From Bacteriovoracaceae bacterium UBA2428 (GTDB lineage: Bacteria; Bdellovibrionota; UBA2428), in NCBI GenBank assembly GCA_002343545.1, contig DDRA01000041.1:3920-44298 (forward strand): 40,379 nt of DNA. Reading direction: 5' to 3'. Both the position numbers and the translations under genes were made by a program. Position 1 is the stretch's first letter. Every line of letters begins with the position of its first letter. Positions 1-40,379 of the stretch are shown here, in pieces. The notes beneath the pieces are model-generated. The model did not search any database and was not told the origin of the DNA. It worked only from the letters and a program-made list of their open reading frames with translations.

Positions 1-1887
1 GCCGGCTTGGTAAGGGGCGAAGCCCGCGACGAGCCCGACGAGCCCCGCGACGACGCTCAACAAAAGGCTCTCCGCGAGGATCTGGAAGCGCAAACTGCGG
101 CCCGTCGCCCCGAGCGCCTTGCGCAAACCGATCTCCTTGAGACGCTCGGCGAGACTCACGAGCATCATGTTGTTGATCCCGACGCCCCCCACCCCGAGGG
201 TGATGAGCGCGACCGTCGCGAGGAGCGAAGAGAAGACGCCCAAGAAAAGCTTCATCTGCGAAACGAGCTTCGCGTTCGAGTCGCCGCGGAACTCGCCGCC
301 GTCGCCGTAGCGTTGCTCGAAGAAGCCGCGCAGCTTGTCGGCCGTCGCGGCGGGATCGAAGCCGTTCCGAACGCGCAAGGTCACCGTGTAGAGACTGCCC
401 TCCCAAAGGGAACCGTTCACGCGTTTGAAGTAGGTGTACGGCATGTTCACGAGCAGATCCGGTTGCCACCACTCCGTCGGACTTCCCTGCTTCGCGTTCA
501 CGCCGACGACGCGACAAGGGTAGGATCCCTGATCGCCGCCCCGCATGACCTGAACGATATTACCGACGGCGAGACCGTCGGGAAAGAGTTTTTCCCCGAG
601 CGTCGCGCCCAACACGCAGACGGCGTTGCCGTTTTCCATGTCGAGGCTCGAGAGCGGGCGTCCCTGGGCGACCTTCTGGTCGGTGATGACGGCGTAGTCC
701 TGGCTCACGCCGATCGGGCGGACATCCTCGCTCACGGTCAAACCGCCGCGCGCGACCGAGCCTCCCCAGCTCACGTAGGAGGGAGAAAGAAGCTCGAGCT
801 CCGTGAAGACTTGCGGCAGGCGCGCCCAGTCGCGCTCCCAATCGAAACCCGTGTAGCGCACGCCGCCCTTGCTGCCGCCGCGCGCCCGCCAATTCGGATA
901 GCCGCGGAAAGTCAGCGTGTTCACTCCGAGCGACTCGTAGCTCTGCAGAATGCGACGCTTGGCGAACTGCCCCAACGTGACGGTCGAGAGCACGGCCGCC
1001 ACCCCGATAACGACGCCCAGCATGGTGAGCAAAGACTTCACCCGGTTGCGGCGCAGGTTCGCGAAGGCTTCGGGTAACGCCTTCCACACGAGACGCGCGG
1101 GCGAGCCCCAAGCCGGCGCACCCGAGCGCCGAGGCGCCGAAGACGGCGTCGACGGCATGAGCGGAGCGGCGTCCGCGCGGCGATCGATGGCCTCGATGCG
1201 GCCGTCGCGCAGACGAATCACGGTGCGGCATTGCGCGGCGACCTGCGGATCGTGCGTGATGAGTACGATCGTGCGCCCTTCCGCGTTGAGCTCGCGGAAA
1301 AGTTTGAGGATCTCCGCGGTGTTCTTGCTATCCAGATTTCCGGTCGGCTCGTCGGCGAGCAGGATGCGAGTGTCGCGCATGAGGGCGCGCGCCACGGCCA
1401 CGCGCTGCTGCTGGCCGCCGGAGAGCTGCTGCGGACCGCGCTCCAGGTAGGGCCCGAGCCCCAGCCGCTCGGCGAGCGCGCGGGCCTTCTCGCGATCGGC
1501 GGGCGTCGGCGCGGAGTCCTCGATGGGGTAGCGCGCGGGCAGAAGGATGTTCTCGAGCACGCTCGCGCGCGGGAGCAGGTGGAATTGCTGAAAGACGAAG
1601 CCGATCTTGCGGTTCCGGAACTCGGCCTCGCGCCGATCGTCGAAGGCGGAGACGTCCTCGCCGTCGAAAAAAATCCGGCCTTCGCTCGGCCGCAAGAGGC
1701 AACCGAGCAGGTAGAAGAGCGTCGATTTGCCCGACCCCGAAGGCCCCGTGATCGCGACGAAGTCGCCTTCCTCGATGGCGAGATCGAGATCCTTCAGGAT
1801 CTGGACGTCGCGACGCTCGCCCGTCTCGTCGAGCGTCGAATAGGCGAAGCCCAAGCCTTGCGTACGCAGAATCTCGCGGGGCGCCAA
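1..1887 (-). CDS. MacB-type ABC exporter, fused ATPase and permease (3' end outside window)
   Basis: Reading the minus strand gives one open frame of 629 codons that runs off the left edge. The N-terminal half is an ABC ATPase with Walker A GPSGSGKST, signature LSGGQQQRVAVARAL and Walker B ILLADEPTGNLD, followed by the H-loop ITHD. The second half starts with FANLRRNRVKSLLTMLGVVIG (a first membrane helix), then a long periplasmic region, then MacB/FtsX core membrane segments containing LKEIGLRKALGAT. E. coli MacB is about 648 residues, so only a short tail is missing. I see no ATG in frame; the likely start is TTG at 1887, preceded by GGAGG, just behind the stop of the adaptor gene. With the TolC and HlyD genes upstream it should form a MacAB-TolC-like periplasm-to-outside exporter. 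The substrate is unknown; lipoprotein, peptide or antibiotic are all possible. Confidence 0.9.
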   Translation of the reverse strand, partial: MAPREILRTQGLGFAYSTLDETGERRDVQILKDLDLAIEEGDFVAITGPSGSGKSTLFYLLGCLLRPSEGRIFFDGEDVSAFDDRREAEFRNRKIGFVFQQFHLLPRASVLENILLPARYPIEDSAPTPADREKARALAERLGLGPYLERGPQQLSGGQQQRVAVARALMRDTRILLADEPTGNLDSKNTAEILKLFRELNAEGRTIVLITHDPQVAAQCRTVIRLRDGRIEAIDRRADAAPLMPSTPSSAPRRSGAPAWGSPARLVWKALPEAFANLRRNRVKSLLTMLGVVIGVAAVLSTVTLGQFAKRRILQSYESLGVNTLTFRGYPNWRARGGSKGGVRYTGFDWERDWARLPQVFTELELLSPSYVSWGGSVARGGLTVSEDVRPIGVSQDYAVITDQKVAQGRPLSSLDMENGNAVCVLGATLGEKLFPDGLAVGNIVQVMRGGDQGSYPCRVVGVNAKQGSPTEWWQPDLLVNMPYTYFKRVNGSLWEGSLYTVTLRVRNGFDPAATADKLRGFFEQRYGDGGEFRGDSNAKLVSQMKLFLGVFSSLLATVALITLGVGGVGINNMMLVSLAERLKEIGLRKALGATGRSLRFQILAESLLLSVVAGLVGLVAGFAPYQAG

Positions 1888-1894
1888 AACTCGC

Positions 1895-2773
1895 TCAGCC
1901 TCCGCGCGATCCGGCGAGGCCGGAGAAATCCACCATCCGGACCTTCTCGCCTTCCGCGAGCCCGGCACGGATCTCGACCCGCTCCTCGTTCTGGAGGCCG
2001 ATCTGGACCTCCTTGCGGCCGCCGTCGAGCGTCGTCACGTAGAACTTGTCGGACTCCTTACGCACGAATTCTTGCCGCAGGGTCAGGACGCCCTCGGCCT
2101 TGGCCACGACGACGTCCACGACGAGCGTCATCCCCGGCTTCAGGACCTCGTCGCGCTCCTTGAGAAAAATGCGGATCGGAAAGTCGACCTTACCCCGCTC
2201 CCAGTCTTTGCCTTCTTTCGCGGCGAGCGCGATCGTGCGGACCTCGCCCTTGAAACTCTTGCCGGGATCGCCCGCGGGTCGCACGATCGCCTCGAGCCCC
2301 ACGCGCACCTTGGCGACGTCGATCTCGGGCAAGTCCGCCTCGATCCAGAGCTCCGTAAGATCGTCCAAACGAAGGAGGCTGCCCCGATCGCGGTTGGCCT
2401 CGACGGCCTCGCCTTCGCGCGCGAAGACGTTCGTGACGATGCCCGTGAAAGGCGCCCGGATCGGGAAGGCTTGGTCCGAGGCACCCTGGAGCGTTTGAAC
2501 GACGCGCACGAGCGGGTCGCCCTTCTTGACCTTGGCGCCGACGCCCACGAAGAGCTCGCCCACGTAACCCGCGTAAGGGGCCACGATCACGGTGCGGCGG
2601 GCGGGCACCAGCAAACCCGACACGCTCACGCGCTGGAGAATATCGCCCCGCTCGACCGAGGCCGAAGGCAAGCCTTTGTTGGAAGGCGCCGAACACCCCG
2701 CGAGCAAGGCCAACAGGAATCCGGCGGCGCGGACGGCCGCGCCCCGACTACTATTTTTCGAGCATCCAGGCAT
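1895..2773 (-). CDS. HlyD/MacA-type periplasmic adaptor lipoprotein
   Basis: This 292-aa protein begins with a signal sequence ending in the lipobox LLAGC (Cys27), so it should be anchored as a lipoprotein. Two half-lipoyl-like segments are visible (VIVAPYAGYVGELFVGVGAKVKKGDPL and IRAPFTGIVTNVFAREGEAV), with little room for a coiled-coil hairpin between them; a beta-barrel region and the C-terminal VQIGLQNEERVEIRAGLAEGEKV strand pattern follow, as in membrane fusion proteins. It overlaps the TolC gene by 23 nt and is followed 8 nt later by the MacB-type gene, so the three are one operon. It should bridge the inner-membrane ABC protein to the outer-membrane channel. The short hairpin is unlike the longer alpha-hairpin of E. 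coli MacA. Confidence 0.88.
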   Translation of the reverse strand: MPGCSKNSSRGAAVRAAGFLLALLAGCSAPSNKGLPSASVERGDILQRVSVSGLLVPARRTVIVAPYAGYVGELFVGVGAKVKKGDPLVRVVQTLQGASDQAFPIRAPFTGIVTNVFAREGEAVEANRDRGSLLRLDDLTELWIEADLPEIDVAKVRVGLEAIVRPAGDPGKSFKGEVRTIALAAKEGKDWERGKVDFPIRIFLKERDEVLKPGMTLVVDVVVAKAEGVLTLRQEFVRKESDKFYVTTLDGGRKEVQIGLQNEERVEIRAGLAEGEKVRMVDFSGLAGSRGG

Positions 2774-4025
2774 AGAGCCCTCCCCCGTAGCGTCGAGCTT
2801 CGCCCTGAAGTTCGAGATAGTTTTTCACGGCTTCCTCGAACGCCGTTTCGGCCGCGATGCGCGCGCCGAGGGCCTGCACGAGGTTCAGGTAATCGACCTT
2901 GCCTTCGACGTAATCGGCTTGCACGACGGCAAAGCCTTCGGTCTCGATGCGGCGGATCTGCTCGCGCACCCCGATCGCCGCGCGGACGCGCGCTTGGTCC
3001 CGCGCGAGGGTCTCGAGCCGCGCGGCGTGCAGCCGTTCGGCCTCGACCCGGGCCAAACGCCCCCGCTCCCACTCGCGCGCGGCGATATCGGCGCCCGAAG
3101 CCAAGCGGCCGCCGTCGAAGAGCGTCCAACGGGCGCCGAGCCCAAGCGACCAGGTCCAACGATCGAGGTCGGCGATCGGCGCCGCGTTCCCCAGGTATCC
3201 GTAAAGACCGTAGGCCGTCGTTCCCTCCAAGGACAGGCGCGGCCACAGGGAGCGCTTCGCTTGCGAAGCCGCGGCCCGCGCGATCTCTTCGTCGAGCGCG
3301 AGGCGGCGCAGCTCGGGCAAAGTCGCGACGTCGCTCGGAACGACGAGATCGCGCTCGATCATTCCCTCGAGCGGCAACGCGAGCCCTTCCAGCTCGTCGA
3401 GGCCGAGCACCCCGAGCTCGGCCCGCGCGAGCGCCAGCGCGTCCTCGGAAGCCCGCAGGTCGAGATCGCTCCGCTTGAGTTCGGCGTCGATGCGAAGAAA
3501 ATCGCGCCGCGTTTTGAAGCCTTGACGGTACTGATCCTGGAGCTGGCGAAATTGCCGATCGACGAGATCCCGCTGCGTGCGCTGGATGCGCAAGCGGCTT
3601 TCGGCCAGACGCCACGCGATCCAGGCGCGCCAAACCCGGAACGCGAAATCCTCGCGGGCCAAGTCCCGATCGATCGCCGCGCGCTCCGAACGGCGACGGG
3701 AATTCGCGAGCTCCGTCCAGGCCTGCCCGTTGTCGTAGAAATTCTGCGAGAGCCGGAGCTCGAGCGAAGAACGCCAAGGCCCCGCGCCGTCGTCGGGCCG
3801 GGCGCCCTGGAAACCGTGGAGGGAATCGAGATCGAGCGTCGGCAAAAAAACGGAAGCGCGGGCGGCGCGAAGCCGGTCCTCGGCGTTCTCCGCGGCCAAA
3901 CGGGCCGAGCCGAAGGCGGCGTTCTTCTCGGCCGCGCCGGAAAGCGCCTTCCCGAGGGGACCCGCCCATGAAGAAATCGTCACGAAGCCCAGTGCCAAAG
4001 CTAAGCCCCCAGTACGAATTGGCAT
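2751..4025 (-). CDS. TolC-family outer membrane efflux protein
   Basis: The 424-aa product has an N-terminal hydrophobic signal sequence (residues 1 to about 21, ending SSWA). Two similar halves of long alpha-helices rich in Arg, Ala and Glu follow, including repeated runs such as ENAEDRLRAARASVFLPTLDL and the second-half ASQAKRSLWPRLSLEGTTAYG. The spaced pattern R..L..A..A.FLP.L is typical of the outer membrane efflux protein (OEP) family, and the length matches. It is the first gene of the exporter operon; the adaptor gene starts inside its last codons. It should form the trimeric channel and tunnel for the MacB/HlyD partners. The 100-bp gap to the divergent desaturase gene would hold its promoter. 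Confidence 0.88.
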   Translation of the reverse strand: MPIRTGGLALALGFVTISSWAGPLGKALSGAAEKNAAFGSARLAAENAEDRLRAARASVFLPTLDLDSLHGFQGARPDDGAGPWRSSLELRLSQNFYDNGQAWTELANSRRRSERAAIDRDLAREDFAFRVWRAWIAWRLAESRLRIQRTQRDLVDRQFRQLQDQYRQGFKTRRDFLRIDAELKRSDLDLRASEDALALARAELGVLGLDELEGLALPLEGMIERDLVVPSDVATLPELRRLALDEEIARAAASQAKRSLWPRLSLEGTTAYGLYGYLGNAAPIADLDRWTWSLGLGARWTLFDGGRLASGADIAAREWERGRLARVEAERLHAARLETLARDQARVRAAIGVREQIRRIETEGFAVVQADYVEGKVDYLNLVQALGARIAAETAFEEAVKNYLELQGEARRYGGGLYAWMLEK

Positions 4026-4125
4026 GAAAGACGTTATAAGCCGCTCCCGCGGGCTTGACCAGCGCCGCGCCCGTGACCCTCGGGCCGACTTGATTTAGAC
4101 TCGCGCCCCAGAAAGGACGACGGGC

Positions 4126-5070
4126 ATGAAGTTCCTCGAACGCGAACAAATCCTCGAACTTTGCGCCCCGGCGCGCGCCGAACCGCTCGCGCGAGTGGCC
4201 TTCGACTGGTTCGTCATCCTGCTCGCGGCGACCCTCGCTTGGCGCATTAGTGGCGTGGCCGCCTTTCTCGCGGCGCTCGTCCTGATCGGCAACCGTCAAC
4301 ACGGGCTTCTCGTGTTGATGCACGAAGCTTCGCACGGGCGGCTCTGGCCTACAAAGAACGGGAACGCCTGTATCGGCGAGCTCTTCTGCGCCTGGCCGCT
4401 CTTCATCGGCCTTCGCGACTACCGCGAACGGCACGCCGCGCACCACCTCTACGCGAACTCCGACCTGGATCCGGACTTTCTCGTGGAGAGATTTCCGCGG
4501 ACGCGGGGCGAGCTTCTGCGCTCGATCCTGAAAGATCTTTGCGGCGGGAGCGCGCTCGCGCAGATTTCGGCTTTCGCGCGGAGCAAACGCGCCGCGGGCT
4601 GGCGCTACCGCGCGCTCCAGTGGGGATACTACGCCACCTTAGCCGCCGCGCTCACGGCGTTCGGGCTTTGGAAGCCCTTCCTCCTCTTTTGGATCCTGCC
4701 CCGCTTCACCTGGGTCAACGTCGCGCTCCGCCTGCGCGCCGTCGCCGACCACGCCGGCACGCAGCATCACCGCGCCCCCTTCGACACGCGCACCCTCATC
4801 CCGACCTTCGTCGATCGTCTCGTTTGGGCTCCCCACAGCTGTAGCTACCACATCGGCCACCATCTCTATCCGAAGGTGCCCTGTTTCCGCCTGAAGCGTT
4901 TGCACGCCCTTCTCATGGATCATCCCGAGTTTCGTCGCCACGCCCACATCACATTCGGACTGCGAGGGCTCCTACGCGAGATTCCGGCCAAGTCGTCGGA
5001 CATCGCGCGCCTCGAAGCGAAGGGGCTCGACTTCACCCGCACCCGTCCCCAACGTAAGGCGCTCGCCTGA
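4126..5070 (+). CDS. Membrane fatty acid desaturase
   Basis: This 314-aa membrane protein carries the three histidine boxes of the FA_desaturase family: HEASH (residues 66-70), HAAHH (103-107) and a third HIGHH box followed by LYPKVP near residue 247. These ligate a di-iron centre that inserts a double bond into acyl chains or oxidises related lipids. Hydrophobic stretches at about residues 27-55, 82-96 and 165-195 fit the usual membrane hairpins. The ATG start is preceded by AAAGGA with about 9-nt spacing. It is transcribed away from the exporter operon. Substrate (acyl-lipid, acyl-CoA or a carotenoid-like lipid) cannot be told from the sequence. Confidence 0.88.
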   Translation: MKFLEREQILELCAPARAEPLARVAFDWFVILLAATLAWRISGVAAFLAALVLIGNRQHGLLVLMHEASHGRLWPTKNGNACIGELFCAWPLFIGLRDYRERHAAHHLYANSDLDPDFLVERFPRTRGELLRSILKDLCGGSALAQISAFARSKRAAGWRYRALQWGYYATLAAALTAFGLWKPFLLFWILPRFTWVNVALRLRAVADHAGTQHHRAPFDTRTLIPTFVDRLVWAPHSCSYHIGHHLYPKVPCFRLKRLHALLMDHPEFRRHAHITFGLRGLLREIPAKSSDIARLEAKGLDFTRTRPQRKALA

Positions 5071-5074
5071 GCGT

Positions 5075-5109
5075 TGACGCAGCTGCGCTACCAAAAGGTG
5101 CCTGACGCC
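5075..5109 (+). repeat. Single arm of a dispersed REP-like repeat
   Basis: A 35-bp segment lying between the desaturase gene and the next small gene matches the right arm of the palindrome at 32576-32610 at 31 of 35 positions by eye. Shared blocks include TACCAAAA and GCCTGACGCC. Here there is only one arm, with no facing copy. It extends the downstream open frame artificially at its 5' side, which argues for the ATG at 5146 as the true start of that gene. Confidence 0.7.
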
Positions 5110-5145
5110 TTTCAAGGCTTTCGGGGGGCCTTTAGAATTCGGGGG

Positions 5146-5625
5146 ATGGGATTCATCTTTTGGAACCTCGACGAGCTGAAGGCGCGGCTTCGCGGGGGGA
5201 CGCTCAGCGAAGCGCATTCGCTCGTCTACTGGATCCTGAGCATCGGATTTCTTCTGCTCGATCCGCTCGCGGCGCGCTCCGTCGAGACGAGCGTCTGGGA
5301 CTGGGTGCTCGCGGGCGTGGGTCTCGCGTCCGTCGGCGTCGGCGGTTGGCGGGCCTACCGCTGGAACGGCGGCGCGGAGGGCAAAGACTTCCTCAAACGT
5401 CTCGTCGCCATCGCCTGGGTCGTGGGCTTCCGCATCCAGCTGCGCGCGCTGCTGCTGCTCGCCCTCGCGGGCCCGATCGTGGGGCTCGCGCTCTTCCATT
5501 CTCCGACGACCTCCTGGCCGGAGGTCGTCGTGTTCGGCGGCATCGAGATCTTCGTGTGGTTCCGCGTCGTGCGGGAGTTCCGCGATATGGCGGCCGCGCC
5601 CGCCGAAGCCGCGAAGGCGGTCTAG
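5146..5625 (+). CDS. Small multi-pass membrane protein of unknown function
   Basis: The 159-aa product has four likely membrane segments: about residues 22-41 (LVYWILSIGFLLLDP...), 49-66 (WVLAGVGLASVGVGG), 84-112 (LVAIAWVVGF...LLLLALAGPIVGLAL) and 123-136 (VVVFGGIEIFVWF), with basic loops between. I do not recognise a family. The ATG at 5146 is chosen because the frame upstream is made of the dispersed repeat. The gene follows the desaturase on the same strand. Its stop codon shares a CTAG palindrome with the stop of the convergent prepilin/S74 gene, so the two genes overlap by 4 nt tail to tail. Confidence 0.65.
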   Translation: MGFIFWNLDELKARLRGGTLSEAHSLVYWILSIGFLLLDPLAARSVETSVWDWVLAGVGLASVGVGGWRAYRWNGGAEGKDFLKRLVAIAWVVGFRIQLRALLLLALAGPIVGLALFHSPTTSWPEVVVFGGIEIFVWFRVVREFRDMAAAPAEAAKAV

Positions 5626-6578
5626 CGTCGTTCGAGCGCCGAGAGGCGTCGCTCGAGGTCGCGGATCTCGTTTTCGCGCTCGTGCTGGTCTTCGCGGGCC
5701 GCTTTGATGCCCTCGACGAGCAAGGGGGCGACGCCGTCGTAGCGCAGCAGGCGCAGCCCGGCGTCGTTGCTTTGCACGATCTCGGGAGACTTCGCTTCGA
5801 CTTCCTGCGCGAGGAGGCCCAGATGGGGCCGTCCGTTCATTCGGTAGCGGTATCCTTGCAGATCCGCGAGGCGCGGGCCCGCCGAGTCCAGCGTGCGGAT
5901 GTCGGACTTCGCTCGCTCGTCCGAAAGCGAGAGGTACTCCTGCGCCTTCAGCGATCCACCCGTCGAAGCGAGCGTCTGGACCGTGAGGAATCCGAAGACC
6001 CGGAAGTCGCCGTTCTTGACCTCGGCCGGCGCGCCGACCCCGTGGTCCTGGCGGACGTAAGAATTGCGGAGAACCTGGTCGCCGTCCATGAAGCAGGTGT
6101 AAAAGGCCCCGCCGCGTTTTTCGACTCGGATGGGGATCGTGCGCGTGATCGCGGGCGCGTTGCCCGCCAGAAAGCCTCGCCCTTCGTAGCTCAGGCTGAG
6201 ATCGAAGCGGTCTTCGGTGGCCGAGACGGCGACGAAGTTCCGCACGGCCATCGACGAAAGGCGGACCCGATCGTTGCGGTAGTTCGTGTTCGTGCGGTAA
6301 AGCACGCCCCGGTCGGCGTGGTTGATCTGCGTCACGGAGGGGTTCGCCGAAAGCGGCAGCGCCGAGAAGGTCAGGTTGCAAGTGCTCGGGATCCAGAGCG
6401 CCCGACGGATGTCGAGGTGCAGGAAGTTCACCTCGTTGAAGACCTCGAGGCTGCGCACGTTATTCTGGTAAGTCTGCATGAACTTGGAAAGCTGGGTGAA
6501 GGCGACGCCGAGAAGCCCGATGGCCACGACGGCTTCCGTGACGCCGAAGCCCTGGAGCCATCTTTTGCCGTTTTTCAT
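5622..6578 (-). CDS. Prepilin-like N-terminus fused to an S74 intramolecular chaperone
   Basis: The 318-aa protein starts with a type IV prepilin signature: a short basic leader, then cleavage after QG and FGVTEAVVAIGLLGVAF, with Glu at mature position 5. The middle (about 40-210) is beta-rich and unassigned. The C-terminus is a Peptidase_S74 endosialidase-type chaperone, SDERAKSDIRTL (candidate dyad Ser219/Lys224), GLLAQEVEAKSPEIV, then a Glu/Arg-rich coiled coil (about 292-318). S74 domains trimerise fibres and usually cut themselves off. It is the last gene of the radical SAM operon, its ATG overlapping the stop of the DUF483-like gene (ATGA). A second protein with the same ends lies at 20227-21207. 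Pseudopilin or surface-fibre role is inferred. Confidence 0.8.
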   Translation of the reverse strand: MKNGKRWLQGFGVTEAVVAIGLLGVAFTQLSKFMQTYQNNVRSLEVFNEVNFLHLDIRRALWIPSTCNLTFSALPLSANPSVTQINHADRGVLYRTNTNYRNDRVRLSSMAVRNFVAVSATEDRFDLSLSYEGRGFLAGNAPAITRTIPIRVEKRGGAFYTCFMDGDQVLRNSYVRQDHGVGAPAEVKNGDFRVFGFLTVQTLASTGGSLKAQEYLSLSDERAKSDIRTLDSAGPRLADLQGYRYRMNGRPHLGLLAQEVEAKSPEIVQSNDAGLRLLRYDGVAPLLVEGIKAAREDQHERENEIRDLERRLSALERR

Positions 6579-7252
6579 CCCAGATCCCCCGTGAAGCGTA
6601 GTTCGATCCCCGCGGGGCCGAGCGCGCCGCCCCTACAGGATAAACAGGAATCCTCGGGTCGCCAAGCCGGCACCCCCGTCAGGAGGCCCAGGCGGCGGCG
6701 CGCGATGCGGAGCGCGTCGGGACAGTCAAAGCGGCACGGGAAGAAACTCAGGATGCGTTGGGAAAGCACGGGGCTCATGATCCGCTCGAAGCGGGAGAGC
6801 CCGCGCGCCCGCGCGTTGCGGATCGCGGCGCTCAGATAGGGGTGGCTCGTGACGAGCGTGTCGTCGCGCCCCGCGGCCAGGGCGCGGTGGGTTTCCACGA
6901 AGGCGGCGCGGCAGCACGCCGGATAACCGAGTCGGCTTCCGATCTCGTCGTGTCGGTCCTTCGCCTCGAAGGCCGCGATGAGGCCTTGAACCGCTTCCGC
7001 GTCACCCGCCACGAAAACCTCGAAGTCGTCGTCGTGGCGTCGCCGCTCGTCGTGGCCGCCGAAGATATCGCGTCCCGATTCCGGCGTGTTTCGGAGTCCC
7101 CAGGCCACCCCCGCCGCGTCTAGGCGCTCGAGCAACGGAACGAGGTGGGGATCGCGCACGGAGAGCCGGGCGGCGCCGCGCCAACCTTCGCGGAACTCGA
7201 GAAAGTCGAGACCGTCGGGGCGCGAGAGACCGGGCACAGGAAGCGGGCTCAC
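6575..7252 (-). CDS. DUF483-like protein with LGYPACC motif
   Basis: Predicted 225-aa product starting with GTG at 7252, which overlaps the TGA of the upstream gene (GTGA). The centre contains SRLGYPACCRAAFVETH, the LGYPxCC signature that I associate with DUF483-like proteins. The C-terminus carries two further cysteine pairs, FFPCRFDCPDALRIARR and EDSCLSCRGG, which suggests a metal or Fe-S site. An acidic/His region (GGHDERRRHDDDFEVF) precedes the motif. A longer open frame exists upstream but it is out-of-frame translation of the neighbour. Its place at the end of a radical SAM operon suggests a role in cofactor or product handling; this is inference. The function of the family is not known to me. 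Confidence 0.65.
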   Translation of the reverse strand: MSPLPVPGLSRPDGLDFLEFREGWRGAARLSVRDPHLVPLLERLDAAGVAWGLRNTPESGRDIFGGHDERRRHDDDFEVFVAGDAEAVQGLIAAFEAKDRHDEIGSRLGYPACCRAAFVETHRALAAGRDDTLVTSHPYLSAAIRNARARGLSRFERIMSPVLSQRILSFFPCRFDCPDALRIARRRLGLLTGVPAWRPEDSCLSCRGGALGPAGIELRFTGDLG

Positions 7253-7659
7253 GCGGAGACCTCTTCCAGGTCGTCGACGTCGAGCTCGAGCCCGCCCATC
7301 GGCACGGCGTTCGGCGGGCGCGTTCGGCAGCGCACGACGACGAAGCGGATCTCGGTGCGGTAGCCTTCTTCTTTCTCGAGGGAGCTGTTGAGGACCCGAC
7401 GCAGTTCCCCGAGGGAGCGAATTCCCATCTCTTCCGTCAGGTAAAGGACGTTGTTGTTGATCGCCCAAAATTCCTGCCACAGGGGGTAGTAGAAGCGGCC
7501 CGCGTGCCCCAGGAAGACGATCGTTTCACGGTCGGCGCGCAGCCGGCGGAAGGAATCCACGCTCCACGCGATGCCGTCACCGTCGTTCGCGTCGAGGCCG
7601 AGCGTGCCCCCCGCGAAAGGCGCGAGACGCGCGAAAAGATCATCCCAGCCCGCGGACAT
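7249..7659 (-). CDS. Hypothetical protein of the radical SAM operon (136 aa)
   Basis: I do not recognise this 136-aa protein. It begins MSAGWDDLFARL, contains ETIVFLGHAGRFYYPLWQEFWAINN, and ends with an acidic tail (LELDVDDLEEVSA). It is soluble, with one cysteine (VVVRCRTRPP). Its ATG lies 20 nt inside the end of the upstream gene and its TGA overlaps the GTG of the DUF483-like gene, so it is very likely translated together with both. Codon use and base composition match the neighbours. It probably works as an accessory or partner protein in the same system. Confidence 0.65.
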   Translation of the reverse strand: MSAGWDDLFARLAPFAGGTLGLDANDGDGIAWSVDSFRRLRADRETIVFLGHAGRFYYPLWQEFWAINNNVLYLTEEMGIRSLGELRRVLNSSLEKEEGYRTEIRFVVVRCRTRPPNAVPMGGLELDVDDLEEVSA

Positions 7660-8416
7660 CCGTCACTCCGAGGGGTTTGGTCCAGCGAATCGGGAGGGGA
7701 AGCGGAAGCGCGTCGGGGGCCGCGACGACGGGCGCGCCGAAGGAAAAATCGTTCAGGCGACGCTCGAGCCGCGCGGGATCCGCGCGCAGACGCCCGAGCC
7801 CCTCGGCGTCGAACTCGAGCCGCGCCATGACTTCGCCGCGAAAGCAAAGGCGCCGTCGCCGCGGCTCCGCGAGCCAGACCCCGAGCTCCGCGAGCGCGCG
7901 CTCGCGCGGGACCGCGAGATCCGCGGCGGCGACGTCGCGGCAGGCGTCGTAGCCGACGCGCACGCGCCGGGCTTCGAAGCGCAAGAGGCTGCCCATGAGG
8001 TAGTAGCTCTGCTCCTCGAGGGGGGCTTCGTCCGTCGCGTCGACGTCGATCACGGCGAGCGAGTAGGCCCGCGGAAGCCGCGCGCGGTCGAGGGCCCGCT
8101 CGCGGAGCAGGGCCTTGAGATCGGCTTCGCGGCGCTGTTCGTTGCGGCTGCCTTCGCCGAAGGCGAGGCCCGCGAGCGCCTCGTTCGCGCGGAACCAGTC
8201 CTCGCGCCGCGCCGAAACTTCGCTCCGCTGAGCGAGTTCGAGGAGAGCGATCCAATTCAGGAAGGGCGGATTCCGCAGGGTCTCCCACCAGGGCGTGCGC
8301 ATGCGGTAGAGGCCCGGGAATTCGTCGGCCGAGGCGAGGATCGTGCGGAGCGTGACGAGGTCGTCCGCGCGGGCGAGCGCGGCCGCGTCGAGTCGGCCCC
8401 GGGGTGGCGCGCTCAC
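7640..8416 (-). CDS. Hypothetical protein of the radical SAM operon (258 aa)
   Basis: Unrecognised 258-aa soluble protein. The GTG start at 8416 is chosen because it forms a GTGA overlap with the stop of the preceding gene, the rule in this operon; the longer frame upstream is a shadow. Visible features are an N-terminal helical part (LNWIALLELAQRSEVSARREDWFRANEALAG), a central SLAVIDVDATDEAPLEEQSYYLMGSLLRF stretch, and an Arg-rich EPRRRRLCFRGEVMARLEF segment. Cys residues are few and not clustered, so an Fe-S role is unlikely. It overlaps the next gene by 20 nt. Confidence 0.62.
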   Translation of the reverse strand: MSAPPRGRLDAAALARADDLVTLRTILASADEFPGLYRMRTPWWETLRNPPFLNWIALLELAQRSEVSARREDWFRANEALAGLAFGEGSRNEQRREADLKALLRERALDRARLPRAYSLAVIDVDATDEAPLEEQSYYLMGSLLRFEARRVRVGYDACRDVAAADLAVPRERALAELGVWLAEPRRRRLCFRGEVMARLEFDAEGLGRLRADPARLERRLNDFSFGAPVVAAPDALPLPLPIRWTKPLGVTDVRGLG

Positions 8417-8853
8417 GCCGAGAACTCCTCGAGAAAATACCCGAGCGTCTTGCGGAGCGAGGCCGACGCGGGAGGGGCTCCGCGGCTCGAGGGAAGTTGG
8501 GGCGCGCCGGCGAGGATGGCGTCGTAGAGAGCGCGCGCGTCCGAGTAGGGTCGGAAGTGTCGATCGCTGCCCCAAAAGAGCTCGGGGTCGTCGAGCGACG
8601 CGAGCAAAGGCGTGCCGAAACGTTCTTCGATCCAATGAGCGTAGAGGACGGCCACGCCGAGGGACTTCGAGGGAAAACTCAGCGGCGGATCCTCGCCGCG
8701 CAGGTAGGCGAGGGCGTTCGCCACGGTCTCGGCCTCGTCGCGGTCCTGGGCGTAGCCGAGCGTCTCGATGTCGTCTTCCCAGCGCTCGGGGCGGCGGAGA
8801 TGGAGGTAGGCCCATTGGCGAAGCTTGTGCTCGGGCGGGGGCGCGGCGCTCAT
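8413..8853 (-). CDS. Hypothetical protein of the radical SAM operon (146 aa)
   Basis: Predicted 146-aa protein starting at an ATG that overlaps the TGA of the upstream radical SAM gene (ATGA). It begins MSAAPPPEHKLRQWAYLHLRRPERWEDD and continues with helical segments (TVANALAYLRGEDPPLSFPSKSLGVAVLYAHWIEERFG). It has no cysteine and no membrane segment. I cannot assign a family. The size and helical character would fit a peptide-binding or adaptor subunit, but nothing proves this. Confidence 0.62.
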   Translation of the reverse strand: MSAAPPPEHKLRQWAYLHLRRPERWEDDIETLGYAQDRDEAETVANALAYLRGEDPPLSFPSKSLGVAVLYAHWIEERFGTPLLASLDDPELFWGSDRHFRPYSDARALYDAILAGAPQLPSSRGAPPASASLRKTLGYFLEEFSA

Positions 8854-9800
8854 CGGCAAAGCTCCGGCGGGTCGTCCAGCAATCCGCGTAGTCCGTTGCA
8901 GGAATCGCCCGGATCGGCGTGCACCGGCTGCAGGTGCTCGCTCAGGCAGTGACCGAGGTGCGGGCAGCGCGAGCAGGTCGGGTGCTCGCGGATGAGACGT
9001 TTTTCGCGCTCCGTCCAGTCGACGTAAGCGTCGAAGGAGGCGAGGCGCGAGAAGCGCTCGCGGCCCTCGTCGTCGAAATCGAGCACGGCGAGGGCGCCCG
9101 AAGGATCGATGTAAAGGTGGTCGTCCGACCAGGACCGCTTTTCGCGGCGGAGCGACCGCGCGACGAGGTCGGCGTTCACGAGCTCGAAGCGGAAGCCGGG
9201 CGCGCGCTCGATCCAGCGGCGGATCCACGTTTCCGTCTCGCGGTAGCGCACGGGCTGGGGATGGTGGGGGTTGAGCGAGTAGGGCTTGATCTCGACGCTC
9301 TCGACCTGCGGCGTCTCGTCGAGGATCCGCATGAAGCGTTCGAGCTCCGCGGCGTCGAGGTCGAGCAGGCGACGGCTCGCGAGCACGAGCACGTGCACGC
9401 CGCGTTTGAGCGCGCGGAGGTTGGCGAGGGTCGCCTCGAAGCGGGGGCGCGCGACGTAGTCCCAGCTCACGGAGAGGTCGACGTCCTCGCGCTCGAAGTA
9501 GGGATGGGCGACGCTCAGGTTCGTGACGACGTTCACGCGCTCCCGGTAGAAGACGCGCAGGACCCGCCAAAGCTCGTCCCAATACGCGGGCTCGAGGAGC
9601 CCGACCTCGCCCCCGTAAAGGTCGACGTGCGCGATGCGGCGGTAGCGCGAGATCTCGAGCAAGCGTTCGAGCAGGCGCTCGGGGTCGAGTCGGTCGCGGC
9701 GGGCGAGCTCGGCGGGGCTCAGGTAGCAGAAGTCGCAGCGGAAGTTGCAGAGCGTGGACGGATTGATGGAAAGGTTGATCTCGTCCATCGCCGGGCTCAC
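8850..9800 (-). CDS. Radical SAM protein F
   Basis: A 316-aa radical SAM enzyme. The CX3CX2C cluster motif CNFRCDFC (Cys18, 22, 25) binds the [4Fe-4S] that cleaves S-adenosylmethionine, and the GGE motif follows in VDLYGGEVGLL. The C-terminus holds another cysteine group, HPTCSRCPHLGHC, with two later Cys (DSCNG, ELCR), a short SPASM/twitch-like region that may hold an auxiliary cluster. Start: GTG at 9800 forms the GTGA overlap usual in this operon; an ATG at 9788 (MDEINLS) is an alternative. It lies directly after radical SAM E. Substrate unknown; by context the CX3-repeat protein encoded at 15917-16630 is the best candidate. Confidence 0.85.
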   Translation of the reverse strand: MSPAMDEINLSINPSTLCNFRCDFCYLSPAELARRDRLDPERLLERLLEISRYRRIAHVDLYGGEVGLLEPAYWDELWRVLRVFYRERVNVVTNLSVAHPYFEREDVDLSVSWDYVARPRFEATLANLRALKRGVHVLVLASRRLLDLDAAELERFMRILDETPQVESVEIKPYSLNPHHPQPVRYRETETWIRRWIERAPGFRFELVNADLVARSLRREKRSWSDDHLYIDPSGALAVLDFDDEGRERFSRLASFDAYVDWTEREKRLIREHPTCSRCPHLGHCLSEHLQPVHADPGDSCNGLRGLLDDPPELCR

Positions 9801-10795
9801 GACACGTAGGGCCGCAGCTCGGGGAGCAACCCCTGCATGAGACCGCAGTGCTCCTCGACCCGCCCTTCCGCTTTGAGGTCGGAGATCGTCTTCTTGCAGC
9901 CGTTGCAGATCGCGAAGAGGGGGCAACCCAGGCACTCCGGCTTCAGGAAGGCCAGGCGTTCGTCGGCCTCGAGGGGCGTTTGCACGGGGCCGCCACGGAG
10001 CACTTCGGCGTCGAAGTCGACGGCGTGGCTCTTGTCGTCGCCGAAGGCGCCGCAGCTGTAGTAATCGCCCTCGGGTTGGAGGCAGCGGATGTTCGAGTCG
10101 CAGTCGCGGCTGAGCGGGCAGGTCGTGCCGAGCCTTCCTCGTAGGGCGAGGAGCTGCTTGGAGTTGTACTCCCACTCGGCGAGCCCTTCGGCGATGACGT
10201 CGAGGTAGACGCGGTAGACGTGGCCCTTCAGGAAGCTGCGCGACTGCAGGCCCGAGGCGACGGCGTAATTGAGCTTGCACTCGACGTCCATGCGGCGCGC
10301 GAGCCTCACGTTCTCGATCGCCCCGGCGTGGTTCTCGGGCGTGATGACCGAGATGAAGTCCGGGCGGTAGCCGACGCGCTCGAGGAAGAGATCCGAGACG
10401 GCCCAGAACTTTTCTTCCGTAAAGACCTCGGCGTGCGAGATGCGGCGCGTGTCGCCGTAGTGGAACGAAGTCGTCACGCCGACGCGCTCGTGGCGGAAGA
10501 GCGGCGTCCAGACGTCCGGCTTCAGGTAGAAGAGCCAGAGGTTCGACGTGAAGCTGAGCGTCGTCGGCAGGCCCTCGCGTTCGATGTACGCGAGGATCTT
10601 CCAGTAGTATTCGGGCGGCATCATGAGCGGGTCGCCGCCGTTGAGGATGATCGTCGAGGTCTGCGGGAAACGGCGCAGGAAGGCGTAGATGCGTTCGAGC
10701 TCGAGGGTCGTCGCGCGGTCGTCGACGAGGGCCGTCGAACTGCAGAAGCTGCACTTGAAGTTGCAACGCTCCGTGGGTTTGACGATGAGCTCCAC
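9797..10795 (-). CDS. Radical SAM/SPASM-like protein E
   Basis: The 332-aa product starts at GTG 10795 with GGGGAG upstream and 9-nt spacing, close to the iron-sulfur motif CNFKCSFC (Cys11, 15, 18). The SAM-binding GGD variant is in ILNGGDPLMMPPEYY. The C-terminal third has many cysteines: TTCPLSRDCDSNIRC, YYSCGAFGDD and ECLGCPLFAICNGCKK plus EEHC, the pattern of a SPASM domain with auxiliary clusters. SPASM proteins typically modify peptides or proteins. The start lies 2 nt after the stop of radical SAM D. A longer upstream frame is the wrong-frame read of D. Confidence 0.87.
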   Translation of the reverse strand: MELIVKPTERCNFKCSFCSSTALVDDRATTLELERIYAFLRRFPQTSTIILNGGDPLMMPPEYYWKILAYIEREGLPTTLSFTSNLWLFYLKPDVWTPLFRHERVGVTTSFHYGDTRRISHAEVFTEEKFWAVSDLFLERVGYRPDFISVITPENHAGAIENVRLARRMDVECKLNYAVASGLQSRSFLKGHVYRVYLDVIAEGLAEWEYNSKQLLALRGRLGTTCPLSRDCDSNIRCLQPEGDYYSCGAFGDDKSHAVDFDAEVLRGGPVQTPLEADERLAFLKPECLGCPLFAICNGCKKTISDLKAEGRVEEHCGLMQGLLPELRPYVS

Positions 10796-10797
10796 GT

Positions 10798-11841
10798 TCA
10801 GGCGCTCCCCGCGGGCCGCACGGGGTGGCGGCGGAAGAAATCCTTGAAGAGGCACTCCTCGCGGCGTTGCCGCTTGGACCAATCGGCCTGCACGAAGCAA
10901 CGGAAGCCGCAGCGCCCGAAGAACTCGCAGCCGAGGCACTCGTTCTCCTGGAGGTGCCCCCAGATGATGTTCTCGTTCGACGTCGCGTCGACCTCGTGTC
11001 GGAAGTCACCCGGCTTGTACGTGAGGTAGCGGCACTTCACCTGGCGGCCGTCGGGCAGGATCGTCGTCTTGTTGAGGGAGTAGCAGGTCATCGCGTTGCG
11101 CTCGCGCTCGAGCAGATCGCGCACGGGCTGGATGCGGGGGTAGCGCTCGGCCACGAAGTGGTAGGCCGAGAGGATCTCGTCGTCGCTCGGCATGAGGGCC
11201 GAGGCGCCGCTTTCGGGCACGTAGTAATCGAAGTAGAGATCGTAGCGTGCGTAGAGTTCGCGGAAAAACGCGTCGCCATCGGCGAGCAGCGCGCGGATCG
11301 TGGGTTTCGTCAGCACGAAGCCCACGGTGTGGACTCGGTGGGCGAAGGCTTCGAGGTTGGCGCGGAAGACCTCGATCGACCAACGCCCGGCCTGCCGACC
11401 GTGCAGGTCGTACGAGGTCGCAAGGAAGGCGGGAATCCCCTCTTCGTCGAGGTGTGCGAGCAGGCGCTCGACGCGGTCGCGCCGGTCGAAGATGAAGTTC
11501 GTGACCCAGTTGAAGCGGCAGCGGTGACCGAGTTCGCGAGCCCCGCGGGCGACCTTCGTCGCGAGGTCGGCGTAGGCTTCGAAGGCTTCGTCGGGTAAGT
11601 CGTCGGCGAAGAGTTCGCCGCCCATGAGATTGATCGTATGGTCGCGGCGCGGATTCGCGCGGATGAATTCAAGAATCGGCTTGGCCTTTTCGCGGATGCT
11701 CGCGAGTCCCGTGTCGTCGTCGTGGTCCTGGCCGCAGAAGGCGCAGCGCAGGTTGCAACGCTCGAAAAGGTGGACTTCGATCTCGGAGGAAAGCGGGGCC
11801 TTCGACTCCAGGAGTCTCGCGAGGGGCGACGTCGTGCTCAC
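10798..11841 (-). CDS. Radical SAM/SPASM-like protein D
   Basis: A 347-aa radical SAM protein with CNLRCAFC (Cys29, 33, 36) and NLMGGELFADD as SAM motif. The C-terminus carries MTCYSLN, VKCRYLTYKPGD, ECLGCEFFGRCGFRC and EECLFKDF, a SPASM-type set of cysteines for auxiliary clusters. GTG 11841 overlaps the TGA of the upstream gene. It resembles E and F in layout and the three may descend from one ancestor, though they are clearly diverged. Acts presumably in the cytoplasm on the same substrate as the rest of the operon. Confidence 0.87.
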   Translation of the reverse strand: MSTTSPLARLLESKAPLSSEIEVHLFERCNLRCAFCGQDHDDDTGLASIREKAKPILEFIRANPRRDHTINLMGGELFADDLPDEAFEAYADLATKVARGARELGHRCRFNWVTNFIFDRRDRVERLLAHLDEEGIPAFLATSYDLHGRQAGRWSIEVFRANLEAFAHRVHTVGFVLTKPTIRALLADGDAFFRELYARYDLYFDYYVPESGASALMPSDDEILSAYHFVAERYPRIQPVRDLLERERNAMTCYSLNKTTILPDGRQVKCRYLTYKPGDFRHEVDATSNENIIWGHLQENECLGCEFFGRCGFRCFVQADWSKRQRREECLFKDFFRRHPVRPAGSA

Positions 11842-12935
11842 GGCTGGGGCACCGGCAGGGATCCCATCGAATTCACCGCGAAGAGGGCGTTCTTCGCGAC
11901 GAGGCAGCGGCGGGTTCCGAAGCTGTCCATGAGGAAAAGGATTCCGCGGTCCACGCAAGAGGCGAGGAAGGGGCAAGACTCGCACTCGTCCTTCTCGGTC
12001 GCGCGGGCGTACTGTTCGAGCTGGACCCGCGCCTCGAAGGCCTCGATCTCGCGGGCGTCTTCGCCCGCGAGCGGAACTTCGAACTCGGGACGGAAACTCA
12101 CGAAGCGCTCGTAAAGGAGCGGCGAATAGTAAAGCTTGCCGCCGCGGTAGTTGTACTGCCGCTCGACGAGCGAGTCCGTGAGTTTGCCGAAGCTGAAGCG
12201 CAGGTACTGGGCCTTCTCGTCGGAGAGGATTGACTGGTTGAAGAGGTTCTTGATGCGATCCGAAAGCTTGAGGAAGTCTTCGTTCGTAAGATCCGGGTCG
12301 CGGCCGGCCGAGAAGTTGTAGTCGATCGTCGTCTCGAAGAGGTGTCCGACCCGACGGTGCATGAAATCGTAATCGCGCAGCAGGTGCGGGATCTTTGTCT
12401 GGTCGTAGTCGTAGACGTTCATGATGCCGAAGCTACGCACGTCGTCCCGGCCGAGGCGCGCGAGGAAGTCGCGCTTGTTCGCCTCGAGGGCGGCGAGGTA
12501 GGCGTCGTCCATGATGCGTGCCGGGTCGACGACGAGGTTGATTTCGAGCTCGATGCCGTGAAGTCGTTCGGCGAGCAGGCTCGCGATCGCGTCGGCTTTG
12601 CGGACGTCGAGGTAGGTCGTCTGCAGGGAAACGCGTCGAAACGTACGGAGAATCTCGACGAACGCGTCGTCCCGGAAGAGGGCTTCGGTGTTCTCGGCGA
12701 CGAGAAAGTCGGTCGGGCCGACGAAGGCGATGAAAGGAAGGTAGAGACTCTCGCGAAAACTCCGCATGAGTCGCAAGAAACTTGCCGCCTCGCCGGGTCC
12801 CAGCGGAGTCTGCGCGCCTTTCTGCACGTGGCAACCCCGGCACTGAAAGCGGCAGCCGTTCAGGACCTCGAAGTTGATGTTCAGGAAGAAGTGGTCGGCA
12901 TCCCGAAGCTCACGCGAGGCGAGGTAGGCATCCAT
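11838..12935 (-). CDS. Radical SAM protein C2 (paralogue of C1)
   Basis: The 365-aa product has CRFQCRGC (Cys28, 32, 35). The usual GGE is replaced by FVGPTDFLV. The C-terminal cysteine group is DECESCPFLASC, then a hydrophobic ILFLMDSFG stretch, then RRC. The protein is paralogous to the radical SAM at 16632-17639: the shared order is PTD, FRD, LR.FR.V.L, IELE.NL and a final C.NC/C.SC group. It starts with ATG directly after the TAG of the 258-aa gene. The missing GGE suggests an unusual SAM-binding loop. It forms the C part of the second A-B-C module. Confidence 0.83.
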   Translation of the reverse strand: MDAYLASRELRDADHFFLNINFEVLNGCRFQCRGCHVQKGAQTPLGPGEAASFLRLMRSFRESLYLPFIAFVGPTDFLVAENTEALFRDDAFVEILRTFRRVSLQTTYLDVRKADAIASLLAERLHGIELEINLVVDPARIMDDAYLAALEANKRDFLARLGRDDVRSFGIMNVYDYDQTKIPHLLRDYDFMHRRVGHLFETTIDYNFSAGRDPDLTNEDFLKLSDRIKNLFNQSILSDEKAQYLRFSFGKLTDSLVERQYNYRGGKLYYSPLLYERFVSFRPEFEVPLAGEDAREIEAFEARVQLEQYARATEKDECESCPFLASCVDRGILFLMDSFGTRRCLVAKNALFAVNSMGSLPVPQP

Positions 12936-13712
12936 CTAGTCGACCTCGCTCCGCAGGAAGTCGCGGAGGGACTCGTAGGGGATCGCGCCCGTCAACAGTC
13001 CGCTCGTCGCGGCGAGCAGCGGATTGAAGTCCGTGTCGAAGTAATGGAAGAGGTTCTTGCCGCGGAACATGTACTCTTCGAACTGCGCCTTGAAGTAGCG
13101 GATGGGCGCGCGCGGCGCCGTCGAGAAGAAGGTCTCGACGAAGGCGGGAAGTCCGTAGAGCAGCACGACGTTCGCGCCGACGTAGGCCGGATCTTCTACG
13201 ACCGGGTACGCGCGCGCGAGGCCGCCTTCCGGATCGAGCTCGGGGTAGCAGCGTCCGAGGTAGAGGATCGACGATGACAGGAAGGACTCCCAGCGCGCGG
13301 CGAGCTCGCCGTGGCGGCGCAGGAATTCTTCTTCTTCCTCGGGCGTGAGCTCCGAGTTTTCGTTGAACTCCGCGAGGGCCTCGGGCGTGACGCCCTTGAA
13401 ACGGAGGACGATCGACGCCGCCGTCCGGCGCAGGACATCGGATTCGTGGAGGTTGCGAGTCTCCATGTAGACGCGCAGGAGCTCGATCTTCTGCTCCGTC
13501 GAGGCCCCCTCAAGACGGATCTCGGAGGGGAACGAAAGGTTCGAGAGGTAGGTCAGGAACATGTTCCCGTGGATCTTGCTGTTCGCGTAGTCCGCCAAGA
13601 AGAAGAGATCCTTGTTCTCGAAGAACTCTTTGATCTGGGCCATCTCGAGCGGGAGCACGACCTGGCGAAGGTTCTCGGGTTTGACGTCGTCGAAGGAAAT
13701 GGGGGTTTTCAC
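12936..13712 (-). CDS. Hypothetical protein between radical SAM B2 and C2 (258 aa)
   Basis: Unrecognised 258-aa protein starting at GTG 13712, which overlaps the TGA of radical SAM B2. It begins VKTPISFDDVKPENLRQVV. Notable parts are FLADYANSKIHGNMFLTYLSNL, an acidic helix NENSELTPEEEEEFLRRHGEL, and an aromatic C-terminal section FRGKNLFHYFDTDFNPLLAA. It has a single Cys. It has no counterpart in the first A-B-C module, unless very diverged. It could be a substrate-binding chaperone for B2 or C2; this is only position-based. Confidence 0.65.
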   Translation of the reverse strand: MKTPISFDDVKPENLRQVVLPLEMAQIKEFFENKDLFFLADYANSKIHGNMFLTYLSNLSFPSEIRLEGASTEQKIELLRVYMETRNLHESDVLRRTAASIVLRFKGVTPEALAEFNENSELTPEEEEEFLRRHGELAARWESFLSSSILYLGRCYPELDPEGGLARAYPVVEDPAYVGANVVLLYGLPAFVETFFSTAPRAPIRYFKAQFEEYMFRGKNLFHYFDTDFNPLLAATSGLLTGAIPYESLRDFLRSEVD

Positions 13713-14866
13713 GGCCGGGCCTCGGTCACGGGGGACTCCTTTTTGAGTTCGGGAAGCCTTTCGAGGGCTTCGTCCAGTTTGCCGCGGAATACGGCGAGGT
13801 GTTCGCGTTGGTAGCGGAGCGCGGCGAGCGAGAGCGGGCACTCGGCTTCGTTTTCGTTGAAGAGATGGGCTTCGCAGTTGCCCCCGCAGACGTCGAAAAA
13901 TTCGCAACCGTTGCAGAGAGGCTGGAGCGGGGTCGCAAGCTGCTCGACGTGGTCGCCGAGGGCCTTCGCCGCGAAAGCCGGCCAGTTCGCGGCCATCTCG
14001 CGGACCGTCGAAAGGGGCCGGATATAAGTCTCGTCCGGGCAGAGGCCCACCGTGGCGTCCGCGTTCATCGTGAAGGTACGATGCCGGCAGCAGTTGCACT
14101 TGCACTGGTAGATCTTGTTCTCGACGAAGCTCTTCGTGAAGAGGTCGACCTGGGGGAGCGCCCACGAGGTCCGGTTCTCGGCGTAGTGGCGCACGATGCT
14201 CGCGAAGTAGCGCGACCACTCCACGTTCGAGACCCGGAGGTCGCGGGTTTTCTCGTCGAAGAAAGTCAGGAACTCGAAGTCGACCGATTTGGCGCCGTCG
14301 AGACGGCGCACGACCTCGAGGGGATCCGTCTTGAGGAGGTGGCGCTGCACCGTGATCGCGACGGCCATTTCGATGCCGGCGTCCGCGAGGAAGCGGAAAT
14401 TTCGGAAGAAGAGTTCCTCGCCGAGGCGCGGGCTCCCCGTCTCGAAACGGATGCCGGGGTCCCACGAAACGCCGATCTGTCCGGCGTACTCCCGCTTGAG
14501 GAAATCGGCGAAGGCCGCGTCGACCGGGTACATGAGGTTCGTCTGCGGGATGATGTCGAAGCGGCGACCCGCGAAAATCCGTCGGATGAGCGCGTTGACC
14601 TGCGCGAGGTAGGCCTTCGGCGCGAGGAAGGGCTCGCCGCCGTGGATGTAAAAGACGTTCTGCCGGGTGTCGAGCCGCTCGCGCAGCGTCGTCAAGAAGA
14701 GCTCGATCTCGCCGAGATCCGCGAGCCGGAAGGCGTCGCGGTTACCGAGCGTGAAGCAGTGGGTACAATTCAAGTTGCAACCTCGCACGACGCGCAGGTA
14801 GACGACGTTGAAATCGCGGTCGAAGTGGTCCGTGGCGTCCTTCACGCGCGCCTCACCCGAGCACAT
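13709..14866 (-). CDS. Radical SAM/SPASM protein B2 (paralogue of B1)
   Basis: A 385-aa SPASM radical SAM enzyme. It has CNLNCTHC (Cys30, 34, 37) and IHGGEPFL, then a full SPASM region: YQCKCNCCRHRTFTMNADATVGLCPDE, PLCNGCEFFDVCGGNC and a last ECPLS. This is the architecture of peptide and protein maturases such as anaerobic sulfatase-maturing enzymes. It is related to B1 at 17636-18703 (same T..(I/M)NAD.T.G.CP.. and C..C..(F/Y)D(V/I)C.G.C blocks). ATG 14866 overlaps the A2 gene by 14 nt; GTG 14845 is an alternative start. It carries an extra Cys-rich CKCNCC patch. Confidence 0.9.
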   Translation of the reverse strand: MCSGEARVKDATDHFDRDFNVVYLRVVRGCNLNCTHCFTLGNRDAFRLADLGEIELFLTTLRERLDTRQNVFYIHGGEPFLAPKAYLAQVNALIRRIFAGRRFDIIPQTNLMYPVDAAFADFLKREYAGQIGVSWDPGIRFETGSPRLGEELFFRNFRFLADAGIEMAVAITVQRHLLKTDPLEVVRRLDGAKSVDFEFLTFFDEKTRDLRVSNVEWSRYFASIVRHYAENRTSWALPQVDLFTKSFVENKIYQCKCNCCRHRTFTMNADATVGLCPDETYIRPLSTVREMAANWPAFAAKALGDHVEQLATPLQPLCNGCEFFDVCGGNCEAHLFNENEAECPLSLAALRYQREHLAVFRGKLDEALERLPELKKESPVTEARP

Positions 14867-15917
14867 AAGGCTCCAGTTCCTGGGCTCGCCCGTCGCGCAT
14901 GCGTTCGTAGACGAAGGCCGGAAAAATCTGACTCGAGCGCCCGCGCAGGGAATCGTTCACGAAGATGCAGCCGTAGCCCTTCGCGACGTTCTCGTGGAGG
15001 AGCTCTTCGTAACGTCCGGCGAAGACCGTGGCCGTTTGGAGGATCGGGTCCATTTTGGCGTCGGGGTCGGCGCCCCAGGCCCGCTGGAGACGCGCGTGAA
15101 GATCCGAAAACAGATCGACGGGATAGCGGCGTCGAATTTCGTCCCGGTGCTCAAAGTCGAAGTCCTCGTCGACCATCCAGCTGAGCAGGGGGTGCGATGC
15201 GAGCGTCGCCGAGACGGAGGCCGGCGATTCGAAGTCGACCCGCAAACCGGGAACGATCCGCGCGACATCGTGGAAGGAGTTCAGGATCTCGCCGCGCAGG
15301 ATTTCGACGTCGTTGAACCAGACGCGCCAGGCGAGCTCCTCGAGCCGCGCGAGAAAGGCCGCGCGGTAGGGACCTTCGGGACGGGCCGCGTAGTCGGCCA
15401 GTAGATACTCAAAGCCCACCGCCGACTTGTCGAGGGAGCGGAGTCCTTCGACGACGGGCAGGCGTTCGAAGAGCGCGAGGATCTCGGCGTCGGGAGTGCG
15501 CGCCTGCGCGAGGAGGGCGCGTTGAAGATCGGCGCGCGTGACGGGGCCGAAGTCCTGCTCGGCGAAGGAACGCAGCCATTCATCGCTCTGCCAAAGACGG
15601 GCGAGACGTAGGACGTCGGCGCCGCTCGCGCGCGGGAAGAGCCCCTTCCAATACTGAAGCTGAAGTCGAAGGTAGAGCGCGGGATCGGCGTAGACGCGTT
15701 CGCGTCGTCTTTCGAGCAAGGCGGCCCAGAAAGCCTCCTCGCTTCCGCCGTGGTGTTCCTGCAAGTGTTCCTCGAAGGTCGGGACGTGTCCGATCGCCTG
15801 CCCGACCCCCCGCGAGATGGGGTGCGCCGTGGCCACGCTGCTCAGAACGAGGGGGTCTCCGCCTGTGGCAAAGAGACACTCGTGCTCGAGGTAGACGCGG
15901 TGGGCGAGGTGGAACAC
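14853..15917 (-). CDS. Protein A2, paralogue of A1, partner of radical SAM B2
   Basis: Predicted 354-aa protein starting at GTG 15917, whose first base is the last base of the precursor gene's TAG (TAGTG). It is clearly paralogous to the protein at 18700-19785. Both begin (V/M)FH..(H/L)RRVY-type, share GFEYLLA then GPYR.AFL, then (Y/L)LSW..DE..D, and close with (F/Y)GC..V...L. Each copy lies directly upstream of a SPASM radical SAM gene. It has no clustered cysteines and no signal peptide. I do not know the family. A role as peptide-recognition or scaffolding partner of the B enzymes is inferred from the repeated pairing. Confidence 0.75.
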   Translation of the reverse strand: MFHLAHRVYLEHECLFATGGDPLVLSSVATAHPISRGVGQAIGHVPTFEEHLQEHHGGSEEAFWAALLERRRERVYADPALYLRLQLQYWKGLFPRASGADVLRLARLWQSDEWLRSFAEQDFGPVTRADLQRALLAQARTPDAEILALFERLPVVEGLRSLDKSAVGFEYLLADYAARPEGPYRAAFLARLEELAWRVWFNDVEILRGEILNSFHDVARIVPGLRVDFESPASVSATLASHPLLSWMVDEDFDFEHRDEIRRRYPVDLFSDLHARLQRAWGADPDAKMDPILQTATVFAGRYEELLHENVAKGYGCIFVNDSLRGRSSQIFPAFVYERMRDGRAQELEPYVLG

Positions 15918-16630
15918 TAACGGCGTCCCCGCGATCCGTGGCAGTTCGAGTGGCAGTTCGAGTGACAAGCCACGGCCTGGGCGCCCGTGCCGACCCCGAG
16001 GTCCTTCGCATTGCTGGTGTTGCTGCGGGCCGCCGTGAAGGCCGTCAGCAGGTTCGCCATGAAGGTCGTGATCTGCGCGGCCGTGACGGGATTCCCCGCG
16101 GCCGGCGCGGGGGTACCCGGGGGAAGGGTCAGCGTGAGCTTGTTCGCGTCGGAAAGCGCGGCCATGACGGGCGCGCCGAAGTAATCTTGGATGCCGCCCG
16201 GCGCGCCGGGGACGCCCGTCACGCGGAAGCGCGCCCGCGCGAGGCGGATGCGCGTCAGCTTCTCGGCCATGCTTTGGAGGGCCACAAAAAGGTTCGGGAG
16301 TCCGCCCGGCGGCGTCGCGGCGGCTTTGTCGCCGGCGGCGGCGAGCCCCGCGAGCGTCGGCACGGGTTCGTTGCGGGGGCCGAGCTCGAGGTGAGGCGAT
16401 CCCGGCGCGGTCGAGGGCGGCAGGTTGTACGTGTGCACGTTCGCCGTGACGTTTGTGATGGTGTAACCCGCCGGCACGGGTACCGGGATCGTGCCCGAGA
16501 TCGGCTGGCCGGTATACCAAACGGCGACGTTCATCGTCGGGGTATGGAAGTCCGCCGTGAAACGCTGAAGGATTTCCGTGAGGGAGAGTTTATTGCCGGG
16601 CGCGGTCGGAGGGGGCGGGGGGGCCGTCAT
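15917..16630 (-). CDS. Candidate precursor protein with C-terminal CX3-repeat tail
   Basis: A 237-aa protein with a Pro-rich start (MTAPPPPPTAPGNKLSLTEIL), a long small-residue body, and the tail ACHSNCHSNCHGSRGRR. The three tail cysteines (222, 226, 230) are the only ones in the protein, spaced exactly four apart, each followed by His. This is what a RiPP-like substrate of radical SAM/SPASM enzymes would look like, and I recall annotated CXXX-repeat peptide/radical SAM systems of similar kind. The gene lies 1 nt after radical SAM C1 and touches A2. The unusually long leader (about 220 aa) could be a folded carrier domain. Alternatives: a metal- or haem-binding tail, since CHSNCH is CX3CH. 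Precursor function is inferred. Confidence 0.72.
   Translation of the reverse strand: MTAPPPPPTAPGNKLSLTEILQRFTADFHTPTMNVAVWYTGQPISGTIPVPVPAGYTITNVTANVHTYNLPPSTAPGSPHLELGPRNEPVPTLAGLAAAGDKAAATPPGGLPNLFVALQSMAEKLTRIRLARARFRVTGVPGAPGGIQDYFGAPVMAALSDANKLTLTLPPGTPAPAAGNPVTAAQITTFMANLLTAFTAARSNTSNAKDLGVGTGAQAVACHSNCHSNCHGSRGRR
15939..15962 (-). repeat. Perfect 12-bp tandem repeat encoding the CHSN units
   Basis: On the plus strand the 12-mer TGGCAGTTCGAG occurs twice back to back. On the coding strand it encodes two Ser-Asn-Cys-His registers, giving the CHSNCHSN core of the candidate precursor. A third, partly diverged unit (TGT instead of TGC for the first Cys) lies on one side and the CHGS unit on the other. 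Identical codons point to recent expansion of the tail by unit duplication. Confidence 0.85.
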
Positions 16631-16631
16631 C

Positions 16632-17639
16632 TCAAGACTCCTTGTGGTGGCAGCCGAGCCCGTAATGGTGCGCGGCCATGAAATAGCCTTTGCCTTGGCA
16701 GTGGCGTAATTCGGGGCAGTTTTCGCAGTCGTCGTCGACGGGCAGATTCTCCGCCTGGAGCCGGGCGTAAGTCGATAGGTAGGCGTCGAAGCTGGGGGCC
16801 GAGAGCGTGAAGGCCGGATCGTCGACGAAGAGATACTCGTCGAAGGGGAGAATCGGGGTCAGGAAGATCCGTCCGTCTTTGAAGACAAAGGAGGGCTTGC
16901 GGAGGAGCGTGCGCTCGGTCAGCGCCGGCTCGCGGCGGCTCATTTCGGCGCGCAAAAAACGCACAAGCGGGAAGCTCCCACGGAGCAAATCGCGACGCGT
17001 GGCCTTGGGCAGCTTCGCGTTGAAAAGGTAGGTGAAGTTGAGCTCGAGGATGCGGTCGTCCGAGCCGCGCTCGGCGAAGCCCGCGAGCGTGCCGAGCTCG
17101 CGCTCCGAGTGCTTGGCCCCCGTGTTGAGGGCGAGGTTGATCTGGATGCGGCCCGCGTAACGGGTCCGTAGCTCGCGGAGTTGGGCGAGCAAGAAGCTCT
17201 CGTAGGCGGGGTCTTCCAGCCGCGCCTCGATGAGGTTGACGTGAAGCTCGATCCCCTGCCCGGGAAAATCCGCGAAAAAAGAGTCGAGGAACCGGGCGTC
17301 GTAGCCCTCGCGCAGGGTCGAGGCGAGGCCGACGTAACGAAAGCTTCGCAGGGACTCGCGAAGCTTCTCGTCGCGGAAGATGTCGTAGTTGAAGTCGTTC
17401 TCGAAGACGTCCGTCGGGAGCAGGTAACACGTCTCGAGCTGGAAACCGTTCGCGCGGAGATCCGTGGCGAGCGCGAGGACGTCGTCGTAGCGCTCGACCC
17501 GGTTGTCCGTCTTTCGGTAGTAGCAATGCGCGCAGCCCCCGCCGCACTCGTTGAACGAAAAAAGACGGAACTCGACCAGCCGGAACGGGTCGCCGTATTT
17601 TCCGTAGAGTTGGGGGGCGGGTAACGCGCTCATGCTCAC
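16632..17639 (-). CDS. Radical SAM protein C1
   Basis: This 335-aa protein has the motif CGGGCAHC (Cys32, 36, 39) preceded by FRLFSFNE. As in its paralogue C2, a PTD element (YLLPTDVFE) stands where GGE is usual. The C-terminus has DDDCENCPELRHCQGKGYF, then a His/Cys tail AAHHYGLGCHHKES, so an auxiliary cluster is possible. The start GTG 17639 gives the GTGA overlap with B1; an in-frame ATG lies two codons later. It ends 1 nt before the candidate precursor gene, which makes it the nearest enzyme to the proposed substrate. Confidence 0.83.
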   Translation of the reverse strand: MSMSALPAPQLYGKYGDPFRLVEFRLFSFNECGGGCAHCYYRKTDNRVERYDDVLALATDLRANGFQLETCYLLPTDVFENDFNYDIFRDEKLRESLRSFRYVGLASTLREGYDARFLDSFFADFPGQGIELHVNLIEARLEDPAYESFLLAQLRELRTRYAGRIQINLALNTGAKHSERELGTLAGFAERGSDDRILELNFTYLFNAKLPKATRRDLLRGSFPLVRFLRAEMSRREPALTERTLLRKPSFVFKDGRIFLTPILPFDEYLFVDDPAFTLSAPSFDAYLSTYARLQAENLPVDDDCENCPELRHCQGKGYFMAAHHYGLGCHHKES

Positions 17640-18703
17640 TCTTGGCCCATGAAGCCGTTCATCATTTCCTTGTAGAGCCCCAGATTCTTTTCGGCCGCGA
17701 GCTTCATCATGAGCGACTTCGGCGCCGGACAGGCGTCGTCCCACGCGAGTTGGTGGCAGTCGCCGTTGCAGATGTCGTAGACGGGGCAAGTGCCGCACTC
17801 GGGGTGCCGCAGGCTCTCGCTCTGGATGTTGCAAAGCCGGCACGGGCTGTAGAGGACCTGCTCGATGGGGTCGCGGATCGTGCCGTAGAACTTGTTGGGC
17901 GCGTCGTTCGGGCAGCCGCCGATCGTGCCGTCCGCGTTGATCGTGAAGATCTTCTGCTCGCACTGCCGCGAGCGGCAACCCGAGTAGGTGTTGTGGACGA
18001 GCGAGGTCAGGATCGAGTCGAGGAACATGTTGTCGACGCGTTCCCAGCTGCGCGTGGCCACGCACTGGTCCCACATCTTGAGGAACCAGCCGTCGAGGGC
18101 GCGGTTCGTCGGGAAGATGCCGCGGTTGCCGAGGGCGTTGCCGTTCGGCGTGATGCGCTCGAAGTTGACGTGTTTGATGCCGAGCTCGGCCATCTCGTCG
18201 AGGATGCGGATCGGCTCGTAGTCCGCGAGCAGCGCCGAGTTCAGGCTGACCATGGCGGTGATTTGGTAGCCGTCTTTGGCGAGCTGGCGCACGTTGTCTT
18301 CCCAGAGGGCCTTCTGCATCGGGTGCGTCCAGCGGATCTTGTAGTCCCAGGAGGTGCCGATGGACTTTTGGCAGATCTTCTCGAAGACGGAGAGCTTGTC
18401 GGGATTGAGCAGGTAAGTCAGGTTCGTCTGCACGCCCCACCAAACTTTGGGCCACAGATCCTTGATGCCTTCCCAGGCTTCGAAGAGCAGTTCGGTGGGG
18501 GCGAGCATGGGCTCGCCGCCGTGGAAGGAAATGTTGCCGCCTTCGTAGTGGGGATGCACGCGATGGAGCTCGCGGAAGAAGCGGATCGTTTGCGGGACGT
18601 CGAACCAGCCCTTCTTGCCGTTGCTTCCGTTCGTGAAGCAATGGTCGCAGTTGAGTTGGCAGGTGTCGGTCGTTTTTAGGTAGACGATGAGATCTTTGGT
18701 CAT
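17636..18703 (-). CDS. Radical SAM/SPASM protein B1
   Basis: A 355-aa SPASM radical SAM enzyme. CQLNCDHC (Cys15, 19, 22) and ISFHGGEPMLAP are followed by SGCRSRQCEQKIFTINADGTIGGCPND, SPCRLCN, and ECGTCPVYDICNGDC with a final DACPAPK: a complete SPASM domain expected to hold two auxiliary [4Fe-4S] clusters. It is the closest of the seven to known peptide/protein maturases. ATG 18703 overlaps the A1 stop (ATGA) and its TGA overlaps the C1 start. Related to B2 at 13709-14866. Confidence 0.92.
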   Translation of the reverse strand: MTKDLIVYLKTTDTCQLNCDHCFTNGSNGKKGWFDVPQTIRFFRELHRVHPHYEGGNISFHGGEPMLAPTELLFEAWEGIKDLWPKVWWGVQTNLTYLLNPDKLSVFEKICQKSIGTSWDYKIRWTHPMQKALWEDNVRQLAKDGYQITAMVSLNSALLADYEPIRILDEMAELGIKHVNFERITPNGNALGNRGIFPTNRALDGWFLKMWDQCVATRSWERVDNMFLDSILTSLVHNTYSGCRSRQCEQKIFTINADGTIGGCPNDAPNKFYGTIRDPIEQVLYSPCRLCNIQSESLRHPECGTCPVYDICNGDCHQLAWDDACPAPKSLMMKLAAEKNLGLYKEMMNGFMGQE

Positions 18704-19785
18704 GCCCTCTCCTGTGCGTGCGTCGCGACGAGCCTCGCTTTCAGCTGAAGCCTTCGACGAACGCGATCCCCCCCCTCGTTATGCTCACGGTAAAGGAGCC
18801 CCGTCCAGACCTGGTTCGCTTTTGGGAGCATGGCGTTGTCGACGTAGACGCAACCGAAGTTGCGCTGGAGGTTCTTGTCGAAGAGGAGCTCCCACTCGCC
18901 GCGCTGAATGGCGTCTGTGATCCAACTCAGGTTATCGAGCGAGACTTCTTCTTCGGGCGTGCGGCCCACGGGCGCGCGATAACGAATCCAATTATCATAA
19001 AGCGTCGCGAAGATGGAAAGGTCGTAGTTGCAACGCACGTAGTCGATGTTGTCGTAGTCGAGGTTCTCGTCGAGCAACCACGAGAGGTAGCGGTTGTTCG
19101 GGATCTGGTACTCGACGTCTTCGCTCGGATCGATCTTGTGGCCTTCGGGCAAAAGAAGGTTGATGTCGTTATAGAGGCCGTTGATGACCTGGGCCCGGAT
19201 GACGCCGAACTCCTGCAGGATCTGCTCCCACGAGAAGAGCTCGATCTTGCGCAGAAAGGCATCGCGGTAGGGGCCCCGACGCTCCCCCAAGAAACTCGCG
19301 AGCAGATATTCGAAGCCGATGGCGTCGGGGCGAAGTGGGACTTCGATCGGAGGGACGCTCGCGGCGGCCTCGGCCGCTTCGCCGCGGTCGAGGCGGGCCG
19401 GGCGACTGGGTCCGCGGGCGTGGTTGAAGGAGAACCCGAGCGGATTCGCCTTGAGTCGTTCGTCTTTGTTGGCCGTTTCGTGGAGCCAGGCCAGGTTTTC
19501 GCTCGAAGTTTCCTCGAGCACGGCTTTCCAGAGGGCCGCCTGCACGCGTAGGCGCGAGAAGCGATCCACGAAGAGGACGCGCTTCGTGCCGCTTTCGTCC
19601 CATTCGAGCAGGAGTCGTTCCCAACGACCGCCGCGTCGGTCGAGGAAGGCCTCGAAGCTCGGGGCCTCTTCGAGCACGCGCCCCGAGCTCGGCTCGAAGA
19701 CGAGCACGGGGGCCCGCTTGGCCAGGAGCTCGCGGGGACGGCGCTCCGTGTCTTCGACGTAGACCCGACGGAGGCAGTGAAACAC
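18700..19785 (-). CDS. Protein A1, partner of radical SAM B1
   Basis: A 361-aa protein of unknown family that starts with GTG 19785 (MFHCLRRVYVE). It is paralogous to A2 at 14853-15917. Shared blocks are IGFEYLLA, RGPYRDAFL, NRYLSWLLDENLDYDN and FGCVYVDNAMLP. The central portion is acidic and helix-rich; there is no transmembrane segment or cysteine cluster. It is the second gene of the operon, 3 nt after the Tat-signal gene and overlapping B1. The strict A-then-B order in both modules suggests A and B act as a complex. Confidence 0.75.
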   Translation of the reverse strand: MFHCLRRVYVEDTERRPRELLAKRAPVLVFEPSSGRVLEEAPSFEAFLDRRGGRWERLLLEWDESGTKRVLFVDRFSRLRVQAALWKAVLEETSSENLAWLHETANKDERLKANPLGFSFNHARGPSRPARLDRGEAAEAAASVPPIEVPLRPDAIGFEYLLASFLGERRGPYRDAFLRKIELFSWEQILQEFGVIRAQVINGLYNDINLLLPEGHKIDPSEDVEYQIPNNRYLSWLLDENLDYDNIDYVRCNYDLSIFATLYDNWIRYRAPVGRTPEEEVSLDNLSWITDAIQRGEWELLFDKNLQRNFGCVYVDNAMLPKANQVWTGLLYREHNEGGDRVRRRLQLKARLVATHAQERA

Positions 19786-19788
19786 GGC

Positions 19789-20142
19789 TTAGAGCAATTC
19801 CCACTCGCCCGCGCGGGCGCGGAAGACGAGGGCGAAGTCGGCCGCCACGTCGACCTCGAGATCGGAGAGGCTACCGAGGATGGGGCGTCCCGAGCCGCCG
19901 ATGCGGGCGGGGGCCGCCGCGTTGAGGGCCGTCGAACGGAATCTCACCGTTTCGCCGTCGCTCGGCGCTTCGGGCAGAACGCAACGCTCGCCCGCGCTCA
20001 GCGTCCAGGGGAGGGAGCGGGCGCCCGCGTTCGCGTCCCCCGCGACGCCCGTCGCGCGAAGGAGGGTGGGCGCGGCTTCCCCCGCGAGCGGCGCGCTGGC
20101 CAATCCCGTGAGCAGGTTCCTGAAGAAAGTTCGACGATCCAT
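19789..20142 (-). CDS. Small Tat-signal protein, first gene of the radical SAM operon
   Basis: The 117-aa product begins MDRRTFFRNLLTGLASAPLAGEA, a twin-arginine signal (RRTFF) with a hydrophobic stretch and an A-x-A-like end, so it is likely exported folded. The remaining ~90 residues are beta-rich: a Gly/Ala-rich section, GETVRFRST, then GSLSDLEVDVAADFALVFRARAGEWEL, which resembles the small beta modules in phage-tail-like proteins that end in a W-x-L strand. A strong GGGAGGGGAG site lies just before its ATG. Export by Tat fits proteins that carry a cofactor or fold in the cytoplasm. I cannot assign a family. Confidence 0.7.
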   Translation of the reverse strand: MDRRTFFRNLLTGLASAPLAGEAAPTLLRATGVAGDANAGARSLPWTLSAGERCVLPEAPSDGETVRFRSTALNAAAPARIGGSGRPILGSLSDLEVDVAADFALVFRARAGEWELL

Positions 20143-20226
20143 CGCGGTCTCCCCTCCCGGCGTTCCAGTTGTTCCAAGCTTCGGATAGTATCAAAATCGG
20201 TAGGAACGAAAAGGGGGAGTCTCGCG
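20143..20226. promoter_or_regulatory. Divergent promoter region of the radical SAM operon and the S74/G2 pair
   Basis: The 84 bp between two divergent ATGs is the only non-coding gap upstream of the 17-gene operon, so it should hold both promoters. Toward the plus strand a weak sigma70-type pair is visible: TTCCAG at 20163-20168 and TAGTAT at 20186-20191 with a 17-nt spacer, followed by a GGGGGAG ribosome site (20213-20219). Toward the minus strand the same AT-rich spot reads TACTAT, but no good -35 is seen. Shared control of both arms is likely. Confidence 0.4.
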
Positions 20227-21207
20227 ATGATGTGGCCAAGGAAATTCGGAAGCCGGTCGGGCATTTCGCTCGCCGCGGTCCTCGCCGCGCTGGCGGCCAT
20301 CGGCGCGCTCGGCCTCGCGTTGTCCAACCTGACGACGAGCATGGGGACGAACTTCAAGCGCTCGCAGCTCCTCTATTCGAAGACGGTGCTGAACTCGGAC
20401 ATCTCGACGGTGCTCGTGGACGCCGAGGCTTGCGTGAAGACCTTCACGGGCGTGGCTATCTCGAACGGCTCGACGGTCCCGGGTATCCGGAACCGGAACG
20501 ACACCGTCCTTTATCAGCCGGGCTCGACCTACGAAAACGGGACCCTTCGCATCGACGGGATGGAGATCCAGTCCGTCGCGTCCGTGCCGGGCGGCGGAAC
20601 GGATTTTCGTTTGATGATCCGTTATTCCTTCCCGAACTCGGGCGTCACGGGGATGGCTTCGACGGGGGAAGTGCGCGTGTCGACGAACACGGTCGCGGGC
20701 ATCTTCACGTGTAACTCGGACGAAATCCTGCGCTACGACACCTTCTACGTGAACAAGAACCGGAGCGACGAGATGCAGGGCGACTTCACGATCAACGGGG
20801 CGCTGCGGGTCGAGCAGCGCTTCGTGGGCGGCTTGCCGGTCGGCGGCTACGTGCGGGCCCAGGAATTCCTTTCCTTCTCGGACCGTCGTCTCAAGACCGA
20901 CATCCGTCCCCTCGTCTCGGCCCTCGACGACGTCGGCCGTCTACGGGGCGTGACCTTCAAGTGGAAGGCGGACGGGCGCCCGGATCTGGGCTTCGTGGCC
21001 CAGGAGGTCGAGCGCGTGCGGCCGGAACTCGTGCGCGCCGACGCGTCGGGATGGAAGGCGCTCGATTACTCGGGGGTCGTCGCGCTCTCGGTCTCGGCGC
21101 TCAAGGAACTCGGGGAAGAGAACGCCCGCCTCAAGCGCGAGTTGGCGCGGTTGAGGGATCGGGTCGAGGCTTACGAACGTCGGGTCGATTCGGAACGGGG
21201 GAGATAA
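20227..21207 (+). CDS. Pilin-like/S74 intramolecular chaperone protein, divergent from the operon
   Basis: The 326-aa protein starts after a strong GGGGGAG site. Its N-terminus is a basic leader then SGISLAAVLAALAAIGALGLALS, prepilin-like but lacking Glu5. The middle is beta-rich with one Cys pair. The end is an S74 endosialidase-type chaperone: FSDRRLKTDIRPL (candidate Ser218/Lys223), LGFVAQEVERVRPELV, then a coiled coil (about 293-325). Overall it matches the protein at 5622-6578 in plan and size, so one such protein caps each end of the radical SAM region. It is followed 1 nt later by a G2-like gene. It probably forms trimeric surface fibres. Confidence 0.8.
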   Translation: MMWPRKFGSRSGISLAAVLAALAAIGALGLALSNLTTSMGTNFKRSQLLYSKTVLNSDISTVLVDAEACVKTFTGVAISNGSTVPGIRNRNDTVLYQPGSTYENGTLRIDGMEIQSVASVPGGGTDFRLMIRYSFPNSGVTGMASTGEVRVSTNTVAGIFTCNSDEILRYDTFYVNKNRSDEMQGDFTINGALRVEQRFVGGLPVGGYVRAQEFLSFSDRRLKTDIRPLVSALDDVGRLRGVTFKWKADGRPDLGFVAQEVERVRPELVRADASGWKALDYSGVVALSVSALKELGEENARLKRELARLRDRVEAYERRVDSERGR

Positions 21208-21208
21208 C

Positions 21209-21835
21209 ATGTCCAAGCTTTCGCAGTTTTTGAGCAGCCTTTTCATTCCGGGTCCCGCGCACGCGGCGGACCTCATTCTGCAGCGGGCGAGCATCAACTC
21301 GACGACGGGCGCGGCCACGGCGAACTCCGCCGGCACCGACGTCGTCCTGACCTCGACGTACGCGACGAGCGGCGCGATCACGCCGAGCGGCCAGCTGCTC
21401 GCGACGAAAGTCTGGGGCGCGGTGTGGAACGACTACGCCGACTTCCAGGAGCTCGCGGGTCCGCTCGAGTACGGCCGCTGCTACTACGAGAGCGTCGAGG
21501 GCGCGCGGATCTGCGAGCGACGCTGCCAGATGGCCGTCGTGGGCATCGCGAGCGATACGTTCGGCCACGCCGTCGGCATGGGCCTCCACCCGGGCCGCGA
21601 GGTGCCGATCGCCGTGGCGGGCTGGGTGCTCGCGCACGTCGACCGCGAGTACGACCCGGGCACGCCCCTCACGAACGACGAGCAGGGACGCTTGACCGAG
21701 ATGACCCTCGAAGAGAAGCGCGATTACCCCGAGCGTCTCGTGGCGACGTACAAGCGCAAGGAACGCGGCGAGACCTTCGGCGTGGGCCGTCAGCGCGTGG
21801 CCGTCAACGGTCGCCACTGGGTGCGGGTCCGCTGA
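21209..21835 (+). CDS. Peptidase_G2/IMC-like autoproteolytic fibre-domain protein
   Basis: A 208-aa protein. Residues about 64-165 contain KVWGAVWNDYADFQ, then VVGIASDTFGHAVGMG and EVPIAVAGWVLAHVD, the order of the Peptidase_G2 IMC (intramolecular chaperone, auto-cleaving) domain of phage tail and exosporium-like proteins. Cysteines at 91, 102 and 106 sit inside this domain, an unusual addition. The N-terminus (SLFIPGPAHAADL) could be a short signal ending in AHA. It is coupled to the S74 gene upstream (1-nt gap) and ends 7 nt before the convergent feoB. Together the pair looks like a fibre and its processing partner. Confidence 0.65.
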   Translation: MSKLSQFLSSLFIPGPAHAADLILQRASINSTTGAATANSAGTDVVLTSTYATSGAITPSGQLLATKVWGAVWNDYADFQELAGPLEYGRCYYESVEGARICERRCQMAVVGIASDTFGHAVGMGLHPGREVPIAVAGWVLAHVDREYDPGTPLTNDEQGRLTEMTLEEKRDYPERLVATYKRKERGETFGVGRQRVAVNGRHWVRVR

Positions 21836-21842
21836 TTCTCGC

Positions 21843-23678
21843 TCAGACGAAGATCCGGTAGGCGACGAAGGCCGCCACGTACGCGACCGCCGTCATGCCG
21901 ACGAAGACGAGCACGGGGATCTTGTTGCTGCCCGTTTCGCGGCGAATCGTCGCGAGCGTCGACACGCACTGCATGGCGAGCGCGTAGAACACGAGCAGGC
22001 TGACGGCCGTGGCGAGCGTCATGCCGCCCGCGGAGAGCCGTTCCGAGAGCGTAGCGAGATTCTCGTCGGCGGCTTCGATGCCGTAGAGCGTGCCGAGCGT
22101 CCCCACGAAGACTTCGCGCGCGAGGAACGACGTGAGCACGCCCACGCCGATCTTCCAGTCCATGCCCATGGGGGCGAAGATCGGCTCGATCCAGTGGCCG
22201 ATGCGGCCCAGGTACGAAGTGTCGAGGTGGCCGTTGCCGTTCGGGAAGTAGCCCAGGAACCAGACGACCACGACGACCGCGAAGATGACGCCTCCGGCGC
22301 CCTTGAGGAAGCTCCAGGCGCGCGTCCACGCGTGGTAGAGGATCGGCTTGGGCGAAGGCAGGCGGTAGGGCGGAAGCTCGACGACGAAGGGAGCGTCTTG
22401 CATCTTCGCGCCGCCGCGCAGGACGCGGTCCATGAAGGCGCTCGCGAGCAGGGCCGTCAGGAGGCCGAGCGCGAAGAGACAGAAGAACGCGAAGCCCTGC
22501 AGGCCGATGAGACCGCCGAGGATCGTCGTCGCGGGCACGAAGCCGCCCACGAAGAGCGCGTAGACGGGCAGGCGCGCCGAGCACGAGGTAAAGGGCACCG
22601 CGAGGATCGTGAGCAGGCGCTTGCGCGGCGACTCGATCGAGCGCGCGGCCATGATCGCGGGGATCGCGCAGGCGTGGCCCGAAAGCAGCGGCAGGAAGCT
22701 GCGGCCCGACAGGCCGAACCAGCTGAGCGGGCGGTGCAGGATGACGGCCGCACGCGCGAGGTAGCCCGAGTCTTCGAGGATGCCGATCAGAAGGAAGAGC
22801 ACGAAGATCTGCGGCGCGAAGACGACGAAGCTGCCGACACCCGCGAAGAGCGCGTCGCGCACGAAGTCGGCCAGCATGCCCTCGCCGAACCATCCCGACG
22901 CGACTTCGCCCGCCGAGGCGACGACCCCTTCGAAGAGGTCCATCAGCGGCGAGGCCCAGGTGAAGATGGATTGGAAGAGGATGAGCATGAGGAGCGCGAA
23001 AACGATCGGGCCCAGGAAACCGTTCAGGAAAAAGTCGTCCAGGCGGTTCTGCGACTTGAGCAGGATGTCGCCTTTCGGGCCGTGCGCCTTGGCGATCTCG
23101 CGGGCGCGTTCTTTCAGTTCGATGACGGGGGCCGGCGCCGGCTCCGTGAATTCGGCCGTCGCGCGGGCGGGCAGGGCGGCGGTCCAGGCTTTAATCTCGT
23201 CCAGCCCGTTGCCCTTGCGGGCCGAGGCGCCGAGGACGGGCGCACGGAGCGCTTCCGAGAGTCCGGCCAGATCGACTTTCGAGCCGCGCGAGACGACTTC
23301 GTCGAGCACGTTCACGACGACGAGCACGGGGCAGCCGGCCGCGCGCGCGACCGGCAGGATCTGCAGGAGCAGGTAGAGGCTACGTTCGAGGCGGGTGGCG
23401 TCCAGCACGCAAAGGATTCCGCGGGTCGAGGCCTTGCGGAGCGCGCCCTGGAAGCCGCGGATGGCGACCTGCTCGTCGACGGTGAGCGGGTTCAGCGAAT
23501 AGACGCCGGGGTAGTCGTGGTAGCGGCTGCCGTCCGAGGCGCCCTGCCGGATCTCGACGGTGACGCCCGGGAAGTTCGCGACCTTCTGGCGGAGGCCCGT
23601 CAGACGGTTGAAGAGCAGGCTCTTGCCGGAGTTCGGATTGCCGAGGATGAGGACGTCGGAAAGCGCTTCTTCAGACAT
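21843..23678 (-). CDS. feoB: Ferrous iron transport protein B
   Basis: The 611-aa FeoB has the GTPase G1 motif GNPNSGKS (residues 13-20), G3 DYPGVYSL and G4 VVNVLDE, then the membrane part with LEDSGYLARAAVIL, LLSGHACAIPAIMAARSI and SCSARLPVYALFVGG, all hallmarks of the Fe(II) permease core and Gate regions. It is at the short end of the family (E. coli FeoB is 773 aa), lacking length mainly in the linker and C-terminus. It starts inside feoA (8-nt overlap). It takes up Fe(II) across the inner membrane, which would supply the many Fe-S enzymes next door, although that link is only by position. Confidence 0.95.
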   Translation of the reverse strand: MSEEALSDVLILGNPNSGKSLLFNRLTGLRQKVANFPGVTVEIRQGASDGSRYHDYPGVYSLNPLTVDEQVAIRGFQGALRKASTRGILCVLDATRLERSLYLLLQILPVARAAGCPVLVVVNVLDEVVSRGSKVDLAGLSEALRAPVLGASARKGNGLDEIKAWTAALPARATAEFTEPAPAPVIELKERAREIAKAHGPKGDILLKSQNRLDDFFLNGFLGPIVFALLMLILFQSIFTWASPLMDLFEGVVASAGEVASGWFGEGMLADFVRDALFAGVGSFVVFAPQIFVLFLLIGILEDSGYLARAAVILHRPLSWFGLSGRSFLPLLSGHACAIPAIMAARSIESPRKRLLTILAVPFTSCSARLPVYALFVGGFVPATTILGGLIGLQGFAFFCLFALGLLTALLASAFMDRVLRGGAKMQDAPFVVELPPYRLPSPKPILYHAWTRAWSFLKGAGGVIFAVVVVVWFLGYFPNGNGHLDTSYLGRIGHWIEPIFAPMGMDWKIGVGVLTSFLAREVFVGTLGTLYGIEAADENLATLSERLSAGGMTLATAVSLLVFYALAMQCVSTLATIRRETGSNKIPVLVFVGMTAVAYVAAFVAYRIFV

Positions 23679-23910
23679 GGAGCAAAACCTTCTGGGCGAC
23701 GCTGGATTCGAGCGAGAAAACGGCGCCGTTGATCTCGAAGACGTGGGGGCCGCCGAGGGGCGTCTTGCGCAGGCAGCGAACGAAGGTCCCTTCGCGGAAA
23801 CCGAGCTCTTGGAGGCGGACGCGGAAGTCGTCGGGGAGCTCGGGGGTAAAGCCCGAGATCCGCGCTTCGTGCGCGGTCTGGAGTTGGCTCAAAAGTTGGG
23901 GCGTTTTCAC
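23671..23910 (-). CDS. feoA: Ferrous iron transport protein A
   Basis: A 79-aa SH3-like FeoA with the core pattern RLQELGFREGTFVRCLRKTPLGGPHVFEINGAVFSLESSVAQKVLL. The start is GTG at 23910, and a Fur-like palindrome lies 3 nt upstream. It is the first gene of feoAB and overlaps feoB. It likely stimulates FeoB. Confidence 0.92.
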   Translation of the reverse strand: MKTPQLLSQLQTAHEARISGFTPELPDDFRVRLQELGFREGTFVRCLRKTPLGGPHVFEINGAVFSLESSVAQKVLLHV

Positions 23911-23912
23911 AC

Positions 23913-23929
23913 TTGAGAAACGTTCTCAA
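23913..23929 (-). promoter_or_regulatory. Fur-box-like palindrome upstream of feoA
   Basis: TTGAGAAACGTTCTCAA has 7-bp arms around ACG. Its inner 15 bases match the 7-1-7 Fur consensus (TGATAATNATTATCA) at 10 of 14 defined positions by eye. It sits immediately before the feoA GTG, where bound repressor would block initiation. Fur control of feo is common; that this site is Fur-bound is inferred. Confidence 0.6.
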
Positions 23930-24017
23930 TTTCGGCGGGAGCGTCAAGGCGAAAATAGGTTGGCCTTCATGAAGGCTTTATTTGAGTCGAAAATCGCGTT
24001 TCCGCACACTTGAAAGG

Positions 24018-25712
24018 ATGGCGGGCCAGGGTCTTTCTTTGTGCGTGAAGGGGGTCGCGTTGACCCTAACGCTGGGCCTCGCGGGCTGCTTCGCCGAGAA
24101 GGCGGGGGTGAAGGTCGCCGAGGCTCCCGCCGCGAAGACCTGCCCGGCCTCGACGAGTTCCTCGAAGCGGGCTTTGGCGCCGGGACCCTACAAAACCGAT
24201 TTCCGCTACCAGCAGATGTCCTTCGCGTCTCGCGTCCAGGGCCTGCTGTCGAACGGGCTGCTCGCTTCGGGGTCCGACGCGTCGCTCTTGGCCGGGCATC
24301 GCGTGAGCCTGGGCGTGCGTCGCGCCTGCTTTCTGGAGCAGCTCGAAACCCACGTACGATCGCAGGCGGATCTGCTCACCTTCGAAGACTTGGCCGAGTT
24401 GAGCGCCTCCGAAGGGGCGCGCGGCGTCGTGCGTGCGCGTCTCGCCCGGGACGTTTCCGTGCTCGAACTCGAGGACCGCGTCCGGCGCCTCGACTGCGTG
24501 CGCTGGCTCGCCGACGATTCCGAGGCGACCCGCTCGCGCGTCGGCGCTTACTTCGAGGCGCCGGCCGCCGGCGAGAGTCCCGGCAAGAATCCCTACCTGA
24601 GCCACCAGAAGTACGTCCCGCAGCTCGAGGCCGCGGAAGCCTTCGAGTATTTCTACCACGCCGAGAAGGGCATCAAAGCCGAGGTCGTGATCGGCGTCGT
24701 CGACTCGGGCATCCGCACGACGCACGTCGAGTTCCGCGAGGGCGCGGGCGGCGTCGCGCGCGACGTCCTGTGGAAGCGTCCCGGCACGAACACGGTCGGC
24801 TACAGCGCCTTCGGGACTTCGCGTTCGGCCGAGGACACGGCGCCCAGCAACCACGGCACCAAAGTCAGCGGCGTCATCGCCATGGCCCACGACAACTCGC
24901 GCGGCGGGGCCGGGCTCACGCTAAGCCACGTGAAGATCATGCCGCTTCAATTCATCCAGGCGTCGGCGGGCGACCCGATGGGACAAAGCGGTTACAGCTC
25001 GGATCGCCAGAAGGTGCTCGAGCTCGGCCTCGACTCCGGCGCGCTCGACGTGCTCAACTTCTCCTTCGCGAGTTCGTCGCCGCAACAGAGTTTCCTCGAC
25101 GAGATCCTGGAAGCCACGACGAACCGAAACATCTTCATCGCGGCGGCCTCGGGCAACGAGGCGGCCAACATGGACTCGACGCCCTCGTACCCGGCCGCCT
25201 GGGGGCCGCAGGTGCCGGGCCTCATGTCGGTCGGGGGCACCGCGGAAGACGACACGTCGGCCCGTTGGTACGGGACTTCGGGCGCCTCGGCTTACGGCGC
25301 GAATTATTCGCCGACCCTCGTCGAAATCGCCGCCCCGGCCGAGGGCGTCTTCACGACGGCGGGGTACCTGCGCGACGATTCGATGGCCGTGAGCGACTCG
25401 CGGCAGTACACGGACTACGGCTACGCAATTTCGGACGGCACTTCGTTCGCGACACCCATGGTGACGGCGGCGGCGGCCCTCGTCATCGGCATGCTCAAGA
25501 CCCACGGCATTCCCTACACGGCGGGGCTCGTCGAGGAGATCCTGGCCGACGGCGCGAAGGTCTCGGCCTCGCTCAAGCCCTACTTCCGCGGCGGTCGTCG
25601 TTTGAGTCTGCTCGGCGTGGCCGAAGTCATGAAGCTGCGCTATCCGCAGACGGATCCGAACGCCAAGGTCTCGGCGCCGGCTCCCGCGTCGACGACGACG
25701 AGTTGTCCCTAA
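24018..25712 (+). CDS. Subtilisin-like serine protease lipoprotein (S8 family)
   Basis: From ATG 24018 the product is 564 aa. It opens with a signal sequence with lipobox LAGC (Cys24). A ~190-aa pro-region follows, then the S8 domain with the catalytic triad Asp229 (VVDSG), His279 (NHGTKVSG) and Ser476 (GTSFATP), with oxyanion Asn380 (SGNEAA). It should be an exported, membrane-anchored protease activated by removal of its pro-region. A TTG at 23982 would add 12 residues; no good ribosome site favours either start. It is divergent from feoAB and convergent with the next gene. Such proteases are abundant in predatory and gliding bacteria. Confidence 0.9.
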   Translation: MAGQGLSLCVKGVALTLTLGLAGCFAEKAGVKVAEAPAAKTCPASTSSSKRALAPGPYKTDFRYQQMSFASRVQGLLSNGLLASGSDASLLAGHRVSLGVRRACFLEQLETHVRSQADLLTFEDLAELSASEGARGVVRARLARDVSVLELEDRVRRLDCVRWLADDSEATRSRVGAYFEAPAAGESPGKNPYLSHQKYVPQLEAAEAFEYFYHAEKGIKAEVVIGVVDSGIRTTHVEFREGAGGVARDVLWKRPGTNTVGYSAFGTSRSAEDTAPSNHGTKVSGVIAMAHDNSRGGAGLTLSHVKIMPLQFIQASAGDPMGQSGYSSDRQKVLELGLDSGALDVLNFSFASSSPQQSFLDEILEATTNRNIFIAAASGNEAANMDSTPSYPAAWGPQVPGLMSVGGTAEDDTSARWYGTSGASAYGANYSPTLVEIAAPAEGVFTTAGYLRDDSMAVSDSRQYTDYGYAISDGTSFATPMVTAAAALVIGMLKTHGIPYTAGLVEEILADGAKVSASLKPYFRGGRRLSLLGVAEVMKLRYPQTDPNAKVSAPAPASTTTSCP

Positions 25713-25726
25713 GGCTTCGCGGACGC

Positions 25727-26272
25727 CTAACGGCGTCGCGCGCTTCGCTCGGGGCGCGCCGTCCCGCGCGTGATCCCGGGGGCAGGGCGATAGCGAAGGT
25801 AGAGGCCGGCCGTATCGCTCTCGACGGATTGGCCGAGGGTGATTTCGTGGAGGGCCGTGTCGTCCTCGAACTTGTACCACGCGCTGCCGCCCGTGCCGGC
25901 GGCGCCGCGCGGGCCGCTCGGCAGGACGTAGTAAAGCGTCTCGAGCGTGAGCCGCGGCGCCCGCGTGCTCGAATAGAAGGTCGGCACGAAATGCACGAGA
26001 AAGCGGCGCGACGCGTTCCCCTCGCCGCAGCTCACGCGCCAGTCCCAACGGATGGCGTCCACGGCCGCGTGGGTGCAGGCCAGCGATTCGGATCCTTCGT
26101 AGGACTCGAAGCGGAAACTGAGTTCTTCGGGCGCGGGCTGCACGCCGCCCGCGGCGCGGATTCCCGGCGGGCTTCGTTCGGCGCCGGGCCGCCGAAGGGT
26201 GGGCGTCGCGAGAGCCTCCGTCGCTAGGAAGCTCGTCAGGGCCAGGGCCGCCAGACTCGTCGCACGTCGCAT
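25727..26272 (-). CDS. Secreted protein of unknown function
   Basis: A 181-aa protein with a clear signal peptide (MRRATSLAALALTSFLATEALA) and GGAGG 7 nt before the ATG. The mature part is beta-rich: LSFRFESYEGSESLACTH, WDWRVSCGEG (one possible disulfide), RLTLETLYYVLPSG, AWYKFEDDTALHEITLGQSVESD. I recognise no family. It ends 14 nt from the convergent protease gene. It is separated by 68 bp from the three-gene group downstream, so it may be their last partner or an independent unit. Confidence 0.6.
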   Translation of the reverse strand: MRRATSLAALALTSFLATEALATPTLRRPGAERSPPGIRAAGGVQPAPEELSFRFESYEGSESLACTHAAVDAIRWDWRVSCGEGNASRRFLVHFVPTFYSSTRAPRLTLETLYYVLPSGPRGAAGTGGSAWYKFEDDTALHEITLGQSVESDTAGLYLRYRPAPGITRGTARPERSARRR

Positions 26273-26340
26273 GGGGATCCTCCGCGCCTCAGCATCTCCG
26301 GCCGGGCGGCAAAGCGCAATCGCGCACGGAAAGATTCGGC

Positions 26341-26652
26341 TCAGGCTTGGAGCGGCTTTCCGCGGAGCGTGCGGAACCAAAGCCGGAAATCGGCGCGGAA
26401 GGACCACCACGGATAACGGAACGTGGCGGGGCGGTTGCGTTCTATCAGAGCGTGAGAGATCCAAGCGAAGGCGTAGCCCGCGACGAACGGCAGCAGGAAG
26501 GCGCCCCACGAAGGTCGCGCGAGCGCGCGCGCGAGCAGGAGGACGGCGAGGGTCGTGCCCACGAAGTGCCAGTGCCGGGTCCCGGGGCGCGCGTGCTCGC
26601 CTAGGTAGTAGGGCCAGAACTCTTCGAAGTTTCGGAAGCGGGGCTCGCTCAT
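26341..26652 (-). CDS. Mpo1/DUF962-like membrane protein
   Basis: The 103-aa protein has the DUF962 pattern: FEEFWPYYLGEHARPGTRHWHFVGT at the start, two hydrophobic segments (LAVLLLARALA and FLLPFVAGYAFAW), then SHALIERNRPATFRYPWWS. Yeast Mpo1, of this family, is an Fe-dependent dioxygenase of sphingoid alpha-oxidation; bacterial members are largely uncharacterised. Its ATG overlaps the stop of the TfoX-like gene. Conserved His residues (about 20, 27, 29 and 67) could bind metal. Confidence 0.8.
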   Translation of the reverse strand: MSEPRFRNFEEFWPYYLGEHARPGTRHWHFVGTTLAVLLLARALARPSWGAFLLPFVAGYAFAWISHALIERNRPATFRYPWWSFRADFRLWFRTLRGKPLQA

Positions 26653-27032
26653 GCGGGTTTCCTTTTCTTTTTCTTCGCCGCGGGAGCGCGGCCGAGGCGG
26701 GGATCGCCCGCGCGGACGAGCGCGCAGGCACGAAGGACCGAGGCCTCGAAGTCGGGCTCGTCGAGCGGGAGAAGCTGCATCGAGGTCGGGTCTTCGCCCA
26801 AAAAAGAGATACTGCGCATGGACGGGAACTCCCGGCGCAGGCTCTCGTGGTGTTGGCGCGTCGTCGCGAGCCAGACGCCGTTGTCGCGCGGGAACTTCGC
26901 GTGTTGACGCAGGCAGAAGGTCATCTTGTCCCCGACGTAGACGGCGTGCACGCCGAACATCGGCTGCAGGCGGACCGCCAAGCCCTCGAGCTCGTCGAGC
27001 ACGAAAGCGAAGGGAACGGGGCGTCGGCTCAT
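26649..27032 (-). CDS. TfoX N-terminal-like protein
   Basis: A 127-aa protein with VLDELEGLAVRLQPMFGVHAVYVGDKMTFCLRQ, the fold pattern of TfoX/Sxy N-terminal domains, then GVWLATTRQHHESLRREFPSMRSISFLG and a Lys-rich tail AAKKKKRKPA. The gene starts inside the stop of the RAYT-like gene and ends inside the start of the Mpo1-like gene. Family members of this kind are common and mostly uncharacterised; a competence role should not be assumed. Confidence 0.6.
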   Translation of the reverse strand: MSRRPVPFAFVLDELEGLAVRLQPMFGVHAVYVGDKMTFCLRQHAKFPRDNGVWLATTRQHHESLRREFPSMRSISFLGEDPTSMQLLPLDEPDFEASVLRACALVRAGDPRLGRAPAAKKKKRKPA

Positions 27033-27757
27033 TCGCCGGCTTTCGGATCCTGGAGCCAAGCCTCGCGCGTGAGTCGGAACTGCGGGCTCGCGGTGATCTC
27101 CGTGGCCTGGCGTTCGAGGTCGCCGAGCCGCGGACCGAGTCGCGCGGCCAGGCGATCGCGCGAGCTACGCACGCGGGCGTCGAGGCTCGCGCGTCCGCCG
27201 TCGCCGGCTTCGAAGATCTGCGTCCACTTCCACATCGGGAAGGTGAGCGCAGAACTGCGGCCGAGCAGGCGGGGCCGCGCGACGGCGTCGCGTCCGCCCG
27301 CGATGACTTGCCGCAGGGCCCAGCGCACGCGTTCGGGAGAATCGCAGAGCTGTAAGTGGAAGCGATCGAGGAAAACGGCGCCTTCGTGCTTGCGATCAAA
27401 GCGCTTGAGGTAGACGCGCTTGGCGGCGATAGCGAGCGTCGTGCAAAGGCTCTTGAAGCTGCGTTCGAGCTCCTTGGGGTCTTTGGCTTCACAGAAGAGC
27501 TGAATGCGGCGAGGATCCACGCGGTACTCGATGACGCGAATGCCGAAGCGGCGCGCGCGCAAGGTTCCGCGGTAGAACGCCTGCCACATCTCGGGATCGC
27601 GGAAGGACGGCATGTCGCGACGCAGCCGTAGCGTCACGAGAAAGGGACAGCGTCGATCGAGCTTAGGTCGACTCGCATGCGGAGCATGAAAAGGATCGGG
27701 ATGTTTTTTTCGGCCGGCGCCCGCGCGCGCGCCGCCCCACGTGCCTTTCGTGGCCAT
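27029..27757 (-). CDS. REP-associated Y1 transposase-like protein, catalytic motif apparently lost
   Basis: The 242-aa protein has the N-terminal GGARAGAGRKK and HASRPKLDRRCPFLVTLRLRR pattern of REP-associated tyrosine transposases (TnpA_REP/RAYT). Where family members carry NHxHL (the HUH metal site) it has DPRRIQLFCEA (residues about 81-91): both His are replaced. The later AL.YVL helix, which holds the catalytic Tyr, here reads WALRQVIAGG, with Gln in place of Tyr. DRFHLQL corresponds to the usual DR(Y/F)H. The frame is intact and coupled by ATGA to the TfoX-like gene, which argues against a decaying pseudogene. It may be a domesticated DNA- or RNA-binding protein. Confidence 0.65.
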   Translation of the reverse strand: MATKGTWGGARAGAGRKKHPDPFHAPHASRPKLDRRCPFLVTLRLRRDMPSFRDPEMWQAFYRGTLRARRFGIRVIEYRVDPRRIQLFCEAKDPKELERSFKSLCTTLAIAAKRVYLKRFDRKHEGAVFLDRFHLQLCDSPERVRWALRQVIAGGRDAVARPRLLGRSSALTFPMWKWTQIFEAGDGGRASLDARVRSSRDRLAARLGPRLGDLERQATEITASPQFRLTREAWLQDPKAGE

Positions 27758-27838
27758 GCGCTAATTTTATCAGCCGCGACTTCGCTTGCAAACGGAGTCT
27801 TGTGGCAATCGCGTCATCGTCGCACCGAGAAACGGGGC

Positions 27839-27900
27839 TTTTGGGGCGTGCCAAAGTGGAACCGCGCGACGCGCTATCGCGCACTTTACGCGCCCCAAAA
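27839..27900. promoter_or_regulatory. Long imperfect hairpin between the RAYT-like gene and hpf
   Basis: The 299 bp between the two divergent genes contain one clear structure. TTTTGGGGCG (27839-27848) pairs with CGCCCCAAAA (27891-27900); after a small internal bulge AAAGTG (27853-27858) pairs with CACTTT (27882-27887); and GCGCGA (27864-27869) pairs with TCGCGC (27877-27882), sharing one base. The rest of the gap has no obvious feature except GGAAGGAG before hpf. It could be an untranslated-region regulator, a protein-binding site or a REP-like element. Confidence 0.6.
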
Positions 27901-28056
27901 ACAAGTCAGTTTCTTTAAGGCAACTTCGTCTTGAGTGCGCGGCGCGCCGAGGAGCAGGACGGTCTTAGACATTTGGGTTCGGCCGACCGCGGGTCACGCG
28001 GAATTCTCTTCGGGGCTCAGTCGATGCGGGCCGGAACTCAGGAAGGAGTGTCTGAA

Positions 28057-28464
28057 ATGAACGCAGTCGTCCATTGCACCAACTTCTCCAAGACTTCGGC
28101 GATCGAGAACTTCGTGAGAGAGAAGTTCGAACCGCTCATCGAGCGCATCGCCGCGGAGAAAGTGCGCCTCTTCGAAGTTCACCTGTCCGTCGAGAATTCG
28201 CGTGAACAACCCGGAGAGGATATCTTCGTTTGCCAGGTCCATATGTCCGGTCGTCGTCTTACCGAAATCGTGCTCAAGAAGACCTCGAACAACATGTACC
28301 GCGCGATTTCCGCGGCCGCCAAGGCGCTCCATTCGCTCGTGCCGAAGGCGAAGGATCGCTACCGGAAAAAGGTGCGTGGGCTCCACCACCGCACCGACAA
28401 ATGGCACCGCTGGCAGGCCCTCATGGCGGGCATGACGCCGGCCCTCACGGCGAGCCACGGCTGA
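28057..28464 (+). CDS. Ribosome hibernation-promoting factor family protein
   Basis: From ATG 28057, preceded by GGAAGGAG, the product is 135 aa. The pattern matches HPF/RaiA (sigma-54 modulation) proteins: an N-terminal strand, the helix SAIENFVREKFEPLIERI, then VCQVHMSGRRLTEIVLKK, and a second helix NMYRAISAAAKALHSLVPKAKDRYRKKV. The basic C-terminal LHHRTDKWHRW tail is unusual. The protein would bind the 30S decoding region in slow growth. The gene's end overlaps the convergent thiL by 20 nt. Confidence 0.68.
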   Translation: MNAVVHCTNFSKTSAIENFVREKFEPLIERIAAEKVRLFEVHLSVENSREQPGEDIFVCQVHMSGRRLTEIVLKKTSNNMYRAISAAAKALHSLVPKAKDRYRKKVRGLHHRTDKWHRWQALMAGMTPALTASHG

Positions 28465-29458
28465 CGAAGTGATCGAAGCCGCACGACGCGGCTTCCCACT
28501 TTTGATCCCCCCGCTTTAGGCGGTAACCGGAACCGGGTTCGGTGAAGCGGCCGACGAATACGAGCCTTCGCGCTTGCTTCGCGAAGGCTTCGGTCAGCGC
28601 GGCTTCGTCCTCGGGGCGACAAGCCCCCAGCAGCGCGAAGTCCTCGCCTCCGATCCAAGCGTAATCCGCCCGCGCGTCGAGCTTTCGCTCGCGCGCGTGG
28701 CGGATGAGCTCCGGCGCCACGGGTAAACGCTCGATGTCGACCTCGAAGCCGAGGTCGCCCGAGGCCCGGGCCATCTTCGGCAGATCGGCGGCGAGCCCGT
28801 CGGATACATCCATGAGCGCGAACCCGCGGCCGAGCGAAGCCAGGATGAGTCCCGCTTCGAGGTCCGCGCGCGGCGCGAGCTGCGCCTCGACGAGTCGGGC
28901 GTCGTCTCCCCCCTTTTCGTGGGCTCCCGCGACGAGGAGTTCGAGACCTGCCTTCGCCGAACCGAGCGGTCCCGTCACGAAGATCGCGTCGCCGGCTTTG
29001 GCGTCGCCGCGGCGGCGCACGCGGTCCCGCGCGACTTCGCCGACGAGCGTCGTGCCGATCGAGAGCTCGCCGGCGCGGCTCAGATCCCCGCCCAAAACCC
29101 ACGCGTTCGCTTCGCGAGCCCCCTCTTGGACCCCCTCGAAAAGCTTGAGGCGCTGCTCGTCCGGAAAGTCGGGGGGGAAGGCCGCGCTCAGGAACGCGAA
29201 GCGCGGGCGGGCGCCCATCGCGGCGATGTCGCTGAGCGAGACTTCGATCGCGCGGCGGCCCAGCTCGCGCGGCGAAATCCAGTCGCGACGGAAGTCGACG
29301 CCTTCCACGAGGAAGTCCGTCGTGAGGACGTAGCTCGATCCGTCCGGTCCCGGAAAGACGGCGGCGTCGTCGCCGATGCCCTCCGTGCCCGCGGGCTTCG
29401 CGGGGCCGCCGTCGAAGGTCGCGCGCAAACGCGCGATGAGCTCCGCTTCGCTCAGCAT
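28445..29458 (-). CDS. thiL: Thiamine-monophosphate kinase
   Basis: A 337-aa ThiL of the AIRS/PurM fold. The N-terminal GIGDDAAVF, TTDFLVEGVDF and SLSDIAAMGARP, and the later GGDLSRA and MDVSDGLAADL, are the ATP/Mg and substrate motifs. It phosphorylates thiamine monophosphate to the active diphosphate. The ATG overlaps the tgt stop by 7 nt, placing it last in the yajQ-GGCT-tgt-thiL operon. Its 3' end overlaps that of the divergent-strand hpf gene. Confidence 0.93.
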   Translation of the reverse strand: MLSEAELIARLRATFDGGPAKPAGTEGIGDDAAVFPGPDGSSYVLTTDFLVEGVDFRRDWISPRELGRRAIEVSLSDIAAMGARPRFAFLSAAFPPDFPDEQRLKLFEGVQEGAREANAWVLGGDLSRAGELSIGTTLVGEVARDRVRRRGDAKAGDAIFVTGPLGSAKAGLELLVAGAHEKGGDDARLVEAQLAPRADLEAGLILASLGRGFALMDVSDGLAADLPKMARASGDLGFEVDIERLPVAPELIRHARERKLDARADYAWIGGEDFALLGACRPEDEAALTEAFAKQARRLVFVGRFTEPGSGYRLKRGDQKWEAASCGFDHFVSRGSP

Positions 29459-31482
29459 CCCGCCTTGGCCCCGCCCCCGGCGAACTGTGGATGCTCGCGG
29501 AGTCGCGCGAGAAGGTGGCGATCGTCCGCGCCGTCGAAGGCCGACGAACGCGTGCAGCGCTCGAGGAACTCCGCGGCGAGAAGCGGATACTCGGTCGCGG
29601 CGGCCGGCGTGAGCGCGACCGTGGTCTCGCCTTTGGGCGGCGTCGCCTCGCCGCGCGCAACCCAGAAGCCCGCGTTCATAAGGCGGGCCCGCACGAGCGT
29701 CGAGTTCGTGTAGTTAAAGAGCCGGCAGGGGTGCCCGTCGAGCTTGGCGAAGATGCGGCGGAAAACGTCTTCCTGCCACATCGGGGCGTCGACCTTCACC
29801 GAGAAGGGGTCGAAGAAGATGAGGTCGGGTTTGGGCGCGCCTTCGAAGGTCGCCAGGAAGTCGCCTTCGAGCAAGTCCCAGCGCAGGCCGGGGGCCTCGT
29901 AGTGAGCTTTCTCGATCAGGGCGTGCGGGGCGGGGTGACGCACGTGCGGAAGGCGATCGGGGTAGTGCAGCGCCAGGCGCAGGGCATCCATGTCGATCTC
30001 GAAGCTCACGAGGTGAAGCGGACGTGCCGTCGCTTCGGCGACCGCGCCTTCTTCGCGGCGCAACTTCGTGGGCGCGAGGCGATCGATGATGGCCATCGCG
30101 TTGAAGCCCGCGCCGAGGCCGACGTCCCAGACGACGAGTGGCTCGTCGGAAGCTTCCTGGAGTCGCGCGAAGAGCCGCGATTGCGCGACGTAAAGCTCGC
30201 GCGCTTCGCGCATGGGGTCCGAGCTCGGGTGCATGATCTCGCCGCTCGCGATGTGGCGGATCGAGGACAGTTCCGTCGAAGCGTCGACGAGCTCGAAGGC
30301 ACCCAGGCTCATGGGGCGTCGACGCGGTCGCCGGCCGACCTTGGGGATCGAATCGCTCGGGATGCGGTCCTTCCGGTCGAGCTTCTCGCGGCGTTCGCGG
30401 TAGAGTTCGAGAAAGCGGCCTTCCAGGATCGACGCGCGGATGTCGCGCATGAGCGAGTGGTAGAAGACGAGGTTGTGCTCGCCGAGCAGCTGGGTCGCGA
30501 GCGGTTCGCAGGCCTTCACGAGGTGGTGCACGTAGGCGCGCGAATAATTCCGGCAGGTCTCGCAGGGGCACTTCGCGTCGACCGGCGTCTCGTCCGTGCG
30601 GTAGCTGCCGCGGATGAGCTGAAGGCGACCTTCCGAGGTGTAGGCCACGCCTTGCTCGGAGAGTTTCGTCGGGATGATGCAGTCGAACATGTCGACCCCG
30701 CGGTGCACGGCCTCGAGCAAATCGATCGGGGTGCCGACGCCCATGAGGTAGCGCGGACGGTCGCGCGGCAGGAACTCCGTGACGACTTCGGTAAAGCGCT
30801 CGCGTTCTTCCTTCGTCTCGCCCACGGCGAGGCCGCCGATGGCGAGGCCGTCGAAGGGTTGCGCGGCGATGAACTCGGCGCTCTGGCGGCGCAGGTCCAG
30901 GTGGCAGGCGCCCTGCACGATGCCAAAGAGGGACTGCGGCGAGTCGCCGCGCGCGGCGAGGGAACGGAGCGCCCAACGGTGCGTGCGTTCCATCGCGTCC
31001 AGCGTTGTGGCGCGGTCCGACGTCGAGGGGATGCAGACGTCCATGGCCATCATGATGTCCGCGCCGATCGAGCGTTGCATGCCGATCGAGGTTTCGGGCG
31101 AAAGCAGGTGCGTGAGGCCGTCCACGTAGCTGTGGAAGACGGCGCCTTCTTCTTCGATCTTGCGGAGGCCCGGGAGCGAGAAGACCTGGAAGCCGCCCGA
31201 GTCGGTGAGCACCGAACCGGACCAATTCATGAACTTGTGGATGCTCCCCAGGCGGTCGAAGACCTCTTTCCCGGGGCGCAGGAAAAGGTGGTAGGTGTTC
31301 GCGAGCAGGATCTGCGAACCCGCGTCCTTGAGGACCTTCGTCCGGATGTTGCGAACCGTGGCCTGCGTGCCGACCGGCATGAAGAGCGGCGTGAGGATTT
31401 CGCCGTGCAGGGTTTGAAAGCGGCCCGCGCGGGCGCGGGAGCCCGGCGCTTCGGCCTCGATACGAAGTTGGGTTCGGCTCAT
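29452..31482 (-). CDS. tgt: Queuine tRNA-ribosyltransferase fused to an MnmC-type methyltransferase
   Basis: A 676-aa two-part protein. Residues 1 to about 385 are Tgt: DSGGFQVFSL (Asp94), the nucleophile Asp267 in DMFDC, and the zinc site Cys305, Cys307, Cys310 and His336. The enzyme swaps guanine for the preQ1 base at position 34 of certain tRNAs. After a basic linker (KVGRRPRRRP) residues 391-676 form a methyltransferase with the SAM loop VWDVGLGAGFNAM, the acidic loop VSFEIDMDAL and FFDPFSVKVDAPMW, similar to the MnmC2 (PF05430) tRNA-modifying methyltransferase. There is no FAD domain. The fusion joins two wobble-base modification activities, which suggests the methylase also acts on tRNA. 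Confidence 0.9.
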   Translation of the reverse strand: MSRTQLRIEAEAPGSRARAGRFQTLHGEILTPLFMPVGTQATVRNIRTKVLKDAGSQILLANTYHLFLRPGKEVFDRLGSIHKFMNWSGSVLTDSGGFQVFSLPGLRKIEEEGAVFHSYVDGLTHLLSPETSIGMQRSIGADIMMAMDVCIPSTSDRATTLDAMERTHRWALRSLAARGDSPQSLFGIVQGACHLDLRRQSAEFIAAQPFDGLAIGGLAVGETKEERERFTEVVTEFLPRDRPRYLMGVGTPIDLLEAVHRGVDMFDCIIPTKLSEQGVAYTSEGRLQLIRGSYRTDETPVDAKCPCETCRNYSRAYVHHLVKACEPLATQLLGEHNLVFYHSLMRDIRASILEGRFLELYRERREKLDRKDRIPSDSIPKVGRRPRRRPMSLGAFELVDASTELSSIRHIASGEIMHPSSDPMREARELYVAQSRLFARLQEASDEPLVVWDVGLGAGFNAMAIIDRLAPTKLRREEGAVAEATARPLHLVSFEIDMDALRLALHYPDRLPHVRHPAPHALIEKAHYEAPGLRWDLLEGDFLATFEGAPKPDLIFFDPFSVKVDAPMWQEDVFRRIFAKLDGHPCRLFNYTNSTLVRARLMNAGFWVARGEATPPKGETTVALTPAAATEYPLLAAEFLERCTRSSAFDGADDRHLLARLREHPQFAGGGAKAGC

Positions 31483-31495
31483 GCTGGCTCCGGGT

Positions 31496-31996
31496 TCAGG
31501 ATTCGACGACGTTCGTCGTCTTGATCGAGGCTTGGCGGACGGATTCGAAGCCCGCCGTGAGACCGTGCTTGGCGTAGGCGCGGGCCAGCACTTCGAGGAA
31601 GCGCGCGCTCACGGGGCCGTGGTGGCCGCAACGGCTCGGGTTCGTGACGAAGGCCGTCGCCTCGACGATGCGGTTGTTCGCGAGCACCTTGATCGTGGTC
31701 TCGACGGACGCGCCCGTCACGACGCCTTCCTTGTGTTGGAGGATGGGCCAGGCCTCGGGGCTGATCGTGTAGAGCATTCCCTCGACGTTGCCCGTGGCTT
31801 CGAAGCCCTCGAGCGGGGTCAGGCTGACGACGCGTCCGCCCCAGTAGTTGGACGGAAAGTCGAAGGTGTACGCGACGCCCATCGCCTTGGCGCGCTCGCC
31901 GTGGGGCAGGCTAAAGTTGTCGTAGCCGTGCGAGGCTTTCCATTCGTCGAAGGCGGCCGTGTCGAGACTGCTCGAGTAGCAAAAGTAGTGGCGCAT
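31496..31996 (-). CDS. Gamma-glutamylcyclotransferase-like protein
   Basis: The 166-aa protein begins MRHYFCYSSSL, like the YFAYGSNL start of GGCT-fold proteins, and has the region GVAYTFDFPSNYWGGRVVSLTP, then VEGMLYTISPEAWPILQHKEGVV in which the final Glu corresponds to the usual catalytic acid. It could act on gamma-glutamyl peptides or amines; the exact substrate is unknown. The gene follows yajQ by 3 nt and is 13 nt ahead of tgt. Confidence 0.72.
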   Translation of the reverse strand: MRHYFCYSSSLDTAAFDEWKASHGYDNFSLPHGERAKAMGVAYTFDFPSNYWGGRVVSLTPLEGFEATGNVEGMLYTISPEAWPILQHKEGVVTGASVETTIKVLANNRIVEATAFVTNPSRCGHHGPVSARFLEVLARAYAKHGLTAGFESVRQASIKTTNVVES

Positions 31997-31999
31997 CCG

Positions 32000-32497
32000 T
32001 TATTCTCGGAAGTTTCCGAACTGCATCGGAACCTTGAGCGAATCGATCTGGCCGCGCAGGAAGGCGATGGCGTCTTGGAGGTCGTCGCGGTTCTTGCCGC
32101 TGACCCGAACCTTTTCGTCTTGGATCTGGGCCTGGACCTTGAGCTTGGAGTCCTTCAGGGCGGCGATGATCTCTTTGCCCTTTTCCTTGGAGACCCCGGC
32201 CATGACCGTCATGACTTGGCGGACGCTGCCGCCGAAGGCCGCTTCGACCTTGCCCGAGTCGAAGGCGAGGAGCGAGATCCCGCGCTTCACGGCGCGGCCG
32301 TGGAAGACGTCGCGGACGGCGTCGAGCTTGGCCGAGTCCGCGCACCAGAGCGTGAGCGTCTTGGCCTTCTTGTCGAGCGTGAGCTCGGTCTTAACCATCT
32401 TGAAGTCGTAGCGGTTGGCGAGCTCCTTGGCGGCCAAGTTGACCGTGTCGTCCAGGGCTTGCCAGTCGATTTCGCTGGAAATGTCGAAGGAAGGCAT
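32000..32497 (-). CDS. yajQ: YajQ-family nucleotide-binding protein
   Basis: The 165-aa product has the YajQ start MPSFDISSEIDWQALDDTVN and the end LPMQFGNFRE-like (VPMQFGNFRE), with GKNRDDLQDAIAFLRGQ before it. The whole length matches the family. Members bind nucleotides, in some species cyclic di-GMP. It is the first gene of the housekeeping operon. Confidence 0.92.
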   Translation of the reverse strand: MPSFDISSEIDWQALDDTVNLAAKELANRYDFKMVKTELTLDKKAKTLTLWCADSAKLDAVRDVFHGRAVKRGISLLAFDSGKVEAAFGGSVRQVMTVMAGVSKEKGKEIIAALKDSKLKVQAQIQDEKVRVSGKNRDDLQDAIAFLRGQIDSLKVPMQFGNFRE

Positions 32498-32538
32498 GCC
32501 CGAAAGCTGCCCCAGCCGCCGCCCCCAGGCAAGCGGAA

Positions 32539-32610
32539 GGCGTCAGGCGCTTTTTGGTATCGCAGACGCGTCATTTGACGCATCTGCGATACCAAAAAGC
32601 GCCTGACGCC
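32539..32610. repeat. Near-perfect palindrome with 35-bp arms (REP-like)
   Basis: The left arm 32539-32573 and right arm 32576-32610 are reverse complements with one mismatch and a 2-nt loop. Each arm contains TACCAAAA (or its complement) and GCCTGACGCC. It lies between the stop of the RCC1 lipoprotein gene and yajQ, both on the minus strand, and could terminate or cap the first transcript, but there is no T-run after it. A single diverged arm is at 5075-5109. A 9-bp direct duplication (CTAAGGGCG on the minus strand) abuts it and includes the RCC1 gene's stop codon. Confidence 0.85.
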
Positions 32611-32620
32611 CTTAGCGCCC

Positions 32621-35107
32621 TTAGCGGATGGGTTCGGGGAGGCCGAGGGATGTGCCGATGCCGGAGGAGGTCGTCGGGGAGACTCTGGCGCCTAGCCCGT
32701 AGCCGTAGGTCGTCGCTCCGTTGGCGCCCCAGCACTTGATGATGCCGTCGCTGAGTCCGCAGGTGAAGTTGTAGCCGGCCGCGACGGCCGTGTAGTTCGT
32801 GCCGGCGTCAATACCCACCGGCGTTGAACGGGTAGTCGTCGTGCCGTCGCCAAGTTGTTTGTTGGAATTCGTTCCCCAGCATTTCATGGCGCCGGCCGTC
32901 GTGATCGCGCAAAAGTGATTCAGGCCCGCCGAGACGGAAGCGTAGGCTACGCTCGAATCCAAGTCGGTGAAGGATGGACTTCGGCAGCGCAGGGTGTCGG
33001 CGCTCGTGATGCCACATAAGCTAGCGGTATGCGCACCGGTCGAAATCTTTTTGTAAGTCGTCCCCGTGTCGAGGACTCCGATCGTCGGACTCGACGTCGA
33101 CCAGCCCTTGAGAACGCCGGAGGTGCGAACGAGGGCGTAGACATAGTTCGGGCTCGCGGCGACCTTGGCGAAATCCGTCGAGGCGTCGACGGCGACCGGC
33201 ACGAGTTGGTTGGAGCCGTAGCCGTTCCCGATCGAGGCGGAAGCTCCCCAACACTTCAGCTTGTAGGCGCTCGTCACGCCGCAGGAAAAGTTCGATCCGA
33301 CCGCGATGTCGATGTAGTCCGTCGAGGCGTCGACGGCGACGGGGCTGCTGCTGGCGGTGGTCGAGTTGTTGCCGAGCTGTCCGGACGTGTTGAGGCCCCA
33401 GCACTTGATCTTCGAGGCCGTCGTGATCGCGCAGGCGTGGTTACCCTGGAGGCTCGTGACGACCTTGGCGTAGGTCGTCGCCGAGTCGACGGCCACCCAA
33501 CCCGTGCGGTCGGTCGTGGAGGCGTCGCCGACTTGTCCGGCGTAGCTGCCCGTGCCGGAGTTTCGGCCGTTGCACATGAGCGCGCCGCTTTGACGGATGG
33601 CGCAGGAGAAGAGGTTGCCCGTCGAGATCGACGTGACGGGGTCGAAGCCGCCGTCGTCGTCGCGGATGATACGGCGATGCCAGCGCCGGACTCCGGTGCC
33701 GCTAATGGACGCCGAACCCGAGGGACTCACGCTCGCGATCTGGAGCTCGACGGCTTTCGTCGTTCCCGAAGTGTCGGGGCTCGTGTTGCCTTGCCAGGTG
33801 TACGAGAGCGTCGCCGTCGTCTGTCCGGCGAAAATCGTGATCGGCGTGCTATCCGCGAGGTCGAAGTCCGTCGTCATGATGGCCGAAGTCCGGCCCCCCG
33901 AGATAGCCTGGAGTTTGCTCACGTTAACCGTGACGTCGTAGGGCTTCGCCGTCGAGAGGACGAGATCGATGCTCTGGGTATGCGCGTCGTTACCTTCGTC
34001 CAGCACGGAAGCGACCTGCGCGAACTGAAGGGTCGCGCTGGGATCGGCGAAGCTGATCGTCGCGTCGACCGAGGTCGACGCGACGCTGGCGTTGCCAGCC
34101 GAGTCGCTGACGGCCCCGGCGTCGAGCGCGGGCGCGTAGGTACCCGTGCCGGGACCGGGGGTGACGACCAAAGTGAAATGCTGGTTGTCGCCCGAATTTG
34201 AGAGGGTCATGGCGGAAGGGGTTAGGGTGCCCCCCGTGAAGACGAAGTCCGTCGTTGCGAAGGTCGAGGCGTCGATCGCTTCCGAGAACATCACGTCGTA
34301 GAGCAGTGGCCATGACGACGTCGTCGCATCCTGGCTGTCGGCGCGCTCGATCGTCACCGCGGGGGCGGTGGCCGCGGCCCCGCTCGCATGGGTGGCTGCG
34401 TTCGCGGCACCGACCGCGTTGCCAGCCAGGTCTTTCGCGCCGCCAACCGTCACGGTCAGGTCCCCGCCGTTGAGCATCTTGCCCGCGGTCCACGTCAGCC
34501 GGTACACGGTCCCGGAGACCTTCGTCACGAGCGAAGGGTTCGCGGCGAGGCTACCCCGGCCGCTCCCCGAGAGCGTGTAGTTCGAAGCCGTGCGGGCGCT
34601 CAGTCCCATGGCTTCCGAGAAGGTCACCTCGATGGTGCGGACGCCATGGTAGGCGACCGCAACGACGTTCGGCGCCGAGTTGTCGAGCGCGGCCGGGACG
34701 CTCACGACTTCGGAGAGTCGATCCTGGGCATCCTTGGCCTGGACGTGAACGTAGTAGGTGCCGTCGCCCGCGGCGCCGTCCGCGGTCGCGGTGTCGATCG
34801 TGCCGAATTCGCCCGTGGGTTCCCAGGTGGGATTAGGGTCGACGGCGAAGCGGTAGGTGCAGCTTTTCGTGCAACTCCACTTCCAGACTTTCGTCCGCGT
34901 GGGCGTCGCCAAGGCCGCGAGGCCCTTGACCGCGGGCGGAGCGCTCGAGGACCCACCGGGCGTTTCCGTAGTCGTATCGGTCGAGCCTTGGTCGGTGGGC
35001 GTTTCCGCCGCGCTGCCCGCGTCGCCGCTCGTCACGCTGACCGCGGGTTGGCAAGCGCCCACGCCGAGCAGCGCGATGAGGCCGAAGTAGGCAGGTTTGA
35101 TCGACAT
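32621..35107 (-). CDS. Large lipoprotein with Ig-like, Calx-beta and RCC1-type repeats
   Basis: An 828-aa protein with a lipoprotein signal (LLGVGAC, Cys19), a Thr/Ser/Glu-rich linker, then a module WKWSCTKSCTYRF...GEFGT...VHVQAKDAQDRLSEVV. Next is an Ig-like repeat (VTFSEAMGLSARTASNYTLSG), a second of the same kind (YDVMFSEAIDASTFATTDF), and a Calx-beta-like stretch (residues about 358-480). The last ~340 residues are RCC1-type repeats with a recurring CAI/CGVTS-K(L/I)KCWG unit every ~50 aa, forming a beta propeller. It should be exported and anchored. It shares the WxWSC module with the neighbouring kelch lipoprotein. Substrate or adhesion target unknown. Confidence 0.82.
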   Translation of the reverse strand: MSIKPAYFGLIALLGVGACQPAVSVTSGDAGSAAETPTDQGSTDTTTETPGGSSSAPPAVKGLAALATPTRTKVWKWSCTKSCTYRFAVDPNPTWEPTGEFGTIDTATADGAAGDGTYYVHVQAKDAQDRLSEVVSVPAALDNSAPNVVAVAYHGVRTIEVTFSEAMGLSARTASNYTLSGSGRGSLAANPSLVTKVSGTVYRLTWTAGKMLNGGDLTVTVGGAKDLAGNAVGAANAATHASGAAATAPAVTIERADSQDATTSSWPLLYDVMFSEAIDASTFATTDFVFTGGTLTPSAMTLSNSGDNQHFTLVVTPGPGTGTYAPALDAGAVSDSAGNASVASTSVDATISFADPSATLQFAQVASVLDEGNDAHTQSIDLVLSTAKPYDVTVNVSKLQAISGGRTSAIMTTDFDLADSTPITIFAGQTTATLSYTWQGNTSPDTSGTTKAVELQIASVSPSGSASISGTGVRRWHRRIIRDDDGGFDPVTSISTGNLFSCAIRQSGALMCNGRNSGTGSYAGQVGDASTTDRTGWVAVDSATTYAKVVTSLQGNHACAITTASKIKCWGLNTSGQLGNNSTTASSSPVAVDASTDYIDIAVGSNFSCGVTSAYKLKCWGASASIGNGYGSNQLVPVAVDASTDFAKVAASPNYVYALVRTSGVLKGWSTSSPTIGVLDTGTTYKKISTGAHTASLCGITSADTLRCRSPSFTDLDSSVAYASVSAGLNHFCAITTAGAMKCWGTNSNKQLGDGTTTTRSTPVGIDAGTNYTAVAAGYNFTCGLSDGIIKCWGANGATTYGYGLGARVSPTTSSGIGTSLGLPEPIR

Positions 35108-35206
35108 GACCTAACCAGTGTAGGCGTTCGCGGCCACGCACGACGTGAAGTTTTCGGGAAGGCGAAGAACGAGCTTGATTGCGTGAACGCGTGATCCAGC
35201 CGCGCT

Positions 35207-38200
35207 TTAGGGCACGTAGACGTAGCCCGCGTCGATGCCGAGGTCGGTGCCCGTCGAGGAGCTGCCGCCCCAGAAGATGACGGCGCTACCCGTATAGACG
35301 GCCGTTTTGCGGTAGGTGAAGCTCGAGGGGGTCCCCGTCGTGGAAAGGCTCGCTCCCCAGGTGTTCGTGCTTGGGTTGTAGCGCTTGCCGCCCCAGCCGC
35401 CGCCGACGCCACCCCAGACGATCATTTCCGTTCCCGTCCAGACCGTCGAGTGCATCTGGAGCCCCGTGAAGGCGCCGCTCGTGCTCGTCGCGCTCCAGTT
35501 GCCCGACGAGTTGCGTTGGCCGCCCGTGTTCAGGCCCGATCCGTTGCCCTGTCCGCCCCAGACGAGCATCCGGCTTCCCGTCCACACGGCGCTCGCGAAG
35601 GATCGGTCCGCGAGCGGGGCGTTCGAAGTTCCGCTCTCGTCGAGGGTGCTGCAGGATCCGTTCGTCTCGAAGGTGTAGAGGTCTCCCGTGTTCCAGAGCA
35701 GCACGCTGCTGCCGTTCCAGACGCCCGGCACGCTCGTGAAGGCGGCCATCGAGCTGAGTCCCGAGCTCGTCGTGTAGCAGCCGTGGTTGCTCGCGAGCGA
35801 GGTCCAGGTTCCGCTGCTGCTGAGCGACCAGGCGTCGTAGAGCTGCGTGTACCCCGTCCCCCGTCCGCCGATCACGATCATCGCGCTTCCGGTCCAGACC
35901 GCCGTGTGGTAACCGCGGGCGGCGGGGCCGCTACCGCTCGCCGCGACTTGGCGCCAGGTGTTCGTCGCGGGGTTGTAGGCCTGCACGTCGCTCAAGTAAG
36001 TCGAGTTGCTGGCGCCGCCGAAGATCCACATTTCCGTGCCGGTCCAGATGGCGCTATGGCTGTGGCGTCGCGAGGGCGCGCCGGTGTACGGGGTGTTCCC
36101 GCTCCAGGTGTCCGCGGCGACGTGGTTCACGTCGAGGTTTTGCGACTGCGATCCGTAGGTCACGACGAGACGCACGCTCTCGTTCGTGTCGTGGCGAATG
36201 TAGACGTTGCCGGCCCCCCCCGCGACGCTGAAGTCGGTCGGGGCGGCCGACGTTCCGAGGAGGTTGCCGCAGTTTGCGTCGGAATAGAAGTTCGTCACCC
36301 CCGTGGCGTTCGTCGTCGAGAGCTGGACCGTGGGGGTGCCGTCGGTCACCGCGTTGTCGTGGGCGTCGTAGACGGCCACGCTGAGCGCGGAAGAACAGAA
36401 ATTACGGATGAAACCGCTCGTGAGGCCGCTGATCGTGGCGTGGTGGGCGGGGCCCGCCGTGACGTCGAAGGTTGACGAAAGCGTGCCTCCGGCCAGGAGC
36501 CTGTAACCGCTTCCAACCTTGTTGAGCGAGATCCCGGGGAAGGTTGCGACCCCGGCCACCGCGTTACGGGTGAGCGTGCCCGAAAGCGTCGAGCTTCCGG
36601 GGTTCGCATTCGCGGGTATCGAGAGGGTGATCGCGACGGTAGAACTGGTGTCGGGGTTTCCGTTGAAATCGATGACGCGTACCGAGATGTCGGAGGCGAA
36701 GCTCTGTCCGGCGGCAACGTTGGCGGGCTGAGTCTGGAAGGCGATCGAGGGACGCACATAAAAAACGGAGGAATAGTCGCCTACGAGGGATCCGGAGCTC
36801 AGGACGAGTTGGTAGCCCGACCCCGTGCTGGAGTTGTCGATCGAAATCCCGGGGAACGTGGCGATGCCGTTGACCGCGTTCCTAGACAGCGTGCCCGAGA
36901 GCGTCCCCTGGGCGGGATTCGTTCCGATCGCAAGGGTCACCGTGTCCGTCGCGGTGACGACGGTGTTGAAGTAAGCGTCGGTGATTCGGGCTCGTAAGTC
37001 GGTGGCGAAAGCTTGTCCGGCGAGCACATCGGTCGGTTGAGTCAGGAATACGGCCCAGGCGGGAGCTCCGACGGTCAAGTTGACCGAGGCGCTAGGGCCG
37101 GCCGCGAGGCTCAAGTTGCCGGCGGCATCCGTCGCCGTTCCCGCCGCGAGCGAGATCGTGATACTTCCCCCCGCGCCAACGCAAGCACTCGTGCCGAGGG
37201 TCACCGTGCGCGCGGTCGTCCCCGAACCGCTGACGGTGGCCGTACAAGTGATGCCGTTCGTGCCGGTGACCGTAACGTCGCCGTCGGCGAGCGTGACGGC
37301 GCTGGCGTTCGCGTAGGTGATCGGGAAAGTGATCGTGCCCGATCCGCGCACGAGCGTCGTCACGTTCGGAGCGCCGATCGTCAGGGTGGGCGGCGTCACG
37401 TCGATGAGCTTGTAGCCCGAGCACGCCGAAGCCGAGTTCCCGGCGGCGTCGGTGCTCGTGATCTTGTAGAGGTGGCGCGGGCCTTCCGTGCCGACGAGGG
37501 TTTGGGTCGAGGCATTGGCCGACAGCGTGATCGGCGAACCGAGCTCGTTGCCGCTCGTGCAGCCCGCGGTGCCCGTGTAGAACTGGATCGTCTGGCTGAC
37601 GACGTCGGAGCTCGCGGAGGGCGTCCAGCTGGCCGTGATCGTCGTGGACAGGCCGGCCGTGTTGTTGCTGCCGCCGACCCAACTGCGCGCGGTCGCCGCG
37701 GCGGGCGCCGTGTTGTCGAGGGCGGCCGAGACGGTGACGACCTCGGACAGGTTGCCGGCGTCGTCCTGGGCTTGGACGTGCAAATAGAAGGTGCCGTCGC
37801 CGCCGTCGAGACTCGTGCCCGTGTCCGTTCCGAAGTCACCCTCGGGCGTCCAGGTCGGCGATTCGTCGACGACGTAGCGGTAAAGACAGGTTTGCGTGCA
37901 ACTCCAGCTCCAGCTTTTCGTTTTGGTGGCCGTCGAGCCGTTGCTCAGCCCGAGCACGACGGGAGCATTCCCGCTGACGTCGACTTCGGTCTCGACGACG
38001 GCTTCGGGCGGCGTCGTGCTCGCGCCTCCGCTGGGGGGGACGAAACGCAGGCTCAAGCTGCCGCCGTTCTTCAGGCGGCCGCTCGACCAGATCAAGCGGT
38101 AAACGACGGATTGGCCGGATTGGAGCGAGGCCAGGACGACGACTTCGTCGGGGCGTTCGTCGAGGGTGCCGCGCCCTTCGCCGCTGAGGTGATAGTTGCC

Positions 38201-38425
38201 CGCGCTCAAAGCCGCGGACCCGGGATCCGCCGAGAAGGCGACGTCGATGATGCGCGCGTCACGCACCGTGACGCCGACGAGCCGGGGAGTTTCGGTCTTG
38301 GCGGCGTCGTTCTGCGCGGAGTCGCGGCCGGAGCTGCCGACCGAGTTAAGGTAGCCCCCTTCGCAGGCAACAAGCAGGAAGCCACTCAAGACACACCAGC
38401 TTCGGGCGAAGGGCTCCCTTCTCAT
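35207..38425 (-). CDS. Large lipoprotein with Ig-like and kelch repeats
   Basis: A 1072-aa protein with signal and lipobox (LLVAC, Cys21), two N-terminal segments like those of the RCC1 lipoprotein (LSGEGRGTLDE..., WSWSCTQTCLYRYVVDESPTW...LHVQAQDDAGNLSEVV), several Ig-like domains (bacterial Ig, VTPPTLTIGAP, and two 'AGQ.FA(T/S)D...GTLSR/TRNAV.GIATFPGIS' repeats at about 420-620), and a C-terminal kelch propeller: repeated SAIWTG.EM(W/I)(I/V)(F/W)GG units (about 780-1072). GGAGGA lies before the ATG. Such exported propeller lipoproteins are typical of predatory or surface-attached Gram-negatives. The 98 bp to the next gene downstream have no clear feature. Confidence 0.85.
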   Translation of the reverse strand: MRREPFARSWCVLSGFLLVACEGGYLNSVGSSGRDSAQNDAAKTETPRLVGVTVRDARIIDVAFSADPGSAALSAGNYHLSGEGRGTLDERPDEVVVLASLQSGQSVVYRLIWSSGRLKNGGSLSLRFVPPSGGASTTPPEAVVETEVDVSGNAPVVLGLSNGSTATKTKSWSWSCTQTCLYRYVVDESPTWTPEGDFGTDTGTSLDGGDGTFYLHVQAQDDAGNLSEVVTVSAALDNTAPAAATARSWVGGSNNTAGLSTTITASWTPSASSDVVSQTIQFYTGTAGCTSGNELGSPITLSANASTQTLVGTEGPRHLYKITSTDAAGNSASACSGYKLIDVTPPTLTIGAPNVTTLVRGSGTITFPITYANASAVTLADGDVTVTGTNGITCTATVSGSGTTARTVTLGTSACVGAGGSITISLAAGTATDAAGNLSLAAGPSASVNLTVGAPAWAVFLTQPTDVLAGQAFATDLRARITDAYFNTVVTATDTVTLAIGTNPAQGTLSGTLSRNAVNGIATFPGISIDNSSTGSGYQLVLSSGSLVGDYSSVFYVRPSIAFQTQPANVAAGQSFASDISVRVIDFNGNPDTSSTVAITLSIPANANPGSSTLSGTLTRNAVAGVATFPGISLNKVGSGYRLLAGGTLSSTFDVTAGPAHHATISGLTSGFIRNFCSSALSVAVYDAHDNAVTDGTPTVQLSTTNATGVTNFYSDANCGNLLGTSAAPTDFSVAGGAGNVYIRHDTNESVRLVVTYGSQSQNLDVNHVAADTWSGNTPYTGAPSRRHSHSAIWTGTEMWIFGGASNSTYLSDVQAYNPATNTWRQVAASGSGPAARGYHTAVWTGSAMIVIGGRGTGYTQLYDAWSLSSSGTWTSLASNHGCYTTSSGLSSMAAFTSVPGVWNGSSVLLWNTGDLYTFETNGSCSTLDESGTSNAPLADRSFASAVWTGSRMLVWGGQGNGSGLNTGGQRNSSGNWSATSTSGAFTGLQMHSTVWTGTEMIVWGGVGGGWGGKRYNPSTNTWGASLSTTGTPSSFTYRKTAVYTGSAVIFWGGSSSTGTDLGIDAGYVYVP

Positions 38426-38569
38426 TCCTCCAGTTTAAGGGCCGCCCGAAACGGAGAGTGATTAAGATTTCGTGAATCGGAGGAATAAAGTTGCGCGCAA
38501 AAAGGCCTTGATCCAGCGCCTGAAACGCTCTCCCTCGAAGGGGGAGTGGGGATCCGATGCGGCGGTCCT

Positions 38570-39808
38570 CTAGAGGTCTTCGAGGCTTTGGCGTTCGCGG
38601 ATAAGACGGGTACGGCCGGCGTCGAGCAGAACTTCGGGGGGGCGGGGTCGGCCGTTGTACGAGGAGCTCATGACGAAGCCGTACGCGCCGGCCTCGCGAA
38701 AAACGACGAGATCACCCTCCGCGACTTCGGGAAGCGCGGCTTCGCGTTCGAAGAAATCCGAGCTTTCGCAGACGGGGCCGCAGAGGTCGGCCGGGGACGG
38801 AGCTCGGCGGGTAATCGCGACGGCCCGCCCTTCGGCGTCGCGCGCGAAGACGTCGAAGCGGTGGCGGGCGCCGTAGAGGGCGGGGCGCATGAGCGAGGTC
38901 ATGCCGGCGTCGAGCCCGACGAAGCGGCGCTCCGCGCGGCGCTTCGTCGCGACGACGCGGGCGATGAGCGAGCCCGAGGTCGCCACGAGGTAGCGGCCGG
39001 GTTCGCAGAGCAGTCTCGGCGCGCCGAGCGCGTGGCGGGCGCAGGCCTCCCGCATCGCGCGCGCGACCCCGGCGGCGGCGGCTTCCACGTCGAGCTCGTT
39101 TTCGTCGTCGCGGTAGGGAACCCCGAATCCGCCCCCCATGTCGAGGTAGGCGAGTTCGAGGCCGAGCGCGCGCAGGCGAGGGCCCACGCGTTCGAGCAGT
39201 TGGGCGACGGCGCGTCCGAAGTGCGCGGCCTCCAGGATGCACGAGCCCGGCATGAGGTGGAGTCCGAAGCGCTTGACGCCGGCGGCACGCGCGCGGGAGT
39301 AGGCGGCTTCGACCTCGTCGAGCGAGAGCCCGAACTTCGAAAGCTCGCCGCCCGTGTTGATTTGCGCGAAGGCGCCGCGGCCCTCGTCGGGGTTCACGCG
39401 AAAACCGAGGGTCTCCGGCACACCCAGGCGCCGGAGCCGCTCGAAAGCCTCGAGGCTGTCGAGGTTCAGGTAGAGGGCGCCGTCGCGCGCGGCCGCCAAG
39501 TCGTCGGACGATTCGAAGTTGCCCGTGTAGGAAATGTCCGCCGGCGCGAAGCCCGCGCGCGCCGCCGCGCGCAGCTCGCCGGGGGAGGCGCAGTCCGCGC
39601 CGGCGCCCTCGGCCCGCAGCAGCTTGAGGATCTCCGCGTTCATGTTCGCCTTCACGGCGTAGTGGGCGCGCGTGACGAGCCCCGTCGCGGCGAAGGCCGC
39701 GGCCAGGCGTCGGTAACGCGCGCGGATCTCTTCGGCGTCGTAGACGTAGAGCGGCGATCCGTAGGTTTCGACGAGGGCGAAAGGATCCGTGCCGCGCGGG
39801 AGACTCAT
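38570..39808 (-). CDS. lysA: Diaminopimelate decarboxylase
   Basis: From ATG 39808 the product is 412 aa, the usual size. It has the PLP lysine motif HYAVKAN, the HLMPGSC and DMGGGFGVPY loops, CEPGRYLVATSGSLIARV, and the C-terminal GPVCESSDFF and AGAYGFVMSSSYNGRPRPPEVLL signature of LysA. It makes L-lysine from meso-diaminopimelate. The longer frame upstream is not needed. The 144 bp between its stop and the kelch gene contain a weak CTCCC/GGGAG stem on the transcript strand and no other feature. Confidence 0.95.
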   Translation of the reverse strand: MSLPRGTDPFALVETYGSPLYVYDAEEIRARYRRLAAAFAATGLVTRAHYAVKANMNAEILKLLRAEGAGADCASPGELRAAARAGFAPADISYTGNFESSDDLAAARDGALYLNLDSLEAFERLRRLGVPETLGFRVNPDEGRGAFAQINTGGELSKFGLSLDEVEAAYSRARAAGVKRFGLHLMPGSCILEAAHFGRAVAQLLERVGPRLRALGLELAYLDMGGGFGVPYRDDENELDVEAAAAGVARAMREACARHALGAPRLLCEPGRYLVATSGSLIARVVATKRRAERRFVGLDAGMTSLMRPALYGARHRFDVFARDAEGRAVAITRRAPSPADLCGPVCESSDFFEREAALPEVAEGDLVVFREAGAYGFVMSSSYNGRPRPPEVLLDAGRTRLIRERQSLEDL

Positions 39809-39896
39809 GCCGTTCAAGATAATGAGTTTTTCTGATGGAGGGTATTGGACCTTCTCATTTTTTGGCGTCGCGGCCCTCGGATACCCTGCCTCCATC

Positions 39897-40379
39897 ATGG
39901 AGACTCTCGTTCACGAAGCCCAGCTTCGCGGTCGCCGTTTGGAGGCCTTCGTCCTTTGGTCGAGCCTCGTGCCCGAAGATCCCGCGGGCGCGGCGTTGCT
40001 GCGTCTCTTCGCCGAGACCGGGGCCGACGCGCGCGACGTGGCCTCCTTCGACGCCTTCGTCGAGTCGCTCGATCTCCCGGCCTGCCTGGAGTGGTCCCGC
40101 CTTGAGGCCCGATCCCGCGACGAGCTGCACGTCCACGTCTACGGCTTCCAAGGCCAGACGCTGGCGATCAAGCGCCGCTTCGCGGAGCGCTTCGGACCGC
40201 TCGCGTGGAAGAACCACGTCGGCGCCGTGGGGCCGCATCCCGAGCCCATGATGGAAACGTGTCTGCGCGTCGCCGATCGCGAAGCGGCGCGGGAAATCGC
40301 AAGGAGCTTCGCGGGCCGCGCGTCTTTCTTCGTGCACGAAGCGACCGAGAACGACCTGCGCGATCACACGGTCCTGGGG
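39897..40379 (+). CDS. DOPA 4,5-dioxygenase-like protein (3' end outside window)
   Basis: 161 codons without a stop, running off the right edge. Residues about 82-161 show HVHVYGF, then VGPHPEPMMET, and FFVHEATENDLRDHT, in the order and spacing of the DOPA 4,5-dioxygenase family (PF08883): conserved His of HVYF, GPHPxPM, and the H.xTGDxLxDHT end. About 80 residues precede this region, longer than the usual family start, without recognisable domain. If functional it would cleave catechols using Fe(II). It is divergent from lysA with 88 bp between. Assignment rests on the motifs only. Confidence 0.5.
   Translation, partial: METLVHEAQLRGRRLEAFVLWSSLVPEDPAGAALLRLFAETGADARDVASFDAFVESLDLPACLEWSRLEARSRDELHVHVYGFQGQTLAIKRRFAERFGPLAWKNHVGAVGPHPEPMMETCLRVADREAAREIARSFAGRASFFVHEATENDLRDHTVLG

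Follow-up and report, generated by a model that had tools for sequence, protein, structure and literature searches.

Seven radical SAM enzymes and a protein with a conserved Cys-His tail are encoded together in a Bdellovibrionota operon and beside structural genes of jumbo phages

A minus-strand operon of 17 genes (5622..20142) in the window, as we call the whole 40,379-nucleotide stretch of DNA analysed here, encodes seven radical SAM (rSAM) enzymes together with a 237-aa protein that has only three Cys residues, all of them within its C-terminal tail CHSNCHSNCHGSRGRR. The gene set is found again in six isolated jumbo phages, where it adjoins structural genes. Our analysis directly shows which genes are present, their synteny and co-occurrence, the conservation of the tail, the bacterial flanks and the fibre-type neighbours, and from these we consider it probable that the set is a phage-type maturation cassette, whose rSAM enzymes would modify the tail of an attachment protein associated with a fibre.

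The operon and its tail protein

The operon was described in an earlier note made from the letters of the DNA alone, and its inventory holds up (Table 1). Seventeen is a fair count of ORFs when the 136-aa ORF at 7249-7659 is included, and the 13 that lie between 20142 and 8413 are tightly spaced at intervals of -14 to +3 nt (starts assumed, some hand-chosen). All seven rSAM proteins carry a CX3CX2C motif near the N-terminus. The gathering score of the Pfam Radical_SAM model (PF04055, 29.5 bits) is reached by rSAM7, 6, 3 and 1, rSAM5 and rSAM4 fall below it (26.0 and 19.0 bits), and rSAM2 has no match to the model. SPASM-like auxiliary Cys had been noted in four or more of the enzymes; rSAM1, 3, 5 and 6 match the SPASM model TIGR04085, the cut-off of 27 bits being reached by rSAM1 alone (27.3). 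The two A proteins are, as proposed, paralogues (26% identity, E 2e-28). The LGYPACC protein and the pilin/S74 protein are both present, the former scoring 20.1 bits against DUF483, below the cut-off of 25, and the latter 35.5 bits against Peptidase_S74, above the cut-off of 22. The fold of B is predicted with confidence, and comparison with solved structures gave no clear relative; the 136-aa ORF has no Pfam or NCBIfam match. Small ORFs like the 117-aa protein adjoin, by eye, the G126, G141, G084, G190 and G081 clusters. None of the operon proteins tested, and none of ten tail relatives, reaches an NCBIfam equivalog cut-off.

Table 1. Genes of the operon and of the adjoining divergent pair, with positions in the window
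Feature	Position	Strand	Basis or relative
117-aa protein, first gene of the operon, Tat-like N-terminus (by eye)	19789..20142	-	sequence
A1, protein of unknown family; weakly matches phage family phrog_36207	18700..19785	-	
rSAM1, SPASM-type, phrog_1802	17636..18703	-	
rSAM2, CX3CX2C	16632..17636	-	
Candidate substrate, 237 aa, ends CHSNCHSNCHGSRGRR	15917..16630	-	sequence
A2, A1 paralogue (start assumed)	14853..15923	-	
rSAM3, SPASM-type	13709..14866	-	
B, accessory protein, phrog_20767 (E 2.5e-54)	12936..13709	-	
rSAM4	11838..12935	-	
rSAM5, SPASM-type (start assumed)	10798..11835	-	
rSAM6, SPASM-type (start assumed)	9797..10798	-	
rSAM7 (start assumed)	8850..9797	-	
145-aa accessory protein, also in phages DT01 and Phosso	8413..8850	-	
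p258, accessory protein; relatives in L169, L228 and G098 (= G265)	7640..8416	-	
136-aa ORF, between p258 and the DUF483-like gene	7249..7659	-	
DUF483-like protein with LGYPACC	6575..7480	-	viral L169 relative, 37%
Pilin-like N-terminus (by eye) and Peptidase_S74 (fibre chaperone) domain; last gene of the operon	5622..6578	-	
ORF with pilin-like stretch and Peptidase_S74, divergent from the operon; true start probably near 20.2 kb	19777..21207	+	
G2-like protein, 208 aa, C-terminus NGRHWVRVR	21209..21835	+	

The earlier note gave the 237-aa protein and its tail exactly. The DNA pattern of the tail, at 15921-15967, has a single occurrence in the window, and 100 shuffles did not produce it. The tail marks a family without a name, whose members are roughly 120-310 aa long. 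Among the 120 matches listed, of 507 to the profile in all (window protein included), CHxxCHxxCHxxR[GS]RR is the C-terminus in 120, and 107 have no Cys outside the tail. On viral contigs a stop codon directly follows the tail in 144/144 matches, and the free tail positions 4, 8 and 12 are Ser in 137, 118 and 132 of them. The tail is made up of H-x-[S/N] units, three C-H-x-[S/N] in the main class, followed by R[GS]RR. The structural model of the 237-aa protein is fair (pLDDT 70.8, about 54 in the tail) and matched no solved fold.

Counterparts in jumbo phages and Bdellovibrionota

Taken as queries, B, rSAM1, rSAM6 and rSAM7 each match the same seven of 50,697 phage records. Identity to jumbo-phage proteins is 34-46% for rSAM1, 49-53% for rSAM6 and 36-42% for rSAM7, while rSAM4 and rSAM5 are 39-40% and 48% identical to FLC6 gp75 and gp76, and rSAM2 has relatives in L024, L088, L133, L145 and L169. 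Each of the six isolated jumbo phages has the tail, and the gene set is present on no fewer than 120 IMG/VR stretches; L161 has a small version of it, with rSAM1, rSAM6, A and B. Of 134 true tail loci, 128 have one or more rSAM relatives on their short stretch, compared with 0 of 8 chance loci. Starting from the enzymes, the tail was found in 55 of the 56 viral loci that are centred on rSAM6 and extend 10 kb upstream (shuffled control, 0/56); the viral exception to this pairing, L228, may have its tail protein past the end of the stretch. The viral locus sets overlap and contain near-copies, and the viral counts are therefore not independent. Of the 368 phylum genomes compared, the 18 that have rSAM1 are also the 18 that have rSAM6, and the tail protein is present in 17 of these; the bacterial exception is G164, with 15 kb of its 27.9-kb contig covered.

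The earlier note had treated operon and tail as one system and had named in advance two findings that would speak against this, namely homologues occurring mostly apart and a tail not conserved in genomes that hold the enzymes. The counts above show the genes occurring together and the tail kept where the enzymes are, so that the one-system reading survived both tests and is supported. The variable tails that had been predicted are seen in eight bacterial genomes. We consider it very likely that the tail is the substrate of the rSAM enzymes. The earlier note had overlooked both that phages are the main carriers of the system, which in them lies next to tail-fibre genes, and that the neighbours of its bacterial form are of fibre type.

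The phage-like gene set raises the possibility that the operon is a prophage or jumbo-phage fragment stranded in a metagenome-assembled genome, with no cellular role. This is very improbable, given that the flanks of the window operon resemble housekeeping genes by eye, that one relative of the cluster is located within a 4.15-Mb single-contig genome, and that S74, G2-like and Tat-type neighbours recur beside bacterial clusters. The window copy looks chromosomal. The 9.5-kb G193 contig, which carries a phage-type fibre gene and a cupin, may itself be phage. Defence or counter-defence of the viperin type is a further reading of the rSAM set, suggested by weak PADLOC pVip matches (E 8.5e-6 to 1.4e-7) in four of the ten proteins tested. 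The scores of 19-25 bits (best 25.3) are far under the NCBIfam prokaryotic viperin cut-off of 180, and the set adjoins structural genes in phages, which makes such a role extremely improbable.

Fibre-type neighbours

In four isolated phages, the upstream genes belong to tail-fibre or virion-structural families. The tail protein of Atu_ph07 is CDS 170, and an excerpt of the published description groups the virion proteins of this phage in 'CDS 170-215' (PMC6102473); read from the boundary of that range, gp170 would be in the virion. On balance, we lean slightly towards a product located in the fibre or virion. Fibre-type genes were recognised on 69 of 134 tail loci only. The fibre end of viral L045 matches Peptidase_G2 (PF11962) at 28.6 bits against a gathering score of 25, and the viral fibre end also matches the gp12-type preneck appendage protein. 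This likeness lies with the viral fibre end, whereas the bacterial G2-like protein matches the gp12-type appendage weakly (E 0.04) and has no Pfam match. Its profile comparison with the viral fibre end is likewise weak (13.9% probability, E 0.002), and the Pfam search gave no PF11962 match in the G2-like protein of the window or in the Atu_ph07 upstream gene.

In the bacteria, 11 of 18 loci have S74 and G2-like genes at their flanks. A G2-like (fibre-chaperone-like) gene is present in 15 of the 18 rSAM6 genomes (nominal p 7e-20, relatedness ignored) and also in 5 genomes that lack rSAM6; it was found nowhere in the genomes of G061, G164 and G193, and in G061 S74 was not found within 32 kb. The products of the last operon gene and of the divergent ORF share a Peptidase_S74 end with the MAT (mosaic adhesive trimer) fibres of Bdellovibrio, which are described in excerpts of the MAT paper as phage-like S74 proteins of the predator surface with a part in prey recognition, having a conserved beta-rich domain after the signal peptide (PMC10769870). 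MATs are about 1,000 aa in these excerpts, whereas the S74 proteins here are 318-430 aa and have a pilin-like start; the word 'radical' is absent from the main text of that paper.

The neighbourhood also bears on whether the tail protein is a usual RiPP precursor, whose modified C-terminus would be cleaved and, once released, act as an antimicrobial or signal. Several rSAM genes in one operon with a Cys-rich candidate substrate fit the RiPP pattern, as does the joint conservation of enzymes and tail protein across genomes, and TolC and MFP genes lie nearby, but these are separated from the operon by two plus-strand genes and are not seen beside the four relatives listed. In addition, the substrate is a conserved protein of the length given above and not a short leader, Pfam and NCBIfam profiles name no operon protease (the self-cleaving S74 type aside) and no ABC exporter, and the phage neighbours are structural genes. 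We therefore regard release of the tail as quite unlikely, and favour maturation of a fibre-associated protein.

Tail chemistry and related systems

The likeliest outcome of this maturation would be His-centred or Cys-His cross-links. A purely Cys-based change is no longer favoured, because the spacing and number of Cys differ among the variant tails of the eight bacterial genomes, whereas the H-x-[S/N] units and R[GS]RR are kept. Alternatively, the tail may be a metal- or cluster-binding end, comparable to metal-bound spike tips, that undergoes no covalent change, with the rSAM enzymes acting on another target such as the fibre protein itself, tRNA, DNA or surface glycans. Regular Cys-His repeats suit a metal, and the cupin and 2OG-Fe(II) oxygenase genes present in phage clusters indicate broader chemistry. 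However, the altered Cys spacing of the variant tails is hard to reconcile with a fixed metal site, four of the rSAM enzymes have SPASM-like regions, and the tail accompanies the enzymes in 55/56 viral loci, a fibre-type gene being recognised in 69/134 only. This alternative is thus unlikely, and a covalently modified tail remains the preferred reading.

His-Xaa-Ser (Hxs) systems pair rSAM enzymes with a protein that has a C-terminal H-x-S repeat. Similarly, H-x-[S/N] units stand near the C-terminus of the window tail and its variants, and as a plain repeat in G193, whose tail CHSSHSSHSSHSSRGRR matches HxsA2 over 23 near-terminal residues (23.9 bits, E 6e-5). This match does not reach the cut-off of 48 and is limited to the repeat, however, and the Hxs substrate models gave no match for the window protein, ten tail relatives or the other three variants tested. 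The system described here also differs in that rSAM6 scores 26.7 bits against HxsC (cut-off 267.9), in its main-class unit, C-H-x-[S/N], in its phage setting, and in having up to ten rSAM relatives on a single stretch (L078). With SynChlorMet, FibroRumin, ranthipeptide and cyclophane maturases it shares SPASM-type rSAM enzymes that adjoin a Cys-rich substrate, but it differs in its large structured substrate, its fibre neighbours and the absence of any NCBIfam equivalog at cut-off. The jumbo phages FLC6 and SURPRISE13, whose genomes were read here, carry the same system; published descriptions note rSAM clusters in these two and in 332-Vera, phiRP12/RP31 and pelagimyophages, with eight rSAM genes reported within the structural cluster of 332-Vera. 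Such blocks are termed highly unusual in a published account (PMC12390700), and no substrate or bacterial counterpart was found named in the portions of this literature at hand.

We propose that several rSAM enzymes, aided by the A, B and 145-aa proteins, would alter the C-terminal tail of the substrate. In jumbo phages, the finished protein would be a tail-fibre-associated virion protein. In Bdellovibrionota, it may be part of, or mounted on, a surface fibre with S74-pilin and G2-like proteins, and this fibre could serve attachment to prey or surfaces. A wider version, put forward tentatively and as falling a little short of an even prospect, is that jumbo phages use an array of rSAM enzymes, together with cupin and 2OG-iron oxygenases, to complete the tip of a protein linked to the tail fibre. 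This would leave a [CHxS]3 end that is cross-linked or loaded with metal, and would amount to a new category of virion maturation. Predatory-type bacteria would share the cassette and mount a like tip on S74-pilin/G2-like fibres to attach to prey, and the little-understood His-Xaa-Ser systems may be cellular cousins of it.

The rSAM blocks of jumbo phages can hereby be paired with a candidate substrate that is recognisable by a 16-residue signature, and with a defined gene set that isolated phages carry. The system yields several families of predicted protein-modifying radical enzymes that have no curated name, provides a bridge to His-Xaa-Ser systems, and points to an undescribed route for the chemical finishing of fibre-linked proteins. 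If this is true, viruses would subject structural proteins of their own to radical chemistry, and an attachment-fibre maturation apparatus would be common to phages and predator-related bacteria.

The conserved tail and the enzymes that accompany it

A phmmer search of 5.8 billion proteins with the 237-aa substrate candidate as query returned three others, each ending in CHxxCHxxCHxSRGRR. A profile built from these four proteins, scored only on the 7,996 candidates with most words in common, matched 507 proteins at E <= 1. Among the best 120 of these, the window protein included, all 120 end in CHxxCHxxCHxxR[GS]RR and 107 have cysteine solely in the tail; across 105 aligned members of the 120, the commonest residue has a mean frequency of 0.94 in the tail versus 0.67 in the body. 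This set is biased towards the tail because its four seeds all bear it. In IMG/VR, a DNA pattern for CHxxCHxxCHxx followed by the codons MGN RGN MGN MGN gave at least 144 matches on at least 120 stretches. All 144 matches listed are directly followed by a stop codon and have arginine at positions 13, 15 and 16, though the pattern permitted AGY serine, and the free positions 4, 8 and 12 are serine in 137, 118 and 132 of them. The same pattern gave 25 matches on 22 stretches of the species-genome collection. A stop codon follows 17 of these matches, which make up 14 loci; the remaining 8 loci appear to be chance matches and have no radical SAM (rSAM) relative.

The earlier note named recurrence of the operon genes together in other genomes as support for a single system, and loci gathered by an rSAM6 profile search that took no account of the tail bear this out. 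Among the best 80 of 322 confirmed stretches, some on contigs shared with the tail-pattern set and some near-copies, the CH tail is present in 55 of 56 stretches that include 10 kb of upstream DNA (the exception is locus L228) and in 7/24 with less; triplet-shuffled controls gave 0/56 under the looser of two tail definitions. In a sub-group typified by L161, a stretch with two rSAM genes, the tail ends in CHSNCHSNCHGSI or alike, without RGRR, which suggests that the RGRR end is not required in every case.

A jumbo-phage cassette

The window genome (G000:C140) is a 3.37-Mb MAG, 74% complete. Seven operon proteins, rSAM1 to rSAM7, carry CX3CX2C close to the N-terminus; four reach the Pfam Radical_SAM cut-off, two are sub-threshold and rSAM2 has no match to it. 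The NCBIfam SPASM cut-off is reached by rSAM1 only, with weak matches for rSAM3, rSAM5 and rSAM6, and no operon protein reaches an NCBIfam equivalog cut-off. No Pfam or NCBIfam cut-off is reached by the substrate candidate, the accessory proteins A1, A2 and B, the 117-, 145- (p145), 258- (p258) and 136-aa proteins or the DUF483-like protein. B yields a high-confidence structure prediction (pLDDT 92), for which no clear solved relative was found.

PHROG matches were obtained for B (phrog_20767, 2.5e-54), rSAM1 (phrog_1802, 4e-51), A1 (phrog_36207, 5e-5) and, over its last 20 residues, the tail protein (phrog_35144, 8e-5). Separate tblastn searches with B, rSAM1, rSAM6 and rSAM7 retrieved the identical 7 of 50,697 phage records, representing six phages: Burkholderia FLC6, FLC8 and SURPRISE13, Agrobacterium Atu_ph07 (twice), Sinorhizobium Phosso and Pseudomonas DT01. 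The rSAM4 search matched 4 records, all within this set. Identity to the window ranges from ~21% (A; rSAM4-like genes of DT01) to 53% (rSAM6), and in each of the six phages rSAM1 is followed by a gene whose product ends in the tail: CHSSCHTSCHGSRGRR in three, and CHSSCHASCHNSRSRR, CHTSCHASCHSSRSRR and CHTSCHTSCHSARGRR. From sequence comparison, we conclude that the cassette is a jumbo-phage system.

Among 134 true tail loci (120 viral listed, 14 from genomes; stretches of 1.8-14.9 kb), 128 have at least one rSAM relative and 6 have none, with a maximum of ten (L078). B is present in 94, rSAM1 in 91, rSAM5 in 70, a gene resembling the upstream fibre gene of Atu_ph07 and Phosso in 69, and a cupin in 65. 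Loci are typically arranged as fibre gene, cupin, rSAM1, tail protein, B, (A), rSAM5, rSAM6, rSAM7, p145 and 2OG oxygenase. The window order A1-rSAM1-rSAM2-tail-A2-rSAM3-B-rSAM4 is partially matched in viral L088 and L024, and nearly gene by gene, p258 and the DUF483-like protein included, on the 183-kb viral contig of L169. Loci of a second type combine several rSAM4-like genes with just one or two short tail proteins; in viral examples (L004, L030, L048, L077 and similar), a tandem pair of ~130-aa CH-tail proteins precedes the rSAM4-like genes, and neither rSAM1 nor B adjoins these genes within the stretch examined.

Phage rSAM genes have been reported as features of FLC6 (PMC8066314), SURPRISE13 (PMC11898562) and phiRP12/RP31 (PMC5468394), called 'highly unusual' in 332-Vera (PMC12390700), described as cassettes in pelagimyophages, where they lie in the host-recognition region (PMC7029224), and reported in Campylobacter phage IBB_35 (PMC3322345). 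The accessible portions of these reports do not name the tail protein, and no phage or radical-enzyme paper with the tail sequence was found in full-text literature covering few subscription papers.

Coordinates of the window operon, its neighbours and features of compared loci
Feature	Position	Strand	Remark
Operon, main part	20142 to 8413	-	spacing -14 to +3 nt (assumed gene starts)
Operon, extension	beyond 8413, to 5622		four more ORFs
Tail protein	15917..16630	-	237 aa
G2-like gene	21209..21835	+	208 aa
FeoB-like gene	21843		by eye
ThiL-like gene	28445		by eye
Two genes annotated dihydrofolate reductase	L124:18307-19520		inside the rSAM cluster of FLC6
RGRR-less tail CHSNCHSNCHGSI	L161:6922-7440 and similar		small cluster with rSAM1 and rSAM6
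Tail CHSSHSSHSSHSSRGRR	L273:4283-4915		plain H-x-S repeat; contig may be phage
579-aa protein	L155:3572-5308		Radical_SAM and below-cut-off B12-binding domains; bacterial cluster (G100 = G126)
Second multi-rSAM cluster	L276:667-10687; L277:8839-19995; L279:1672-12234		adjoins G2-like and Tat-type genes

Bacterial copies and tail variants

The window flanks resemble bacterial genes by eye on one side, others besides those tabulated, and carry TolC, MFP and desaturase domains (Pfam) on the opposite side. Orthologues of rSAM6 (E <= 1e-40) occur in 18/368 genomes of the phylum Bdellovibrionota, and those of rSAM1 in the same 18. Several of the 18 agree by coordinates with records named as Bdellovibrionaceae, Bacteriovorax and Halobacteriovoraceae. 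Another of them, G190, is a single 4.15-Mb contig on which genes resembling those for ribosomal S2, EF-Ts and PyrH (by eye) lie ~8 kb away from the cluster. In a tree of 70 of 137 rSAM6 rows plus outgroup, 15/16 bacterial rows group with 6 viral rows (97/81); exchange of the cassette between phages and these bacteria is therefore likely, as judged from the sequences.

A tail protein lies at 15 of the 18 bacterial loci, seven with C-H-x-x spacing and eight with variants, in agreement with the variable tails that had been predicted. The variants are CHGNFPPPCHGSRGRR (G168, G172, G167, G173), CHTNVPTPPPCHASRGRR (G190), CHSNHCSHSNHGSRGRR (G081), CHSSHSSHSSHSSRGRR (G193) and CHSNCYTPPPKSRSRR (G061, in a 109-aa stop-to-stop ORF adjoining rSAM1), and the elements kept across them are H-x-[S/N] and R[GS]RR. 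G192 (L150) and G132 (L145) have a regular tail on a different contig, and G164 is the sole genome of the 18 with none, in 15 of 27.9 kb examined. The G193 tail (L273) resembles His-Xaa-Ser systems in its H-x-S repeat, with a below-cut-off match to HxsA2, and is possibly a bridge to them. ORFs of about the size of the 579-aa protein of L155, as judged from size and start only, were seen in G103 (= G084), L161 and L228.

Link to fibres and proposed mechanism

The upstream genes of four isolated phages have their matches among families of tail fibres, tails or virion structure. The viral fibre gene encodes a C-terminal domain that matches Peptidase_G2 in L045 and, when compared as a profile, a preneck appendage protein. 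For Atu_ph07, the available text of PMC6102473 gives 131 detected virion proteins, most from CDS 31-76, 170-215 and 284-329; its assignment of gp198 and gp204 to the head and of gp181 to the baseplate agrees with the names in the record, and CDS 170, at the boundary of its range, is the CH-tail protein.

At 11/18 bacterial loci (window, G265, G126, G141, G084, G168, G172, G167, G173, G190, G081), the flanks hold an S74-pilin gene (pilin-like start plus Peptidase_S74) and a G2-like gene. G061 has neither in 32 kb, and the remaining six stretches span only 3-15 kb. Bdellovibrio S74 fibres (MAT) are described as prey-recognition proteins in the portion seen of PMC10769870. G2-like genes occur in 20/368 phylum genomes, 15 within the 18 with rSAM6 (expected 1.0; nominal p 7e-20); G061, G164 and G193 have rSAM6 and no G2-like gene. 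Outside the 18, the G2-like gene is adjoined by a different multi-rSAM cluster and another Cys-rich protein in G058, G044 and G214, has S74 and rSAM-motif ORFs nearby in G263, and lies beside a contig end in G146. The second cluster (L276, L277, L279) has 5-7 CX3CX2C ORFs per stretch and a 150-187-aa Cys-rich protein with terminal repeats such as CNTDCACNAVCTCHNDCGCHY, and is perhaps a sister system with a different tail.

Most likely, the rSAM enzymes of the cassette would act one after another on the H-x-S repeats; the R[GS]RR end would provide recognition or anchoring, and A and B would assist the enzymes.
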